Assembly (NCBI GenBank): GCA_902769535.1
Contig: CACXPH010000004.1
Location: forward strand, 1 to 64,000
Length of the DNA stretch: 64,000 bases
Direction: 5' to 3'
Origin: an uncultured Bacteroidales bacterium
GTDB lineage: Bacteria > Bacteroidota > Bacteroidia > Bacteroidales > Paludibacteraceae
Below the pieces are notes generated by a model. It saw nothing but the letters and a program-made list of their open reading frames with translations, was not told the origin of the DNA and ran no database searches. Both the position numbers and the translations under genes were made by a program. Numbering within the stretch: position 1 is the first letter of the stretch; each line of letters starts with the position of its first letter. Below, piece by piece: positions 1 to 64,000 of the stretch.

Positions 1-2
1 AG

Positions 3-1047
3 GAATTTAATGTAATAGGAGTAATGTTCGCCGACGAAGTAGAGACAGCCGTCTTCTCTGCTACCCCAACGGATGATTATGGCGTAATCTTGGAATGGCA
101 AGCTGTAGAAAATGCTGTCTTATACAATATTGACATTATACAAGGAAATGATACTATTCGGAAATTGCAATTCGACTCGAATGGCAAACTGCTAAATAGC
201 CCCTCTAATGCTCTTAATATTCACCACGCCTCTACTGCTATTCTTTCGGGCAACGGATGGCGGTGTGAAGTGAACGATTTAGATCCTGGAACGAATTACA
301 CGTATAGTATTACCGTAAAGGCAGAAAATGGCTCTGTTTTGTACACGCAATCAATTAGCTTTACCACAAAAGAAGAGACGTTTATTATCAAGTTTGTTAA
401 CTGGAATGGCGAAGAATTGCTGGTACTCCCCCGAATATACCTACACTTTCGCAGGTTGGACCCCGGCTATTGTAGCAGCAACGAGTGATACTACATACAC
501 TGCGACCTATACTGCTACCAAGAATAGTTATACCATTACATGGCAGAATGAGGATGGCTCGTTGATTGACCAAACAACCATAGAATATGGAGTTGTTCCT
601 ACTCATGCTGAACCGACAAAAGAAGCGACAGAAGAGTACACCTACACATTCACAGGATGGACACCGGCAGTAGTAGCAGTTACGGGTGATGCGACCTATA
701 AAGCAACATTTAGCAGTGTGGTCAATGTGTATACCATCTCTGTAAGTGCTGCTAATGGACAAGTCATTGGTGGAGGAGAGTACCAATATGGTGCTACTAT
801 TGACTTAACTGCTATCCCGAATGAAGGGTATGTATTTGACCAATGGTCAGATGGAGTTACAGATAATCCTCGTACAATTACCGTCACTGGCGATGCAGAA
901 TATACGGCACTGTTCACATCGACAGAAGGATTTGAGAATATCTACACTTCAGAACCCGTACAGAAGGTTATGATAGATCAAAAAGTCTATATCCTCCGCG
1001 GGGAGAAGACTTATACCATCACAGGACAAGAAACAATCGTGCCGTAA
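3..1047 (+). pseudogene. Secreted InlB-type repeat protein, 5' partial and frameshifted
   Basis: The reading frame is open from the left edge (frame of base 3), so the gene starts outside the window. The first part looks like a fibronectin-III-type beta-sandwich (about residues 8-125). It then enters an InlB-like repeat (FVNWNGEELL) and, near 415-435, the repeat continues in another frame (EYTYTFAGWTPAIV, frame of base 433). One complete repeat with the same core (EYTYTFTGWTPAVV) follows, then a divergent InlB module ending in DNPRTITVTGDAEYTALF. The protein ends with the C-terminal motif KVYILRGEKTYTITG shared with four other proteins here. The join drops the middle of one repeat out of frame, so the cause is an internal deletion, a collapsed repeat in the assembly, or a true frameshift. 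Function is probably cell-surface adhesion or scaffolding, which is inference from repeat type. Confidence 0.7.
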
Positions 1048-1072
1048 GGCTAAGAGATTCAATAACAGGCTT

Positions 1073-1092
1073 GGCGGGATTGGCATCCCGCC
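1073..1092. repeat. GC-rich palindrome between two secreted-protein genes
   Basis: A perfect 8-bp inverted repeat (ggcgggat / atcccgcc) with loop tggc lies between the two secreted-protein genes. No T-tract follows, so a classical intrinsic terminator is unlikely; an RNA-processing hairpin or a REP-like palindrome fits better. A related GC palindrome occurs near 35052-35073. Confidence 0.5.
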
Positions 1093-1122
1093 GGGTCACC
1101 AATAAATTTAAATAACATCATT

Positions 1123-3687
1123 ATGAAACAAAAACTTTTTACTCTATTGCTTGCTGTAGCAGCAAGTGTAGAGACTTTCTGTGCGTGGTCGTATGACAAT
1201 GTAGCACTGACCGTTAAATGGGAAACTGGTAATGAAGTTTCTATCATGTCAGGTGCTTCTGAAGGAGTGATAGGGACCAAACGGATAATTGGAGAGAGTT
1301 TGACCGAGGGCTCGCGAAACAATTTCGCGGCGAACCCCGGTGAAGCGATGGCGACCTTCAATCCTGCAAGCAGCAAGCCCGGTATTGACGCGAGTGCTAT
1401 GATTGAGTACTTCGTGAAGATGAAGAAAGGTGTTACTTTCACCCTCACGAGTGTGGAGTACGATGCTATCAAGCAAGGTACAAGCAATGCCTCCTATCAC
1501 TGGTCGTACACCGTGGACGGCATAGAGGCTACTCCGGTAGCCGTTTCGCAATATGACCTGCTGCGTGACAACAACACCTCCGGTTCTCCGGCGCTGCATC
1601 ACACGCATGCAATCACTGCGGCTGCCGGACAGACCGTCAGCCTGCGATTCTATGTGTCGGGCTTTGATAGCGGCAAACTCTTCTGTCTGAGCGATGTGCA
1701 GATCAACGGTACCATCAACGGCGAAGAAGATGTGTCAACATTCTCGGATATCAAGATTGGAGATTTTTATTACAACCTTGATACAATTAATCAAACGGCA
1801 CAAGTTGCGGAAAATTTTGACATGAGAGGAAATCTTGTTGTCCCCATCTCTGTAACCTTAAATGAAGTAGAATACAGCGTCACAAGCATTGGAAATAATG
1901 CTTTTCAAGGTTGTAGCGGTATGACCTCAATTGAGATTCCCAATAGCGTCACAAGCATTGGAGATAGGGCTTTCTATGGTTGCACAGGTTTGACCTCTGT
2001 GACGATTGAGGCAGAAACACCGCCAACATTAGGTAGCAATGCGTTTAATAATACCAGTAATTGCCCAATATATGTTCCCTGCAATGCTGCAAGCGCATAC
2101 AAAAGTGCTTGGCCGGGTTATGCGAATCGAATAAAATATGCTCCATTACCATACAAAATCTCCACTCAAGCAGAAAATGGCAGTGTGACTACAACTGATG
2201 TCACAACTTTAACTATATGCGAACCATTTGTAACTTGCACAGCGACGCCTGATTACGGCTATCATTTCACACAATGGAGCGATGGTTTGAAAGACAATCC
2301 GCGAACTATTGAACTAACTCAAGATACTACCTTTACCGCCAAGTTTGCGAAGAATACATATACCATTTCTACCACCTCTGCTAATTTTGAATTAGGAACA
2401 ACATCCGGTGATACAACGGCTCTATATCTCGACGAGGTGGAGATTTCTGCTATTCCGAATTATGGCTATCATTTCGTGCGCTGGAATGATAATAACAGGT
2501 CTAACCCTCGCACGGTTTCTGTGACCGAAGACAAGACCTATACGGCTTTTTTTGCAAAGAACATATATTCCATTACCAAGAATGCAGAGCATGGTTCTAT
2601 ATCCGGCAATAGTTCAGCGGAATATTTGGATTTCGTTACACTTACTGTTACAGCCGATTACGGTTATCACTTCACACAATGGTCAGATGGTTTGAAAGAT
2701 AACCCGCGTATCGCGCAGATAACCCAGGACACCGCCTTTACCGCCGAGTTTGCGTATGATCGCGCAGGAACGTGCGGAAAAGACTTGGCGTTGGTATGGT
2801 CATATGACCCGACAAACAAAGTACTGACCATCGGCAATGCCGGTTCATTTACAGAGAATATGCAGTTTGGTGTAGAAGCTCCGAACGAAATGGAGGAGCT
2901 GGTTATTGGTAACTCCGTCACGGCTATCGGTGCAAACGCTTTTGCGGGCATAGAGACGTTGAAGAAAGTGTCTATCGGAGAGTCCGTCAAGACCATCGGT
3001 GAGCAAGCGTTTTATAATTGCGTGAACCTCGAAACGATCTTCAACTACCGCCCGACGCCGACGAATGCCTACAGCAACGCCTTTGACGGAGTGGATAAGT
3101 TTGAGTGTACGCTGTACGTTCTGCCGAACTCGATCGACATGTACAAGGCAGCTGCCGTTTGGCGTGATTTCTACTATACCTATTCTATCGGCGCCGAAGA
3201 AACTACCGTGACTACGAATGATGTAACGGTAGAGCCGCAGAACAATGCCGTAACACTCACCTGGCCGACAAGCAACAATGCGGCTTCTTATACCATCCAA
3301 ATTACCAAAGATGGTGTCCTGTTCTGTACGCTTGTCTTCAATGCCAACGGTCAGTTGATAGGCATTGCTTTTGCGCCGGGCAAGAACGGAAACCGCCATG
3401 CACCGGCAGCTACAATGACCGCCGACGGCTTGCAGTTTACGGTAACGGGCTTGAGCAGCGGTACGCAATACGGATATAACTTAACCGCCAAAGATGCCAA
3501 CGATCAAACTGTTGCTACCTATTCCGGTACTTTCTCCACGACAAGCGAAGGTACTGCTACGGGAGTTGAGGAAATATCCTCTTCCCTTCAGGGAGGAGAC
3601 AGAGGTAGGCTTATCCTCCATAACGGCCAAATCTTCATCCTCCGCGGTGATCGCACCTACACCCTCACCGGCGCCGAGGTAAAATAA
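1123..3687 (+). CDS. Secreted multi-domain protein: BspA-like LRRs, InlB-like repeats, C-terminal sorting-like motif
   Basis: 854 residues with a signal peptide (residues 1-22, [15 protein letters not shown]). After an all-beta N-terminal region (about 23-200) comes a BspA-like leucine-rich block (about 249-336; [20 protein letters not shown]). Three divergent InlB-like repeats follow (about 343-540), each with a [16 protein letters not shown]-type core, then a second LRR block (about 590-676), a fibronectin-III-like domain (about 697-806), and the C-terminal motif [13 protein letters not shown]. BspA-type LRRs and InlB repeats in this phylum are usually surface adhesion or binding modules; no catalytic motif is visible. 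It shares the C-terminal motif and InlB modules with the frameshifted gene upstream, so the pair probably arose by duplication. A strong intrinsic terminator follows it. The ligand is unknown. Confidence 0.85.
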
Positions 3688-3734
3688 TCTTCGTCTATTG
3701 CGTCCAAATTCTATTTGGACATTACCTAAAATCC

Positions 3735-3767
3735 AAGGAGCAGACTTCATAGCCTGCTCCTTTTTTT
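3735..3767 (+). terminator. Intrinsic terminator
   Basis: A 9-bp stem (3735-3743 aaggagcag pairing with 3754-3762 ctgctcctt), 10-nt loop, and a run of seven T (3761-3767). It ends the transcript of the secreted protein gene 48 bases upstream. Confidence 0.9.
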
Positions 3768-3825
3768 GAATTCTTCGTCCTTTTCCCGCAATTTTATGCG
3801 GGTCGTCTTATATTTTGCATTAAAA

Positions 3826-3857
3826 TTTGCATATATCAAAGAAAAGCAGTACCTTTG
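3826..3857 (+). promoter_or_regulatory. Bacteroidetes-type promoter for the 4025 gene
   Basis: -33 element TTTG (3826-3829), 20-bp spacer, -7 element TAccTTTG (3850-3857). The segment 3842-3858 (aaaagcagtacctttgc) is identical to the promoters at 4411-4427 and 33945-33961. Start of transcription is expected near 3864, giving a leader of about 160 nt that holds an 11-bp repeat array and an AT palindrome. Confidence 0.85.
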
Positions 3858-3875
3858 CACCCGAATTAGGTACTT

Positions 3876-3941
3876 TGAACGACGGTCGAACGACGGTCAA
3901 GCGACGGTGAAGCGACAGTCAAAGCCAACGTAAAGCCAAGG
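3876..3941. repeat. 11-bp degenerate tandem array, 6 units
   Basis: Six contiguous 11-bp units, from tgaacgacggt and cgaacgacggt through gaagcgacagt to taaagccaagg. Each unit resembles its neighbours more than distant units. It sits just downstream of the predicted promoter, in the untranslated leader of the 4025 gene, 36 bp before an AT palindrome. The units abut with no spacers, so it is not a CRISPR array. Confidence 0.85.
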
Positions 3942-3977
3942 TCGACCCGACAAAACCCCAAAAATTATGAACAATAC

Positions 3978-4003
3978 TATATTATATATTTATATATAAT
4001 ATA
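3978..4003. repeat. 26-bp AT palindrome in leader
   Basis: Perfect 12-bp arms (tatattatatat / atatataatata) around a tt centre, ending 21 bp before the start codon at 4025. It could form an RNA hairpin close to the ribosome-binding region or be a protein-binding site. Similar AT palindromes lie beside the 11-bp arrays at 23541 and 48554. Confidence 0.7.
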
Positions 4004-4024
4004 CTTTTTAAACCCCTATTTTTT

Positions 4025-4372
4025 ATGGCAAGAATAATAGCATCCTCAGGCATCGAACAAATCCACGGTAAGACGTATAACCGCGACAGAGGTTATTATT
4101 ACACACGAAATGGCAGACAATTTTATCGTGAACGCGACGAAGATTATCAGAAAAATCAGTCTCCTCGCCAGAAATGGAACTCTGCCGCCTTTAAGTACGC
4201 CAATTCTCAACTCAAACTCCTGACCTCTACAGAAGCCAAAGCTCAATTGGAAGCCGACTTCGAGGCTGCCAAACACGTTGCCTCCAACGGAAAAACCTAT
4301 ACAACCGTTCGTGCCTGGAAATACAACTCCCTCATTCACGAATACAAAAAATCGCATCCCTTTGAACAATAA
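4025..4372 (+). CDS. Small uncharacterised basic protein, 115 aa
   Basis: 115 residues, no signal peptide or membrane segment, rich in Arg, Lys, Tyr and Gln. Visible features are an N-terminal GIEQIHGKTYNRDRGYYYTRNGRQFYRER segment given here only in part (GYYYTRNGRQFYRER) and a central NQSPRQKWNSAAFKYAN segment. The sequence does not match HU/IHF, which I considered because of size and charge. It has its own promoter at 3826-3857 and an unusual long leader, and the grpE promoter follows directly, so it is probably a single-gene transcript. I do not recognise the family. A nucleic-acid-binding role is possible from composition only. Confidence 0.8.
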   Translation: MARIIASSGIEQIHGKTYNRDRGYYYTRNGRQFYRERDEDYQKNQSPRQKWNSAAFKYANSQLKLLTSTEAKAQLEADFEAAKHVASNGKTYTTVRAWKYNSLIHEYKKSHPFEQ

Positions 4373-4394
4373 ATTGTGATTTTTGTGGCTTTTT

Positions 4395-4426
4395 CTTGCA
4401 CATGTCTAAAAAAAGCAGTACCTTTG
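4395..4426 (+). promoter_or_regulatory. Bacteroidetes-type promoter for grpE-dnaJ
   Basis: -33 variant CTTG (4395-4398), 20-bp spacer, -7 TAccTTTG (4419-4426). Leader of about 73 nt to the grpE ATG. The bases 4411-4427 match two other promoters in the window exactly. No CIRCE-type inverted repeat was seen. Confidence 0.8.
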
Positions 4427-4505
4427 CGCTGTTATCTGCCAAAATGGCAGTGCTTCACTCTTTGGCACGCTATTTGACGTTGTCAAAGTGTAAAATTATG
4501 CACTT

Positions 4506-5036
4506 ATGAAGAAAGAAAAAAAGATAGAAGAACAATTAGAACAGCAGGTGGAACAACCTGCAGAGGAGCAGATCCAAGAACAACAAGGACCGACGGTGGA
4601 AGAACTGCAGGCGCGTATTGAAGAACTGGAGGACAAGAACCTGCGCATGATGGCGGAGTTCGATAACTATCGTCGTCGTACGAACAAAGAGAAACTGGAT
4701 CTCATGGAAACGGCCGGAGAGCGTATCTTTACTGAGATGCTGCCGCTTGTGGACGATTTCGAGCGCGCAACGGCTGCAATGGAGAAAACCGATGATATTG
4801 ACGCCGTGCGTGAAGGTATCAAGTTGATTCAGCAGAAATTCCTCTCCTTCCTCGACAAGCACGACGTCCATGCCATCGTGACAGACGGCGCAGACTTCAA
4901 TACCGACGAGCACGAGGCCGTGACGACTTTCGCCGCCGGCGAAGACCAGAAAGGCAAAGTGATCGACTGCACGCAAAAAGGATACAAACTTGGCGATAAA
5001 GTGATCCGTTTCGCCAAAGTAGTAGTAGGAGAATAA
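4506..5036 (+). CDS. grpE: Nucleotide exchange factor GrpE
   Basis: 176 residues, the usual GrpE length. GrpE releases ADP from DnaK in the cytosolic Hsp70 cycle. A Glu/Gln-rich N-terminal tail (residues 5-30) leads into a long coiled coil (about 30-75, with MAEFDNYRRRTNKEK, the conserved GrpE helix). The C-terminal beta domain ends YKLGDKVIRFAKVVVGE, which matches the family signature. Start chosen at the ATG giving MKKEKKIEEQ. dnaJ follows after 3 bp, so the two co-chaperones are co-transcribed and probably translationally linked; dnaK is not in the window. Confidence 0.97.
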   Translation: MKKEKKIEEQLEQQVEQPAEEQIQEQQGPTVEELQARIEELEDKNLRMMAEFDNYRRRTNKEKLDLMETAGERIFTEMLPLVDDFERATAAMEKTDDIDAVREGIKLIQQKFLSFLDKHDVHAIVTDGADFNTDEHEAVTTFAAGEDQKGKVIDCTQKGYKLGDKVIRFAKVVVGE

Positions 5037-5039
5037 GTT

Positions 5040-6203
5040 ATGGCAGAAAAACGTGATTATTATGAAGTGCTGGAGGTCCCAAAGACCGCAACAGCAGACG
5101 AGATAAAGAAGGCTTACCGCAAGAAAGCCATCCAGTATCACCCGGATAAGAACCCGGGCGATAAGGCCGCTGAGGAGAAATTCAAAGAGGCAGCAGAGGC
5201 CTATGAGGTGCTGTCTGATCCGCAGAAACGGCAACGTTACGACCAGTTTGGTATGGCAGGTATGCAAGGCGCCGGAGGTTTCAGTGGCGGCGGTATGTCC
5301 ATGGAGGATATCTTCTCGCACTTCGGAGACATCTTCGAAGGCGCAGGCTTTGACCTCGGTGACATCGGTAATATGTTCATGGGTGGCAGCCGCTCTCGCG
5401 GTCCTCGTGTTCGTCGTGGAAGCGACCTCCGTGGCCGTGTGACGCTGACACTTGAAGAGATAGCGACCGGCTGCGAGAAGAAGATCAAAGTGCGTCGTCT
5501 CGTAGAGTGTCAGGACTGTCACGGTACCGGAAGTGCCGATGGACAGGTTGAGACATGTCCTACATGTAAGGGAACGGGACGCGTCATCCGTCAGCAACGG
5601 GGCATCTTCGGTATGATGCAGATGCAGACGGAATGTGAGACCTGCGGCGGCGAAGGACGGATCATCAAGAATAAATGTCCGAAATGTGGCGGCCAGGGTG
5701 TCGTCCGTGCGGAAGATGTGATCACCGTCACGATCCCTGCCGGCGTCTCCGGAGGCATGCAACTGACTGTGCCCGGTAAGGGTAACGCTGCGCCGCATGG
5801 AGGTGTACCGGGCGACCTGCTCGTGATGATCGAGGAAGAGGAGCACAAGGACTTCGTTCGTCAGGATAGCGACCTGATCTACAACCTCCTGCTCGATATG
5901 CCGACTGCTATTCTCGGTGGACAAGTGCAGATCCCGACGCTCTCCGGAAACGTCAAGATCACCATCACACCGGGTACACAACCTGGTAAGGTGCTCCGCA
6001 TGCGAGGCAAGGGTCTGCCGCGTATCGACCAGTACGGACGTCGTTACGGCGAAGGAGATTTGCTCATCAATGTGGGCGTCTATATCCCTGAGCACCTCAG
6101 CAAGGATGAGCGCAAACTCATCGAGCAACTTCAGAATAGCCCGAACATAGCGCCCGGCTCTGCGGACAAGAAGAATTTCTTCCGTAATTTATTTGGAATC
6201 TAA
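5040..6203 (+). CDS. dnaJ: Chaperone protein DnaJ
   Basis: 387 residues. DnaJ (Hsp40) delivers unfolded substrates to DnaK and stimulates its ATPase. Domains in order: J domain (1-70) with the HPD motif in [18 protein letters not shown]; Gly/Phe-rich linker (75-120); zinc-binding domain with four CxxCxGxG repeats ([32 protein letters not shown]); C-terminal substrate-binding domains ([13 protein letters not shown]). All signatures of a type I DnaJ are present. Its stop overlaps the next start by one base (TAATG), so the outer-membrane gene downstream is translationally coupled. Confidence 0.98.
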
Positions 6204-8635
6204 TGCATCTGCTACTCGCGATATTAATTGGAATAGACTCTATCGCAAGTTCCTTCTTTGGTCAGTGGTATCAAACCACTGACCTTGGTCATTATTTGGA
6301 TAACTGCAATGACTACGTCGTGTATGAAACGGAGACGACGGGTGAGTGGAATTTAGGCAACCAGAATGTCTTCTCTATCGCCGGCAACTCGTTTCGGCAG
6401 AATAAATACCATCTGAACGGCATGCGTATCGACTCGCGTACGATGGCGGGTAACACGATGCTGCATACGCAGATGGATCGTACGTCGTTGGCACTGGACT
6501 ACCATGATGGAGAGTTGTTCTTTACCGATGACTCCCTCCAGAAAGCACGTATCCGCTTGACGGGTAATGTGGGCAACCTCGGCGGTATCTCTCCGGGTAC
6601 GCGCCAGATGATCAACCTCTTTCATTCGTCCGGTGAGGAGCGTACGATGGATCGCCGACCGGTTGACATGCGCAATCATATCGTCGGCGGCGGCACGATG
6701 GAGGCGACCTTCGGTATTCCTGCCTACGGCCGCACGTACTATCAGCATGCTTATGCCCATTATGACCAGCGTCGCCTGACGGCTTTTGACCCGACGGGCA
6801 TCAGCGGCATGTTCACTGCCGACAACTACCAAGCCCAATTAGATGGTGAGATACCTCTAAACGCCAAACATACCGCCCTTAACTATTTCCTCGTTGCGCA
6901 GGGACGTTCCGACTATGGTTCGGAGTTCTATTTTAACCGCAACGAGTTGGCGGCTCAACAAGCTTATCAAGCAGGTCTGTACAGCACAACCACCTTCGCC
7001 AATAAGGGTGTGCTGGTGGCAGGTTTGAGTTATGAACTGAATCAACTTAAGCACGACACGCTTAACTTCGCGCGCAACCTCATCGACCAGGATGGTGAAG
7101 CCTTTGACCCTTGGTATGCCGACGGACGTTTGCATAGTATTAACCTCTCGGCTCAGTATGACCAGCCGCTCTTGCCGTGGCTACGCATCCATGCGGAAGG
7201 GTATAACTCCCTCTTGCATTTTAACCCGACAACAACCGCGTGGTCGAATGCCATCTATACGCAATCGATCGAGGATACCGCGCCCACACCGCTCTATACG
7301 ACTTATTGGAACTCCGCCGCTTTCACCTCCGGCATCTTGGAGAACGAAGCCTTGGCGATCGGCGAATGGCAACCTGCGAAAGGGCTGAATCTCTATGCCC
7401 ATCTTGGTGTCTCGCTCGACGGCATCCTGTTAGGCAACGGTCGGTCGGTAGTTACGCCGAACTTCCTCGCCAAACTGGCCTTGGAATATGAACCGATCTG
7501 GTGGTTTAAGTTCGGACTCTCGCTTAGTCATCACCGCATGTCCTACACGTGGGACGAAGTGCGTTACCTCAGTGCCGATTATATGAACGGCGAAATGCGG
7601 TATGCGGACAATACCTTGTTAGGTACCACCGGCGGCGCCTATCATACGCCGGCAACGAATCTCTGGATGCATCAACCGTCCTACGTCGTGATCGATCTGC
7701 CGATACGTTTTACCTTTGGTAAAAGTCGTCGCCACGAGATAGCCATCCTCAATTCGATTCGTAAGTACTACAATATGTGGTTCACAGATTTTGCGAATGG
7801 TCTGGACGCTAACTTAATCAAGCAGGGCGACTATTACTATATGCGCGAAGGGCAGAAGGACTACACCGTTACCACCCAACCGCTTGACTTGATGTCCTCG
7901 CGCGTAGGCGGGCGTACTCCTTATTATATGTCGAACATGGTCAAATATACGTACACCGGTCGCAAATGGTTCGTGCTGCTCAGTTGGCAGAGTTACCTTA
8001 TGGCCGGTTTGAGTACATTAGGCAACGGTCCGCTGCATAATAATATCGGTGTATTGTCAGAGAGTTCGGCAAATCCCAATACCTATATAGCCCTGAGCGA
8101 GAACAGTTTGCCTTACCAGGGAAACTGCCGGCTCGACCAAGACAAGTCGTTTATCCTGCGCCTGCAAGTGACCTATAATCCGATCAAGTACCTCTCGTTA
8201 GGCTTCAACGGTAAGTTCAAAGACGGTCAACCGTTCTCTACCTTCACCGCAACGCCGCAGACCATCAACGGTCACAACCAGACAGCTATCGTCCATGCGG
8301 ATGCGAAAGGCATCAACATGGTTAATCAGGCCTTCGGTAAACGCGAAGACGCATTCTTTAATCTCGAACTGAAGGTAACCGGAAGATGGTGGGTACGTGA
8401 TATCCCGATGTCACTGGAGGTACTCTGTTATAACCTCTATGATTTTGGAACGGCGCTGACCGAATATACCTTTGACGGCTACAAGCATGCTACTTATCCG
8501 CATTGGACGCAGGAGTTGGGCAACGAAACGATGAAGAACAGTCGTACGTCAATGAGTCTCTGCATTCCGCGCGGCTTGCTGTTCACCTTCCGCGTAGGGT
8601 TGGAGAAAGATAAGAACGAATCCTACCGCCCATAA
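6203..8635 (+). CDS. Outer-membrane beta-barrel protein, TonB-receptor-like
   Basis: 810 residues. A short hydrophobic N-terminus ([17 protein letters not shown]) acts as signal peptide. An apparent plug-like region (about 25-160) contains GNSFRQNKYHLNGMRIDS, resembling the TonB-dependent receptor plug, but no carboxypeptidase-like domain or clear TonB box was seen. The remainder alternates aromatic-bounded strands and polar loops, as expected for a large barrel, and ends in LLFTFRVGLEKDKNESYRP. It starts inside the dnaJ stop codon. The last 87 bp overlap the convergent O-antigen-ligase gene, an unusually long convergent overlap, with no terminator between them. Substrate unknown; a non-transporting barrel is the alternative. 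Confidence 0.6.
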   Translation: MHLLLAILIGIDSIASSFFGQWYQTTDLGHYLDNCNDYVVYETETTGEWNLGNQNVFSIAGNSFRQNKYHLNGMRIDSRTMAGNTMLHTQMDRTSLALDYHDGELFFTDDSLQKARIRLTGNVGNLGGISPGTRQMINLFHSSGEERTMDRRPVDMRNHIVGGGTMEATFGIPAYGRTYYQHAYAHYDQRRLTAFDPTGISGMFTADNYQAQLDGEIPLNAKHTALNYFLVAQGRSDYGSEFYFNRNELAAQQAYQAGLYSTTTFANKGVLVAGLSYELNQLKHDTLNFARNLIDQDGEAFDPWYADGRLHSINLSAQYDQPLLPWLRIHAEGYNSLLHFNPTTTAWSNAIYTQSIEDTAPTPLYTTYWNSAAFTSGILENEALAIGEWQPAKGLNLYAHLGVSLDGILLGNGRSVVTPNFLAKLALEYEPIWWFKFGLSLSHHRMSYTWDEVRYLSADYMNGEMRYADNTLLGTTGGAYHTPATNLWMHQPSYVVIDLPIRFTFGKSRRHEIAILNSIRKYYNMWFTDFANGLDANLIKQGDYYYMREGQKDYTVTTQPLDLMSSRVGGRTPYYMSNMVKYTYTGRKWFVLLSWQSYLMAGLSTLGNGPLHNNIGVLSESSANPNTYIALSENSLPYQGNCRLDQDKSFILRLQVTYNPIKYLSLGFNGKFKDGQPFSTFTATPQTINGHNQTAIVHADAKGINMVNQAFGKREDAFFNLELKVTGRWWVRDIPMSLEVLCYNLYDFGTALTEYTFDGYKHATYPHWTQELGNETMKNSRTSMSLCIPRGLLFTFRVGLEKDKNESYRP

Positions 8636-9823
8636 AACGATTCCGTCGAACTTACCGAACATACAATCGGTTAGCATGTTCATGGCAAATAGCGTGAAGA
8701 AAAGCAACGCGAATACGCGGTTCTCTTTTCGTGCGCAGAACGGAACGGATAACCAGGCCAGAAGGAAGAGCAACAAACCCGGAATACCGATTTCCATCAG
8801 TTCTTCCAGATATTGGTTATGGGCATGATAATGCTTGAGGATATAGTAATCAAACCCCTTCTCTTGGTATTTCTCCATCAAGTATGCCGTACTTTGTCCC
8901 GCGCCTAAACCGTACGCCAGATAGTCGCTTGGCTGCTGGAGAGCGCAACCGTAGATATTAAACCGCACATCATGTTCGTAGCTTACATCACGCATCTCGG
9001 TGATTGCGTGCATGTTGAACTGCTGCATGCGCGGATGCATTTTGAGTAAACCTCCTCCGGCTAACATACCGAGCAACAAGATGCCGATACCATACCGTAG
9101 GCGGTACTTGTGCGGGATTGCGCAGATAATACCTACTACCAGCATCGCGGCTGCTGTCAAGATGGCTTGCCGTGAACCGGTGAGGAAGATAGACGACAGC
9201 ATTACAGGTACCATCACCATCCATACCCATTTCTTCTCTCTCCACACCATGATAGCAGTTACAGCGCCGATCATCTCCACGCTGCAAAGGAACAGACGAT
9301 GCTTGAAATGCGAGATGTTATCCGATAGGAACACCCACCATTCCGCATGCCGCGTCCATGGCTCCTTTAGATCCAGATAAGGTACTAACTCGGGATGATA
9401 AAAGAGCACCGCCATCCAAATCACGTATAGCGGTATAGCCACTACACAACTGATGGCTAACACCTTGCTTATCTGTCGCCAGTTATACCGATCGTTGACA
9501 CCCCATAAGCCTATCGGCATCAGCAGCGCAAACGCCATATACCGTTCCATTTGCCAACTCCAGGCATCCGAGTCCGGAGACCAGAAATACGAAACGGCTT
9601 TCCATGCGAACCAAAGACCGAAGAGTAGGAAGGGGACAAATTGTATATGGTCAATGGTGCATCGTAAATTAGGTTTCTTGAGCCATCTTCCTTCCAATAA
9701 CCAAACCACAAGCCATAACACAAAAGCATATCTCAGATAGATTTGCGGGAACGGCAACAATGCCACTAACGCTAAAAAAAGCGCATAATTAATGTGGCCT
9801 ACGATGTCTTGGTATCGTTTCAT
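8549..9823 (-). CDS. O-antigen ligase / polymerase family membrane protein
   Basis: 424 residues, about ten to twelve predicted membrane segments, and a large periplasmic loop holding the conserved TGSRQAI motif and, further on, LKHYHAHNQYLEELMEIG (the H-x-x-N-x-x-L motif of Wzy/WaaL ligases). These enzymes join polymerised O-antigen or similar glycans to lipid A-core at the periplasmic face of the inner membrane, or polymerise them. It overlaps the upstream GT-kinase gene by 4 bp (ATGA) and is the last gene of the minus-strand envelope run. Its 3' end overlaps the barrel protein gene on the other strand by 87 bp. Ligase versus polymerase cannot be separated by sequence alone. Confidence 0.85.
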   Translation of the reverse strand: MKRYQDIVGHINYALFLALVALLPFPQIYLRYAFVLWLVVWLLEGRWLKKPNLRCTIDHIQFVPFLLFGLWFAWKAVSYFWSPDSDAWSWQMERYMAFALLMPIGLWGVNDRYNWRQISKVLAISCVVAIPLYVIWMAVLFYHPELVPYLDLKEPWTRHAEWWVFLSDNISHFKHRLFLCSVEMIGAVTAIMVWREKKWVWMVMVPVMLSSIFLTGSRQAILTAAAMLVVGIICAIPHKYRLRYGIGILLLGMLAGGGLLKMHPRMQQFNMHAITEMRDVSYEHDVRFNIYGCALQQPSDYLAYGLGAGQSTAYLMEKYQEKGFDYYILKHYHAHNQYLEELMEIGIPGLLLFLLAWLSVPFCARKENRVFALLFFTLFAMNMLTDCMFGKFDGIVLWAVGFVLIFLQPYAEGEQQAARNAETH

Positions 9824-11226
9824 AGATTGGTTATTCCTTGTCGTTCGTGTTTATACCATCGATGCGCAATGATAAACGCCGCATCTTGCACCGCATCTTC
9901 GTGCATAACTTCCGCATAGGCGCACGCCATGAGGGTCAACGCTTCTTTATCAATATTCAACCGCTCAAAATTGCGCAAACGTTGTTCCTGACTGAGGCTC
10001 TTGCAGAATCGAATACGGTTAAGGTCAATCACCTCTACTTGACTGCCATCCTCATTAAACAAGATGTTTCCGCCCGAGTAGTCTCGATGTAGGATGCCTC
10101 GTTGATGCAACTCTGCCGTGAACCGACCGATAGCTTCCAGGATTGCTTTTCTGTTCGGATAGTCCGGTGCACCGATTAACTCATTGAACGTGTGTGCGCA
10201 TTTGGATGCTTCGCATGCGTACCAACTCTCCCGCAAAATCCCGCATATCCGAACTTCGCGATAAGCAATAGGCTTCGGCGTTAAGCCGTCCATACGTAGC
10301 GCGTATTCATAACTGCGACGTGCCTTGCTCTTGCCGAATACCCCGTACCAGAGCCCTTTCCAGAAGCCCGGTGTTGCAAATTGTTTGGCCACCGCACCCT
10401 CTGTCTGTCGCAAGGTATTCCGCCGCTCAAAAATCACTTCTCCCTCCTGCCAACGGTTAAACTCACCCACTTGCTTCACGCTACGGAAAAAATTGAGGAA
10501 CCGACTCCAACTGCGATGATAATGTAACGGACCACCGAGGTATTTCTCCATATATGCTGGATGTCGCTGGTTAATCTGTTCAATCAGTTTATGCTTCAAC
10601 GCCCGATCCTGAATACGTTTCGATCCTTCGCGTACGCGATAAAAAAGTCGTATCTCAGGCAATCGAACGAACTCGCCGCCTATCTCAAACAGCGATAACC
10701 ATAAGTCCCAATCTTCTCGGGCCGCGCAGTGCTCGTTATAACCTAAGGTGCGGTCAAAATCCAAGCGGCGATACATTGCGCACGTGTCAATCATATTCTT
10801 CCGCGCCAACAAGGCATGACTGAACGGAGGAGTAACCCATTCGCCTGTTCGGTCTCCGAAGAACTCCGCACGACAACTCACTACCCGTACCTCTGGTCGT
10901 GCTTCCAACACGTTCACTGCCTCTTCAATATATAGTGAATGAATGCGGTTATCAGCATCGACGGGCAGAATATACTTGCCTTTACTCTCACGGATGGCGT
11001 TATTGCGTGCAGCGGAGGCTCCTGCGTTCGTCTGAGTCAGCACCTTCACTTCCGGATGCTTCTGCGCATAGGCTTGTGCTACGCTGAGGCTATTGTCTTT
11101 TGAACCATCGTTCATCACGATGATCTCCAGCGGCCGATAGGTTGAGGCAACAATACTATCCAGCGCCTCAACAATATAGTCGGACGCATTGTACAAGGGC
11201 ACTATGACAGATACCAATGGTTTCAT
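9820..11226 (-). CDS. Fusion: family 2 glycosyltransferase + LPS-kinase-like domain
   Basis: 468 residues. Residues 1-225 are a GT-A glycosyltransferase of family 2: VSVIVPLYNASDYI, the DGSKDNS nucleotide loop, DAD as the metal-binding triad (ILPVDADNRI), and an ED acceptor motif (AREDWDLW). Residues about 240-460 resemble the Kdo/WaaP lipopolysaccharide kinase family: catalytic loop HRDYSGGNILF (about 378-388) and metal-binding VIDLNRIRF (about 396-404). The protein would add a sugar and phosphorylate a core sugar of lipid A-linked glycan at the cytoplasmic side. It overlaps both neighbours by 4 bp. In most genomes these activities are separate proteins, so the fusion is notable. No disabling residue change seen in either half. 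Confidence 0.85.
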   Translation of the reverse strand: MKPLVSVIVPLYNASDYIVEALDSIVASTYRPLEIIVMNDGSKDNSLSVAQAYAQKHPEVKVLTQTNAGASAARNNAIRESKGKYILPVDADNRIHSLYIEEAVNVLEARPEVRVVSCRAEFFGDRTGEWVTPPFSHALLARKNMIDTCAMYRRLDFDRTLGYNEHCAAREDWDLWLSLFEIGGEFVRLPEIRLFYRVREGSKRIQDRALKHKLIEQINQRHPAYMEKYLGGPLHYHRSWSRFLNFFRSVKQVGEFNRWQEGEVIFERRNTLRQTEGAVAKQFATPGFWKGLWYGVFGKSKARRSYEYALRMDGLTPKPIAYREVRICGILRESWYACEASKCAHTFNELIGAPDYPNRKAILEAIGRFTAELHQRGILHRDYSGGNILFNEDGSQVEVIDLNRIRFCKSLSQEQRLRNFERLNIDKEALTLMACAYAEVMHEDAVQDAAFIIAHRWYKHERQGITNL

Positions 11227-11918
11227 ATCTTATCGCGGCGCTGCGTCAACTTGCGCCAATAATAGAGCAGCGGATTCGTATATTTCAGTTGTTTCCAAGG
11301 CCTACTGCTATGCGGCTTGTGCAATACCGGATTGCTTACTTGCAACACATTCTCAAAGCCCATCTTCACCGACATATGGCTGATATGCACGTCGTACCAA
11401 TTCTTGGTGGGGTCTAATTGCTCAAAACTATACGCCTTCAAAAAAGCCTTCGTCAATAATGTGCAGCAAAACGAGAAACGTTTCTTACACACCCCATCCG
11501 TCTTTATCTTCTGTGCGTACTCGTACGGGAAATTGACCTTTCCTTCCTCATTCACCGTTACCGCTGCTACCATACCTACATCCTTGGAAACGGCTTGTTG
11601 AAGACGGCTGATAGTGTCTGCCTTTACAATCACATCGCTCTCAATGATGACGAGGTCTTGGCTCTTTTCAATAGCTGCATGTTGTGCTTCATTCAGCACC
11701 CAGCGGTAGTTTGGCGAAGGGTGATCAAGTACTTCGCAAATATGCACTACTTGAATACCCAATTCATCCCGCAGCGAATCCAGCCGAGCAGCGTTCTCAT
11801 CCGTCGAGTTGTCGTCATATACGGTCAAAGTGTGACCACTCGCCACAATCGCACGAATAGCCTGTTCCGCTGTCTCCAGCGAGTCCTTTACCGGCATTAT
11901 TATAAAAGGCTCTACCAT
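11223..11918 (-). CDS. Family 2 glycosyltransferase
   Basis: 231 residues. GT-A fold signs: IIMPVKDSLETAEQAI at the N-terminus, the nucleotide-binding DDNSTDEN, and ESDVIV in the position of the DxD motif. The C-terminal part (FENVLQVSNPVLHKPHSSRPW) is basic and lacks membrane segments, so the enzyme is cytoplasmic or membrane-associated. It sits between a Wzi-family gene (7-bp overlap) and the GT-kinase fusion (4-bp overlap), which places it in LPS-core or capsule assembly. The exact sugar and acceptor are unknown. Confidence 0.85.
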   Translation of the reverse strand: MVEPFIIMPVKDSLETAEQAIRAIVASGHTLTVYDDNSTDENAARLDSLRDELGIQVVHICEVLDHPSPNYRWVLNEAQHAAIEKSQDLVIIESDVIVKADTISRLQQAVSKDVGMVAAVTVNEEGKVNFPYEYAQKIKTDGVCKKRFSFCCTLLTKAFLKAYSFEQLDPTKNWYDVHISHMSVKMGFENVLQVSNPVLHKPHSSRPWKQLKYTNPLLYYWRKLTQRRDKI

Positions 11919-13405
11919 TTACAAATTATTCCTTTTTTGCATATCGTTATCTGTGCGCCGAACGTATTCCCGAACTGCGTTCCGAAATCGCCCGCTAATT
12001 TCAACCCGAAATCAAGTCCCCATGCCTGCTCCACATGCTTAGTTACTTCCAGCAATACCGCCGTATTCTTGCTCAAGACCTCGCGGTTCTTGTTGTCATT
12101 CCCATAGTTACGAGCATAAGACGCCTTAATGCGATACTTAAATCCGTAGATGTCTCCTCGCACACCCCAATGATGCACGCGTACGCGGCTGTTGAGTGTA
12201 TGAACGGTTCCATCCTCGTTATACAGCGGTGAGGTGATAAACGGAGTACCCAGCGAGCGATAGAAATAATTCCAGCCGTTCTGATATACGCTGTTCTGAT
12301 AATAGCTGTCATTGCCCGCAAAGCACAAACCGTCCCGGTCGTGCCACGGTCCGCTCTGGTCCGTAGTGTTCAAAAACTCATACGTCACGCCTTGGATGAA
12401 CGGCCAGCGCGTCTGTTTCATGCAGATACCCCATAGACCGTCCGTCAGGTTCTGTCCGTTGCCGATGAGGGCGAAGTTGTCTTCAAAGAAATTCTGCCAG
12501 TACGCACTCACTTCCCAGCCTTGCCATTTACCAGTGAGCATTAACTGCTGGCTGCCTACGTGATTGCCTTGTGCATTCTGCTGGTCGTTACGCATCGTGC
12601 CGCCGGCCCGCGCCAGGAATACATTGGCGAAAGCGGTCCAGTCATTGCCCAGGTCGCCATAGACGGGACTGTATCCGCCCCATTGGGCCGCATGGTGAAA
12701 CTCATAACTGATATTTACCGGCAATTGACCACCTATGCGCAGCGCTGCAAATTTATGGTGCACGAAGGCGCCGCGAACAAATACATTATCTGCTAACCAT
12801 GCGTGTGTCAGACCGCCTTTGATTTCCAAGTATCCGAATAAGCCGGGAAAGGATACATACCGATCTATGCCCACCGTGATATGAGGTAGCGGATGACTAT
12901 TGCCGGAAAACATCAAACTTCCCATACTCAGCAGCGTATCCTGCGTCTCGTAAATCATCGGCTTGATACCTGCCGTGATATCGAAAATATACAATCGCAC
13001 ATGTGCGTACAATTGGTTGAAATATCCAATTCCTGTCTTCGGATATTCCGCCCGACCGGTCAATTGTACACCGAAATCATAATCCCACCAGCGTTCATCA
13101 TGCTTTGCCTCTTTATAAATACCTGCCGTTAAGTTACCGCTAAACGGACTGCTGCTCACATCCCCCTGGGTATTACTAACCAACCAGAATGGTGCATACT
13201 TACCACTTGAAGCGACCGCACTCACACCAGCCATCCAACGTAAGGTGTCATCTCCCGCAGACACGCTGTCTCGGATACCTGTCGGCCACCAATTCCAACT
13301 CAGTTCACGCGCGTTCACAACCGCACTGAGCAATATCACTATGACGAGCAGTTTATTCCTCAAAATAATAAAGCTTATCGTTAATCTGTTCGTCCTGATT
13401 CTCAC
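11912..13405 (-). CDS. Capsule assembly Wzi family outer-membrane protein
   Basis: 497 residues. After a signal segment (NKLLVIVILLSAVVNA, about 17-32) the protein shows the beta-barrel features of the Wzi capsule-assembly family: WMAGVSAVASSGKYAPFWLVSN near the start (given in part: GKYAPFWLVSN), HHAAQWGG, and WQNFFEDNF. Wzi proteins anchor or organise capsular polysaccharide at the outer membrane. The chosen start lies 53 bp inside the kelch gene; no later Met precedes the hydrophobic segment, so this start or a non-ATG start within it is needed. It is part of the compact envelope-glycan run. Confidence 0.8.
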   Translation of the reverse strand: MRIRTNRLTISFIILRNKLLVIVILLSAVVNARELSWNWWPTGIRDSVSAGDDTLRWMAGVSAVASSGKYAPFWLVSNTQGDVSSSPFSGNLTAGIYKEAKHDERWWDYDFGVQLTGRAEYPKTGIGYFNQLYAHVRLYIFDITAGIKPMIYETQDTLLSMGSLMFSGNSHPLPHITVGIDRYVSFPGLFGYLEIKGGLTHAWLADNVFVRGAFVHHKFAALRIGGQLPVNISYEFHHAAQWGGYSPVYGDLGNDWTAFANVFLARAGGTMRNDQQNAQGNHVGSQQLMLTGKWQGWEVSAYWQNFFEDNFALIGNGQNLTDGLWGICMKQTRWPFIQGVTYEFLNTTDQSGPWHDRDGLCFAGNDSYYQNSVYQNGWNYFYRSLGTPFITSPLYNEDGTVHTLNSRVRVHHWGVRGDIYGFKYRIKASYARNYGNDNKNREVLSKNTAVLLEVTKHVEQAWGLDFGLKLAGDFGTQFGNTFGAQITICKKGIICKW

Positions 13406-14324
13406 CTAACCCCACATACACCCGCTTGCCGACAGTAAAGCTTACATGATTCATCAGCCCTTCTTTCAAAACCGCCACATAGGTCCATTCATCCTTTTGC
13501 GGGTTGTACCGATGGATATCTTTTAATACCTCTCCTGTCGTTGTCACGCTTCCATAATGCACTCCTCCGCTTACATAAACAAAACCATCCGTTGCCGCAG
13601 AAGCCGCCAAAGTACGTGTCTTACCCGGAACTGGTGTACGTTCGTGCCAATGTGTGCCATCGAACTCTGCCCACCAATCTAAACTGAACCGGTAGAAACC
13701 CGTTCCCATAAAATGTCGACCATTACATGTGCAACCCGTTCCTCCGAAAGAACGCAACGGATACTCGTGCATGCCCACTTCTACATCGATACTATCCCAT
13801 CGATCTTTTGCTATGTCGTAACGGAACATATCGCGTCTATAGTTCCAGCAGAAACCGTATCCCACGTACAATGCATCCTCTCCGACAAAAGACGTCGCAT
13901 CGTCTGTGTAGTGATTCGGATAGTCGGCGAGTTTCTTCCACGCGTTCGTGGCTGGCGTATATTCCCACCAATCTTTTAGATACGAACTATCCTTGCCATG
14001 CTTGCCGTTGAAACCCAAACCTACATACACTTTCCCGTCTTTCACACACGACGTCGGATTAACCCTATCGATCATAGGCGCTTCGCCGATACTGTCCCAC
14101 GTGTCTGTCGCTGTATCATATTTCCAAAGATCATGGCGCAAGTTATCTTGCTTATCGCGTCCGCCAAATACATAAGCCTCATTGCCCACCACAAAACAAG
14201 TGGCACTTGCTCGCGGCAAAGGCATTGGAGCACATTCGTGCAGCGTTACTTCCATCTCCGGCTTGTCTGCGTTACAGGCAACCAGTAATACGCACAACCC
14301 TATGAACAGAATCTTATTTCTCAA
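13353..14324 (-). CDS. Kelch-repeat lipoprotein
   Basis: 323 residues. The N-terminus MRNKILFIGLCVLLVACN has a lipobox (LVAC), so the mature protein is probably a lipid-anchored envelope protein. About six kelch repeats follow (for example EAYVFGGRDKQDNLRHDLWKYD, cited in part as AYVFGGRDKQ, and TWDSIGEAPM), forming a beta-propeller. Such proteins are often carbohydrate- or protein-binding, and no enzyme motif is visible. It overlaps the LTA-synthase-like gene by 11 bp and the Wzi gene by 53 bp, suggesting a role in the same envelope process. Confidence 0.8.
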   Translation of the reverse strand: MRNKILFIGLCVLLVACNADKPEMEVTLHECAPMPLPRASATCFVVGNEAYVFGGRDKQDNLRHDLWKYDTATDTWDSIGEAPMIDRVNPTSCVKDGKVYVGLGFNGKHGKDSSYLKDWWEYTPATNAWKKLADYPNHYTDDATSFVGEDALYVGYGFCWNYRRDMFRYDIAKDRWDSIDVEVGMHEYPLRSFGGTGCTCNGRHFMGTGFYRFSLDWWAEFDGTHWHERTPVPGKTRTLAASAATDGFVYVSGGVHYGSVTTTGEVLKDIHRYNPQKDEWTYVAVLKEGLMNHVSFTVGKRVYVGLGENQDEQINDKLYYFEE

Positions 14325-16245
14325 CTGTTAACTCATTATTAACCATTCGGTGGATATACTGCTGAATGAATGCCTTCAGGTAGTCCGTCATCGGTTCAAT
14401 ACGCTCTGGCTCGATGCTGTCCTTTAGGTTATGGCGCACGTACCGGTCATTGCGGTAGTCATACACTCCCGTCACGTTCTCGCCATCAAACTGAACTAAT
14501 AGACTATCCGAGAAAATCTGATATACCGGTGCATTGTAACATACTGCGTACGGATGTTTCTTTGGCTGAGTGAGCACGTTCTCGCCAAAGGCGAAATACG
14601 GTTCATCATAACCTAACCACGCCATCACGGACGGCATGATATCCGTCTGACTAACCACCTGCGCACGCTTCTCCGGCGTCAACTGAGGGTGGTAGAAAGC
14701 AATCGGAATCTCATACAACCCGCGCGAGTTCGTGTACTCCGGCAAAATCAACTCATTCGTGTGATCCGCCAGAATGACGAACAACGTGTGCTCAAACCAC
14801 GGCTGCTGGCTCACGTTCTCAAAGAACTTCCTCAGCGCGTGATCGGCATAGCCCAGCGGCTCGTGTATAGGCAACGGTCCTTTCGGAAAACTGTCTTTGT
14901 ATTGTGCCGGAACTTTAAACGGATGGTGACTGGAAGCTGTGAACACCGCCGTCATGAACGGCTCTTGCATCGTGTTCATCGTGTTCGCGTAGTACTGCAG
15001 GAACGGCTCGTCCCATATAGCCCACGTACCGTCATACTCTGCATCGTTATTGAACTCCGTCATACCGTAATACGCATCAAACCCTGCACTCCGCGCATAG
15101 GCCTGGAAACCCATACTGCCATTCGGTGCTCCGTGGAAGAAGGCCGTTGTATATCCTTTCTTACTTAACCGCTCCGCAATAGACGACACCTCGTTCGTTG
15201 AGTACGGACTCAGTGTGTACGGCTCGATCAGCATCGGTATGGACGACAGCGCCGATGGCATCGCATCCACACTCTTACGACCCGACGCATATGAATAGTC
15301 AAACGTCACGCATTGTGTCAGCAGCGAGTCGAGGAACGGCGTATAACCCGTATAACCCTCGATGTCATGATTGTAAAAACCCACGTATTCCTTGCTGCAC
15401 GACTCCCATATAATAACCACTACATTATCCGTGCGCACCTTTCCGCTTTCTGCCTCATGAATAGGACTCATGTGGCTTTCCAACTCCTCTGCAGGAAAAT
15501 AATTGCGTTCCACGTACGTGGTATTCTCAATTGTCTTCATTAGTGAGAATGGCGTGTTGAGCACCAACGCACTCTCGCGAGGAGCATTCGTGTATTGCAG
15601 CGCGTTGCTCAACGTGATCGGACGTGTGTAACGACCGAAACCACCGCGAATACCAATCACACAGAAATAGATACTCACTACAAACAGCACCACCTCCAAC
15701 GGATAATAAATAGTCGGTTTTATCCGCGGCAGACTCCAATTCTTACGCGTCAACCAGAAGAACGCCGTCAGCAGCAACAGCAGGAACACTACGGCGTACC
15801 AATATTCCATCACACCGTTCGCAATAACCGTTCCCATATTGTCGTCATTCGACACCTCCGTAAAGAAGGCGCAGGTCGTTCGTCGGTCCACAAATCGGAT
15901 ATACACGCTGTCGGCATTATTGAAAATAATTCCGATCGCGTTCGGAATCCAAAACAACCATAACAACACTTTCTGATAGATCGTATTCTCGCGCCATTTA
16001 GCCGGCAACGGCAGTAACGCGCCGATGATATACAGCGAACTCATATACAAGATCGCTGTCAGGTCAAAACGCATACCACCGAGCAAAATCTCAATCAAAT
16101 GAGGCGTGTCGATATTCGGGAAAATCACGCGATCCATGTAATAACAGAAGATACGTGAGATCGTGTATATCACCATCACCAGCGCGATGTTACATACCAC
16201 TACCGCCAGCGGGTGCTTCCAAATTTGTTTTAACTCTTTACACAT
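14314..16245 (-). CDS. LTA-synthase-like membrane sulfatase
   Basis: 643 residues. Five membrane segments occupy about 1-215; a periplasmic alkaline-phosphatase/sulfatase domain follows (about 270-560). Metal and catalytic motifs are visible: NVVVIIWES (first Asp/Glu site), GRKSVDAMPSALSSIPM where LTA synthases carry the nucleophile (Ser here, rather than the usual Thr), and ILADHTNE (Asp-His). Members transfer phosphoglycerol or phosphoethanolamine onto lipids or glycans. In this operon of LPS/capsule genes it more likely modifies an outer-membrane glycan than makes teichoic acid. The ATG at 16243-16245 lies inside a heptamer repeat array shared with the lptB stop codon. Confidence 0.85.
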   Translation of the reverse strand: MCKELKQIWKHPLAVVVCNIALVMVIYTISRIFCYYMDRVIFPNIDTPHLIEILLGGMRFDLTAILYMSSLYIIGALLPLPAKWRENTIYQKVLLWLFWIPNAIGIIFNNADSVYIRFVDRRTTCAFFTEVSNDDNMGTVIANGVMEYWYAVVFLLLLLTAFFWLTRKNWSLPRIKPTIYYPLEVVLFVVSIYFCVIGIRGGFGRYTRPITLSNALQYTNAPRESALVLNTPFSLMKTIENTTYVERNYFPAEELESHMSPIHEAESGKVRTDNVVVIIWESCSKEYVGFYNHDIEGYTGYTPFLDSLLTQCVTFDYSYASGRKSVDAMPSALSSIPMLIEPYTLSPYSTNEVSSIAERLSKKGYTTAFFHGAPNGSMGFQAYARSAGFDAYYGMTEFNNDAEYDGTWAIWDEPFLQYYANTMNTMQEPFMTAVFTASSHHPFKVPAQYKDSFPKGPLPIHEPLGYADHALRKFFENVSQQPWFEHTLFVILADHTNELILPEYTNSRGLYEIPIAFYHPQLTPEKRAQVVSQTDIMPSVMAWLGYDEPYFAFGENVLTQPKKHPYAVCYNAPVYQIFSDSLLVQFDGENVTGVYDYRNDRYVRHNLKDSIEPERIEPMTDYLKAFIQQYIHRMVNNELTVEK

Positions 16246-16270
16246 TACACTTTACACATTACACATTCAA
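16236..16270. repeat. 7-bp tandem array, 5 units, across lptB stop / sulfatase start
   Basis: Units ctttaca, cattaca, ctttaca, cattaca, cattcaa in direct succession. Both the lptB stop (16267-16269) and the sulfatase start (16243-16245) lie in the array. Confidence 0.85.
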
Positions 16271-17013
16271 CCTTCCACTTTCGTTTTCTTTTTCAACTCA
16301 AAATCCCTACCCAGATAATTTTGCCTTACGATCGGGTTAGCCGCCAACTCTTCCGGCGTGCCGTGGAATAATATCTTTCCCTCGAACAACAAGTACGCAC
16401 GGTCCGTGATCATCAGCGTCTCGTCCACGTTGTGGTCCGTAATCAGAATACCGATATTCTTGTCCTTTAGCCGCCAAACGACGTCCTGGATCTCCTGCAC
16501 GGCAATCGGATCGACTCCCGCGAACGGCTCGTCTAACATCACGAACTTCGGCTCTATCGCCAAACAACGTGCAATCTCCGTACGCCTTCTCTCGCCTCCA
16601 CTCAAACGGTCGCCTAAGTTCGTCCGTACATGCGCCAAGTTGAATTCCTTGATCAGGCTCTCTAACTTCTCCTCCTGATATTCCTTACTGAAATCTGTCA
16701 ACTCCAGCACCGACCGGATGTTGTCTTCCACGGTCATCTTGCGGAACACACTCGCCTCTTGCGGCAAATAACCGATACCCATCTTCGCACGTTTGTACAT
16801 AGGATAGGAGGTAATGTTCTGATCATTCAAGAAGATCTTACCGTTATTGGCGGCCACTAGACCCGTCGTCATGTAAAACGTCGTCGTCTTACCGGCTCCG
16901 TTCGGACCAAGCAAACCCACTATCTCACCTTGCTCCAGCTCGATAGATACATCGTTTACTACGGTTCGCTTGCCGTATTTCTTTACCAAATGTTCTGTTC
17001 TCAGTTTATCCAT
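16267..17013 (-). CDS. lptB: LPS export ABC transporter ATPase LptB
   Basis: 248 residues from the start [10 protein letters not shown] at 17013; a longer frame exists upstream, but it consists of heptamer repeat and does not look conserved. LptB powers extraction of lipopolysaccharide from the inner membrane by LptFG. Walker A is GPNGAGKTT (about 36-44), the Q-loop is in [17 protein letters not shown], the signature is [13 protein letters not shown], Walker B is [13 protein letters not shown], and the H-loop is ITDHNV; all match LptB closely. Upstream is xth (34-bp gap filled by a repeat array), downstream the sulfatase. Other lpt genes are not in the window. Confidence 0.95.
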
Positions 17014-17014
17014 A

Positions 17015-17063
17015 AATCTCCAATCTTCAATCTTCAATCTTCAATCTTCAATTTTCAATCTCC
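17015..17063. repeat. 7-bp tandem array, 7 units, xth 3' end / lptB leader
   Basis: Seven 7-bp units of consensus aatcttc, four of them exact, the others aattttc or aatctcc. The xth stop codon (17048-17050) is inside and the array ends 1 bp upstream of the lptB start, so it occupies the whole ribosome-binding region of lptB. Confidence 0.9.
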
Positions 17064-17836
17064 ACCATCACCGGGCAGTGATCGCTATGTACCGCCTCGG
17101 TCAAGATCTTTCCGTCCTTCAATCGTCCGCGCAAACTCTCTGTTACCCACAGATAGTCAATACGCCAACCTACGTTACGAGCCCGTGCTCCGGCTCTCCA
17201 ACTCCACCAACTATAGCGCTCTGCACTCTGGTCGAACACACGGAAACTGTCCACTAACCCGCTTGCTTCCCAACGATCCATCCATTCGCGCTCTTCCGGT
17301 AAGAATCCCGACACACCGATCTGTCGCTCCGGGTGATTGATGTCAATCGGTTTGTGGCAGATATTATAATCGCCGCAAATCACCATATTCGGACGCTCTT
17401 TGCGTAACTCCTTGATCCACACCAAGAAGTCCTCCAGAAACTCCATCTTAAACTCCTGTCGGATGTCTCCCGTCGTACCGCTCGGTATATATGCGTCAAT
17501 AATCGTCAAGTCGCCGGAAGAATCGTGCCCTTTGGCTAAGAAATCCACGCGTAGCACACGTCCCTCGCGGTCGTACTTTGGATTACCCATGCCGACAACC
17601 ACCTTATCCGGCTCTTGCTTAGTGAAGATACACACACCCGAATAGCCTTTCTTTTCAGCTGAGTGGATATAACTTCTATACCCCAACTCCTGCATCGCGA
17701 GCACATCGATCTGCTCCGGTTGCGCCTTACTCTCCTGAATGCAGAAGACATCCGGATCTTCCGTCTTCAACCACTCTAACAAACCCTTGCTGATGGCCGA
17801 ACGGATGCCGTTCAAATTATAACTGATGATTTTCAT
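17048..17836 (-). CDS. xth: Exodeoxyribonuclease III
   Basis: 262 residues. ExoIII/AP endonuclease family, which cuts at abasic sites in base-excision repair. The N-terminus [18 protein letters not shown] and the metal-binding CIQESKAQ are exact family signatures; [11 protein letters not shown] holds the Asn-Asp pair, and the C-terminal [19 protein letters not shown] and SDHCPVMV complete the active site. The start overlaps the protease stop by 20 bp. Its last residues and stop lie within a heptamer array, so the final few residues (VEIEN) may be repeat-derived. Confidence 0.96.
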
Positions 17837-19436
17837 GACCTAAAATATCATATGTTTTACCTCCGCGCAAAATATATACGCGTCCGTCTTTTAATATCTT
17901 CTGAACGCTGGTTTCTGAATTCTGAATATTCTCTATCTCCGTTGTCGAACCACCGCGATACTTAAAGTGAATCGTACCGTCCGCGTCCTTTGTGATCTCC
18001 GTTATTTCGTGATTGGCAAAAGCCGTCCACTCTGTCGCTCCGGCAGGGAATAAATCCGTCGGCTTACCTTTATAGCCGTTGTCCAGACCCTTGACATAAC
18101 TCGGTGCCTTGCCATCCGCCTCCAGAATATCCACTCCCATTGAGTTGGCGCTGTTGTTTACTTCGTTCATATACCACGTGTTGTAGTTGTATGTGATCTT
18201 TGTGATCATCATTCCTTCGCCTGGGATAAACTCATCCCAACCGGTCTGTGTGCGTGCTTCCAGTAGGTAGAACGTGGTCGGATTCGGATCGTTGCCGACC
18301 AAATTATGCGTGTCGCCCGAGCACAATAACAGCGCTTCTTGGTTGTCAATTGTCTGCAGCGTTGTGTTCTCAGCCTGGCTTAGCACTCTCGGTGTCAGCC
18401 ATCCACAAAAGAAACGCTCATATGCCGTGTATCCCGGAGGCGTGTTGCCTTCGTTGTTATAAGGTCCGTAGTCCAAGATGTCCCATTGACCACAGGTCTT
18501 ATGGTTAGCGTCGTTCGTCGCATAGAGATCCGGCAAACCAATCACGTGACTGAACTCGTGTACAAACGTACCGATTCCGGAATACACACCGGCATAGTGA
18601 TTCATCTCATTCGAACAAGCATAGTTGGTAACCGTCTTACCATCCACTATGCAGGAGATGCCCCAACCGGATAAACTGTAAGCGTGTGGCCAGATGGTAT
18701 TTGCACCTCCACCGTCGGCCTCTCCTTCACCGGCATAGATGACATATACAAAGTCCACCTTCCCGTCGTTATTGTTGTCGTACAGCGTGAAATCCGTACC
18801 GTTCTGATCTGCCAATTGACACGCCTCTTTGATCATTGTACCCACAGCGCTTGAAATTCCTCCGCTGCTGGTGTTCTTGCCGTAATACTCGTAGTTCTGG
18901 CTCACCGTATAAGGACCGACTACATCAAAAACAGGCTGGTACTGACCGTAACTCTGGTCAATAAAGTACTGACGCGCACTTCCGCTCGAGTTCACCGTTC
19001 CTTCGTATTGTCTGCCGCTATAGTCGTAACTGTAGTCGAAATGACGCGTGAAGTTCGTACCGTTCATCATGTTGTTCATCGTGTCGTACGGCGTCACGAA
19101 AGCCATATTTTGAAAGTTTACCAAGATGATCAACCCGCGTGGAGCAACATTGAGTGGAATAGCAGTCATCTGTTGCTGAGCAGCCCTTCTTATAGCCCGC
19201 TCTTTCATCTGTAACCGCTCACTTTTCTGCGCTTCCGTCAGCGGAACCAGCGTCTCTTCGTCCAACCAGTTACCCTCAGCGTCCGTCATGTAATGAAAAT
19301 CTTCATTACCATGCTGCCAAACCATCTTCTCTGTTCCATCGGCTCCAATACGAACAAACCCGTCCCTTCTCGCCGGAACTGCCATCACAGCCATACTTGC
19401 GGCTGCTAAAATCAATATACTTGCTATCTTTTTCAT
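17817..19436 (-). CDS. Secreted M6-family metalloprotease
   Basis: 539 residues. Signal peptide at 1-20 ([19 protein letters not shown]), propeptide-like segment at about 23-95, then an M6 (immune-inhibitor-A-like) catalytic domain. The zinc motif [13 protein letters not shown] is at 293-305 (HExxH with downstream Asp); a calcium-binding-like [10 protein letters not shown] is near 220. The C-terminal segment carries a short beta module and the shared motif [14 protein letters not shown]. Heptamer repeats code for the linker ENIQNSETS just before that motif. It is followed by xth (20-bp overlap) and preceded by a small protein resembling its own propeptide. Expected to act outside the cell or on its surface. 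Confidence 0.9.
17898..17925. repeat. 7-bp tandem array, 4 units, inside M6 protease gene
   Basis: Units cttctga, acgctgg, tttctga, attctga. It codes for the linker ahead of the C-terminal motif. Confidence 0.65.
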
Positions 19437-19439
19437 AAT

Positions 19440-19467
19440 TCTAACCTTTAACCTCTAACCTCTCTTC
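19440..19467. repeat. 7-bp tandem array, 4 units, at gene junction
   Basis: Units tctaacc, tttaacc, tctaacc, tctcttc. It contains the stop codon of the small propeptide-like gene and ends 3 bp from the protease start codon. Confidence 0.8.
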
Positions 19468-19790
19468 ACTCCATATTTGTTAATCCATTTAATTTCACAT
19501 TTCTTCCGCTTCGCCGCGTCATGAGCCTTCCGCCAACTCCTCACTACCTCGCCTTTGCGGTTCTTCTTGGCGTACTTCAACCATCCCTTATCATCCTCCA
19601 TCACTTGCCATCCGTCTTCGGTCATCGTGAAATGATTCCACTCATCGCCGCGCAGATACACATGTATTGTATCTCCGTTCGGCTGCACACGTTCTATTAA
19701 CCCTCTATACGCCGGCACACGCTGAGGCCCTTGCGCACTCGCGCTCACGCATAATGCGCAAATCGCTGCTATTACAAGTATCTTTTTCAT
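19455..19790 (-). CDS. Small secreted protein resembling an M6 protease propeptide
   Basis: 111 residues with signal peptide (MKKILVIAAICALCVSASAQ, cut after SAQ). The mature part (PNGDTIHVYLRGDEWNHFTM, then EDGWQVMEDDKGWLKYA) parallels the N-terminal segment of the adjacent M6 protease ([25 protein letters not shown]), but no catalytic domain follows and the C-terminus is basic. It lies 18 bp upstream of the protease in the same operon. Propeptides of such proteases act as inhibitors or folding aids, so an inhibitor or chaperone of the neighbouring protease is a reasonable inference; alternatively it is the remnant of a second protease gene. Confidence 0.75.
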   Translation of the reverse strand: MKKILVIAAICALCVSASAQGPQRVPAYRGLIERVQPNGDTIHVYLRGDEWNHFTMTEDGWQVMEDDKGWLKYAKKNRKGEVVRSWRKAHDAAKRKKCEIKWINKYGVKRG

Positions 19791-19801
19791 AATATATTTC
19801 T

Positions 19802-19851
19802 GCGAAGTATGTACTCTGAGGGGGCATCTCTATCAAGCGAAGTATGTACTC
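19802..19851. repeat. 15-bp direct repeat pair
   Basis: gcgaagtatgtactc occurs exactly at 19802-19816 and 19837-19851 (35 bp apart) in the short gap after mlaF. No promoter or hairpin is evident; function unknown. Confidence 0.7.
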
Positions 19852-19853
19852 AA

Positions 19854-20678
19854 TCAAAAGCGTGCGGAGCGTGTTGGGGACGCGGAGCCGCAATCCGGGG
19901 CAGGATGGTTTTGATGAGTAGCATACTGAGCTTTTTTTATCTTTTTAAATAACTCACTTGCGAATACGAAGTCATTCAGCGCCTCATTATCGCTATTCAT
20001 GATCTCGTGCCGACTTCCTTGCCATTCGAGCTTCCCGCCTTTCAGGAACACGATATTATCGCCGATCTCCATGATCGAGTTCATGTCGTGACTGTTGACA
20101 ATCGTGCAGATATTATACTCCCGTGTTATATCTTGTATCAGTGCATCGATCACCAGGCTTGTCTTCGGATCCAGACCCGAGTTCGGCTCGTCGCAGAACA
20201 AATACTTCGGCTCCAATACTATCGCACGTGCAATCGCCACACGTTTCTGTTGACCACCACTAATCTCACTTGGCATCAGGTTCCAAACCCGCTCAGGCAT
20301 CTCCACACGCCTTAAACAAAACTCCGCACGCGCCTGCATTTCCTCCTTACTCTTCTTACTGAACATCTCCATCGGAAACAGCACGTTTTCCATCACGCTC
20401 ATGCTGTCGAAAAGCGCACTTCCCTGAAACAGCATTCCTACCTCGCGGTGCAGCAGTCGTATATCCTTACTCCGCATCTCCGCCAAGTCCCGTCCGTCGT
20501 ACAAGATCTGCCCGCTGTCCAACGTGTGCAGACCTATCAGACTCTTCATTAGCACCGTCTTACCCGAACCCGATTGACCGATGATCATGTTTACCTCACC
20601 GTCCTTCAGCGTGGTACTCACATGGTCCAGCACCACATTCCCGTCAAAACTCTTTACTATATCTTTGACTTCGATCAT
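19854..20678 (-). CDS. mlaF: MlaF-type ABC transporter ATPase
   Basis: 274 residues. ATPase of the Mla-type phospholipid transporter that moves lipids between inner and outer membrane. Walker A GQSGSGKTVL (about 34-43), signature SGGQQKRVAIARAI, Walker B YLFCDEPNSGLDP, and the H-loop NSHDM are all present. It overlaps mlaE by 4 bp, the standard pairing. The last 25 residues (from about 250) are low-complexity and basic and read through repeat-like DNA, longer than expected for the family. The MlaD substrate-binding subunit is not in the window. Confidence 0.9.
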   Translation of the reverse strand: MIEVKDIVKSFDGNVVLDHVSTTLKDGEVNMIIGQSGSGKTVLMKSLIGLHTLDSGQILYDGRDLAEMRSKDIRLLHREVGMLFQGSALFDSMSVMENVLFPMEMFSKKSKEEMQARAEFCLRRVEMPERVWNLMPSEISGGQQKRVAIARAIVLEPKYLFCDEPNSGLDPKTSLVIDALIQDITREYNICTIVNSHDMNSIMEIGDNIVFLKGGKLEWQGSRHEIMNSDNEALNDFVFASELFKKIKKAQYATHQNHPAPDCGSASPTRSARF

Positions 20679-21412
20679 AACAACAATTTACTCAGTATTA
20701 AGTCCAAAAATAGGATCATTATGTTGGAGTTAACCACGGCATTCGTACTTGCTTTTCCTACATCCAGCGCACCGCCTTTCGCGTAATAGCCGTAGTAACT
20801 ACTCAAACTCGTGATCACGAACGCAAACACAAGCGCCTTGATGATCGCGTACGTGATGAAATACGGATTAAACGCGTACTGCACCCCCACCAGATAATCA
20901 TGTATCGTGATAATATCCGTGAACGCACCTACGCCGTACCCGCCAATCAGGCCTGCAGCTGTCGAGATAATAAACAAAAACGGCATCATGCTCATAAACG
21001 CCAGAATCTTCGGCAGAATGAGGTAATTGGCGCTGTTCACTCCCATGATCTCCATCGCGTCGATCTGCTCCGTGATACGCATCGTACCAATCTCCGATGC
21101 AATATTACTGCCCACTTTTCCCGCCAATATCAAACACAAAATCGTGCTCGAGAATTCCAGCAGCAATGTGTCACGCGTCAGCAGACCCGTGATATACGTT
21201 GGCAACAGCGGATTTTCCGTGTTCGTCTTCGCCTGGATCGTCAGAATTGCACCGATAAAAACCGAAATCAGCAGTACGATCGGCAACGACTGCAAACCCT
21301 GCTTCTCCAACTCCCTGCTGTACTGCCGCCAGAACATCCGCTGCCTGTCCGGAAGCCTTAAAACCCTTCCCATCAACAGCGTGTATTCGCCTATGTGTTG
21401 AAATATCCGCAT
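20675..21412 (-). CDS. mlaE: MlaE-type ABC transporter permease
   Basis: 245 residues, five to six membrane segments. Inner-membrane permease of the Mla lipid transporter. Family landmarks are LPIVLLISVFIGAILTIQ, ILAGKVGSNIASEIGTM (the conserved coupling region) and TEQIDAMEIMGVN. First gene of the minus run that reaches the O-antigen ligase at 8549; its promoter lies at 21436-21467, with a leader of about 17 nt. Confidence 0.93.
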   Translation of the reverse strand: MRIFQHIGEYTLLMGRVLRLPDRQRMFWRQYSRELEKQGLQSLPIVLLISVFIGAILTIQAKTNTENPLLPTYITGLLTRDTLLLEFSSTILCLILAGKVGSNIASEIGTMRITEQIDAMEIMGVNSANYLILPKILAFMSMMPFLFIISTAAGLIGGYGVGAFTDIITIHDYLVGVQYAFNPYFITYAIIKALVFAFVITSLSSYYGYYAKGGALDVGKASTNAVVNSNIMILFLDLILSKLLL

Positions 21413-21435
21413 ACTTCTCCAAATTAAATCGGCGG

Positions 21436-21467
21436 CAAAGGTACAAAAAAAATCTCACATACGCAAG
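21436..21467 (-). promoter_or_regulatory. Promoter for mlaE operon
   Basis: On the minus strand: -33 variant CTTG (21467-21464), 20-bp spacer, -7 TAccTTTG (21443-21436). The -33 element is also the loop of the terminator hairpin of the upstream gene. Confidence 0.85.
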
Positions 21468-21483
21468 CGTACGCGAGATTTTT
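21445..21483 (-). terminator. Intrinsic terminator of the 21502 gene, overlapping the next promoter
   Basis: A 16-bp stem (21468-21483 with 21448-21463, two G-U pairs), loop CTTG, and a T-run of eight on the minus strand (21452-21445). It starts 18 bp after the stop codon of the secreted protein. Confidence 0.9.
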
Positions 21484-21501
21484 CTGCTATTTTCGTAAAA
21501 T

Positions 21502-23166
21502 TCATTTTACGATTTGGCCAAGTGCATCGTACTTAACGCCGTTCTTGATAATGATCATCTGACCGTTCTCAATGCGCTTTACTGCCTTGCCTGTAATCTC
21601 GATATTCTCCACACTCGTTTCAATAGAACCGAAATCAGCCACTACCGTTACGTCCTCTGCCGGCATAGTAAAGGTGATTGGAGCACCTGGAGCACTCTGT
21701 ACTAACGCCTCACCGTTCACGGTGATGTTATGCAACGCATAGCCTTCATTGGAGGTGATGTTCAGCGTTACCAACGCGCCTACCGGAGTGCGGTATTTCT
21801 TGTTTTCCCACGTAGCTGTTACTTTTCCGTTCTCATCGGTTACTATCGTGATCAGATAGGCGCTCGGAGCTGGCAATACAACCGGAGCGATCTCTTGGTT
21901 GATCATGATTTGCTTGATAACCAGCGTGCTGGTACTGTTGCATACAATCTCCAGATACATATCTATCGGAGCCGTGAACTCCAGTACCTTGTTGCTCTCC
22001 GTCGTCGTGTTGGCGAAGTTAGCGGCCGTGCAGGTCGAATCCATACCCATTGCACTAACCTTGAAGTTTGCACCTACGTTACCGAAACGAACCTTGATGG
22101 TCTGTCCTGCCTTGAGCCAACCCGCCAACTTGGCGTCCGCCTTCTTCATCTTCAGACCCAGGAACGCATAGTTGCGATTGTCCTTTTTGTCCAAATCATT
22201 CAGCGTATCCAGCACATCGATATTCTGATACTCGATATTAATGGCATCAAAAGCAGCCTTGATGTCAGCCTTCGTGCCGTTGTCCAATACGAATTGCTCG
22301 ATATTGATCGACTTCATGTATTTCTTCTCCAATGTAGCCGAGTAATTTACGACCACTACTTTTGTCAGCGCACCAATCGTCAAATCTACCGATGTGCTTG
22401 CTGCGGCCACTTCTACTGTGCTTGTATAGCTGATCGTCACCTCTGCATTCAGTTTGCCGTCTTCGCCTACTGTTACGCTCGCCGGGCTAACCGTCAGACC
22501 TGCTAAGTCCGGCACACTCAGCGCATAATTGCCGGCAGCCAGGTTCTTTCCGCTGAACGTTACCTTCGCACTCGGATTCGTATTCGATGCCGTTGCGTGC
22601 AGCTCGATGCTTTCAGGGGATACTTTCAGTGCAGCAACACCGTCATCTGCTGGGCGAATAACCTTGATAGAGAGAATAAATGTACTTGTGCTTCCTTCGC
22701 GACCAAGAGCCAATGAGTCGGCGTCAACTGCCAGTACACAAGTATCTGTCGTCCAACCGTCTACATTGCGGGAATTGAGCGTTTGGTGACCTGTGTAGCG
22801 AATGGTATTATCCGAGATAGTGGCTATGGAAATGGTCGTAGTCTTCTCCGAAGAATTGTTGTAAACATGCGTGTAGATGATGGTATCACCTGCTTCAAAA
22901 CCACCCGTTGCAGGTTTGATCTTATAGTACTTTGCTATCGCTCCGCTGTTCAACATCGAGCTACCACATTTCAGTCCCTTTACTTTTGTAGTATTAGTGT
23001 TGATTTTAACTTCAGCATAACCATCAAGGTTTACGCTTTCTAATGTTCCTACCGTAGGATTTGGAAGCGATGATTGTGTCATGTCGCCCCACTCAAAAAC
23101 GGTTGTTTGTGCCATCATGACCACGCTGGCCAGCAAAGCAGCTGCAAATGTGAAAATCTTTTTCAT
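21502..23166 (-). CDS. Secreted all-beta protein with C-terminal sorting-like motif
   Basis: 554 residues, signal peptide MKKIFTFAAALLASVVMMAQ (cut after MAQ). No enzymatic motif. Residues about 22-170 are beta-rich; 175-280 look like Ig-like domains (SPESIELHATASN, SVDLTIGALTKVVVVNYSATL); 285-420 form another beta domain (FKVSAMGMDSTC); 450-520 resemble a divergent InlB-type module (TSNEGYALHNITVNGE, FTMPAEDVTVVADF). The C-terminus (IIIKNGVKYDALGQIVK) belongs to the motif found in four other proteins here. Single-gene unit: own promoter 90 bp upstream and own terminator. A binding or structural surface role is inferred. Confidence 0.8.
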   Translation of the reverse strand: MKKIFTFAAALLASVVMMAQTTVFEWGDMTQSSLPNPTVGTLESVNLDGYAEVKINTNTTKVKGLKCGSSMLNSGAIAKYYKIKPATGGFEAGDTIIYTHVYNNSSEKTTTISIATISDNTIRYTGHQTLNSRNVDGWTTDTCVLAVDADSLALGREGSTSTFILSIKVIRPADDGVAALKVSPESIELHATASNTNPSAKVTFSGKNLAAGNYALSVPDLAGLTVSPASVTVGEDGKLNAEVTISYTSTVEVAAASTSVDLTIGALTKVVVVNYSATLEKKYMKSINIEQFVLDNGTKADIKAAFDAINIEYQNIDVLDTLNDLDKKDNRNYAFLGLKMKKADAKLAGWLKAGQTIKVRFGNVGANFKVSAMGMDSTCTAANFANTTTESNKVLEFTAPIDMYLEIVCNSTSTLVIKQIMINQEIAPVVLPAPSAYLITIVTDENGKVTATWENKKYRTPVGALVTLNITSNEGYALHNITVNGEALVQSAPGAPITFTMPAEDVTVVADFGSIETSVENIEITGKAVKRIENGQMIIIKNGVKYDALGQIVK

Positions 23167-23232
23167 GTCTTTGTGTTTTTAGTTAAATGAATTATTGGGT
23201 TGTTTTGTTTGTGTTCACGCCAAAACCGATTA

Positions 23233-23264
23233 CAAAAATACTGCTTTTTGTGCACATACGCAAA
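23233..23264 (-). promoter_or_regulatory. Promoter for the 21502 gene
   Basis: Minus strand: -33 TTTG (23264-23261), 20-bp spacer, -7 TAttTTTG (23240-23233), with the aaaaagcag spacer end common to other promoters here. Leader of about 60 nt. Confidence 0.75.
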
Positions 23265-23426
23265 TATATCGCAATTTTTGTACTATTTCCGTTAATTATT
23301 CCACATTTCCCGCCCTCTTTTCATCATCTCCTATTACTCTTTCTTGTGATATGTGTAACATCTCGGTTCGTCGCTCAACCCCTCTTGCCTAACCGCAGGC
23401 TGGTTTGTTTCTATGGCAAAAAGGGA

Positions 23427-23514
23427 CCAATTTCCTGCCATTTACCTATCAATTACCTAGGCTTACCCAGAGATCACCCAAAGATCACCCAAAGATCGCC
23501 CAAGGATGAAACCA
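23427..23514. repeat. 11-bp degenerate tandem array, 8 units
   Basis: Eight contiguous 11-bp units drifting stepwise: ccaatttcctg, then tcaattaccta, ggcttacccag, two exact agatcacccaa, agatcgcccaa and ggatgaaacca. It lies between two divergent promoters in the 476-bp gap 23167-23642. It is followed after 26 bp by an AT palindrome. Nothing else is seen in that gap besides the two promoters. Confidence 0.85.
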
Positions 23515-23540
23515 ATTTTTTGACAAAAACGTGCTTTATG

Positions 23541-23565
23541 TGTATATATACATAGTATATATACA
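23541..23565. repeat. 25-bp AT palindrome
   Basis: Perfect 11-bp arms (tgtatatatac / gtatatataca) around ata, 26 bp after the 11-bp array and 21 bp before the -33 element at 23587. Possible operator. Confidence 0.7.
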
Positions 23566-23586
23566 GTTTTTGTTAAAATTTTTATA

Positions 23587-23618
23587 TTTGCATATGTCAT
23601 TTTTTTATTGTACCTTTG
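23587..23618 (+). promoter_or_regulatory. Promoter for the 23643 operon
   Basis: -33 TTTG (23587-23590), 20-bp spacer, -7 TAccTTTG (23611-23618). Expected transcription start about 18 bp before the ATG at 23643, so the leader is very short. Confidence 0.85.
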
Positions 23619-23642
23619 CACTCGGTTTTGACAATCTACTGA

Positions 23643-24206
23643 ATGCTGCAAACCCTAAAACATAGCCTCGCACTCTGCTTCCTGTTCTTCTGCGCCACCT
23701 CCAACGCAGAAACAATTACGCATAATTTCCATTCTAAATCTCTTGCTGGAACATTGGTAAATGATGGCTCAACAACTCGCTCTACGAATGACGGCATTGT
23801 TTATACATTAAGTGGAGCGAAAACAGCATTCGGTTATGATGTTAATCATAAGGATGGAACAGGCGCTGTTATTACGCTAAACCTTTTTTCTAAATACGGG
23901 TACGTGACGGTTTCTCCGGCATTTAGTCGCTTAAATGGTATAACGATTAGTCATAGTGTAGAAACGGGTAATACAAACAATTTGTCATCTAAACTTTTTG
24001 TGTATTTATCGACAGATAGCTTAAATTGGGCGTCTGTAACGCCTACGGTTGTTTATGGAACTGGAAGTATTGAAGTAACTCCTCCTGCACCCGGTAATTA
24101 TTACGTGAAGATTTATAACGATTCGAAGTGGGAAATCTCCATTACTCGAATAGTCTATACAACGAGTAGTAGCGATTGTAACTGCTTTATTTATACGCCC
24201 GAATGA
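23643..24206 (+). CDS. Small secreted protein of unknown function
   Basis: 187 residues, signal peptide MLQTLKHSLALCFLFFCATSNA in outline (hydrophobic 8-18, cut after SNA). The mature part is Ser/Thr-rich and beta-predicted (VTVSPAFSRLNGITISHS, KLFVYLSTDSLNWASVTPT, APGNYYVKIYND), like the all-beta modules appended to larger secreted proteins of this phylum, for instance in the 25227 protein. No catalytic motif. The stop overlaps the start of the S24/S26-like peptidase by 4 bp (ATGA), so the two are translationally coupled, and PqqD follows. Unlike the other secreted proteins here it lacks the C-terminal motif. Confidence 0.8.
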   Translation: MLQTLKHSLALCFLFFCATSNAETITHNFHSKSLAGTLVNDGSTTRSTNDGIVYTLSGAKTAFGYDVNHKDGTGAVITLNLFSKYGYVTVSPAFSRLNGITISHSVETGNTNNLSSKLFVYLSTDSLNWASVTPTVVYGTGSIEVTPPAPGNYYVKIYNDSKWEISITRIVYTTSSSDCNCFIYTPE

Positions 24207-24658
24207 AAGTAGCGAATGACATATTAATCCCGGAACTTGCACGATTGCTTGCCGAAGGCAAAGAGGTGCGGTTTACCCCCTCCGGCGTCTCTATGCGTCC
24301 TTTCATCGAAGGCGATCGTGACTCTGTCATTCTGGCACCGCTCAAACGTGCTCCGCGGCGCGGAGACATTCTCCTCGCTTCCACGCGCACCCTCTGCGGA
24401 AATACCACCTACGTTCTCCATCGACTCGTCCGTATTGAGGACGAAACGCTCATTCTCCAAGGCGACGGAAATCTCTTCGGCGAGGAGGCTTGTTTACCTG
24501 GAGATATTATTGGTCTTGTTACACGAGTTGAGTCTCCGTCCGGACGATGTAAACCCCTGACAAATGGCAGGTCATGGTATGTACTTAAACCGCTACGTAA
24601 ATGGCTTTTGAAAATTTATAGACACACAATATTGATCTGGTTTTATGAAAACAATTGA
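24203..24658 (+). CDS. S24/S26-like peptidase (signal-peptidase/LexA fold)
   Basis: 151 residues. The serine motif FTPSGVSMRPFIEGD (Ser about 31) matches the S24/S26 serine-lysine peptidases. The C-terminal side (VLHRLVRIEDETLILQGDGN) matches the strand following the general-base position, where Arg (HRLVRI) stands where Lys is usual; whether it is active is uncertain. The final residues (LLKIYRHTILIWFY) are hydrophobic. It is coupled by overlap to the small secreted protein upstream and to the PqqD gene downstream (14 bp). Such peptidase/PqqD pairs process peptides or leader sequences, so a maturation role for a nearby secreted product is a plausible inference. Confidence 0.75.
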   Translation: MKVANDILIPELARLLAEGKEVRFTPSGVSMRPFIEGDRDSVILAPLKRAPRRGDILLASTRTLCGNTTYVLHRLVRIEDETLILQGDGNLFGEEACLPGDIIGLVTRVESPSGRCKPLTNGRSWYVLKPLRKWLLKIYRHTILIWFYENN

Positions 24659-24929
24659 AGGATTTAAACTGCGTAAATTAGGTAATGAATACATCCTCGT
24701 TGGCGAGTCGATGGCGCTCATCAATTTCAACAAGATGATTACCCTCAACGAAACTGCTGCTTTCCTTTGGAAAGCGGCCGAAGAGGCCTCTGCTTCACAC
24801 GGAGTCTTTACTGTCTCGGATCTCAGCAAGGCTCTCTGTGATGAGTACGATGTCGCTCCGGAACAAGCCATGACGGATGTGCAAACAACAGTCGACTCAT
24901 GGAAGGAAGCCGGCATTATTGAGACGTAA
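24645..24929 (+). CDS. PqqD-family peptide-binding protein
   Basis: 94 residues, the size of PqqD-like RiPP recognition elements. The segments FNKMITLNETAAFLWKAAEE (conserved core LNETAAFLW) and the C-terminal DVQTTVDSWKEAGII match the family, which binds leader peptides and presents them to a modifying enzyme. No radical-SAM or other modifying enzyme is encoded nearby; the partner may be the S24/S26-like peptidase encoded just upstream (14-bp overlap). Substrate candidates in the window are the 187-residue secreted protein and the 40-residue peptide at 33981, both unproven. Confidence 0.8.
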   Translation: MKTIEGFKLRKLGNEYILVGESMALINFNKMITLNETAAFLWKAAEEASASHGVFTVSDLSKALCDEYDVAPEQAMTDVQTTVDSWKEAGIIET

Positions 24930-24981
24930 AAGGCTTCAATAACTTATCTATTTTTCCTTAAATATCACCTAAACCCGAAAA

Positions 24982-25009
24982 ATGTTGCATAATTTATGTT
25001 GTGCAACAT
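24982..25009. terminator. Inverted repeat, possible terminator or operator
   Basis: 8-bp arms (atgttgca / tgcaacat) with a 12-nt loop, 52 bp after the PqqD stop, followed by an AT-rich but not T-only tract. It could end the PqqD operon or bind a regulator of the large gene downstream. Confidence 0.35.
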
Positions 25010-25056
25010 ATTTCATATTCTATTTTTAATATTCGACTACACCTTATTATTATTCG

Positions 25057-25108
25057 CGCGTATATACGCGATAAAATTTGCACAATTCAAAGAATTGTAT
25101 TAATTTTG
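25057..25108 (+). promoter_or_regulatory. Promoter of the giant secreted protein, with palindrome
   Basis: -33 TTTG (25077-25080), 20-bp spacer, -7 TAatTTTG (25101-25108). A perfect 14-bp palindrome cgcgtatatacgcg (25057-25070) sits 6 bp upstream of the -33 element and is a candidate operator. Leader of about 110 nt to the ATG at 25227; the rest of 24930-25226 is AT-rich with no gene seen. Confidence 0.7.
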
Positions 25109-25226
25109 CACACATTTTTGGATTGATAAACGCAATAAATGTTCATTAAATATTAAAAATTGGACATTTTGTAAAATCCACTTAGCAAAAAAGAAACTAA
25201 AGTCGATTATTAAAGGTATAAAAGAT

Positions 25227-28200
25227 ATGAGAAACTTTTACAAAAATCTCAAAAATCTCAAAAGTCTCAAAAGTCTCATGCGGATTTTTCGAGCGGTTAC
25301 GGGGTACGGCATGCCGATTCGGGAAGCTATATGTACCGCTGAGGGTACACGCCACCTATTTGTATTGTCTAGGATTAATAGCTATCTCCCAGCACTTTGC
25401 CTCGTATTTGCCCTTATTTTAGGCGGACTCAATGCGTGGGGTGCTTCTAAAACAAAATTGTATGTTCAGGTTAACGGGAGTGGTAAAATAAAGGTTAATA
25501 CTACTAATACGCCACCAGCGGATGATTGGTCTTCTTCGACAGTAACTAAAAATCAGAGTCATGGAGGTTTTAGCACTTGGGTTGACGATACCTATTATAT
25601 TTGGGTAAACCCCAATACTGGATATTATTGTTCGGGTGTTAGTGATTGTACATGGAGTAATAGTGGTTATTATACGGTTACATTTACAGGATCTAATTTT
25701 ACTGCAGAAAAAACAGTTACTGCTACTTTTGTGGGTAATTCATATACACTTACCTTCAATGGAAATGGTAATACGAGCGGAAGTATGACCAATCAGAGTT
25801 TTGTATATGGTACGGCTCAGAATATTAAGGCAAATGGTTTTACACGTGCATATACGATAACTTATCAGGCGAACGGCGGAACTTGCAGTACGGCAAGCGC
25901 AACTGCTACATATACCTTAGCGGGTTGGGCAAAGAGTGCTAATGGAGATGTCGTATTTACTCCCGGACAGCAGTTGAAAACTCCTACTCCTATTCCGGAA
26001 CATGGTGAGACTATTAATTTGTATGCTGTATGGAATGCTGTTTCGGTGACATTACCAACTCCGACGAAAGATGGATTTTTGTTTGACGGATGGTATAATG
26101 GAGATACGTATGTAGGTAAAGGCGGTGAGTCTTATACTCCGACTGCAAATGTGACGTTGACTGCTCATTGGGCAGAGAAACTGACACCACAGTTTGTGCT
26201 TGATAAATCGCAAGTGGAGTTGGATCAGAAAGCCATTTTAACGCTGACGAATGTTAACAATCCATCGATCAATATTTCTCCGGCTGGCATTGTTGCCTAT
26301 AACGCTCAGAATGGTGAGTTAACGGCGCTGAATTTAGGTACGGTTACTATCACTGTTACGCAACAGGCAGTTGGAGATATAAAGTACAAGCAAGAACAGT
26401 TATCGTTGGAGGTGATTCGTAAAACTCCAACTTTGACGCTTTATATAGATGGAGAAGAACGTACCAGTAAATCGGTTGTTCAGGGACGTAAGGCAGAAAT
26501 TACTTATGATAAGGTTTCGGATGCTAATGTGGTTGTAACCAATGTAAGTGGAGGAAGTTATGCAGCCTACGCGAATGGTGAAATTACAGCAAGCGAAATA
26601 GGTACTGCAGTCTTCCGTGCAACTTTGCCGCAAACCAATACGTATCAAAGTACGTACGTAGATTTTTCGATTAAAGTGACGGAAGACTTGTCTCACTTAC
26701 CCATTACTATCAATAGCAGCGATGTATATGATGCAATAAAGACAGGTGGTAGTGGCACTTATGGCTGGAATAACTCGAATGGTGTCTATGTAGGAAATAC
26801 AGATAAAGGCATGGGTACGGCAACCAATTGGGATGATAAGTATGTAACCATTCATTTTACCGGTGTTCCGGATAAATTGTCGTTCAAGTATACATATGTT
26901 TACTATAGCGAGACTTTTAAAACGTCAGCCGTAGGCCCGGGCGGTAGTGTTGACCCAAATCAGCGTTATTACTTGTATGTAGAGGAGAGTGCTAACGGCA
27001 GCGATTGGACTGCATTAAGTTGGCAAGATACAGATCCTCAGGCGTATCAACGATCTTCCGGAGATCAGCAGTTAAAGAAGACAACTCGTTATCTGCGTTT
27101 CCACTTACATGCCAATTATGCAGCGTACTACAAGGACATCCATGTAACGGAGTTGAAGTACGTGCAAGATCCGGATCCGGCAAATATTGATTTAGGAACT
27201 GCTGTTATCAATTCCGGTGAGGTAAGTAAGACGACATTGGTCAACTGGTGTAATGTTGCACCGTTGGCGGTTACAAGTAGTAATCCTCGCTTTACGGTTA
27301 GTCCTACTTCATTCGGCGGCTATGAGGATTATGGTTCTCAGACGTTGACCATTTATTATACGCACGGTTCGGCAGTGGGACCGCAAGAAGCAGATATTAC
27401 CCTCAGTAATGGCAATGCGAACTTTGATAAGACGATTCACGTAACGGCCGAGACGACTAAACGTCCGCAGACTATTACATGGAATAGTGCATTGGTTTCA
27501 ACAGGATATGCGATGAACGTAGGTGAGCAGTATCCTGATGCAAGTATTGCAGCAGTAGCTACGGTAGCAAGAGGTGCTCGTGTAACTTATACTTCTGCTA
27601 ATAGTAACTTAATTGAGGTCGTTGCAGATACAGCATTGTTAGCAAAAGCTGTCGGAAGGGTAAAAATTGCGGCACATCAGGCAGGAGATAACGAATATGC
27701 TGCCATATCAGATACGGTAGAATTTCAAGTGACCAATTTGCTAAAGCAATCCATAACTTGGGATCAAGATCTGATGAGTTTATTAACGACCAGCGGAACT
27801 GTGGAACTAAATGCGACAGCTTCCAGTAATGGTCAGATTACTTATACGTCGGGCAACTCGGATGTAGTAAGCGTGAGTGGTAATACGTTGACGGTTGTAG
27901 GTGAAGGTGAGACCACTATTACTGCTACTCAAGCAGGCGGTGAGATTGGAGGACAAACGTATCTGCCGATATCGCTGACGGCTTCTGTATATGTACGCAA
28001 TCCGGCATCTCAATGTAATGGTAAGGCGTTGAACGTTAATTCGCTGACTTTGAGTAGTTCTCATCTGACGCAGGAATATACCTTATCCGGTGTACCGGAG
28101 ACCTTGACTTTCTCTGCATATCACGGAACGAAGTCCGGACAATGGGGCACAGCTCCGAGTTATGCATCGTTGATCGTAGAGCAATATGCCTGCATTAATG

Positions 28201-31200
28201 ATTTGTGGGATTGGTATGAGGTATATAACCATGTAGTAGGCACGAGTGCGACAGCATCCGGTAATGTAAGTATTGATGCAAGTGCTACTAAGATTCGTTT
28301 CCGTACCGGTGAGACGGCAGTAGATCATACAATTTCCGGTATTCTGGTGAGCATGAAGAAGTTTATGAGTGCTGATGTGGAATCCGTAGATCTGAATGTA
28401 GAAGCGAATTCTATTTGGCAGCAGACAATTACTGTCAGTCACTCCAATATTGACAAAATGTCTGTGACTACAAAGCAGGGCCTTTTGACGTTAAGTTCTT
28501 CTACTTTGGGTGACGGATGCGGCGATTTCGGAGACGATGCTTTCGAAGTAAGTTATACTCCGACCAACAAGAATTCCGAATATAAGGATACGATTGTTAT
28601 TACCGATAGCAAGACAGTTCCTTCTACCATTGAGATTCCTGTTCGTTTGTATGCGCAAGCATTGAATCAGTCGATCAATGGATTTGTATTGCCGACATCA
28701 GCCAAGACAACGGATCTGATTAATCTTACGGCAGAGGCAACAAGCGGTTTGACGGTAACTTATTCTACTTCTGATGAAAATATAGCACAGATTATCAACG
28801 ATAATCAATTGATATTTGTTGCTGCAGGCGAGGTTAAAGTAATAGCAAGTCAAGCAGGAAATGATGCATATAATGCTGCAGATTCGATAAAGAAGACGAT
28901 AGTTGCAACGAAAGTGTCTCCGGCGATTGTAGCATATCCGACGGGTATGGAGATAGCGTATCTTAGTACGTTGGAGAATAGTACGTGGACGGCCAACGGA
29001 ACAGCAACGACAACATTACGTGGTGTCGCAGATCAGCCGATTGCAGGTACGTTCTCTTGGGATGAACCGAAGCATGTCGTTATGGACGCTGCGGGCAAGC
29101 ATAGCTATGCGGCTACATTCAAACCGACCGATACTGGCATGTACAACAATGTATCTTATGACCAAGAGATTACGATTCTGCGTGCTGACGCGTTCATTAC
29201 AATGAAAGATAGTACAGTCAAAGTGGCTGTCGATGGTATCGATGCAGGCAAAGCGGATTCGAAGATTGATTTGGATGAATTAATCACTGGACAAACTACA
29301 GACGGCAACCGTACTGGCGCTGTGACTTACGAGGTTGTCAGCGAAAATAAGGCGAATGCGACGATCGGAGAAGGCAATATTTTCTCGGCAACGGTTATTG
29401 GTGACTATACGATCCGTGCAACGAAGGCGCAGACGGATTGGTATAATGAAGTAACGGATGAATTCGTCGTGAGCGTAAGCAAGCGCGCGAACACGATGGT
29501 TCTTAGCGGTACTGCATTCGAGCAATATGTTGATTTAGTTGTTGAGAATATTCGTTCAGTACAGAACAGTGACGCTATCGTTCAGACTAGCAGTACTTTC
29601 CCGACTATTGCATATTATGATGTGGAAAGTAACATGATTCGTATTCCGAACAGCGAGAGCGACTACCAGATGTTCGGTGCGCAAAAAGAAGTCACGATTA
29701 AGATTTGGCAGGACGCTACCGATCGTTTTGAGGCCTCGGGTGAGAAGACAATTACATTGACCGTTCATAAGTATGTGACGACTTCAAGCGGAAATGATAT
29801 TATTCTTGAGGTGAACGAAACGAAGGATGCAGATTATGGTTTTACCAATACTTCTGCAGCCTATCCGAGCAGTAATCTGAACGATGATTTCTACTACACG
29901 ATAGATGAGCCGAGTTTCGAAAATGCGGCGCTTAATAATGGTGACAAGTTGATTACCTACGATCCTGTTACCAACAAGATCACTGGACATAATGCCGGAA
30001 CAACGAAGATCACCTTCTACCAGAACGAGACTTACAAGCACACGGGTGTTACGCTAATGTGTAATGTGGCGGTAGAGAAAAAAGAGAATACGATTAAGAA
30101 CTCATGGAAGAATAGTCCTTGGCAGATGGCGATGAACGAGAACGAGAACTTAGCTGTTTCGTTCACTTCTGATCGTGGTGATTATACCAATAGTCCGATT
30201 GTCATTGAGCAGATTTATGGCGAGGATGTTGCTACGTTGAGTGGAAATGCATCCGGCGCTACGATCACATCGAACACGACAAAGGGCTATGCGATTTGGC
30301 ACTTGTCCCAAGCAGAGAACTATGAGTATTATGCAGCGCAGAAAGACCTTATGGTGTTGGTCGGTGTACCGGCTCCGCCGACCTGCTATGTATATCAGGA
30401 TAATAGTGAACATAAGTTCTCTACGGAGATTACGGATGCAGAAGGTAAGTTCGAAACGCCGATAGCAATTAATTCTCCGATTGATAAGATTTGGTTTCAC
30501 GCTAAAAAATCTAGTTTGGGTGTAAACAAATTTGTGGTTCAGTATTCCAAGGATAATGGAAAAGAATGGATTACGCTGTCTTCTCCCTCTTTGGATAAGA
30601 ACTATAAGTCAGAGCGGTTTGAGGCTACCTTCCCCACACTGCAAGGTACAGAGCGAATTACGCATGTACGATTTGGAGCTGCAACAGGAGCAACGCTCAG
30701 CAAATGGTATAAGAATGTACAGATTTCTCGCCGCTCCTACCTTAATCTGCAGGACGCTGAGCATAATAAGATCTCTCAATTACCGACCATGGAATGTACG
30801 ATTGACGAGACTTCTACGGCAGAGGCAAAATTCTATATTGATTATAGTACTTGTGATGATGAAATCATCATCGAGTCCAGTGATCCGACACATTTCACAG
30901 TTAGCGAATCGTCCATAAATGTTTCCGATAAGCACGATAATCTCCTGTCGGCCAAGAAGGAGATCACGGTAACGTATCACTGTACGGAATTAGGTTCGCA
31001 CAGCGCTATGATAACCGTTCGTACATCGTATCAGACAAGCGCTTTATCGGTTAGCGGAGAAACGAGCAAACGTGTTCCGGAATTAATTTGGCAAGAGGGG
31101 TACACGAATAACCCGCTGACTTTGCCGGTTGGTTTGGTTGTTAATGCCCTCAAACCGGCTGCCAAGTCAACGAGTTCTGCATCGGTTATCTATGAATCCA

Positions 31201-33923
31201 GCGATGCAAGTGTTGTACAAATCTTAGAGGAAGGCTATGCGTTTAAGGTGGTTGGTGTTGGTTCCGCTACGCTGACTGCTACAGCTCCTGAAAATGACAA
31301 ATGGAAATCTGTCTCCGGTACGCGTGTAATTCAAGCAACAGAGAAGATTGTCCAAGAGATTGTATGGGATCAGAACTTCCCGCGCTTTATGACACCGGGT
31401 GATGTGATTGATTTGGATGCGAAAGTATATTTGCGCAATCTGTCCACAGGAACATTGACTTATAGCGCAGATCGTTCACAATATCTCTCGTATTCGTGTC
31501 CGCTGAATAACGGTATTGCTACTGTTAGCAACAATAAGTTGACCATTTTGGATTACGGCGAGGTGAAAGTAACTGCAGCTGTAGGAGGTAATGCCGATTA
31601 CGCTGCGGCTGCATCTGTGATTATGTTAGTACACGTTCGTCAGCCGTCTGTAGGTTGTCCGACGCCGTTAGTGCTTGATAAGCAGGAGACAGTCGAAATG
31701 TTCGAAATGAATGTCGACTTCTCTAATTATTTCAATCTGACCACTGAGGAGATGATTTCGAGCGAAATTGAGCTTAATTCAGCTCAGGGCAAACCGGATA
31801 AATTATCATTCCAATACGCAGGAGAGGAGTTCGATGCAATAGTCAAGAAATATTTTGGCGGATATATTAAGTTTGAGCAACGCGTCAACCAGCAATGGAT
31901 TTCTGTGGACGGCTCACGCGTAGAGACGAAGAAGAATGAGTGGAAAAGTGTGTCAGACTTACAACTGAATGAGAACGCCGATGCATTGCGTATCATTCGC
32001 GAAGCTGGTTCTACAGGATACCATTATATCAAAGATATTCAGGTGACGCGTAAGCAGTACCTGCGCGCGACGCAAACAGCCCTCGATTTGGGTGAGATTA
32101 AGTTGGGGCAATCAACAACTGTAAACATCGGTTTTGATTATTCGGATGTGAAAGGAGATTTGACAGCACGCACGATTAATAATACGACCGATGTGGCGAT
32201 TAAAGACAACGGTGTAATTGATGTTGAATGCGGTAGTTTCGGCCATTATAATCTGCCGATTACCTTTACACCGACTCATGTAGATTCTACCTGGGAAGGT
32301 GCCATTGAGGTATTTGACGATCTTACGAATCTCAACTTCACCGTAGCTCTCACAGCAAAAGTCACAGCCAACGAACAGTATATCTTTAGTGAAGCAGGTA
32401 ACTGGAATGATTCTACCAATTGGACAACGAAACTTGTGCCGGACGAGAATGCGGATATAATAGTGGCTAAAAATATGACCATCAACTCGGCAGCGAGTGT
32501 GAAGAGTATGACTATTGAGGAGGGCGTTACTGTTACCGTCAAGAGTGGAGTGACGCTGGTTGTTGGAAACGGAAGTCCGAAAAGCCGAGAAACATATGGA
32601 AACCTGCATGTCGAAGATGGCGCGCAAGTCATACTTAGTGATGGTGCAAGTCTGACATTGAATGATATGATCTTAGATGCTAAATTGGGCGAAACAAATG
32701 GAAATACAACCTCTGCATCTAGTTCTGGTCAAATAACACATGATAACCAGCTTACTGTTAATGGAGATGCTTATTTCCAATTGACTTTGGATCCTTCTGG
32801 ACGTAATACTTTAGGTTGGTATGACTTCGTACTGCCGTTCGCAGTAGATGTAATTGGAGGTATTAGTATCGCAGGTGACGAAGATACGCCTATGCAATTC
32901 AATGTAAATTATGCTGTGATGGACTATTCTGAAGCTAAACGTGCTGTCAATGGAAAATGTTGGAACAAGTTCCGCGGCACGATGGAGCCGGGCAAGGTAT
33001 ATACCATTACTTTGGATGAAGAGAACCCGAAATGGAATACGGTTATCTTTAAGAAGAAAGCGGGTGCGGATGTTACTGGTGATCGCTCGTTTACAACCGA
33101 GTACTCCGGACTTGGGACTGATGACAAAGACAACGGATGGAACGGTTTCGGAAATGGAACATTGCATCATACAGAACTGAATGTTCCGGAAGGAACGCTT
33201 ATCCAGATGTACGATCATACAAATCGTTGCTATCAGTCGCGTGAGGCATATGGCTATACCATTCCTGTTGGCCTGTCATTCTTTATGCAATTTGACGGCG
33301 TGGAGACCATTAACTTGATATCAGCAGAAGGGAATAGCCAATTCCGTGCTCCTTCCCGTGAACCTCGTCAAGTAAGCAAGTTCCGTTTGTCGCTGAAGGA
33401 GGAGGGCGCAGAGAACGCTGCTGATAAGTTGTGGGTAAGTGCGAACGAAGAGGCAACAGGCGAATATGTTATCGGTCGGGATGTTCTCAAAATGGGTACA
33501 ATCAATGAATCTCAAGTAGCTCGTATGTGGAGTGTGCGTAATGATGTAACTCTCTGTAGCAGCGAAATGCCGATGAGGTCCAACAAGGCAAATTGTGACC
33601 TTGGTTTGTACGCTCCTCAATCGGGAACCTATTCGATAGAGATTGAAGCAGCTCCGGCAGACGCTACGCTTTATCTGACATACAATAACCGTGTTATCTG
33701 GAATCTCTCCATGAGTCCGTACGAGATTGAACTTAATCAGGGTACGACTGAAGGCTATGGTCTGCGCATTGTTGCTGACGCCCAAACACCAACAGACTTA
33801 GAGAATGTAAATTCGTTTAATAGCGAAGACGGTGTACGCAAAGTACTCATTGACGATCAGGTTTATCTTATTACTCCGGACGGAAAGATGTACGATGTAA
33901 TTGGAAAAAGTGTAAAATATTAA
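25227..33923 (+). CDS. Giant secreted multi-domain surface protein, 2898 aa
   Basis: The hydrophobic signal segment lies at about 53-72 (YLPALCLVFALILGG), so the n-region is unusually long; later ATG codons at 25278 or 25311 would shorten it. Regions in order: InlB/Flg_new-like repeats (about 175-318, for example DGFLFDGWYNGDTYVG); many Ig-like modules of the bacterial Ig family (for example VISVSGNTLTVVGEGETTITATQAG in part: LTVVGEGETTITATQAG), alternating with jelly-roll-like segments (about 490-660, 990-1050, 1720-1800, 2140-2290); a G8-like beta-helix segment (about 2388-2500, AGNWNDSTNWTT); a beta-rich end and the C-terminal motif YLITPDGKMYDVIGKSV. Very low Cys content. It looks like a stalk-like adhesin or matrix component. 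It stands alone between its own promoter and that of the small peptide gene. Confidence 0.85.
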   Translation: MRNFYKNLKNLKSLKSLMRIFRAVTGYGMPIREAICTAEGTRHLFVLSRINSYLPALCLVFALILGGLNAWGASKTKLYVQVNGSGKIKVNTTNTPPADDWSSSTVTKNQSHGGFSTWVDDTYYIWVNPNTGYYCSGVSDCTWSNSGYYTVTFTGSNFTAEKTVTATFVGNSYTLTFNGNGNTSGSMTNQSFVYGTAQNIKANGFTRAYTITYQANGGTCSTASATATYTLAGWAKSANGDVVFTPGQQLKTPTPIPEHGETINLYAVWNAVSVTLPTPTKDGFLFDGWYNGDTYVGKGGESYTPTANVTLTAHWAEKLTPQFVLDKSQVELDQKAILTLTNVNNPSINISPAGIVAYNAQNGELTALNLGTVTITVTQQAVGDIKYKQEQLSLEVIRKTPTLTLYIDGEERTSKSVVQGRKAEITYDKVSDANVVVTNVSGGSYAAYANGEITASEIGTAVFRATLPQTNTYQSTYVDFSIKVTEDLSHLPITINSSDVYDAIKTGGSGTYGWNNSNGVYVGNTDKGMGTATNWDDKYVTIHFTGVPDKLSFKYTYVYYSETFKTSAVGPGGSVDPNQRYYLYVEESANGSDWTALSWQDTDPQAYQRSSGDQQLKKTTRYLRFHLHANYAAYYKDIHVTELKYVQDPDPANIDLGTAVINSGEVSKTTLVNWCNVAPLAVTSSNPRFTVSPTSFGGYEDYGSQTLTIYYTHGSAVGPQEADITLSNGNANFDKTIHVTAETTKRPQTITWNSALVSTGYAMNVGEQYPDASIAAVATVARGARVTYTSANSNLIEVVADTALLAKAVGRVKIAAHQAGDNEYAAISDTVEFQVTNLLKQSITWDQDLMSLLTTSGTVELNATASSNGQITYTSGNSDVVSVSGNTLTVVGEGETTITATQAGGEIGGQTYLPISLTASVYVRNPASQCNGKALNVNSLTLSSSHLTQEYTLSGVPETLTFSAYHGTKSGQWGTAPSYASLIVEQYACINDLWDWYEVYNHVVGTSATASGNVSIDASATKIRFRTGETAVDHTISGILVSMKKFMSADVESVDLNVEANSIWQQTITVSHSNIDKMSVTTKQGLLTLSSSTLGDGCGDFGDDAFEVSYTPTNKNSEYKDTIVITDSKTVPSTIEIPVRLYAQALNQSINGFVLPTSAKTTDLINLTAEATSGLTVTYSTSDENIAQIINDNQLIFVAAGEVKVIASQAGNDAYNAADSIKKTIVATKVSPAIVAYPTGMEIAYLSTLENSTWTANGTATTTLRGVADQPIAGTFSWDEPKHVVMDAAGKHSYAATFKPTDTGMYNNVSYDQEITILRADAFITMKDSTVKVAVDGIDAGKADSKIDLDELITGQTTDGNRTGAVTYEVVSENKANATIGEGNIFSATVIGDYTIRATKAQTDWYNEVTDEFVVSVSKRANTMVLSGTAFEQYVDLVVENIRSVQNSDAIVQTSSTFPTIAYYDVESNMIRIPNSESDYQMFGAQKEVTIKIWQDATDRFEASGEKTITLTVHKYVTTSSGNDIILEVNETKDADYGFTNTSAAYPSSNLNDDFYYTIDEPSFENAALNNGDKLITYDPVTNKITGHNAGTTKITFYQNETYKHTGVTLMCNVAVEKKENTIKNSWKNSPWQMAMNENENLAVSFTSDRGDYTNSPIVIEQIYGEDVATLSGNASGATITSNTTKGYAIWHLSQAENYEYYAAQKDLMVLVGVPAPPTCYVYQDNSEHKFSTEITDAEGKFETPIAINSPIDKIWFHAKKSSLGVNKFVVQYSKDNGKEWITLSSPSLDKNYKSERFEATFPTLQGTERITHVRFGAATGATLSKWYKNVQISRRSYLNLQDAEHNKISQLPTMECTIDETSTAEAKFYIDYSTCDDEIIIESSDPTHFTVSESSINVSDKHDNLLSAKKEITVTYHCTELGSHSAMITVRTSYQTSALSVSGETSKRVPELIWQEGYTNNPLTLPVGLVVNALKPAAKSTSSASVIYESSDASVVQILEEGYAFKVVGVGSATLTATAPENDKWKSVSGTRVIQATEKIVQEIVWDQNFPRFMTPGDVIDLDAKVYLRNLSTGTLTYSADRSQYLSYSCPLNNGIATVSNNKLTILDYGEVKVTAAVGGNADYAAAASVIMLVHVRQPSVGCPTPLVLDKQETVEMFEMNVDFSNYFNLTTEEMISSEIELNSAQGKPDKLSFQYAGEEFDAIVKKYFGGYIKFEQRVNQQWISVDGSRVETKKNEWKSVSDLQLNENADALRIIREAGSTGYHYIKDIQVTRKQYLRATQTALDLGEIKLGQSTTVNIGFDYSDVKGDLTARTINNTTDVAIKDNGVIDVECGSFGHYNLPITFTPTHVDSTWEGAIEVFDDLTNLNFTVALTAKVTANEQYIFSEAGNWNDSTNWTTKLVPDENADIIVAKNMTINSAASVKSMTIEEGVTVTVKSGVTLVVGNGSPKSRETYGNLHVEDGAQVILSDGASLTLNDMILDAKLGETNGNTTSASSSGQITHDNQLTVNGDAYFQLTLDPSGRNTLGWYDFVLPFAVDVIGGISIAGDEDTPMQFNVNYAVMDYSEAKRAVNGKCWNKFRGTMEPGKVYTITLDEENPKWNTVIFKKKAGADVTGDRSFTTEYSGLGTDDKDNGWNGFGNGTLHHTELNVPEGTLIQMYDHTNRCYQSREAYGYTIPVGLSFFMQFDGVETINLISAEGNSQFRAPSREPRQVSKFRLSLKEEGAENAADKLWVSANEEATGEYVIGRDVLKMGTINESQVARMWSVRNDVTLCSSEMPMRSNKANCDLGLYAPQSGTYSIEIEAAPADATLYLTYNNRVIWNLSMSPYEIELNQGTTEGYGLRIVADAQTPTDLENVNSFNSEDGVRKVLIDDQVYLITPDGKMYDVIGKSVKY
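25242..25277. repeat. 9-bp tandem array, 4 units, at the 5' end of the giant gene
   Basis: Units aaaaatctc twice then aaaagtctc twice, in frame, coding for KNL-KNL-KSL-KSL-type tripeptides in the n-region of the signal peptide. Changing copy number would lengthen or shorten this tail by three residues. Confidence 0.85.
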
Positions 33924-33928
33924 TAAAA

Positions 33929-33960
33929 TTTGCACAATTCAAAAAAAAGCAGTACCTTTG
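33929..33960 (+). promoter_or_regulatory. Promoter for the 40-residue peptide gene
   Basis: -33 TTTG (33929-33932), 20-bp spacer, -7 TAccTTTG (33953-33960). The first element begins 6 bp after the stop codon of the giant gene. Bases 33945-33961 are identical to the promoter core at 3842-3858 and at 4411-4427. Confidence 0.85.
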
Positions 33961-33980
33961 CACGCTTTTTGGTTAGAACA

Positions 33981-34103
33981 ATGAGAAAAACGTATTACAT
34001 ACCAACAGTAGAAATTTGCCTGTTAGAGGCAAATATCTCTGTGATGATTGCTGACAGCGGTCATGGTTACGCAGCCCCAAGACGTCGGGACGATGTGTTC
34101 TAA
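33981..34103 (+). CDS. 40-residue peptide with its own promoter
   Basis: ATG at 33981, TAA at 34101-34103; MRKTYYIPTVEIC at the start, then LLEANISVMIADSGHGYA and a basic RRRDD tail. It has no classical signal peptide. The opening MRKTY-x-IP-x-x-EI pattern resembles the many tiny uncharacterised Bacteroidales peptides of the type MKKTY-x-x-P. The strong promoter 21 bp upstream (matching the grpE promoter core) supports real expression. Its stop abuts the convergent lipoprotein stop with no bases between. A product of the PqqD/S24-type pair 9 kb upstream or a small regulatory peptide are possibilities; neither is shown. Confidence 0.65.
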   Translation: MRKTYYIPTVEICLLEANISVMIADSGHGYAAPRRRDDVF

Positions 34104-35150
34104 TTAACGAAGAGTTTTAGCCCAGCGGCGAAGATATTCTAACCACTCCTCTGCACTTGTTGCGACGGGGTGGTTTTCTTTTGTCGCTCCGCAAACGGTT
34201 AAATAGAAATGCGCGGTATAGTATGAATAGAAATACCGTTTCTTATATAAGGTATAGAGTTTCTTTTCTTCTTTGAGCAGACACAAGTTATTTTGCTTGT
34301 CATGAACCGGTGTTTCTGCAAACTCTTTCGGAATAAATACACCCAAACCTACTGTCTCTTTGCCGTACTTAACCGTGTCATTTACCGGCCAGTCCGTTCC
34401 CCAAGACGCTAATAGAATTCCGTTCGGCAAAACAATCGTCACCGTGTCTTTCCCTCCCTTAGCCGGAATAGTCTGCACGCCGGTACAAAGGCCTTCTATC
34501 GGATGAGTCGTATATACGTCGCATCGCATATCTCGATGCCCGGCAAAGAGCGTATATTGTACCGCCATTTCTTCCGATTGTCCCTCTACTTGCCAATCTT
34601 TAACCAACATGCCTATTGAGGCCTGATGGCGTGTTTTGTCTGCAATATATTGAGCTCGCCTGCCTGCATTGATATGAACCTGTTTCGTGCCGTCCCAATA
34701 TTTCACACTCCCAACACCCACCGTTCCGCTCACACGCAGTATATCATCGCCATAACCTTCTGCCAACAGACTATCATTCGGATACCAATAACTCTGCGCT
34801 AACTCCAGTTGAGGTTTCCGCTTGCAATAGACATCAATGGTCTGTTTCTTGTCGAAATAAAGCCTATAGGCCATCAGCTCGCTCTCTACTGCCACTCCAT
34901 GATGATGCAACTGATGATACGTATCTACGTCAGCAGAGTCTTCCCATTGGGTAATTGGATAGCAGTGCCGTGTTTTGCCTTCCGCATGAATGACCGTATA
35001 ACCCGCACGTAGGCTATCTGCCTCCGTACCGATCTTCCAAAATGAAGTAGCTACCCGCGGGCTGCAACCCGCGAGTAGTAAGAGAGGCATTACCGTAATT
35101 ACGTTATTACGTAATCCCGTAATACAGAAATTTTTAATTGATCTTGACAT
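34104..35150 (-). CDS. DUF4861-like lipoprotein, pectin-utilisation partner
   Basis: About 348 residues from the start MSRSIKNF at 35150; an earlier in-frame ATG at 35168 would also work. A lipobox occurs in MPLLLLAGCSPRV, so the protein is probably a lipoprotein; if initiation is at MPLLLL the signal peptide would be very short. The mature part (MAYRLYFDKKQTIDVYCKR in outline, GYGDDILRVSGTVGVGSVKYWDG, PNGILLASWGTDWPVNDT) resembles the DUF4861 family, which often accompanies pectin-degrading enzymes. It follows the GH28 gene with a 17-bp overlap, which supports that role. Part of its signal peptide is coded by an octamer repeat array. No catalytic residues are known for this family. Confidence 0.65.
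   Translation of the reverse strand: MSRSIKNFCITGLRNNVITVMPLLLLAGCSPRVATSFWKIGTEADSLRAGYTVIHAEGKTRHCYPITQWEDSADVDTYHQLHHHGVAVESELMAYRLYFDKKQTIDVYCKRKPQLELAQSYWYPNDSLLAEGYGDDILRVSGTVGVGSVKYWDGTKQVHINAGRRAQYIADKTRHQASIGMLVKDWQVEGQSEEMAVQYTLFAGHRDMRCDVYTTHPIEGLCTGVQTIPAKGGKDTVTIVLPNGILLASWGTDWPVNDTVKYGKETVGLGVFIPKEFAETPVHDKQNNLCLLKEEKKLYTLYKKRYFYSYYTAHFYLTVCGATKENHPVATSAEEWLEYLRRWAKTLR
35050..35077. repeat. GC-rich palindromic segment in the lipobox region
   Basis: acccgcgggctgcaacccgcg-type sequence: cccgcggg and the related cccgcg are near-palindromic and read as four loose 7-bp units. It codes for AGCSPRV of the lipoprotein. It resembles the palindrome at 1073-1092. Confidence 0.35.
35089..35120. 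repeat. 8-bp tandem array, 4 units
   Basis: Units attaccgt, aattacgt, tattacgt, aatcccgt; codes for the region GLRNNVITV just before the lipoprotein hydrophobic core. Confidence 0.75.
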
Positions 35151-36678
35151 TCTCAACAGTCGGAGCAAGCGAGAAGGCTTCGCCTTTCTCTGCCTGAATA
35201 TGTACGTTCTCGATAATCAGCCCATCTGTTTGACGGAAGAGCGCACCTTCAACTGCACTCATCGTGATATTACGCAGCGTCACATTCTGTATTTTCATCT
35301 CCGGCAGACCGTTGAAATAGATGGCGCGTTTAATATTCGTGCCCTTGACATCCTCGATCACAATATTGCGGAAAGCAGGTGTCTCTTCGCTCACTTGCGG
35401 TGCTTCAGCATTCATGCGTGCTGCGAGTTCTTCTTCCGTCTCTTCGCCTGCTCCCTTACCACCGTAGAACAAGTCAAACAGCAGTCCTTCGTTCGGGATA
35501 TTGACCATATTCACATCGCGGATATAGATATTCTCCACTACACCTCCGCGGCCACGTGTACTCTTGAAGCGCAGACCTACATCCGTACCTATATAGAGGT
35601 TATTGCTTACTTGTACGTTCTTGATACCACCGCTCATCTCTGATCCGCAAACAAATCCACCGTGACCGTGGTACACCACACAATCATCTACAACTACGTT
35701 CTCCGTCGGAATACCTCTATCACGACCCGGTTTATCTTTACCGGACTTCATACAGATAGCATCATCGCCTACGTCAAACGAACAATGACTGATCACTACG
35801 TTCTTGCAACTCTCGATATCTACGCCATCTCCATTCTGGCTATACCACGGGTTGCGTACGTTTAGATCCCGCAGGATCAGGTTCTCGCAACACATCGGAT
35901 GAAGGTTCCATGCAGGCGAGTTCTCAAACGTCACACCTTCAAGCAAAATACCCTTACACCCAACGAAATGCAGCATCACCGGACGCAGGAACGACTTTAC
36001 TACTTGCCACAGACTGTCGTCTTCAATCACCGGTACATTCTGATCCAGGCAGTAACTCTGCGCGAGCAGCGATGCGCTATCCGGATACCAGATGTCATTA
36101 TCCACAATTCCGCCTTTCTCCTTGAGGTGTTTCTTCCATTGTCCAGGAGCCATCTTGCTTTTCTTGAGCGGACGCCACCAGTCGCCGTTGCCGTTAAAAG
36201 TTCCATGACCGGTAATAGCTATATTCTCTGCGTCACGTGCATTCAGCGGACTCGTGCAACGCTTGGTTGGAATTCCTTCGAACCACTCGTCGTAGATCTC
36301 ATACAGATCCAGATCGTGCGAAAAGACCACAAAGCAGTTCTTCTCCGTGTACAAGCGCACATTCGACTTGAGCGTGATAGGCGCTGTCGTGTAAATACCT
36401 TCCGGAATAATAACCGTTCCGCCGCCTAATTCCGTACATTCGTCAATAGCCTGTTGGATCGCTTCGGTGGAAAGCACCACTCCCGTCGGATCTGCTCCGT
36501 AGTCCAGTACATTAAAGGTGCGGTTTGGAAACGAAGGAACGTCCACTTTCGGCATCTTGAACGAAGCCGATTTTGTCAACCGGTTGACGTCGCTTTGCTT
36601 CGTCGTTTGGAACTGCGGCGCATTACAAGCGCTTAAAAGAGCTGCGGCAAGCAGCAAGATAGAGAATTGCTTTTTCAT
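35134..36678 (-). CDS. GH28-family pectinase (polygalacturonase-like)
   Basis: 514 residues with a lipoprotein signal (LLLAAALLSACN). A right-handed beta-helix of glycoside hydrolase family 28: NGNGDWWRP, the NGDGVDIES motif with the first catalytic Asp, DVGDDAICMKSGKD with the Asp pair, GHGGFVCGSEMSGG, and RFKSTRGRGG, all standard for GH28 (exo)polygalacturonases. Substrate is inferred to be pectin galacturonan or a side-chain. The start ATG overlaps the truA stop as ATGA, and it is followed by the DUF4861-like lipoprotein; together they suggest a small pectin locus appended to a housekeeping run. No SusCD pair is seen here. Confidence 0.92.
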   Translation of the reverse strand: MKKQFSILLLAAALLSACNAPQFQTTKQSDVNRLTKSASFKMPKVDVPSFPNRTFNVLDYGADPTGVVLSTEAIQQAIDECTELGGGTVIIPEGIYTTAPITLKSNVRLYTEKNCFVVFSHDLDLYEIYDEWFEGIPTKRCTSPLNARDAENIAITGHGTFNGNGDWWRPLKKSKMAPGQWKKHLKEKGGIVDNDIWYPDSASLLAQSYCLDQNVPVIEDDSLWQVVKSFLRPVMLHFVGCKGILLEGVTFENSPAWNLHPMCCENLILRDLNVRNPWYSQNGDGVDIESCKNVVISHCSFDVGDDAICMKSGKDKPGRDRGIPTENVVVDDCVVYHGHGGFVCGSEMSGGIKNVQVSNNLYIGTDVGLRFKSTRGRGGVVENIYIRDVNMVNIPNEGLLFDLFYGGKGAGEETEEELAARMNAEAPQVSEETPAFRNIVIEDVKGTNIKRAIYFNGLPEMKIQNVTLRNITMSAVEGALFRQTDGLIIENVHIQAEKGEAFSLAPTVENVKIN

Positions 36679-37418
36679 AGATATATCTCTTGGGGATAAA
36701 TGATTTCAACTAACGACAAACCTTCAGCAGGCGCTGAGTGCCCGGCTTTGCAGCGATCATGTGCCTCGATCACTTGTTGGAACTGCTCCTTGGTCATTCG
36801 ACCTTTGCCTACTTCAAACAGTGTACCCACCACGGCTCGCACCATATTCCGTAAGAACCGATCGGCACGAATAACGAAATACGCTTCCGTCTCGTTCTCC
36901 TGTACCCATTTCGCCTCTCGCACATCGCAGATAGTAGTCTTCACGTCTGTATGCGCACGGCAGAAAGAAGCAAAATCCTGACGACCTAATAAGCACTTAG
37001 CTGCCTCATTCATAGCAGTAAAGTCTAGGATTGGTAGGACTCTGGTACGATATTGGTAGGTAAAAGGGTCCTTTTTAGTAGTTATTCGGTAGTAATAGGT
37101 GCGCTCTAAGGCATCGAACCGCGCATGCGCGTCGTCCTTCACCGGCACAATCGAAAGCACGGCTATCGAGTTTGGCAATAGGTTATTCAGTCTTGCGCCT
37201 AGATTAACAGGAACAGCCTTATCTACATCAAAATGCGCTACCATCTGTTCGGCATGAACGCCTGCATCCGTTCGACCTGCAAACGTCAAGGCCACAGGCG
37301 TTCGTAAGATGGTGGCAAAAGCCGCTTCCATCTCTGCCTGTACCGTGTTTCCGTTCGGTTGTGTCTGCGAACCGTGGAAATCTGTGCCTCTATATGTGAA
37401 ACTAATGAAGTAACGCAT
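36675..37418 (-). CDS. truA: tRNA pseudouridine(38-40) synthase
   Basis: 247 residues from the start MRYFISFTYRGTDFHGSQ at 37418; the frame continues upstream, but that part overlaps the flippase and is not family-like. TruA isomerises uridines 38-40 in the anticodon arm of several tRNAs. The catalytic Asp lies in FAGRTDAGVHAEQMVAH, the family signature; ARFDALERTYYYRI and RFLRNMVRAVVGTL also match. Overlaps: 17 bp with the flippase upstream, 4 bp with the GH28 gene downstream. Confidence 0.96.
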   Translation of the reverse strand: MRYFISFTYRGTDFHGSQTQPNGNTVQAEMEAAFATILRTPVALTFAGRTDAGVHAEQMVAHFDVDKAVPVNLGARLNNLLPNSIAVLSIVPVKDDAHARFDALERTYYYRITTKKDPFTYQYRTRVLPILDFTAMNEAAKCLLGRQDFASFCRAHTDVKTTICDVREAKWVQENETEAYFVIRADRFLRNMVRAVVGTLFEVGKGRMTKEQFQQVIEAHDRCKAGHSAPAEGLSLVEIIYPQEIYL

Positions 37419-38907
37419 TGATTTCCGGTGATAATTTTGCTTTGTAGGCAATGAGCGCACCGCCTCCGATAATAACCAAACTACGCACAATGCTGTCGAG
37501 CCATATATGCATAGCTGGCAAATAACTTTGCCATGCCCAGTTGAGCGCAAAGAGCACTATTAGCAGCAACGCGATGTACCACCAGTTTTTGTCCACTATG
37601 TGGAAATGACCTAAAGGCACTACGGTTGCAATAATCAGCACGTAGTACAAACCGTACGAGAGCAGGTTACTCAATGCCGCACCTTCCATGCCATACAACG
37701 GCACAAGGTAGTTATTGAGTACCAACGCACTCACGGTCAGAATAAGCGACAACAGCAGACTGAACGCGTAGTACCGCGAGTAGTTCAATGCCGTGAAGCA
37801 GATAGAGAATGTTCCCAAAACCAATTGGCTAACACCCAGAATAAGCACTACGTTCTTTGCTGCGGCAAACGTAGCACCGTTTGGTAAAATATAGAAAATA
37901 AGATCGATATTTACCCAAATGAGCAACAAGATAAATCCTCCGACCAGTAGCATGTTTCGCGTTACTTGTTTGACCAGGATCGAACATTGTTCGCGATCAT
38001 CTTCCTTGATAGCCCGTGCTAACTGTGGCGATGCGATAGCGGCTACGGATCGGTTCGGTACGCTTACCAGTACCGCCATATAGGTAGCAATCGCAAAGAT
38101 ACCTGTCGTGTCCAGACCCATCTTGGCTGTCACAAAGAATGATGAAAGGGTAGGCGCAAGCACCGTTGTGACAGCGGATAGTATCAAAAAGCCGGTGTAG
38201 ATCAGGTAGCGACGCACTAATTGATGATTAGCCTTCAGAAAACTCCAATCAGGCCGCAGGTTGATTCGTTTGAGCGAGAAGGAAGAATCGTTCCCTTTTA
38301 GGGAAAAGAAGTAGCAGATGTTAATCAACGCGGCAAGCGCGTAGTTCACACATAGACCAATCACGAACCCGTCTAACGACAGCACACGGAAAGCATAGAG
38401 CAGGTAGAGTGCCAACAAGCCGACACGAACAATCAACTCTCGTGTCGCACGCGGCAGCACAATGTGCATCAATACGTTACACGTCGATTCACAGATTGTC
38501 TGGTAGAGCATGAAGAACGCTAACGGAAGTACGAAATAGTAATACTCCACGAACAGCGGAGATTTATCGCCGAACCACGCGCCGAGCGGTACACTACATG
38601 CCCAATAGAGTACTGCGAACAGAAGGAAGCCGATGAACGGCACCACTAATGCCCAGAAGAAGAAACCATGATCTTCTTCACTGTCTTTCTCTTTAAAATA
38701 CGGATAGAACCGGATAACACTCGCATTCGTCCCTAATTGCGCCAAACCGATAAAGAGGGTCGCTGCATCGATAAGCACTCGTGCCAACCCGATTTCCTCG
38801 GTTGTGAGGAAACGGGTTAACACGAAGAACGTGGTGACAACGCCTACGGCGATGCCTAGATAGGTCACTATCGTACCACGAATCGATTGCTTAGCGATAA
38901 CTCCCAT
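37402..38907 (-). CDS. Wzx-type polysaccharide flippase (MOP superfamily)
   Basis: 501 residues with about 14 membrane segments. MOP-superfamily (RfbX/MurJ-like) exporter that flips lipid-linked sugars across the inner membrane. Marker segments are an N-terminal GTIVTYLGIAVGVVTTFFVL and the following FLTTEEIGLARVLIDAATLF. The start overlaps the FKBP stop by one base (TAATG), so translation is coupled. A second flippase occurs at 41274-42743 with little similarity at sight, so the two probably move different substrates. The substrate is not shown by the sequence. Confidence 0.88.
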   Translation of the reverse strand: MGVIAKQSIRGTIVTYLGIAVGVVTTFFVLTRFLTTEEIGLARVLIDAATLFIGLAQLGTNASVIRFYPYFKEKDSEEDHGFFFWALVVPFIGFLLFAVLYWACSVPLGAWFGDKSPLFVEYYYFVLPLAFFMLYQTICESTCNVLMHIVLPRATRELIVRVGLLALYLLYAFRVLSLDGFVIGLCVNYALAALINICYFFSLKGNDSSFSLKRINLRPDWSFLKANHQLVRRYLIYTGFLILSAVTTVLAPTLSSFFVTAKMGLDTTGIFAIATYMAVLVSVPNRSVAAIASPQLARAIKEDDREQCSILVKQVTRNMLLVGGFILLLIWVNIDLIFYILPNGATFAAAKNVVLILGVSQLVLGTFSICFTALNYSRYYAFSLLLSLILTVSALVLNNYLVPLYGMEGAALSNLLSYGLYYVLIIATVVPLGHFHIVDKNWWYIALLLIVLFALNWAWQSYLPAMHIWLDSIVRSLVIIGGGALIAYKAKLSPEINALLH

Positions 38908-40151
38908 TACTTAATCTCCAGTAACTCAACTGTGAAGATAAGGGCTGCGTACGGAGGGATCGATTGACCTGCTCCGCGCTCGCCGTATCCTAATTCATAC
39001 GGGATATACAGTTTATACTTCGAACCAACGGACATCAACTGCAGACCTTCCGTCCAGCCTTTGATAACACCGTTGAGCGGGAACTCAATAGGCTCGCCAC
39101 GCTGATAACTGCTGTCGAAGACAGTACCGTCAACGAGCGTACCTTCGTAATGAACTTTTACCGTCTGTTCTGCCGTCGGCTTCGGACCCTTGCCTTGAAC
39201 CAATACTTCGTATTGCAAACCGCTCTCGGTTACTTTCACTTCCTCGCGCAGCGCATTCTCCTGCAAGAACTGCTCGCCAGCAGCCTTCGTCTCACCGTAC
39301 TTCTTGTTGTTCAGCACCGTTTGTACGTATTCGTTAGCTGCTTGAGCGTCCATCTGCTCGGTGTAGTTATACAGACCGTTGATGAAACCTTGCTTGATCA
39401 TGTCGTAGTTCGTCTCCAGACCGGCTACGCCTAACAATCCGACCGACTCTTGCTCGCGAATGGCGTTACCGATGTTCTTTGCTACCGAAACCAATTGCGG
39501 GTTACGAATCTCTTGCTTCATGCCCTTCACTACATTATCCAGGAACTCATCAATAGCGTTACCGGTGGTGTCCTCAGCCAGAAGGTACTTGTTGACTTGT
39601 GCACCGTTAGCATAACCGAACGCATAGTTGAGCGAATCCAAGGCATTGTTCAACGTCACAGTCTTGGCTTTGCGTGGGCACTTAGCATAAACGACCTTTG
39701 CTTCCGGCATCTCTTGATGCGACTGGAAACAACTCATCACGAAGGTCTCCACTTCGTCTTCCTTCATAACGGTGGTGTCCTTGTACAGCGCGTTAACCAG
39801 ACCTTGCAAGAATAACTTCTCATTCAGCGTCCATCCTTCACGCTCAGCCAAACCTTTGGTCTCGAAGCTCTTAATCGAAGAACCGAACTGACGACCTGCC
39901 TGCTCGATCTCGTTGAGTTTCTCCTCTTTGTCCAGATAAGCCGCTTCGAGCGCGTCGATAAACTCTGCAACGGTCTCATCGCTGCTGTCGTTCGCGAGGT
40001 AATATTGCTTGAGTTGCAGACCGTTCACCAGACCTAAAGCATAGTTCAAAGAGTCTGTCTCATTGTTCAATTGGGCGTCTTGTGCCTTGTAACTGTTGCC
40101 GCAGGAAACCATTGCTAGTGCGGCGAGGAAAAAAATACTAATTTTTTTCAT
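38907..40151 (-). CDS. FKBP-type prolyl isomerase, lipoprotein, with duplicated N-terminal domain
   Basis: 414 residues from [20 protein letters not shown] at 40151 (lipobox VSCG); a frame extension to 40187 is formed by a repeat array. Two similar FKBP_N-like modules follow: [19 protein letters not shown] (about 24-135) and [19 protein letters not shown] (about 152-265), each with DEFLD or EFIDAL helices. The FKBP catalytic domain is at about 300-414 ([38 protein letters not shown]). The protein would speed prolyl isomerisation and assist folding in the periplasm. The duplicated dimerisation-type module is unusual. The gene follows a second FKBP gene. Confidence 0.9.
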
Positions 40152-40183
40152 TTGTGATTTATAATTTATGATTTGTGATTTAC
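40149..40183. repeat. 7-bp tandem array, 5 units, between the two FKBP genes
   Basis: Units catttgt, gatttat, aatttat, gatttgt, gatttac. It contains the stop codon of the upstream FKBP gene (40180-40182) and its last unit reaches the start codon of the next (40149-40151). Confidence 0.85.
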
Positions 40184-40695
40184 TCAATTCCTAAAAGTTC
40201 TACTGTAAAAATTAATGCAGCATAGGGCGGAATAGATGCACCTGCACCGTGCTCGCCGTAAGCGAGTTGATACGGGATGAAGAATTTGTACTTCGAGCCG
40301 ACGGACATCAGTTGCAGACCTTCTGTCCAACCTTTGATCACACCATTCAACGGGAATGCAATCGACTCGCCGCGTTTATAACTGCTGTCGAAGACGGTAC
40401 CGTCAATGAGCGTACCTTCATAATGTACACGTACGGAGTCTGTCGCTTTCGGTTTCTGACCAATCGTAGCTTCCAGCACTTCGTACTGCAAACCGCTCTC
40501 TGTTACCTTTACGCCTTCGCGTTTGGCATTTTCTGCGAGGAACTTCTCGCCTTCCTCTTTGGCTTTCGCAGACATGTTCAGCACGAGATCAATGCCTGCT
40601 TTGAACTCCTCATAGTTGAGTTCTTTCTCTCCGTATTGCATCAGATATTGAGCCACGGAGGTTCCTAATTGAAACGATAAAGAATTTGTGTTCAT
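40180..40695 (-). CDS. FKBP-type prolyl isomerase
   Basis: 171 residues. An N-terminal FKBP_N-like helical part (about 1-65, [21 protein letters not shown]) precedes the FKBP domain (about 75-171): [23 protein letters not shown] and [22 protein letters not shown], with the aromatic and Asp residues of an active site. No signal peptide, so it is cytoplasmic, in contrast to the lipoprotein paralogue downstream. It lies 1 bp after the riboflavin synthase gene. The two FKBP genes probably arose by tandem duplication. Confidence 0.93.
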
Positions 40696-40696
40696 T

Positions 40697-41320
40697 TTAT
40701 TTGTTGTTTAAAATCGCTGCATAGCGGGAGAGGTATTTGCCGAGGATGTCGAACTCGATATTGACCACGGCGCCTACCTCTATATATTTGAAATTCGTAT
40801 TCTCTTCGGTGTACGGGATGATACACACGGATACATACCCTTTGTCACCTTGTATATCCGGTTCGCAGACCGTCAGACTCACGCCGTTGATCGTAACCGA
40901 ACCTTTATCCACGCAGAAATAGCCGCGTTCAATCATCTCTTTCGAACTGTCGTACTCAAAGCGGTAGTACCAACTGCCGTCCGTCTCTTTGGCTTGTATA
41001 CATACGGCTTTCTGGTCTACGTGCCCTTGCACGATGTGTCCGTCCAAACGACCACCCATCAGCATGGAGCGTTCTACATTGACGAAGTCACCCTCTTTTA
41101 GCAAGTCGAGGTTCGTCAGACGTAGCGTCTCTTGCATGGCGGTTACCGTATAAAGGTCGCCTTCAATCTTCACTACCGTCAGACACACACCGTTGTGAGC
41201 AATCGACTGATCGATACTCAGCGGTTCGCCGAACGGGTTGCGAAGCGTGAAATGTTTATTGGTCTGCTCGGTCTCAACCTTGACGACCTGAGCCATTGTT
41301 TCTACGATTCCTGAGAACAT
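40697..41320 (-). CDS. ribE: Riboflavin synthase, alpha chain
   Basis: 207 residues. Makes riboflavin from two molecules of 6,7-dimethyl-8-ribityllumazine. The family start [16 protein letters not shown], the two lumazine-binding halves (first [21 protein letters not shown], cited in part as [11 protein letters not shown]; second [15 protein letters not shown]), and [13 protein letters not shown] are all present, with length as expected. The start overlaps the flippase stop by 47 bp; no nearby Met is better. Other rib genes are not in this window. Confidence 0.96.
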
Positions 41321-42743
41321 TGATGTAGTTTTTTATTGGAAAATCTAATTTACATAGGATGACCAGATAAATCATCAGCAGTACGGTGCCGATTGCCATC
41401 ATGATCCATATGTTATGTGTATAATACAGACGGATTGCGTAGTACACTGCTAACAAACCGATGGTCAAAGAGGTGTACAGTAAGATCCGTTGGATGTCGT
41501 ACGGGATCGGTGCTTTCTTCTGACCGATGAAATAGGAGAGGAGCATAATCACGAAGTAGCATACAAGACTACTACCGCAACTTGCCCAGTACCCGATAAG
41601 CGGTACACCTACAATCTGCAGTACAAGTGTAATAATCAATCCGATGAGTGAGAAATACGCTCCCCACTTAGTCTCATCCGTCAGTTTGTACCAGAAACTG
41701 AGGTTGAAATAGACGCCTTGGAACACGTACGTCCACAAAACAACCGGCACAATCTTCAGTCCCTCCCAATAGGCACTCGAGACAATATACCGGAAAATAT
41801 CCAGATAGAAAATTACGCCTAACAAAATCAAGTACGAGAAGATGATATAATACTTCATCGCGTCTGCATAGGCCTCGACAGACTGCCTGTCCTTATGCTT
41901 GGCAAACACAAACGGCTCGTACGCATAGCGGAACGCCTGGGTGAACATCATCATCACCATCGCCACCTTAAAGCAAGCACCGTAAATACCCAATTGTGCC
42001 TGTGCGTCGGCACCCGTGTATAGGTACGGAAATAGTATACGATCGAGCGTCTGGTTCATGATGCCGGCAACGCCGAGCACCAGCAGTGGCAGCGAATAGC
42101 GTAACATCTGCTTGAGCACCTGTGCGTCATAATGTCCGCCTTTGGGTAAGGTGAACGGTAACAGACACAGGGTCTGAATAATGGTGGCCAGGATATTACT
42201 GAGGAAGACATAGAAAACGTCATTCAGTCCCAATACAACTAAGAACAGCAGGTTGAACCCTATGTTCAGTACTACAAACAGCAGTTTGAGCGCGGCGAAC
42301 AAGATCGGGCGTTTCTGATAACGAAGGTAAGCAAACGGAATACACGCAAAAGCATCTAAGGCCACCGTGATAGCCATCATTGTGATGAACGATTCGTGAC
42401 CGGAATAACCCATGCCGTCTGCAATCGGTTGCTGGAATACCACGACGAGCAGCGCAAAGAGAGTACTGGTACTGAGCAGCGTCAGGAAAGCCGTTTTATA
42501 TACGCTCTTGGCATCGTAATCCTCACGATTGGCAAAGCGGAAGAATCCCGTCTCCATGCCATACGTCAGAATCACTAACAGCAATGCTGTCCAAGCATAC
42601 AAGTTCGTCACGATGCCGTAGTCATCCGTTCGCGCCAGCACATAGGTGTACAACGGCACCAACAGGTAGTTTAAAAACTTACCTATGATACTACTCAACC
42701 CATAAATGGCGGTGTCCTTCGCCAAGGATTTCATCTCACTCAT
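41274..42743 (-). CDS. Polysaccharide biosynthesis flippase (MOP superfamily)
   Basis: 489 residues, about 14 membrane segments. Begins MSEMKSLAKDTAIYGLSSIIGKFLNYLLVPLYT (family start given in part as DTAIYGLSSIIGKFLNYLL), typical of oligosaccharide flippases that export lipid-linked glycans. Charged residues are confined to loops. It overlaps rsmI by 8 bp and riboflavin synthase by 47 bp. An alternative start at MKSLAKDT (42734) is equally possible. No glycosyltransferase is adjacent, so its substrate cannot be inferred from context. Confidence 0.88.
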   Translation of the reverse strand: MSEMKSLAKDTAIYGLSSIIGKFLNYLLVPLYTYVLARTDDYGIVTNLYAWTALLLVILTYGMETGFFRFANREDYDAKSVYKTAFLTLLSTSTLFALLVVVFQQPIADGMGYSGHESFITMMAITVALDAFACIPFAYLRYQKRPILFAALKLLFVVLNIGFNLLFLVVLGLNDVFYVFLSNILATIIQTLCLLPFTLPKGGHYDAQVLKQMLRYSLPLLVLGVAGIMNQTLDRILFPYLYTGADAQAQLGIYGACFKVAMVMMMFTQAFRYAYEPFVFAKHKDRQSVEAYADAMKYYIIFSYLILLGVIFYLDIFRYIVSSAYWEGLKIVPVVLWTYVFQGVYFNLSFWYKLTDETKWGAYFSLIGLIITLVLQIVGVPLIGYWASCGSSLVCYFVIMLLSYFIGQKKAPIPYDIQRILLYTSLTIGLLAVYYAIRLYYTHNIWIMMAIGTVLLMIYLVILCKLDFPIKNYINVLRNRRNNGSGRQG

Positions 42744-43401
42744 TGCCTGCTACACAAATGACTATTTCGCCTTTTGGAGGCGTTTGTTTGAAATGTGCTA
42801 TTAACTCTGCCAGTGTGCCACGAACCGTTTCTTCATGCACTTTACTTATCTCACGCGTCACACTTGCCTTGCGCTCTTCGCTGCATACAGATGCTAATTG
42901 TTCCAGCGTCTTTACCAACCGGAATGGCGACTCATAGACAATGAACGTTTGGTCTAAGGATGCCAAGTACTGTAACCGCGTTTGTCTTCCTTTCTTTTGC
43001 GGCAGGAAGCCTTCGAAATAGAAGTGGTTATTCGGTAGTCCGCTATCCACGAGTGCCGGCACAAAAGCTGTGGCACCCGGCAGACACTGCACTTCCACTT
43101 CCGCTTCGGCTGCTGCACGAACAAGGAAGAAACCAGGATCACTGATCGCCGGTGTACCGGCATCAGAGATCAACGCGATATTAGCACCAGCCTTCAGGCG
43201 CTCCACGATATCGGCACTCGTCTCATGCTCATTGAACTTATGATGGCTCTTGAGCGGCGTGTGGATGTCGAAATGCTGCAAGAGGATACCGCTCGTGCGC
43301 GTATCCTCCGCTAAAATCAAATCCACAGATTTCAGCACTTCAATCGCGCGGAACGTGATGTCCTGCAGATTGCCTACCGGTGTTGGAACGATATACAGCA
43401 T
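42736..43401 (-). CDS. rsmI: 16S rRNA (cytidine 2'-O)-methyltransferase RsmI
   Basis: 221 residues. Methylates the 2'-OH of C1402 in 16S rRNA together with RsmH. Tetrapyrrole-methylase fold: LYIVPTPVGNLQDITFRAI, ILAEDTRTSGILL, LISDAGTPAISDPGF and LPGATAFVPALVDSGL match the RsmI family exactly. The C-terminal ELIAHFKQTPPKGEIVI completes the normal length. It lies directly after the coiled-coil protein gene and overlaps the flippase start by 8 bp. Confidence 0.96.
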   Translation of the reverse strand: MLYIVPTPVGNLQDITFRAIEVLKSVDLILAEDTRTSGILLQHFDIHTPLKSHHKFNEHETSADIVERLKAGANIALISDAGTPAISDPGFFLVRAAAEAEVEVQCLPGATAFVPALVDSGLPNNHFYFEGFLPQKKGRQTRLQYLASLDQTFIVYESPFRLVKTLEQLASVCSEERKASVTREISKVHEETVRGTLAELIAHFKQTPPKGEIVICVAGNE

Positions 43402-43980
43402 TTATCCGAAACGTCTGTGAAGGGTTACAAGGAACTGCTGATACGTGTTACTCTCCGTGTCCCAGTTGAAGCGACTGATATAACTCATCGCCTCGTCAAA
43501 CGAACCTAACTCGTTCAACTCCGTCAACGTGCGTTGCATCAATTCGGCATTCTGACCGAACAGCTCACGTTGGTAGAGGAAACGGTCACCTAAAGAAATA
43601 GCTAGGCGAATATCATCCACGGCTTTTCCGTACATAGCGGCCTTCGGCGAAGCTACCTCTTCTACAACCGGCTCAGGAGTCACTACAGGTTCCGGCTCAG
43701 CGATAGGTAGTTCCGGTTCTTTAGCAGGCTCAGCCACGGGTGCAGCCATTACCACCGGCTTCTCAACAACGACTTCCTTAATTACCTCCACCGGCTTCTC
43801 TACCTCTACAACCTTCTCAACTACCTTCTCTACCACCTGAGGTTCGGGTGTCGGAGCGTTCTTTAACTCCTCTATATCCGCCTCCAGCGAAGCGATAATC
43901 GCTTCGTTATTGGCTTGTGCTTCCTCAAGTGCCGCAATACGCGCCTCGAGAGTCTCAAAATATTTAATGAGTTCGTCCAT
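43402..43980 (-). CDS. Coiled-coil/proline-rich protein of unknown function
   Basis: 192 residues. An N-terminal coiled coil (about 3-42, FETLEARIAALEEAQANNEA) is followed by a Val/Glu/Pro-rich linker (about 43-115), then a conserved-looking C-terminal domain (about 118-192) with DDIRLAISLGDRFLYQRELF and ELNELGSFDEAMSYISRFNWD. I recognise the C-terminal type from Bacteroidales but no function. The start codon overlaps the peptide-transporter stop by one base (TAATG), so it is coupled to that gene. No signal peptide. The linker may span the envelope or act as a flexible tether. Confidence 0.8.
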   Translation of the reverse strand: MDELIKYFETLEARIAALEEAQANNEAIIASLEADIEELKNAPTPEPQVVEKVVEKVVEVEKPVEVIKEVVVEKPVVMAAPVAEPAKEPELPIAEPEPVVTPEPVVEEVASPKAAMYGKAVDDIRLAISLGDRFLYQRELFGQNAELMQRTLTELNELGSFDEAMSYISRFNWDTESNTYQQFLVTLHRRFG

Positions 43981-45521
43981 TATTTTGTTGCGTCTTCTAA
44001 TTTACCCATCATTGCGAACATAAAGATAGCGGCTACAAGGCAAACACCGATGAATACGCTCCATACGAGCCACAGCGGCAGATTACCCCAGAGGAAACCA
44101 CCAACCGATACAAGGAAGTTACCGAGTGCGGTAGCAACAAACCAACCACCCATCATCATTCCTTTGTATTGCGGAGGAGCTACCTTGCTGACAAACGAGA
44201 TACCCATCGGACTGAGTAACAACTCGCCGAAAGTAAGAACCAGATACGTCATGATCAGCACGTTCGAATTTACCATCAACGGACTCTCACCTGCTTCCAA
44301 AGCTGCCTCTTGTGCGTTCGGCGTCAGCAAACCAATCGAGCAGAAAGCCATCACGGCATACGCTGCGGCTGCTACCAACATTCCATATGCAATCTTACGC
44401 GGCGCACTCGGTTCTTTGCCTTTCTTGGCAAGCGCACCGAAGATAGCCATGCTAACCGGCGTCAGCGCTACTACATAGAAGGGGTTGAACTGCTGGAAGA
44501 TAGGAGCGGAAATACCCAGCTCTGCCGGGTGATGGAAATATTGATAAGCCAAAACGCCTACAATAGCCACGGTTACTGCACCCCAAATAGATTTGGATTT
44601 GGCCGTTCCTTCGCCGAAGATACCAAATAAACCATATACACCAATAGCAACCAAAACCAGGTTCCAGATGTTGAATGCCATCGTCTGTGCACCCGTTACA
44701 ACCGGATTAACAAACTTATCGGCGAAATAGGTCAGCGTCAGACCATTCTGGTGGAAGGCCATCCAGAAGAAGATAACTACTGCGAATACCAGACACAATG
44801 CCACAATGCGTTTCTTGGTCTGCTCCGGAGATAACTCATCTACCTTCTGACCACTCGCTGCGGCTTGCTTGGCGGTGTTCTCTACGTGCTTGAACCAAGG
44901 ACGGCAAGCGTAATAAATAGCGATACTCAGTACGAGCGAAGCACAGGCTACCGCAAAGGCAAAGTGATAACTGTCGTTCACGCTCACGCCAAGCGACTCA
45001 TGAGCCCAAGCCATGATCTTCACAGCGGCTGTCGGAGCGAACATGGCACCTACGTTAATCGCCATATAGAACAACGAGAATGCAGCGTCGCGACGGTCTG
45101 CGTACTGCGGGTCGTCATAGAGGTTACCTACCATCACTTGCAGGTTACCTTTGAACAAACCGGTACCGAACGAGATCAGTACCAACGCACCGATCATACC
45201 GGTCATGGCGACAGCCGTACTACCGTACTCAATGCCTCCCATAGGAATGGCCAGCAGTACGTAACCAAGGAACATAATGATAATACCGATTGTCACGCAC
45301 TTACCATAACCGATCTTGTCGGCTATAATACCACCAAGTAACGGTAAGAAATACACAAATGCCAGGAACGTGGAGTAGATAGCACCTGCTGCACCTGCTG
45401 ACAAACCAAAATTAGCGCGTAGGAACAGCGCAAAGACGGCTAACATCGTGTAGTAGCCGAAACGCTCGCCTGTGTTGGCTAAAGCGAGAGCAAAAAGCCC
45501 TTTGGGTTGATTCTTAAACAT
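43980..45521 (-). CDS. Proton-dependent oligopeptide transporter (POT family)
   Basis: 513 residues, about 14 membrane helices. Major facilitator of the PTR/POT family that takes up di- and tripeptides with protons. Family signatures: NTGERFGYYTMLAVFALFLR with the ExxERFxYY motif, FLPLLGGIIADKIGYGK, and GTGLFKGNLQVMVGNLY. No substrate-changing difference can be judged by eye. Only 55 bp, mostly an octamer array, separate it from ilvE with no promoter seen, so both are likely on one transcript. The coiled-coil gene follows by TAATG overlap. Confidence 0.94.
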   Translation of the reverse strand: MFKNQPKGLFALALANTGERFGYYTMLAVFALFLRANFGLSAGAAGAIYSTFLAFVYFLPLLGGIIADKIGYGKCVTIGIIIMFLGYVLLAIPMGGIEYGSTAVAMTGMIGALVLISFGTGLFKGNLQVMVGNLYDDPQYADRRDAAFSLFYMAINVGAMFAPTAAVKIMAWAHESLGVSVNDSYHFAFAVACASLVLSIAIYYACRPWFKHVENTAKQAAASGQKVDELSPEQTKKRIVALCLVFAVVIFFWMAFHQNGLTLTYFADKFVNPVVTGAQTMAFNIWNLVLVAIGVYGLFGIFGEGTAKSKSIWGAVTVAIVGVLAYQYFHHPAELGISAPIFQQFNPFYVVALTPVSMAIFGALAKKGKEPSAPRKIAYGMLVAAAAYAVMAFCSIGLLTPNAQEAALEAGESPLMVNSNVLIMTYLVLTFGELLLSPMGISFVSKVAPPQYKGMMMGGWFVATALGNFLVSVGGFLWGNLPLWLVWSVFIGVCLVAAIFMFAMMGKLEDATK

Positions 45522-45546
45522 AATTTATCTTGATTTTAATTGTTTG

Positions 45547-45578
45547 TCGTGGTCTCGTGGTCACGTAATCTCGTGATC
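45547..45578. repeat. 8-bp tandem array, 4 units, at ilvE end
   Basis: Units tcgtggtc twice, acgtaatc, tcgtgatc. The ilvE stop codon (45577-45579) overlaps its last bases. Confidence 0.85.
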
Positions 45579-46599
45579 ACGAAAATATCTCTGTCCATCC
45601 GTGCTTATCTTCTGCACGGCCGTACTGGATGTCCTTCAATGCGCGATACAATCCGGTTAGAACCTCTCCGGGCTCAGCACCGAACGAATACATCACGTTC
45701 TTCTCCGGATCGATCACACGGTCGATAGGCGAGATGACACACGCGGTTCCGCACGCTGCAGCTTCGCTCATGTCGGCCAATTCCTCCAATCGTATATGTC
45801 GTCTCGTCACTTTATAACCTCTTTCCTTGGCCAAGGTCATTAGACTGTCATTCGTGATACTCGGCAGAATAGCACTCGAGCGCGGAGTGAGGTATTCAAT
45901 CTTATCGCCTTTCCGCATAATGCCGATGAAGTTCGCTGCCGAGCACTCGTCAATGTACTTATGGTACTTAGCGTCCAAGAACAGACAATCCATACCCATG
46001 TTATGAGCCGCTTCCGTCGCGCGGAAAGAGGCTGCATAGTTACCGCCTACCTTGAATTGACCTGTGCCGTAAGGCGCTGCCCGATCCACGTATCGATTGA
46101 CGATAAAACTTGTGCAATGGAACTTGCCCGGGTAGTACGGACCGATAGGCGAGGGAATCACAATGAACTCAAAATCCCGACCTGGCCCTACTCCCAAACG
46201 CGGTGTCGTACCGATCAGTAACGGACGGAAATACAGCGTAGCTCCTGTGCCGTACGGCGGAACAAAATCCAAATTCTTTTCCAGCGCCAGATGGATCGCT
46301 TTACCGAAAACAGCCTCCGGAACGGGTGTCATGAACAGTCCTTCCGCACTTCGTGCCATTCGTTTGGCATTTTCACGCCATCTGAACAGTCGAATCTTAC
46401 CGTCCACGCCACGAAAAGCCTTCAACCCCTCAAACGCCTCCTGACCATACTGCAGACAAGTGGCCTGCACGTGTAAATGCAGGAACTTATCCTGCGTTGC
46501 ATAGGGATCTTCCCATACACCTTCATGACAAGCCGAACGCACAATATAATCCGGTTCGGTGTAATGAAATCCTAATTTACCCCAAGCAATATTCTTCAT
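45577..46599 (-). CDS. ilvE: Branched-chain amino acid aminotransferase
   Basis: 340 residues. PLP enzyme that interconverts leucine, isoleucine or valine with their 2-oxo acids. Fold type IV signatures: FEGLKAFRGVDGKIRLFR, FKVGGNYAASF with the PLP Lys, and CSAANFIGIM, with ITNDSLMTLAKERGY and AACGTACVISPI near the C-terminus. Length fits the long (BCAT type II) form. It overlaps the WbqC-like gene by 4 bp (ATGA). The stop codon lies in an octamer array. Confidence 0.96.
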   Translation of the reverse strand: MKNIAWGKLGFHYTEPDYIVRSACHEGVWEDPYATQDKFLHLHVQATCLQYGQEAFEGLKAFRGVDGKIRLFRWRENAKRMARSAEGLFMTPVPEAVFGKAIHLALEKNLDFVPPYGTGATLYFRPLLIGTTPRLGVGPGRDFEFIVIPSPIGPYYPGKFHCTSFIVNRYVDRAAPYGTGQFKVGGNYAASFRATEAAHNMGMDCLFLDAKYHKYIDECSAANFIGIMRKGDKIEYLTPRSSAILPSITNDSLMTLAKERGYKVTRRHIRLEELADMSEAAACGTACVISPIDRVIDPEKNVMYSFGAEPGEVLTGLYRALKDIQYGRAEDKHGWTEIFS

Positions 46600-47141
46600 T
46601 CTTTAAATATTTGCGTCCGGATGCGATCCGGTCTTTCATCAAATAATGTGTCTAATATACTCAATTCCGTTTGCCACGGATGCTTGTCTGTCCAAATCTG
46701 TCCGTTCCAGTCTGTTGTGCGAACTGAATACTGACTACTGAAAACTGACGGCCTTTCTTTCTGTAATAATGCAACTAGCGTCGCATTCATCTCGTCATTC
46801 AGATCAATCAACCATTTGTACTCTTTCTCGTAAAACGGCCGCAGGTAGTCCGCGAAATACAAAAAGTACGGTGTGTGTTGATAAGCGCTTACCAGTGTAA
46901 TCCAGTGTTGGTGTTGCCAGCGTGTTTGGTAACTGATCTGTATGTCGCGTGTCAACTGTTTATGCTCCACTTTACCCACCGGAACCGTCAACCGAACCAA
47001 ATCCCCCTTCGCGTCGCGGATAAGTGCCCGGTTGCGAAAGGTCTGTTTCTCAAACGTCTCCATCTGCTCAATTGTCGCCGGTTCGCTTATCAGCGCTTCT
47101 ATGTACGACAAGGGTGGCAAATATGCAGTAGGCAAAACCAT
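46596..47141 (-). CDS. WbqC-like family protein
   Basis: 181 residues. The N-terminus (MVLPTAYLPPLSYIEALI) and the central RNRALIRDAKGDLVRLTVPVGK and YLRPFYEKEYKWLIDLND segments fit the WbqC-like family, which occurs next to lepB and dapB in Bacteroidales and is linked to polysaccharide or amino-sugar handling without a firm role. The C-terminal part is shorter than usual and contains the repeat-coded VFSSQYSVRTTDW. It overlaps ilvE by 4 bp; lepB ends 10 bp upstream. Confidence 0.75.
   Translation of the reverse strand: MVLPTAYLPPLSYIEALISEPATIEQMETFEKQTFRNRALIRDAKGDLVRLTVPVGKVEHKQLTRDIQISYQTRWQHQHWITLVSAYQHTPYFLYFADYLRPFYEKEYKWLIDLNDEMNATLVALLQKERPSVFSSQYSVRTTDWNGQIWTDKHPWQTELSILDTLFDERPDRIRTQIFKE
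46721..46748. repeat. 7-bp tandem array, 4 units, in the WbqC-like gene
   Basis: Units gaactga, atactga, ctactga, aaactga. Constant core actga; codes SVFSSQYSV. Confidence 0.85.
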
Positions 47142-47151
47142 CTATCACCAA

Positions 47152-48489
47152 TTACCATTTCTTCATGGTGTCGCCTAAACGACTCCAGCGAATATTGTGT
47201 TTATCCTTATCGATACTCAACCAGATGAACACCGGTCTGCCGACAATGTGATCTTCCGGCACAAATCCCCAGTAACGACTGTCGGCACTGTTATGACGGT
47301 TGTCGCCCATCATCCAGTAATAGTCCATACGGAACTCGTACTCCTTGCCAATCGTCATGGGCTGGAACTCATACGCGTCTGCAATACGCTTATAGATCCA
47401 GTAGTTCTCTTCCGTAATGAGCACCTTGTCGCCTTTCTTCGGAATATAAATCGGTCCGTAGTTATCACGTGTCCATTCGTTGTGACCAAGCGGATAAACG
47501 GCTCCGCCGCGCTCTTCCGGTTCCAGTACAAGGGCCGTCACGTGCGGATTTTTCTCCAGCTCTGCTTTCATCGCCTGGGTCAACGGGAAATGCCAGGTCT
47601 GCGGATCCACTTGTATGCGATCGGCAACACTCACGCCTAACTTCTCCAGATACTTTGCGCCGAACACATGCCCGTCGGTTTGCACAAAATAATTGAGTTG
47701 CAGTCCTTCGCGTTCGGGTTCGCGCTCACCGTTGATATAAATGACGTTGTCAATAATCTGCAAACTGTCTCCCGGTTCGCCTACACAACGCTTCACGTAG
47801 TTCTCGCGTCTGTCCACCGGGCGTGTGATAATCTCGCCGAACACATCCTTGCGGGAGTTAACCATGCCTGTGCCGTAGTAATAACAGAGCGTGTAATAGT
47901 CCGGGTTCTGCATCTGTGGATTGGAACAAACCGTGTCGCCGGCGGGGAAATTAAACACCACAATATCGCCTTTCTTCGGACTCGTCCAACCGGCCAAACG
48001 CTTGTACTCCCAATGGGGTTTCTCCAAATAACTTTTACCTCCGCCTAACCATGCCGGCATCGTGTGTTGCACGAGCGGCATCGACAATGGCGTCTGTGGC
48101 ACACGTGCACCGTAGGCCATCTTGCTCACGTACAGGAAGTCGCCTACACGCAAGGTCTTCTCCAGACTCGAACTCGGGATCTGATAGTTCTGGAAGATAT
48201 ACAGATTAATGAAATAAACGGCTACCAACGCAAACACGATGGCGTCCACCCAACTGCACACGGTATACAACGCAGGTTTGGTGTCTTTATATTTGCGCCA
48301 CCATGAGTAGTTGATATATTTGGTCGTGAATGCGTCCACGATGAGTGGCAGTAGTACCAGCCAACCCAAACTCTTCCAGTCACCCCAAGCTACCCACAGC
48401 ACGAACGCGATGTACAAAGCGCTCCAGATACCTGCGCGTATCCATCCGCCGCGACTAACTTCTGAAATTCTATCTTTGAAACTCTTCAT
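47152..48489 (-). CDS. lepB: Signal peptidase I
   Basis: 445 residues. Removes signal peptides at the inner membrane. Two membrane segments near 20-50 and one at about 85-105; catalytic Ser in YQIPSSSLEKTLRVGDFLYV and catalytic Lys in RENYVKRCVGEPGDSLQI. The periplasmic loop contains MMGDNRHNSADSRYWGFVP. A long insert (about 250-345) after the Lys motif is typical of Bacteroidales enzymes. The 5' leader holds an 11-bp array and a palindrome; no promoter was seen between dapB and this gene, so it is probably co-transcribed with dapB. Confidence 0.95.
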   Translation of the reverse strand: MKSFKDRISEVSRGGWIRAGIWSALYIAFVLWVAWGDWKSLGWLVLLPLIVDAFTTKYINYSWWRKYKDTKPALYTVCSWVDAIVFALVAVYFINLYIFQNYQIPSSSLEKTLRVGDFLYVSKMAYGARVPQTPLSMPLVQHTMPAWLGGGKSYLEKPHWEYKRLAGWTSPKKGDIVVFNFPAGDTVCSNPQMQNPDYYTLCYYYGTGMVNSRKDVFGEIITRPVDRRENYVKRCVGEPGDSLQIIDNVIYINGEREPEREGLQLNYFVQTDGHVFGAKYLEKLGVSVADRIQVDPQTWHFPLTQAMKAELEKNPHVTALVLEPEERGGAVYPLGHNEWTRDNYGPIYIPKKGDKVLITEENYWIYKRIADAYEFQPMTIGKEYEFRMDYYWMMGDNRHNSADSRYWGFVPEDHIVGRPVFIWLSIDKDKHNIRWSRLGDTMKKW

Positions 48490-48501
48490 GTTTAAGTGTG
48501 A

Positions 48502-48556
48502 TGCTATATATGTCCTATGTATATCCTATGTATATCGTATCCTGGTACACCTTATA
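48502..48556. repeat. 11-bp degenerate tandem array, 5 units
   Basis: Units on the plus strand: tgctatatatg, tcctatgtata (twice), tcgtatcctgg, tacaccttata. In the minus-strand leader of lepB. The minus-strand text (tacataggata type) is the same as the array at 63673. Confidence 0.8.
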
Positions 48557-48577
48557 TATACTATTTATAGTATATAT
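48554..48577. repeat. 24-bp AT palindrome in lepB leader
   Basis: Perfect arms atatatactat / atagtatatat around tt, directly next to the 11-bp array. Confidence 0.8.
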
Positions 48578-48598
48578 CCCGTGATTTTAGAAAATGTC

Positions 48599-49279
48599 TT
48601 ATTTTATGTCTTGTTTAGCAAATTCCTCTGCCGCTAAAACAGCTCCTAATGCAAAACCTCTACGGCCCTTGGCGATATGCGTGATGACAATCGTGTCTTC
48701 CTCGCTATCCCAACTTACTACATGCGTACCCGGCACTTCTCCTTCACGTATAGACTCTATAGGTACGTTTTCCCATAACCCGTCACCGATAACCCGTAAC
48801 CCTTCAGCCAAGGTCTTTGCGGTCCCACTTGGTTTATCCAACTTGTGTATATGGTGCGTCTCGGTAATAGACGGCGTGTACTGCGGCTGTTGAGCCATCT
48901 TCTCCGCCAATATCTTATTCAAATCGAAGAAAATATTTACGCCTACCGAGAAGTTACTGCTCCAAACAAGCATAACTTTGCCGGTCTCGTCAGAGATAAC
49001 CGTTTTGTTGTCCTTGATTTTTAATTCGTAATTTTTAATTTTTAATTCCTCTGGCTTCCAACCTGTGGATCCGCACACTACAGGCACGCTCTGCGCCCAC
49101 GCGCGCAAAATATTATCCTTAGCCGTTGCAGGAGTTGTGAACTCAATCGCTATCTCCGCGTCTTTCAAATCGAATGCATCGCCTGCATCAATCCGCGCAA
49201 CAATCTCATGTCCACGCTCCAGGGCAATCCCTTCGATCATATGCCCCATCTTTCCGTATCCGATAATCGCTATTTTCAT
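48599..49279 (-). CDS. dapB: 4-hydroxy-tetrahydrodipicolinate reductase
   Basis: 226 residues from MKIAIIGYGKMGHMIEGIA at 49279; an upstream in-frame ATG would put the promoter inside the gene. DapB reduces the DapA product in lysine and diaminopimelate synthesis. The Rossmann start GYGKMG, IEFTTPA, and the substrate motif ETHHIHKLDKPSGTAKT (given in part; core HHIHKLDKPSGTA) are present. Two heptamer arrays code for ELKIKNYELKIKD and for EGLRVIGDGLWEN, regions that do not look like the family. Promoter at 49301-49332. Confidence 0.95.
   Translation of the reverse strand: MKIAIIGYGKMGHMIEGIALERGHEIVARIDAGDAFDLKDAEIAIEFTTPATAKDNILRAWAQSVPVVCGSTGWKPEELKIKNYELKIKDNKTVISDETGKVMLVWSSNFSVGVNIFFDLNKILAEKMAQQPQYTPSITETHHIHKLDKPSGTAKTLAEGLRVIGDGLWENVPIESIREGEVPGTHVVSWDSEEDTIVITHIAKGRRGFALGAVLAAEEFAKQDIK
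48772..48806. repeat. 7-bp tandem array, 5 units, in dapB
   Basis: Units cccataa, cccgtca, ccgataa, cccgtaa, cccttca. Codes for EGLRVIGDGLWEN on the minus strand. Confidence 0.85.
49016..49050. repeat. 7-bp tandem array, 5 units, in dapB
   Basis: Units gattttt, aattcgt, aattttt (twice), aattcct. Codes for ELKIKNYELKIKD, a stretch not expected in DapB. Confidence 0.9.
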
Positions 49280-49300
49280 TACTCTCACAAATTGCGGGCG

Positions 49301-49332
49301 CAAAGGTACAAAAAATAAATGACATATGCAAG
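49301..49332 (-). promoter_or_regulatory. Promoter for dapB
   Basis: Minus strand: -33 CTTG (49332-49329), 20-bp spacer, -7 TAccTTTG (49308-49301). The -33 element forms the loop of the coaE terminator hairpin. Confidence 0.85.
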
Positions 49333-49343
49333 CATATGCCATT
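49308..49343 (-). terminator. Intrinsic terminator after coaE, overlapping the dapB promoter
   Basis: 11-bp stem (49333-49343 with 49318-49328, one G-U pair), loop CTTG, then a T-rich run on the minus strand (49317-49308). It lies 27 bp after coaE. Confidence 0.8.
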
Positions 49344-49369
49344 CTTTTCGATTATTTGTGCAAAATCCG

Positions 49370-49930
49370 TCAATTTTTACACATCCAACGCACCAATTTT
49401 TCTACTAATTCGTCAATGAAATGTGTTCCGTCGTTAACCAGTACCAGATCTCCCCGTGGAATGCGCTGCGTCTGCATGCGCGCACGAACCTTTTGTATAT
49501 TCGCTTCCGTGGCTTGTCCTTCATAATCCCGCGCAATCGTGCGTGCGATGCGAATATTCTCAGGCGCATCGACTACAACGATCTTGTCGCACAAACGATC
49601 CAGACCTGATTCGTACAGTATAGCGGACTCCACAAAGTCCGGTTGTCTAGTCAAAATGTCTTTTCCTACTGCAGGGTGCACGATGGCATTCAATTGCTTC
49701 AATAACTGCGGCTCGACAAATACGCGTTTGGCTACGTATGCCGTATTATACCGCCCGTCCGCAAAAGCCTCTGCGCCTAACAAATCGACAATGGCCTGCT
49801 GCACATCCTTATCTTCCGCGATAATCCGTTTGGCTTCCTGGTCACAGTCATAGACTGTGTACCCGCGTTGAACGAGTGCCTTTGCAATCGTGGATTTACC
49901 ACTTCCTATTCCTCCTGTAAGACCTGTCAT
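49370..49930 (-). CDS. coaE: Dephospho-CoA kinase
   Basis: 186 residues. Last step of CoA synthesis. P-loop GLTGGIGSGKSTIAKAL at the start, VYDCDQEAKRI, EPQLLKQLNAIVHPAV and the lid LARTIARDYEGQAT-type segment (seen as RIARTIARDYEGQ) are standard. Last gene of the dxs to coaE run; a terminator/promoter hybrid lies after it. Confidence 0.96.
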   Translation of the reverse strand: MTGLTGGIGSGKSTIAKALVQRGYTVYDCDQEAKRIIAEDKDVQQAIVDLLGAEAFADGRYNTAYVAKRVFVEPQLLKQLNAIVHPAVGKDILTRQPDFVESAILYESGLDRLCDKIVVVDAPENIRIARTIARDYEGQATEANIQKVRARMQTQRIPRGDLVLVNDGTHFIDELVEKLVRWMCKN

Positions 49931-49936
49931 AACCGC

Positions 49937-51691
49937 TTAAAACTGAAAGTAAATGAAAGGCTGCATATCAGCCGTAACAAACTGATAAATGATCACAATG
50001 GCGATGCACACGGCAATCACGATAACCCAGATAGGCATAGCGGTGAACCAAAGACGATAACGTCGTTTCCAATTAGTCGGCAACCAGTGGATGACCATTC
50101 CCGCGATGAACATCGCTACCACGTATTTGTAAGCCCACAGAAAATCCGGAATAATCGCGTTACTCCATGCACCGCCAATCTGATTAACCATATTCGTTGC
50201 TGTGCGCCAGGCCACTTCATTCGCCGTCGCCGGATCGAGGTTACTACTCGAGCGGAAGAACAGACGCGTGAAAGTGATGAACGTGAAAGTCTGTGCAATC
50301 GCCCACGCATTAGAAATCTTGTTGGTGAACTTCGTATCCACGCCGTTGAAAAGCCAATAGACATACCGAATGAACGTACCGACCCAAATGATTAGTGCCC
50401 ACACGGCAAAGAGTCGCCAAACGGGTAATGCCCATATATGATCTGCAGCGAAAAGACCGATGGTCAGCGCTGTGATGGCAATGATACGAAGAGGCCAACT
50501 TGTCTCCCGCCAGATCTTCTCAACAATCATACCGGCACCGTTGATAGCACCCCACAACACAAAATTCCAACTTGCTCCGTGCCATAAACCACCCAGCACC
50601 TGCGTGATGAACGAGTTGAAGTTGGCTGCCCATAGTTTCTTTGCCTTAAAGCCAAGAATCGTTCTGTTTCCGCCTAAAGGAATATACAGGTAACTCTTGA
50701 GCCAGCGACCGAGCGACATGTGCCACCGCCGCCAGAACTCCTGCGGGTTCTTGGACTTGTACGGACTGTTGAAGTTCATCGGCAAGTAGAATCCCATCAA
50801 CATCGCTACACCAATCGCAATATCGGTATAACCCGAGAAATCGGCATAGACTTGCAGACTATATGCAAAGAGCGCAAACAGGTTTTCAAATCCCGAGAAG
50901 AGTAGGGGATTGTCGAACACACGGTCAATCAAATTGACTGCCAGATAATCCGACATAATGATCTTCTTTGCCAAACCGTTGATAATCCAGAAAACAGCTA
51001 TTCCAAACGCTCTGCGACTTAGTCGGTAAGGCTTGTATAACTGCGGTATAAACTCCTCTGCACGTACTATCGGGCCAGCCACTAACTGCGGGAAGAACGA
51101 CACGTAGAAACCGAAATCGAGTATGTTCTTGACCGGTTCGATCTTCTTGCGGAAGACGTCACAGGTGTACGAGATAACCTGGAAAATATAGAACGAGATA
51201 CCTACCGGCAGCACAATCGTATCTACGCTAAACCGACCGGCTGTCGCAAAACCGTTGCCTACATACGCGAAGATGTCAAACACCCGAAAGTCCGCTCCGA
51301 ACCAGCTGTTAATGACGTTCGTGAAGAAATACGCGTACTTGAAATAGAAAAGCAGGCTAAGGTCTATCACCACCGAAAGCGTCAACCATAACTTCCTTTG
51401 AATACTAACGTCTGATTTCTGAATTCTCCTCGCTATCAGCCAATCGGAGATGGTGATAAATGCTAATATCAGCAGGAACAGACCGCTGGTCTTATAATAG
51501 AAGAACCAACTAACGAACAGCAGGTATATATTGCGTAGATGCAGTTTCTTGTTCCCGAGTCGGTCAGGTACGCCTTCGATGATGAGTGCGAAGAGTGCAA
51601 ATACCAACGCGAAGAATGCCCAGAAATAGAACTGGGTGAACAGCAGAGGCGACTCGGCGTTGAAGGCTAATATGTACCGGAGAGTATCCAT
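49937..51691 (-). CDS. MBOAT-family membrane O-acyltransferase
   Basis: 584 residues, about 11-12 membrane segments. Membrane-bound O-acyltransferase of the AlgI/DltB type, which passes acyl groups across the inner membrane to glycans. Landmarks: MNFNSPYKSKNPQEFWRRWHMSLGRWLK (core FWRRWHMSLGRWL) and the conserved His in LGGLWHGASWNFVLWGA. It overlaps the SGNH-type hydrolase gene by 25 bp; this pair is a known arrangement in which the SGNH protein finishes the transfer in the periplasm. The acceptor glycan is not indicated. Confidence 0.94.
   Translation of the reverse strand: MDTLRYILAFNAESPLLFTQFYFWAFFALVFALFALIIEGVPDRLGNKKLHLRNIYLLFVSWFFYYKTSGLFLLILAFITISDWLIARRIQKSDVSIQRKLWLTLSVVIDLSLLFYFKYAYFFTNVINSWFGADFRVFDIFAYVGNGFATAGRFSVDTIVLPVGISFYIFQVISYTCDVFRKKIEPVKNILDFGFYVSFFPQLVAGPIVRAEEFIPQLYKPYRLSRRAFGIAVFWIINGLAKKIIMSDYLAVNLIDRVFDNPLLFSGFENLFALFAYSLQVYADFSGYTDIAIGVAMLMGFYLPMNFNSPYKSKNPQEFWRRWHMSLGRWLKSYLYIPLGGNRTILGFKAKKLWAANFNSFITQVLGGLWHGASWNFVLWGAINGAGMIVEKIWRETSWPLRIIAITALTIGLFAADHIWALPVWRLFAVWALIIWVGTFIRYVYWLFNGVDTKFTNKISNAWAIAQTFTFITFTRLFFRSSSNLDPATANEVAWRTATNMVNQIGGAWSNAIIPDFLWAYKYVVAMFIAGMVIHWLPTNWKRRYRLWFTAMPIWVIVIAVCIAIVIIYQFVTADMQPFIYFQF
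51400..51427. repeat. 7-bp tandem array, 4 units, in the MBOAT gene
   Basis: Units gaatact, aacgtct, gatttct, gaattct. Codes for the cytoplasmic-loop segment RRIQKSDVSIQ. Confidence 0.6.
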
Positions 51692-52887
51692 TCTACAACT
51701 GCATTTCCTGCTTTACGGGCGCCGACACGATGGAAATGTACGCCATCTGATCCGGCCAGTCCCACTTCTTGCCATCGTTTCATACTACCGGCACCACCCA
51801 TCCATTGGAACAGACTAAAATAGGCGATCCCTTCTTCCAGCGCCATCTTCTGGAGCAACTTATCCATGTACGGCACCATCGGATAGGTCTGCCATTCGCC
51901 ATCCTCTTGTGTGAGCATGTCGCTCGGTCCGATAAACAGAATACTCGCTTCCGGCGCACAAGCTCGGATATACTGCACTTGCTCGCGCAGCCCTTTCACA
52001 ATGCCTGCAATCGTACCGGGTTTCTTATTAGAAGGTATGGCATTACCGCCAAACTGCATGATGATCAACTTCACATTCTGCTCGCGGTAGAAAACACTCA
52101 ATTGCGCTTGGCTCATCTTTGTGAACACCAGTCCCAGACAGCCGCGCATAGGGATATTATCCACTATCACGCCGGTCGTGCTCTCCTGCGACAAACCGTA
52201 CACATTGCCTTTTCCTTCCATGAAAACCGTGTCTCCGGCGAACGAGTAATGAACAGAACTGTCGGCGAAAACTTTCCAACGGTTATACCGCGCCGAAGGA
52301 ATGAGTGGTGTGCAAACGGTTGTAACACTTTCGCTACCTTTCACGAGGCTATCGTTCATAACAGCCATCTGTCCCATCACTCCATACAACCCGTCTTTCC
52401 GTTGCATAGCAGGCGGACCATAGACCATATAGCGCTTGAGACTATTAGACGGACTGACGAAACGACCGTCGAGATAAAGCTGCTGTTTGACGGAGAGACT
52501 CGGAATAGTCTGTGCCAGCGGCATCAGACCGACGCCACTACCTCCGTATCGTTCTTGTAATTGCTCGCGAATCTGCTGCGTCATTCGATCTTCTTCGATC
52601 TGGCTGTCGCCATAATGCAGTACACGCACCACGCGAGACCCGCTCTCGGCTAAGGACTGATAGAAAGCCTGTAAGTAATACCTGCTGTCGGTGGTCGAAT
52701 CGACCTGAACAATCGGAATAACGATCTTTTCTTTCTCTTCCGGTAAGGTGTCTGCTGCGGCTATCGTGTCTTGCGCTACGACCGCTTCGGCTATGGGCAC
52801 ATCGGACTCTTCCGGGAACAACAGATAGATTGTTCCCAGAATAGCCATCACACAGGCAATAAACAGCAGAACTTTGTACGGACGCAT
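51667..52887 (-). CDS. SGNH/GDSL-type periplasmic hydrolase
   Basis: 406 residues. One N-terminal membrane anchor (about 5-25), then an SGNH domain. Block I is VLHYGDSQIEEDRM with the nucleophile Ser; block III is IIMQFGGNAIPS; block V is GSDGVHFHRVGARK, holding the Asp-His pair. It is probably the periplasmic partner of the MBOAT acyltransferase encoded next, as in AlgX/AlgJ- or PatB-type systems; an acetylesterase role is the alternative. Encoded 1 bp after trkH. Confidence 0.88.
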   Translation of the reverse strand: MRPYKVLLFIACVMAILGTIYLLFPEESDVPIAEAVVAQDTIAAADTLPEEKEKIVIPIVQVDSTTDSRYYLQAFYQSLAESGSRVVRVLHYGDSQIEEDRMTQQIREQLQERYGGSGVGLMPLAQTIPSLSVKQQLYLDGRFVSPSNSLKRYMVYGPPAMQRKDGLYGVMGQMAVMNDSLVKGSESVTTVCTPLIPSARYNRWKVFADSSVHYSFAGDTVFMEGKGNVYGLSQESTTGVIVDNIPMRGCLGLVFTKMSQAQLSVFYREQNVKLIIMQFGGNAIPSNKKPGTIAGIVKGLREQVQYIRACAPEASILFIGPSDMLTQEDGEWQTYPMVPYMDKLLQKMALEEGIAYFSLFQWMGGAGSMKRWQEVGLAGSDGVHFHRVGARKAGNAVVEWILSGTY

Positions 52888-52888
52888 C

Positions 52889-54340
52889 TTATTTTTTCCA
52901 AAGAGCTCTACTGAATAACAGCAGTACCGTAAATATCTCGAGACGACCGATAAGCATAACGAAGGTGGCTATCCATTTAGCCGTGGCAGGGAAGGCGGCA
53001 TAGCATCCGCTCGATCCCCATTGACCGATAGAAACACCCACGTTGCCGATCATCGAAACGGCTACGCCGAGTGACTCATCGAAACCGATGCCGCATCCGC
53101 AGAAACAGAGTGCCGCCAGTACGATGATGATGACGTAGAAGAACATAAATGCTACGATGTTACTGGTCGCGGTCTCGCTCATTGTTTTTCCGTTGAACCG
53201 TACTGGAATGACTGCATTGGGATGGATGCGGCGTTTTATTTCCGCATGAGCCGACTTGGCAAAGATAGCCATGCGAACCCATTTCATACCACCGGCTGTA
53301 GATCCGGAAGCTCCACCCGGGAACATCAGGAAGAACACTACCATCCATAGCACAGGCGGCCAGATCATATAGTCGGCTGCCACAAAACCGGTACTGGTGA
53401 TGGTGGCTATAGAGGTGAACAGACCGATACGAATGCTCGATAAATGTCCTCCAGTCCAGAAGAGCAGACCGGCGGCTAACAGCGCACCGGCAATCAGACA
53501 GGCGCTCACATACCAACGTGTCTCTTCATCATGCAGCAGTTTCTCAGGCTTACCGCGGAAGAGATAGATGAGTTGGGTAAAGTTAATACCCGACAGCAGC
53601 ATGAAGATCATGATTGTCCATTGAATAGCAGGACTGTAACCGATCACGCTGTCGTTATGGGTGGCAAAACCACCGGTAGAGATGGTCGCCATGGAGTGAC
53701 AGATGGCATCAAAACCACCCATGCCGTACATCCACAGGATTATTCCTTCGGCAACGGTCAGCAGGATATAGGTCAGCCACATATGTTTGGCGGTGTCTGC
53801 AATTCGCGGGCTGAGTTTTTCGTAACTCACACCCGTCACTTCGGCGCTATAGAGCTGCATTCCACCGAGTCCGAACATCGGTAGAATCGCTACACTCAGC
53901 ACGATGATACCCATACCGCCGACCCATTGTGTCAACGCGCGCCAAAGTAAAATCGAATGCGTCTGTGCAGCTACGTCTGTGAAGACGGTCGAACCCGTCG
54001 TAGTGAAGCCCGCCATGGTTTCATACCAAGCATCGGTAATGGCAGGGAGTGCTCCGCTGAGCCAGTATGGCAACATACCGAATAGTGAATAAACTACCCA
54101 GATAGTCGCTACGATCACGTAGCCTTCGCGTTCCCCCACGCGCCGCTCGGCTTTGCGTCCGGCGAGTAACATCCACCAACTGCTCAGCCAAGTCACTGCA
54201 GACGACACGATCCATGCACCTAAGTCTGCCTCGTGATAACACCAGGCGGTAAGGGTAGGAATGAGCATGAACAACGCCTCCAGCGTCGTCAACACACCCA
54301 TCGTCTTGAAGACTAGTTTCCAGTTGAATGTCCGTGTCAT
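52889..54340 (-). CDS. trkH: Potassium uptake protein TrkH
   Basis: 483 residues, about ten to twelve membrane segments with four pore-loop repeats. Channel subunit of the Trk K+ uptake system; TGSTVFTDV, STGGFATHNDS and GGASGSTAGGMKW are the selectivity-filter loops with the conserved Gly. It overlaps trkA by 4 bp (ATGA), so the two subunits are made together. No unusual residues were noted in the filters. Confidence 0.96.
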   Translation of the reverse strand: MTRTFNWKLVFKTMGVLTTLEALFMLIPTLTAWCYHEADLGAWIVSSAVTWLSSWWMLLAGRKAERRVGEREGYVIVATIWVVYSLFGMLPYWLSGALPAITDAWYETMAGFTTTGSTVFTDVAAQTHSILLWRALTQWVGGMGIIVLSVAILPMFGLGGMQLYSAEVTGVSYEKLSPRIADTAKHMWLTYILLTVAEGIILWMYGMGGFDAICHSMATISTGGFATHNDSVIGYSPAIQWTIMIFMLLSGINFTQLIYLFRGKPEKLLHDEETRWYVSACLIAGALLAAGLLFWTGGHLSSIRIGLFTSIATITSTGFVAADYMIWPPVLWMVVFFLMFPGGASGSTAGGMKWVRMAIFAKSAHAEIKRRIHPNAVIPVRFNGKTMSETATSNIVAFMFFYVIIIVLAALCFCGCGIGFDESLGVAVSMIGNVGVSIGQWGSSGCYAAFPATAKWIATFVMLIGRLEIFTVLLLFSRALWKK

Positions 54341-55671
54341 TTGAAGAATCGCTCTAAATGTCTAATCACGTGGTTCTTGCAGAAGACCACTACCAGGTCG
54401 CCTGCTATGATCTGCGTCTCACCGTTCACGAGAATACCTTCTCCTGCACGAACGATACCGCCTATATTCGCTTCGTCCGGCAGATCGACGTCTTTGACTT
54501 TATGTTTGGTGATACTACTACCTTCTTTGGCTACGAACTCCACAATCTCTGCGTCAGCACTTGTCAAGTTGTGTACACCGCGAACCGAGGCGTCGAGTAA
54601 CATCTGATAGATATAACTTGCGGCAATCGTCTTTTTGTTGAGCACCGTGCCGATATCCAGTCCTTCGGCCATCGGTATATAATCAAGGTTCTCCACCTCA
54701 GCAATCGTCTTGCGAACACCGAAACGCTGAGCTGCCAGACATGCGAAGATATTCGCCTCACTGTTGTCGGTTACCGCTACGAAGGCATCGGCATCTTGGA
54801 TGCCTTCTTCCTGGAGTACACTCATATCCGATCCGTCATCGTTGATAATAAGCGCGTCCGGTACTTTCTCGCTTAAGAGATCGCAGAGCCCCCGGTCTTT
54901 CTCGATGATCTTGATATTCATCTCTCCCACCAGTTCCGTCGCTGCCTTGCGGGCAATGCGACCACCGCCAAAGAAGATGACGTTCTTGATTTCGCGTTTA
55001 TTCTTACCCATCTCTTCGCGCAAATATTCCATGTGCTCTTTAGGGCAGACGCAATAAACCAAGTCGCCTTCTTCCACCGTGTCTTGGCCACGCGGGATGA
55101 TCGTCTCTTGACCGCGTTTGATCGCTACAATGCGGTACTTGCCGTGGTTATAAACACCTGAAGCAAAAGTCTGGCCGATGGTCTTAGCTGAAGAGCGCAC
55201 CTTGATGACGCACAGTTCGAGTGCACCTTGACCTAAATGCAAATGATACCGCATCCAGTTGGTACGCAGACTCTCTTCAATCTCATTAGCGGCCAGTACC
55301 TCCGGATAGATGAGGTGGTTTAGACCCATCTTCTCGAAGAACGCCTTGTTCTCCGGTAATAGGTATTCGTAGTTGTCAATACGCGCAAGGGTTCGCTTGG
55401 CTCCTAAAGCGTTGGCAATCAGACAGGCCGTCATGTTCTCTGTCTCATGCGGTGTGACGGAGATGAACAGGTCGCACCCTTGTACACCGATCTCTTTCAA
55501 GTCACGGATGGAGGTGGGGTTACCCACTTTGGTCAGCATGTCGTAGTTGGCGCTCAGGTCTCCCAAACGGTCTTGGAACTCATCCAATAGGCTGATCTCC
55601 ATGTCCTCGCGGCTTAGCAACTTAGCCAAGTGCGTGCCTACTTCACCGGCACCTGCAATAACGATTCGCAT
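54337..55671 (-). CDS. trkA: Trk system regulatory NAD-binding subunit TrkA
   Basis: 444 residues. Peripheral regulator of TrkH. Two RCK/TrkA-N domains (start [19 protein letters not shown] and the second at about 230, [20 protein letters not shown]) with nucleotide-binding GxGxxG, each followed by a TrkA-C domain (about 145-225 and 360-444). The start overlaps the dxs stop by 34 bp. Binding NAD(H) or ATP is the expected way it senses state, from the family. Confidence 0.96.
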
Positions 55672-57533
55672 AGTCCTTCTTTGTCTAATTTAAGCATATG
55701 ATAGAGCTCTTTGGTAGAGCCGTGTTCTACAAACTGATCGTTCACGCCGAGGCGTATCACATGCGGTGTGTAGCCATGATCGGCCATCCACTCCAGCACC
55801 GCACTGCCGAGACCTCCGGCTGTCATGCCGTCTTCGGCGGTAACGATGGTCTTAAAGTTCTTTCCCACCTCATGCAAAATCTCCTCGTCCAGCGGCTTGA
55901 GCCAGCGCATGTCATAGTGAGCAAAACTGATAGCCTCTCGCCTCTCACCTCTCGCCATTTCAATGGCTTCGCTCATGGCGTTTCCGATGGCACCGATGGT
56001 CAGTACCGCGACGTCTTTTCCGTCGCGGAGCTTCACACCCTTGCCGTATTTCACCATTCCATCATTTGCATCTTTCGCATCATTCGCCATCGGCGTCCTT
56101 CCTCTCGGATAGCGGATAGCTATCGGACCATTGAGTGTCTCGGCCATCTTGAGCATTTCACGCAGATCCTCTGCGGTACGCGGTGCACAGATTTGCATGT
56201 TTGGGATCGGTCGCAGATAGGCTAAATCGAGCAGACCGTGGTGCGTAGCACCGTCGTTGCCGACGATGCCTGCGCGGTCGATACAGAAGACCACGTGTAG
56301 GTTCTGCAGCGCTACGTCATGCACGATGTTATCGTAGGCTCGCTGGAGGAAGGTGGAGTAGATGTTACAGTAAGGCACCATTCCCGCCTTGGCCAAACCG
56401 GCACTGAAGGTCACCGCATGACCTTCGGCGATACCTACGTCATAGACGCGATCCGGTAACTCTTTCTGCATGATACTCATCGAGCACCCGCTCGGCATAG
56501 CCGGCGTGATACCCACTATCTTCTCGTTCTTCTTCGCCAGTTCCAATAAGGTCTCGCCGAACACCTCTTGCCACAACGGCTGAACACTGACTGCTGACTG
56601 CTGATCGCTCTGACGTTCGCCTGTGGCGACGTCGAATTCCCCCGGTGCATGCCAAACGGTCTGGTCGTTCTCGGCCGGTGCATAACCCTTACCTTTCTTG
56701 GTGATGATGTGCAGCACTTTCGGACCGCGGTGGTTCTTGATCTCACTCAGGATACGCACCAGACTCTCTACGTCGTGACCGTCCGTCGGACCGAAATAAC
56801 GAATATTCAAACCCGTGAAGATATTACTCGGTTGTTTGCTCAGTACCGCCTTCAGACTGTTGTTGCGACGCAGCATAGCGCGCCGTTTACGTTCATCCAC
56901 CAAGTGCAGTTTTTCTGCAAACTGGTACAGCTTCCAGCGCCATTTATTGTACATCTCGCTCGTCGTGAGATCCACCAAATACTGCGTGATACCTCCCTTA
57001 AGCGGGTCGATGGCCATATGATTGTCATTGAGTACGATGAGCAGGTTATTCTTATCCATCGAGGTGTTGTTCAGTCCCTCGAAAGCCAAACCACCTGTCA
57101 TGGCTCCGTCACCTATGATTGCCACAACGTTACTGTCACCGGCTACGTCCAGTCCGAGTGCTGCGGAAATCGAGTTGCTCGCATGTCCGGCAATGAACGC
57201 GTCGTATTCGCTCTCCGCCGGATTCGTGAACGGGCTAAGACCTTTGAACTGCCGGTTCGTGTGGAACCGATCCCGACGACCGGTGAGGATCTTATGGGCA
57301 TAGGCCTGGTGACCAACGTCCCAAACCAATTGGTCCTTCGGCGTATCGAACACATAATGCAGCGCCACGGTCAATTCGATCGTTCCCAAGGACGAAGCCA
57401 AGTGGCCGGGGTTCTTACTCAGCGCCTCGATGATGAACTGCCGTAACTCTGCACAAACAGCAGGCAGTTCTTCTACCTTCAACTGTTTCAAATCAGCCGG
57501 CGAGTCAATCTTATTTATATACTTATATTCCAT
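55638..57533 (-). CDS. dxs: 1-deoxy-D-xylulose-5-phosphate synthase
   Basis: 631 residues from [18 protein letters not shown] at 57533, just after the promoter; the frame continues to 57605 but would include the promoter. Makes DXP from pyruvate and glyceraldehyde 3-phosphate, first step of the MEP isoprenoid route. The thiamine motif [20 protein letters not shown] (core GDGAMTGG), [14 protein letters not shown] and [15 protein letters not shown] are standard. Two heptamer arrays and one nonamer array lie inside: [22 protein letters not shown] and ANDAKDAND. Operon head with trkA, trkH and on to coaE. Confidence 0.96.
55933..55953. repeat. 7-bp tandem array, 3 units, in dxs
   Basis: Units gcctctc, gcctctc, acctctc. 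Codes for ARGERREA. Confidence 0.7.
56061..56087. repeat. 9-bp tandem array, 3 units, in dxs
   Basis: Minus strand gcgaatgat, gcgaaagat, gcaaatgat, in frame; codes for the tripeptides AND-AKD-AND. Confidence 0.7.
56579..56613. repeat. 7-bp tandem array, 5 units, in dxs
   Basis: Units gctgaac, actgact, gctgact, gctgatc, gctctga. Codes for [13 protein letters not shown] between two conserved DXS segments. Confidence 0.9.
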
Positions 57534-57574
57534 GTGTCGCGCCTTTTTGGCGCATAATATACCAAAATAGCGCA

Positions 57575-57606
57575 CAAAGGTACAGCTTTTTTCGCATATG
57601 TGCAAA
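57575..57606 (-). promoter_or_regulatory. Promoter for dxs operon
   Basis: Minus strand: -33 TTTG (57606-57603), 20-bp spacer, -7 TAccTTTG (57582-57575). It is back-to-back with the plus-strand promoter at 57631-57662. Confidence 0.85.
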
Positions 57607-57630
57607 TAAATTGCAAAAAATCGTCTATTA

Positions 57631-57662
57631 TTTGCACAAGTGAATTCTTTTTTGTACTTTTG
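57631..57662 (+). promoter_or_regulatory. Promoter for the murF-alr gene
   Basis: -33 TTTG (57631-57634), 20-bp spacer, -7 TActTTTG (57655-57662). Start codon at 57681, so the leader is only about 12 nt. Confidence 0.85.
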
Positions 57663-57680
57663 CAGCGCAAAAGTGTGCGT

Positions 57681-59504
57681 ATGAGAGTATCGGAAATTAA
57701 AAAGGTGATTGGTGACCGGTTAACGGTTATCGGGAACGAGGATTTGGACATTCGTCATCTGTTGATTGACAGCCGGCAGTTAGGTGCTGAACCAGAGGCG
57801 ACGCTCTTCTTTGCCATCAAGACCGACAAGAACGACGGCGCGAACTATATCCCGGACTTAAAAGCGAAAGGCGTGAAGGCTTTCGTGACCGGTGATGCCG
57901 TGCAGGCCTTACAGGACTTGGCAGCTTACGTACGTAGTACGTTTGATGGCACAGTCATTGGTATCACAGGTTCGAACGGCAAGACGGTCGTCAAGGAGTG
58001 GTTATATCAACTACTCAAAGAGGACTATGAGGTAATTCGTTCCCCCAAGTCCTATAACTCGCAAATAGGCGTGCCCCTCTCGGTGTGGCAGTTAGCCAAC
58101 ACCAAACCCCAAATAGCCATCTTTGAAGCGGGTATCTCCATGCCCGGTGAGATGGAGAAACTCGAGCGAATCATTCGTCCGACGATTGGTGTGATCACGT
58201 ATATCGGTCATGAGCACGATGAGAACTTCGCGTCCCTAGAGCAGAAACGCGAAGAGAAGAACAAACTCTTCGTGCATGCGAAGACGGTGATCGAAGACCC
58301 GACGCACCAGAACGTACGCACTTGTGCTGCCGTTATGAGGGCACTCGGATACGATGAAGAGACCATTGCTGAACGTATTCTTCACCAGACCCACGAGACG
58401 GTGATGGAAGTAAACCTAACGGCGCTTGTAGATAATGTGCGGTACTTCCGCAGCCTACTCAAACCGACGACTAAACTGACCTGTATGGTCAAGGCTTTTG
58501 CTTATGGCGCAGGAAGCGTCGAAGTGAGCAAGGCACTGCAGAAATGCGGCTTAGTGGATTACCTCGCTGTTGCCGTGGCCGACGAAGGCGTGGAGTTGCG
58601 CAAAGCAGGTATCACGCTGCCTATCATCATCATGGATCCGGAGGTGGCGGCGATGGATCTGATTCTCGAGAACAACCTCGAACCGAATGTCTATTCACAC
58701 CAGTCACTCAAGACGGTTATCGCTGCGGCGGAGGCCAAAGGCCTGGAGAACGTACCGATTCATATCAAGATTGACTCGGGCATGCACCGACTTGGTTTCT
58801 ACAAAGAAGACCTGCCGTGGTTGATAGCGCACCTGAACACTACCAAAGCCGTGCGCGTAGCCTCTGTCTTCTCGCATCTGGCAGGTTCTGACGAGCCGCA
58901 GTTCGATGATTTCACCCGCGAGCAAATCGCTTATTTCGACAGTTGCGCAGAAGAACTCAAAGCAGGCCTCTCATACACCATACATCATACACCATACACC
59001 ATTCTTAAGCACATCTGTAACAGCGCGGGTATTGAGCGCTTCACGGACTACCAGTTCGACATGTGCCGTCTCGGTATCGGTCTGTACGGTTTCTCGTTTG
59101 CAGGAGCACAACTGCGAAACGTCTGTACGCTGCGCACCACGATCCTTTCCGTCAAGACCGTCAAGGCCGGAGAGACGATAGGTTACGGACGGCATACCAA
59201 GCTTGATGAAGACCGTGTGATTGCTGTCATTCCTATCGGCTATGCCGATGGTTTTGACCGTCGCTTCTCGAACTACGGTGGAGAGGTGTTCATCCGCGGT
59301 AAGCGTTGTCCGGTGGTGGGTAATGTATGCATGGATCAAGCCATGGTAGATGTCACCGGTACCGACGCTCGTCCGGGGGACTCCGCAGAGGTGTTCGGCG
59401 ATAAGATGCCGCTGCAGGAACTGGCCGATAAACTCGGTACTATCACATACGAAATTTTAACATCTGTCTCGCGCCGTGTCCAACGTATCTATTTCTACGA
59501 GTAA
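57681..59504 (+). CDS. alr: MurF-Alr fusion with shortened MurF part; alanine racemase
   Basis: 607 residues from [14 protein letters not shown]. Bacteroidales usually carry a fused UDP-MurNAc-tripeptide:D-Ala-D-Ala ligase (MurF) plus alanine racemase of about 820 residues. Here the MurF part is about 235 residues: ATP loop [13 protein letters not shown] (about 94-106), [13 protein letters not shown], and a jump from EKNKLFVHA (about 195) to [23 protein letters not shown], then straight into the racemase (from about 237). The MurF C-terminal domain that binds D-Ala-D-Ala is missing. The racemase is complete by eye: [18 protein letters not shown] with the PLP Lys (about 271), [33 protein letters not shown]. 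Two heptamer arrays are embedded. Confidence 0.9.
57711..57738. repeat. 7-bp tandem array, 4 units, at 5' end of murF-alr
   Basis: Units ggtgacc, ggttaac, ggttatc, gggaacg. Codes for [12 protein letters not shown]. Confidence 0.7.
58972..59006. repeat. 7-bp tandem array, 5 units, in alr
   Basis: Units catacac, catacat, catacac (twice), cattctt. Codes for the peptide [11 protein letters not shown] just before the conserved HICNSAG. Confidence 0.9.
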
Positions 59505-60222
59505 CCTACAAATAGGTTACAGTGATCAGCATTCAGTTGTCAGTGTTCAAACGGATCTTACCTTCTCGCTCTATGAGGGTGAGATGGTGTGTATGCTCGG
59601 TCCTAATGGATGCGGTAAGAGTACCTTGCTGCGTACTTTAGCCGGACTGCAGCCAGCGCTCGGTGGTGAGTTCACGCATTGCGATGAGAAGAATATAGCA
59701 CTCGTTCTCACGGAGCGGCTTAGTATGGAGAACACGACGGTGCATGACGTGGTGGCGATGGGTCGGTATCCGTACACTTCGTTCTTAGGTGGCCTCACGG
59801 AAGAAGACGAACGGATAATAACAGAGGCGTTGGTTTCCGTCGGCTTCGAGATCACGAGATCACGAGATAATGAGATCACGAACACACCCTTTAACGCACA
59901 CTCTGACGGAGAAAAACAGCGGATATTGATAGCGAAGGCCCTTGCCCAACAGACACCGATCATCTTGTTGGATGAACCCACGGCACACCTGGACTTGCCG
60001 CACCGCATTCTTATCCTGCGGCTCTTACGTCAGTTGGCACATGAGCAGAACAAGACAGTCCTTATCTCTACCCATGAGTTAGATCTGGCGCTCGCGCTGA
60101 GTGACCGAATATTACTTATGACGCCCGGCAAGGGTATTCAGTTGGATACCGCAGAGAATCTAAAAAAAGCAGACGCTTTTACATCTTCCTTTGGAATGGA
60201 TATATTTAGTCCGTTGGGTTAA
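59476..60222 (+). CDS. Iron-siderophore-type ABC transporter ATPase (FecE-like)
   Basis: 248 residues with GTG start at 59476, overlapping alr by 29 bp. ATPase of the FecE/BtuD type that drives uptake of iron chelates or cobalamin with a permease (none encoded here). Walker A LGPNGCGKSTLLRTLAG, Q-loop VLTERLSMENTTVHDVV, signature HSDGEKQRILIAKAL (Ser-Asp-Gly-Glu variant), Walker B IILLDEPTAHLD and H-loop STHELDLAL are present. A heptamer array codes for YSDQHSVVSVQ and an octamer array codes for EITRSRDNEIT just before the signature. It ends 4 bp into the convergent methyltransferase gene. Confidence 0.9.
   Translation: MSNVSISTSNLQIGYSDQHSVVSVQTDLTFSLYEGEMVCMLGPNGCGKSTLLRTLAGLQPALGGEFTHCDEKNIALVLTERLSMENTTVHDVVAMGRYPYTSFLGGLTEEDERIITEALVSVGFEITRSRDNEITNTPFNAHSDGEKQRILIAKALAQQTPIILLDEPTAHLDLPHRILILRLLRQLAHEQNKTVLISTHELDLALALSDRILLMTPGKGIQLDTAENLKKADAFTSSFGMDIFSPLG
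59522..59549. repeat. 7-bp tandem array, 4 units, in the ABC ATPase gene
   Basis: Units gtgatca, gcattca, gttgtca, gtgttca. Codes for SDQHSVVSVQ. Confidence 0.85.
59847..59878. repeat. 8-bp tandem array, 4 units, in the ABC ATPase gene
   Basis: Units cgagatca (twice), cgagataa, tgagatca. It codes for ITRSRDNEIT next to the signature motif. Related in text to the octamer array at 45547. Confidence 0.9.
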
Positions 60223-61346
60223 ACGCGTTCAGCCTGAAAGAGAGTAGGCTTACCGGCCACGCGACAACCGATCACATAACCTGTACCTCCGTCACGAAGG
60301 TGCAGTTTTTTCTTTAACTGTTCCGGTGTGAGAGGGTAGTTGCGAACGAGGACGTTCGCTTGCTCGATTTTTGATTTTTGATTTTCGATTTTTGATTTGA
60401 TTTCCCACACTCTGCCCGGGAAGTTTTCTACCAATTGGTCGGAGGCATAGAGATGTGTATTCACATCGAGTTTCTGCAGTCCGAACCGCTGTGCCACTAA
60501 CTTATACGCACCGGCTTTTAATATACTTGCCGAAGGCTCGTAGAGATAGGTGTATGGTGTATGGTGTATGGTGTATAAAGCCTCTTGTTCTTCTTCGCGA
60601 GTGAAGACAAAAGCCTTCTCCGGCTCGGCAAGGTCTATCGCTGTAATAGTTCCTTTTCCGCCACTGAGCAGCAACACTTCTTTCACTTCGTTCTTGACGG
60701 CCACTACATAAACTGACCACTGAAGGCTGAAAACTGACAGCTCTTTTATCGCTTGACTTATGTCCAGCATAGGCGATAGTTTGAGCATCAACTGTTTGCT
60801 GTGCTTAAGCAATTCCGGAAGCAGTTCCACTATGTTCGGTGTGCAGTCGGTTAACTTAAACACCTTTCCTCCGTGTGCATCGCGTCGTGCCGGGTCGGCG
60901 AAGATTAAATCGTACTCACCGGCTGAGGCGATGAATTCTTCGGCGGTGGTGTTATGAACGATTATCGATTTTCGATTATCGATTAGTGAGAAATTATGCT
61001 CCGCAATGCGGCAGAGTTCGGCGTTTTGCTCTACGTAGTCGGTATGCGTAAATTGCTCGCTCAAGAAGTAGGTATCTACGCCATAACCGGCGGTGAGGTC
61101 TAATAAAGTTGAAAGTTGAAAGTTGAAAGTTGAAAGAAGCTGCGCCTTATACCTTGCCGTCAGTTCCGATGAACATTGCTCACAACTGAGACGCACGGGA
61201 TACCACCAGTCATCGATAGCTGCGAAGGTAGGCAGTTTGTCTGCCGTGCGCTCTCTGCCTTCGACCTGCTGCAAGAACCAACGCCACTCCTCGTCGCTCA
61301 GGTGTTTGTACTTATTTCGCTGCAATGCCAATTCGAGTACCGACAT
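60219..61346 (-). CDS. SAM-dependent methyltransferase-like protein (THUMP-like C-terminal part)
   Basis: 375 residues from MSVLELALQRNKYKHLSDEE at 61346; a longer frame to 61403 overlaps the neighbour's coding end. Rossmann methyltransferase signs: LLDLTAGYGVDTYFLSEQF (SAM loop), EQNAELCRIAEHNFSLI and DLIFADPARRD, with a C-terminal THUMP-like part (VRNYPLTPEQLKKKLHLRDGG). The family is conserved in Bacteroidales, probably an RNA-modifying enzyme, with target unknown. Five heptamer arrays in this one gene code for odd stretches such as [42 protein letters not shown] and IKSKIENQKSKIE. Confidence 0.75.
   Translation of the reverse strand: MSVLELALQRNKYKHLSDEEWRWFLQQVEGRERTADKLPTFAAIDDWWYPVRLSCEQCSSELTARYKAQLLSTFNFQLSTLLDLTAGYGVDTYFLSEQFTHTDYVEQNAELCRIAEHNFSLIDNRKSIIVHNTTAEEFIASAGEYDLIFADPARRDAHGGKVFKLTDCTPNIVELLPELLKHSKQLMLKLSPMLDISQAIKELSVFSLQWSVYVVAVKNEVKEVLLLSGGKGTITAIDLAEPEKAFVFTREEEQEALYTIHHTPYTYLYEPSASILKAGAYKLVAQRFGLQKLDVNTHLYASDQLVENFPGRVWEIKSKIENQKSKIEQANVLVRNYPLTPEQLKKKLHLRDGGTGYVIGCRVAGKPTLFQAERV
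60366..60400. repeat. 7-bp tandem array, about 5 units, in the methyltransferase gene
   Basis: Consensus gattttt, with a gattttc unit and a final gatttga. Codes for IKSKIENQKSKIE. Confidence 0.85.
60549..60576. repeat. 7-bp tandem array, 4 exact units
   Basis: ggtgtat four times exactly. On the minus strand it codes for [10 protein letters not shown], the same core as the array in alr. Confidence 0.95.
60711..60738. repeat. 7-bp tandem array, 4 units
   Basis: Units aactgac, cactgaa, ggctgaa, aactgac. Codes for ELSVFSLQWSV. Confidence 0.8.
60960..60987. repeat. 7-bp tandem array, 4 units
   Basis: Units gattatc, gattttc, gattatc, gattagt. Codes for LIDNRKSIIV. Confidence 0.85.
61105..61139. 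repeat. 7-bp tandem array, 5 units
   Basis: aaagttg four times exactly, then aaagaag. Codes for LSTFNFQLSTL immediately before the SAM loop. Confidence 0.95.
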
Positions 61347-62349
61347 AATAATGCGAAAGTATTTGTTCGTAGGAATAACCTTCGGTAGCCATCTGCGCGG
61401 CACCTATCTGACAGAGACCTGCTCCGTGACCCCAGCCGTGACCGGTTAGTGTCCACAGACTGTTTGCATGCGAGACCTCGAACCAGGAGCTATAGAGGCA
61501 TTTTTTGCTTAAGGCATAACGGATGTTCAGTTCTTTGCCGATGATCTCCGAGCGATTCGTACCGGTTATTCGCAGACTGTCTATGCGCCCGGACGCTCCG
61601 CGATGAAGTGGTTCGAGAGCGGTTATATGTCCTATTCCCGGATAACGGGCATTGACGATCCCGTCCAGTTCGTCGTCTGTGTAGGTTACTTTCCAATCAT
61701 GAAAATCCTTGGTCTCCTGATCGTAGTCGTTGAGCACCAGTCGTAGCGTCTGTGCACTCACGCGTCCGCAGTACGGACATTCGACGGACTGAATATAGGG
61801 CACGTCTATATCTTCCCAACACGTGCGCCAGATCTCTGAACGGCCTCCGCAACACTTATAGTATCGGCAGTCGCAGATTTCCCGCTCACCGCTCACCGCT
61901 AACCGCTCACCGTTAATCAGCACTTGTCCCGCTGTCTCACGGACGGCTTGTACCGCGCGCTCATTCATGCGCAATAGACCTTCATAACGCTGGCAGTGGT
62001 CATCTGCACATACATGGAAACCCTCATGGTTCGGGTGCTCCATGGCGCGCATAGCCCAGGACCGACTAATGACGGCGTGTGCCTTGAGCAGTTCCATCGG
62101 ACTGTTCGCATTCATCTCAGACGAGATGACGGAGCACAGGTAGTCTTCGAGGTCGAGCGTGTTGATAGCAGTCTGTGTGCCGTCGGGATTGGTGCGGATC
62201 TCGAGTTCGCCTTGAAACTCCTGATCTTCGTGCCGATCCCAATGAAAACCAATACCGATGCGTACGTTCTTTAATAGGAACGTGTGCTCGAGTTGCTCAA
62301 ACTCAATTTTTGGCGCCGTTAATATCCCAACCTTGATTGCAATTCCCAT
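61312..62349 (-). CDS. SpoIID/LytB-domain protein
   Basis: 345 residues. Stage II sporulation protein D / amidase-enhancer domain, whose members cut or stimulate cutting of peptidoglycan glycan strands. Family segments: TLDLEDYLCSVISSEMNANSPMELLKAHAVISRS (core LEDYLCSVISSEM and LKAHAVISRSWA), CCGGRSEIWRTCWED, and the C-terminal GHGWGHGAGLCQIGAAQMA. No signal peptide is visible, unlike most members. A heptamer array codes for LINGERLAVSGERE. It overlaps the glycosyltransferase by 31 bp and the methyltransferase start by 35 bp. Together with the BadF-type kinase upstream it fits cell-wall turnover and recycling. Confidence 0.9.
   Translation of the reverse strand: MGIAIKVGILTAPKIEFEQLEHTFLLKNVRIGIGFHWDRHEDQEFQGELEIRTNPDGTQTAINTLDLEDYLCSVISSEMNANSPMELLKAHAVISRSWAMRAMEHPNHEGFHVCADDHCQRYEGLLRMNERAVQAVRETAGQVLINGERLAVSGEREICDCRYYKCCGGRSEIWRTCWEDIDVPYIQSVECPYCGRVSAQTLRLVLNDYDQETKDFHDWKVTYTDDELDGIVNARYPGIGHITALEPLHRGASGRIDSLRITGTNRSEIIGKELNIRYALSKKCLYSSWFEVSHANSLWTLTGHGWGHGAGLCQIGAAQMATEGYSYEQILSHYYVGTRIGIAAK
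61882..61916. repeat. 7-bp tandem array, 5 units, in the SpoIID/LytB gene
   Basis: ccgctca three times with ccgctaa and ccgttaa. Codes for INGERLAVSGERE. Confidence 0.95.
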
Positions 62350-63647
62350 GTACGCAGGCGATCCTTATACCAGTTATTGCGGTTCATAGCGACGACATCA
62401 CAGTTCGCATCGGAGTTGTCTTCCCACCGGCGGCAGTTATACAGCACGTTGTAGATACGTCCGATAGGCCAGTCGCGCGAGATGCGCAAGCCCACGGCGT
62501 AGTCCTCACCGTACTTGGTAGTTGGATAATTGATCGTGCGTAGTAACGGCACATAGAACCCACGCGGTGCACCGAGTCCGTTGATACGAAGGGCGTTGTT
62601 ACGACCGTTGTCATCCGTCCACTCACGGTGGTCAATCACACCCGGAGGAAGAATCTCACCGGCCATATTCGTCAGTTGGTACGTGCCAATCACCATGCCG
62701 TATTTGCCACTCTCGAAGGCGTCGATGAACTGCTGCACGGTGGTCTCGTCGAAATAGGTGTCATCGGAGTCCAGTTGGATGGCGTACTTACCGCATCGCG
62801 GGTCATGGATCGCTACGTTCCAGTTTCCGCCTATCGCATGCCAGGTCTTATCCTGGGCAATGTAGATCAAATCTGAATTCTGACGGCTGATTTCTGAAAT
62901 CTTTTCTGCTGTGCCATCGGTGGAGTTGTCATCGACGACGATGACGTTGAAGGAGTAGGGTGCACGCACTTTCTGACTCAACGCACTTTGGATGGCATCG
63001 CCTATCGTGCGTGCACGGTTCTTGCAAGGGATGATGACCGAAGCGGTGACAGGGTAAGTGTCGTCGGCTTTAGGAAGGGGCTCGTATTTACCCGGCGCAA
63101 GGTATGCACCGATGCGTTTGAGATGCGCCGTGACGCATTGCTCCATCTCAATCTGCACTTGACGATTGCGCGGATCGACGTAGTCGAAGAGTTTCTCCCC
63201 GGACTTACGCGTATCTTCCTCAATCTCGTAATACAAGAACTCAGGTATATGACTGATAGCTGATGGCTGATCACTGAATACTTGAGATGCTCTCAGGCGC
63301 AAGTCATACAGCCCTGCGAACTCATAGTCTGTGTCCATCTGCGCCACAAGGGCTTGGAGTTTGGCGGTGTCCCAGAGGAGTACCGAGCCAAAATCAAAAT
63401 CGTCGCGTAGCGCACCTATCTGATAGTCGATCACAGGCGCTTGCTGACCGTTCGCGAAATGATCGGCATAAACCATCGTGGCACCCGTCATCTCCATCAC
63501 TTGCACCATGCGTTCTTGACCAAGATACACCCACTCGATGTGAGGTTTAAGACAAATCATAGTGTACGGCGTTTGTGCCTGTTGTGCAATCTCACGGATG
63601 GCTTTCGTCGAGCAAACTCTGCCTGGCAGATAAAATGTTGTTATCAT
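62319..63647 (-). CDS. Family 2 glycosyltransferase with N-terminal extension
   Basis: 442 residues. Residues about 1-200 form an N-terminal extension of unclear fold (MITTFYLPGRVCSTKAIREI, VYLGQERMVQVMEMTG); the GT-A domain starts about 203: TASVIIPCKNRARTIGDAI, VVDDNSTDGT and the metal-binding DSDDTY. The rest (YAVGLRISRDWPIGRIY) is conserved-looking. It would add a sugar to an envelope or cell-wall acceptor not identifiable here. Two heptamer arrays code for FSDQPSAIS and EISRQNSDL. It overlaps the SpoIID/LytB gene by 31 bp; the BadF-type gene upstream is separated by an 11-bp array. Confidence 0.85.
   Translation of the reverse strand: MITTFYLPGRVCSTKAIREIAQQAQTPYTMICLKPHIEWVYLGQERMVQVMEMTGATMVYADHFANGQQAPVIDYQIGALRDDFDFGSVLLWDTAKLQALVAQMDTDYEFAGLYDLRLRASQVFSDQPSAISHIPEFLYYEIEEDTRKSGEKLFDYVDPRNRQVQIEMEQCVTAHLKRIGAYLAPGKYEPLPKADDTYPVTASVIIPCKNRARTIGDAIQSALSQKVRAPYSFNVIVVDDNSTDGTAEKISEISRQNSDLIYIAQDKTWHAIGGNWNVAIHDPRCGKYAIQLDSDDTYFDETTVQQFIDAFESGKYGMVIGTYQLTNMAGEILPPGVIDHREWTDDNGRNNALRINGLGAPRGFYVPLLRTINYPTTKYGEDYAVGLRISRDWPIGRIYNVLYNCRRWEDNSDANCDVVAMNRNNWYKDRLRTWELQSRLGY
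62871..62898. repeat. 7-bp tandem array, 4 units, in the glycosyltransferase gene
   Basis: Units atctgaa, ttctgac, ggctgat, ttctgaa. Codes for EISRQNSDL next to the nucleotide loop. Confidence 0.8.
63249..63276. repeat. 7-bp tandem array, 4 units, in the glycosyltransferase gene
   Basis: Units atgactg, atagctg, atggctg, atcactg. Codes for FSDQPSAISH. Confidence 0.85.
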
Positions 63648-63656
63648 AGTGGTTTT

Positions 63657-63727
63657 TATTAGAGTCTAATAGCATTTACCTACGATATACCTAGGACATA
63701 CATAGGATAAACATAGCATAAACATAG
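63657..63727. repeat. 11-bp degenerate tandem array (5 units) plus 15-bp palindrome
   Basis: Palindrome tattaga-g-tctaata at 63657-63671, then units catttacctac, gatatacctag, gacatacatag, gataaacatag, cataaacatag (63673-63727), each close to the next. It fills the 82-bp gap between two minus-strand genes; no promoter is seen. Confidence 0.85.
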
Positions 63728-63729
63728 CA

Positions 63730-64000
63730 TCACTCCGTCGTGGGGATGATGGCGTCTTTATGATACTCTTTGAGACCTTCGATGGGGTCTTGGAGGATAA
63801 GTCCTACTTCGAAGCCTTCGGCATGCATCGCTTCTTCGAGGATCGGACGGTAATAGTAAGCGATCGAACCTACAAAACAAACGGGTTTGTCCGTCTTATA
63901 CTGCACGAGGTTGCGGCGGATGAACTGAACGAAATGGTCATAGACGAGGGCATGGATGCGGGAATCGTCGATGTGATCGGCGCAGAACTTGGAGAGTTTA
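63730..64000 (-). CDS. BadF/BadG-type ATPase (N-acetyl-sugar kinase-like), 5' partial
   Basis: The last 89 residues of a gene that continues past the right edge; stop at 63730-63732. The C-terminal signature CFVGSIAYYYRPILEEAM and DPIEGLKEYHKDAI matches the BadF/BadG/BcrA ATPase family, which in Bacteroidales includes N-acetylglucosamine or N-acetylmuramic-type sugar kinases near SpoIID/LytB and MurQ genes. Its place upstream of the SpoIID/LytB gene therefore suggests cell-wall sugar recycling. The active site lies outside the window, so the substrate cannot be told. Confidence 0.8.
   Translation of the reverse strand, partial: KLSKFCADHIDDSRIHALVYDHFVQFIRRNLVQYKTDKPVCFVGSIAYYYRPILEEAMHAEGFEVGLILQDPIEGLKEYHKDAIIPTTE

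Follow-up and report, generated by a model that had tools for sequence, protein, structure and literature searches.

Why should one stretch of DNA from an uncultured Bacteroidales bacterium of the Paludibacteraceae be so densely sown with tandem arrays of seven-base units, many of them inside conserved genes? An earlier note on this stretch (the 64-kb window, as we call it below) had claimed at least 22 such arrays, most of them within coding genes. Window arrays were detected both by Tandem Repeats Finder and by a lag-7 scan, the latter set against 60 codon-preserving shuffles. The scan found 13 strong arrays (score of at least 10), compared with a mean of 0.05 after shuffling. At a score of at least 8 there were 17, versus a codon-preserving shuffle mean of 0.9, and the lenient cut-off of at least 7 gave 22 versus a mean of 3.0 (maximum 7). 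This confirms the earlier observation; about 19 of the 22 are above chance, and the weakest, each taken singly, are doubtful.

Nine of the strong arrays lie in genes (one each in dapB, murF-alr and spoIID, two in dxs and four in the PG_1098-like gene) and four at gene junctions, while weaker ones were found in the M6 protease, WbqC, MBOAT, dxs, murF-alr and glycosyltransferase genes (Table 1). Some particulars of the earlier note had to be corrected. Two arrays were claimed in dapB, of which one passes the lag-7 cut-off, the repeat at 48772 being a 70% Tandem Repeats Finder match. The repeat in the ABC ATPase, at 59847, has a period of 8 and not 7, and the methyltransferase-like (PG_1098-like) gene contains four arrays instead of five.

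Table 1. Period-7 arrays of the window, with lag-7 scores and the state of the site in related genomes.
Array	Position	Strand	Location	Score	Site in relatives
TTACACA	16238..16267	.	junction of ORFs 14314-16245 / 16267-17037	17	
AATCTTC	17015..17059	.	junction of ABC-ATPase ORF 16267-17037 / 17048-17836	32	
TTCTGAA, weak	17913..17927	.	M6 peptidase gene	8	
TCTAACC	19442..19463	.	gene junction 19436/19455	12	
ATTTATG	40150..40181	.	junction of two FKBP genes	13	length and sequence vary
ACTGAAT, weak	46723..46741	.	WbqC-like gene	9	
AATTTTT	49029..49047	.	dapB	12	21-aa loop class; fixed length, units vary by species
TCTGATT, very weak	51411..51427	.	MBOAT gene	7	
GCCTCTC	55933..55953	.	dxs loop B	11	
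CGGATAG, weak	56106..56120	.	dxs	8	
CTGACTG	56587..56604	.	dxs loop A	11	
CGGTTAA, very weak	57717..57733	.	murF-alr	7	
CATACAC	58972..59002	.	murF-alr	18	21 bp shorter in G003 and G014, 3 bp shorter in G002
GATTTTT	60366..60398	.	PG_1098/THUMP-like gene	20	
GGTGTAT x4, perfect	60549..60576	.	PG_1098/THUMP-like gene	21	
CGATTAT	60959..60985	.	PG_1098/THUMP-like gene	14	
AAAGTTG x4.6, perfect	61105..61136	.	PG_1098/THUMP-like gene	25	
CCGCTCA	61882..61912	.	SpoIID/LytB-like gene	18	24 bp absent in three relatives
CTGATAG, weak	63253..63271	.	glycosyltransferase gene	9	

The proposed excess of period 7 is also present in a 464-kb sample of the same genome (G000), which contains 108 period-7 arrays versus none in one triplet shuffle. 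Other periods from 4 to 25 gave 0-14 arrays each, apart from the harmonics 14 and 21, which are over-represented too. Arrays of a 7-nt unit thus occur far above chance, as in LSSR/SSR repeats, whose tandem units of 5-11 nt are preferably of 7. Their coding location, on the other hand, prevails in the window and not in this larger sample: with a simple ORF caller, 53 of the 108 arrays fall within ORFs, 34 across an ORF edge and 21 outside. As coding sequence accounts for 58% of array bases versus 94% of all bases, arrays are strongly depleted in genes.

Relatives carrying the loci are rumen and gut Paludibacteraceae MAGs, and at the loci compared array density in related species is 11-30 per 100 kb. 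Larger samples gave 113 arrays in 400 kb for genome G014 and 57 in 420 kb for G003. The excess is restricted to this lineage: 20 genomes from 17 other genera have 8 arrays in 320 kb (2.5 per 100 kb), and 15 genomes from other families have 5 in 310 kb (1.6 per 100 kb). The load also differs among genus relatives: samples of 1.9-20 kb were free of arrays in 9 of the 24. Every sequence from the lineage is a draft assembly of an uncultured organism, mostly a MAG, and short repeats can mislead assemblers, so one might suspect an assembly artefact or related species mixed in metagenome bins. However, the 80 named loci stem from several MAG projects (judged by titles), reading frames are intact, some sister species have arrays in common and MAGs of other genera have few. 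We consider such an artefact very improbable.

Across arrays we counted 175 distinct canonical units, in line with the proposal that many different heptamers are involved. A ctga core had been suggested for several of them, and what remains of it is a mild bias: TGA/TCA is present in 63 of the 175 units versus 44 expected, which together with an excess of AAT makes up the residual unit bias. A fixed common core (RRYNRNN or TGA) was tried on the 175 units and rejected (best alignment score 2.57 versus 2.38, sd 0.06, for shuffled letters). Units are instead genome-specific, as same-unit pairs within a genome but across stretches numbered 417 versus 240 (sd 21.9, maximum 310) in 500 permutations. 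The commonest unit in G000, AAATCAT, accounts for 13 of 106 merged arrays; 14 AAATCAT arrays of this genome lie mostly between genes, and 13 of the 14 are in gene sense.

What do such arrays do to the proteins that contain them? In dxs, loop A bears a period-7 array in 35 of 77 species and loop B in 28 of 78, with differing units, the control giving a codon-shuffle mean of 0.1 and 0-3 for other periods. Arrays are placed in variable segments of core enzymes and keep frames open, both as previously described; dxs is one uninterrupted in-frame ORF at 76 of the 78 loci where it was found and the hosts examined are mostly core enzymes, which is not the character of phase-variation contingency loci, where surface genes or modification genes are switched by out-of-frame changes of copy number. 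Neither dxs loop has an array in 20 other-genus genomes (genes located by BLAST), where the best lag-7 score anywhere in dxs is 8 and loop A is non-repetitive and of similar length. Within the genus, loop A also shows no difference in length with and without an array (p 0.62). These two comparisons indicate that the array of loop A replaces an ordinary loop. The idea that arrays insert peptide therefore fails for loop A, and it stands for dxs loop B, one of 8 sites among the 15 tested at which array-bearing loops are longer. In a structure model of Dxs, which is weak (mean pLDDT 68.6), the loop A region falls below 50 and loop B lies where a helix ends, with pLDDT near 90.

Arrays recur at the same loops and with varied units, more than one unit being found at 19 of 20 recurrent sites, and in dapB and MBOAT loops of one length carry differing units. 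Alleles turn over fast: 27 of 79 loop comparisons were wholly different at a gene third-position identity of at least 0.8. In MBOAT, an I.N..L.I.N-like pattern persists in alleles of one length although their units differ, and this conserved hydrophobic pattern hints at possible selection on the peptide. As translation through a 7-nt array yields one and the same 7-residue repeat whichever frame is used, it is conceivable that arrays serve as peptide modules, either contingency-like or tuned, with selection keeping heptad-like peptides or diversity as such. The MBOAT pattern, the fast turnover and the reappearance of the same alleles in distant species would all agree with this idea. Nevertheless, the host enzymes serve housekeeping in the cytosol or membrane and have no evident common role, arrays are depleted in genes and missing from dxs loop A in 42 of 77 species and from loop B in 50 of 78, and changes of +7 or +14 would break these genes, making arrays poor switches. 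Diversification under selection thus seems improbable to us.

Length changes were proposed as a further check on insertion. In-gene gains do keep the frame, although only 3 of the 37 gains counted (at five of 20 sites, those with a clear empty length) are multiples of 21 bp. Pure slippage from an empty site predicts such multiples in genes, so these counts speak against it, and growth of an empty site purely by whole units was rejected as the sole route. One 21-bp repeat step was seen between two sister species (L126 and L141).

Loop alleles also recur in distant species, as judged from a quick tree that leaves 30 of its 78 inner forks open, and some are sharp-edged across species. For 69 pairs with a dxs loop allele in common, identity at third positions was 0.82 within the allele and 0.55 in 20 flanking codons on each side, a contrast biased upward because pairs were picked by insert identity of at least 0.8, and among these inserts some are not heptamer arrays. 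Alleles are thus shared across diverged flanks. We also scanned five genes for 12-codon windows with near-identical third positions. These were rarer in variable than in conserved segments of dxs (0.46% vs 1.05%) and MBOAT (0.11% vs 0.57%) and commoner in variable segments of coaE, trkH and trkA, where blocks close to the start of the ORF account for the excess; we regard the scan as uninformative and weighed it against the claim of exchange.

A rival account of the arrays would be templated copying, in which arrays and other small repeats spread as short single-stranded pieces that replace about 20-60 bp at the receiving site (by a short-patch illegitimate or microhomology-mediated route), within a genome or across species. 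Short-patch replacement of such a kind has been reported in Acinetobacter baylyi. Copying would agree with the sharp-edged alleles common to several species, with the 34 of 37 gains that are not multiples of 21 bp, with the palindromic and C-rich non-heptamer repeats that occupy the same loops of relatives, and with the clustering of same units in G000, where 32 of 360 pairs within a 20-kb stretch match versus 116 of 5205 between stretches. In G014, however, this excess is absent or weak (16 of 334 vs 258 of 5771), neither a donor-recipient pair with a traceable breakpoint nor any machinery was identified, and copying would still require a generator for period 7 itself. We hold it to be a less likely account of the arrays.

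The explanation that we favor, with a probability of roughly one half, is that the arrays are heptanucleotide simple-sequence repeats arising from 7-nt misalignment, homogenised, sometimes exchanged, and tolerated where the protein permits. Mutation that strongly favors an offset of 7 nt, most likely through misaligned (slipped) DNA synthesis, would make arrays continually, and these would overwrite short stretches or extend them at any place. Those within genes would be spared by purifying selection mainly where they are in frame, without sense stops and in tolerant loops, so that arrays would accumulate in certain loops and between genes, probably with no positive function of their own. Homogenisation among the arrays of one genome would then account for genome-specific units, and recombination over very short tracts may sometimes pass loop alleles between species. 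Slippage alone predicts neither the genome-specific units nor the alleles shared by distant species, and copying or recombination is needed in addition; slippage also leaves the choice of 7 nt, and of this lineage, unexplained. A lost mismatch-repair system was considered and rejected as the cause, since mutS and mutL are present: 39 of 41 genomes have a mutS match above the curated cut-off and 37 of 41 a mutL match. Most of the genomes that lack one are incomplete, and all 23 genomes with completeness of 90% or more and contamination of 5% or less match both.

A bolder reading, which we think less likely than not, is that a lineage-specific process turns short stretches of coding DNA into period-7 sequence by re-copying the neighbouring seven bases, often at unchanged length, and homogenises units throughout the genome, after which alleles would travel from species to species as discrete 35-60-bp pieces. 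If true, essential enzymes would owe the diversity of their variable loops to a repeat-templated route not yet described, and not to point mutation.

Heptamer repeats have long been known in bacteria, mostly between genes and with scant comparative evidence on their origin. Here, some 80 related species show one protein loop with many different repeats, and it becomes directly testable how microsatellites of bacteria are born, spread and are replaced, and what they contribute to new protein sequence. Some caution follows from this, as differing loops in proteins of this sort may reflect the turnover of repeats and not adaptation.

How do these arrays compare with known systems? Cyanobacterial STRRs are genome-wide heptamer arrays, likewise enriched between genes and variable between close relatives. 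TAACTGA direct repeats occur in Beggiatoaceae, cyanobacteria and some Bacteroidetes; many directly precede start codons and a few are in ORFs, with no mechanism known (PMC4679880). Heptamer arrays, some of them inside ORFs, are common to that system and ours, and such repeats being described beyond cyanobacteria, their kind is already known (PMC4679880). That system has the single unit TAACTGA, whereas ours has 175 distinct units, and within ORFs its arrays are mostly in hypothetical proteins or at the ends of proteins (PMC4679880), while ours also lie in the middle of core enzymes. The GGGNATC heptamers of Xanthomonas and Nostoc are genome-wide, over-represented between genes and variable in length and sequence between close relatives, all of which applies here too; they differ in having a G-rich, quadruplex-capable consensus, whereas our units have no fixed consensus and many are AT-rich (PMC4692102).

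Rickettsia palindromic elements, as a review describes them (PMC10969869), are likewise small repeats tolerated in frame in unrelated metabolic genes. They form palindromic families of about 150 bp; our arrays are short tandem heptamers whose unit changes by species and do not have that character, small palindromic inserts being found in loops of relatives. There is also a likeness to prokaryotic heptanucleotide LSSR (long simple sequence repeats; Mrazek 2007, as cited in PMC4679880 and PMC4692102), which have units of 5-11 nt, 7 being commonest, and are proposed to arise when the polymerase slips by about 7 nt. Unit range and preference for 7 agree with ours, and the differences from LSSR as outlined there are the density of 11-30 arrays per 100 kb, the genome-specific units and the recurrent, fast-turnover loops within genes. 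The earlier opinion that this was not a described system is therefore too broad for the repeats as such, known also in Bacteroidetes and within ORFs (PMC4679880). It stands for their load and turnover inside genes, of which we found no report in the literature; the kind of repeat is known, and its in-gene turnover is the new part.

TRF together with a lag-identity scan recovered the heptamer arrays where the earlier note had placed them. At a lag-7 array score of at least 10, which we call strong, the window holds 13 period-7 arrays, against a mean of 0.05 in codon-preserving shuffles; lowering the score to at least 8 gives 17 (0.9 in shuffles), and to at least 7 gives 22 (3.0). Among the control periods 5, 8, 10, 11 and 13 the top count at a score of at least 10 was 4, for period 11. 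Of the strong arrays, nine lie within ORFs, namely dapB, dxs, murF-alr, a PG_1098/THUMP-like gene and spoIID (Pfam identification), and the remaining four at gene junctions. In the ABC-ATPase gene, the repeat starting at 59847, previously taken for a heptamer, has period 8 instead; period 8 is also raised in the related genome G014 (28 arrays in 400 kb). The murF-alr ORF matches the Mur ligase middle domain in part only. At 634 aa it seems short for a MurF-Alr fusion, and its MurF half may be reduced.

When the 13 window arrays were aligned with relatives (three had no aligned relative), other heptamers or none stood at the same place. In dxs, a period-7 array was present in 35 of 77 species at loop A (between GEFDV and PLWQE) and in 28 of 78 at loop B (between EAI and AHYDMRW), while codon shuffles gave 0.1 and the range for other periods was 0-1 at loop A and 0-3 at loop B. 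Of the 78 loci with a dxs gene, some of them cut by contig ends, 76 carry it as one open frame. A survey of 11 of 16 orthologue sets, those with at least 15 members, yielded 20 sites with arrays in at least three species (dxs, MBOAT, coaE, dapB and others), two of them zero-length intervals inside conserved sequence. More than one unit, i.e. repeated heptamer, occurred at 19 of these 20 sites; the 35 arrays at dxs loop A alone comprise 23 distinct units. trkA and trkH were nearly array-free (1 and 4 arrays).

It had been proposed that the arrays are peptide insertions, and alignment of orthologues upheld this for some sites only. Array-bearing loops were longer at 8 of 15 tested sites (p<0.05; dapB, two in coaE, two in MBOAT, two in dxs including loop B, and ABC) and not longer at the other seven; at dxs loop A there was no length difference (MWU p 0.62). 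Five sites, murF-alr among them, have a clear empty length; relative to it, 37 loops with arrays gain 12-45 bp, only three of them in multiples of 21 and the other 34 not. In dxs of other genera of the family (n=20) both loops are array-free with lengths like those in the genus, and the best period-7 score anywhere in these genes is 8, outside the loops; in the alignment of E. coli Dxs (2o1s), loop A is shorter by about 4 residues and loop B by about 5. In dapB and MBOAT, differing units occupy loops of identical length (21 aa), and the MBOAT 21-aa loops keep a hydrophobic peptide pattern under differing units. Over 18 site-length classes, mean lag-7 identity within arrays was 0.91, a value raised by picking arrays on score, and agreement between species at the same positions was 0.59; in one exceptional class, dxs 342-378, species were equally alike (0.90).

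Loop DNA was wholly different in 27 of 79 comparisons in which third positions of the gene agreed at 80% or more, and in 1 of 15 at 90% or more, the 79 being drawn from few, overlapping species pairs. Aligned sister loci displayed both whole replacements and in-frame gains, e.g. 36 bp with ATTGTGA repeats in L135 and 21 bp of CTCTCGG in L141, and on a quick trkA tree the unit states require at least 34 changes at A and at least 26 at B. In 69 pairs sharing dxs inserts (same length, at least 80% identity), third-position identity was 0.82 inside and 0.55 in the flanks, and higher inside in 68; these pairs were selected on insert identity, many are non-independent, and the inserts include some other than heptamer arrays. 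CTCAACT arrays at loop B are identical or match at 35 of 36 positions in two sister species (L126, L141) and a distant one (L164); outside the loop, the dxs of L164 departs from the other two at over half of its third positions. Judged from these sequences, alleles shared by distant species probably reflect exchange over short tracts. A scan for shared tracts that was not confined to loops did not single out the dxs loops. A short C-rich/G-rich palindromic element fills the same loops as arrays in some species; its core, allowing up to two mismatches, has 32 matches in 1480 kb of named loci and 1 in the G000 (own-genome) sample.

Coordinates of individual features (L numbers, named loci of relatives)
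Feature	Position	Remark
Period-8 array CGAGATCA	window 59847-59881	ABC-ATPase gene
Perfect 11-bp tandem arrays	window 3877-3898, 23471-23497, 48513-48536, 63707-63730	
Palindromic element, CCTCCCTTGAGGGGAGG core	dxs loop B of L099, L119, L124, L133; MBOAT loop of L098	
murF-alr ORF	window 57600-59504	634 aa
2898-aa ORF	window 25227-33923	sole match a weak List-Bact repeat
AAATCAT/AAATTTG arrays	L020 4579-12984	before several successive genes, gene-sense, sometimes reaching the start codon

A period-7 scan over samples of the genome and its relatives bore out the expected excess. The draft genome comprises 39 contigs (1.89 Mb), and our 464-kb sample of it (the window plus 20 stretches of 20 kb) contained 108 heptamer arrays, whereas a single triplet shuffle had 0. 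The harmonics 14 and 21 apart, no other period between 4 and 25 exceeded 14 arrays, periods 9 and 11 coming next after 7 (14 each). A simple ORF caller put 53 of the 108 in ORFs, 34 at edges and 21 outside. G014 had 113 arrays in 400 kb and G003, another related genome, 57 in 420 kb. The named trkA relatives, MAGs from rumen and gut whose titles give Paludibacteraceae or Bacteroidales, carried 345 in 1480 kb (best 80 of 248 loci); per 100 kb, the 52 nearer loci had 30.0 arrays and the 28 farther ones 10.8. Small samples were uneven, 9 of 24 genus relatives having no array in 1.9-20 kb each. Samples from the family outside the genus (20 genomes of 17 other genera) gave 8 arrays in 320 kb, and from the order outside the family (15 genomes of other families) 5 in 310 kb. 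As arrays are few there and many in relatives, the heptamer load is mainly a trait of this lineage.

Each of the three widely sampled genomes has its own favourite unit. After merging, AAATCAT accounts for 13 of 106 arrays in G000, AAAGGTG for 16 of 111 in G014 and AAAAATC for 7 of 56 in G003. Same-unit pairs across stretches within a genome numbered 417, versus 240 (sd 21.9, max 310) with stretches dealt among genomes. Units cluster within stretches in G000 (32 of 360 pairs versus 116 of 5205 between) and show no clear clustering in G014 (16 of 334 versus 258 of 5771). The ctga core formerly ascribed to several units did not hold as a fixed motif: a search over 175 distinct units found no such core, TGA/TCA and AAT being only mildly favoured.

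Since all three genomes sampled over at least 400 kb prefer 7 nt with many units, the arrays point to misaligned DNA synthesis, the proposal of Mrazek 2007 for heptamer repeats as cited in PMC4679880 and PMC4692102. Slippage as the sole process was rejected, and putative homogenisation and short-tract copying would have to be added, because slippage alone does not account for replacement at constant length, for gains other than multiples of 7, for units particular to a genome or for shared alleles. Both mutS and mutL were found. Since 7 is not divisible by 3, an array encodes one and the same 7-residue peptide whichever frame is read, and arrays without a sense stop are therefore tolerable wherever entry is in frame; a stop triplet occurs in the sense unit of 13 of 49 G000 ORF arrays versus 30 of 34 at gene edges.

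As to novelty, the earlier claim stands in part. Among open-access titles and abstracts on heptamer repeats, with subscription papers mostly outside the scope, we found no report of such a load in this lineage, nor of differing heptamers swapping in the same protein loops. Since such arrays are in print, we count these two aspects as new and the kind as known: PMC4679880 and PMC4692102 already describe heptamer arrays, their intergenic excess, variation among close relatives and a number of in-ORF cases, and according to PMC10969869, in-frame selfish inserts within metabolic genes are already known from Rickettsia.
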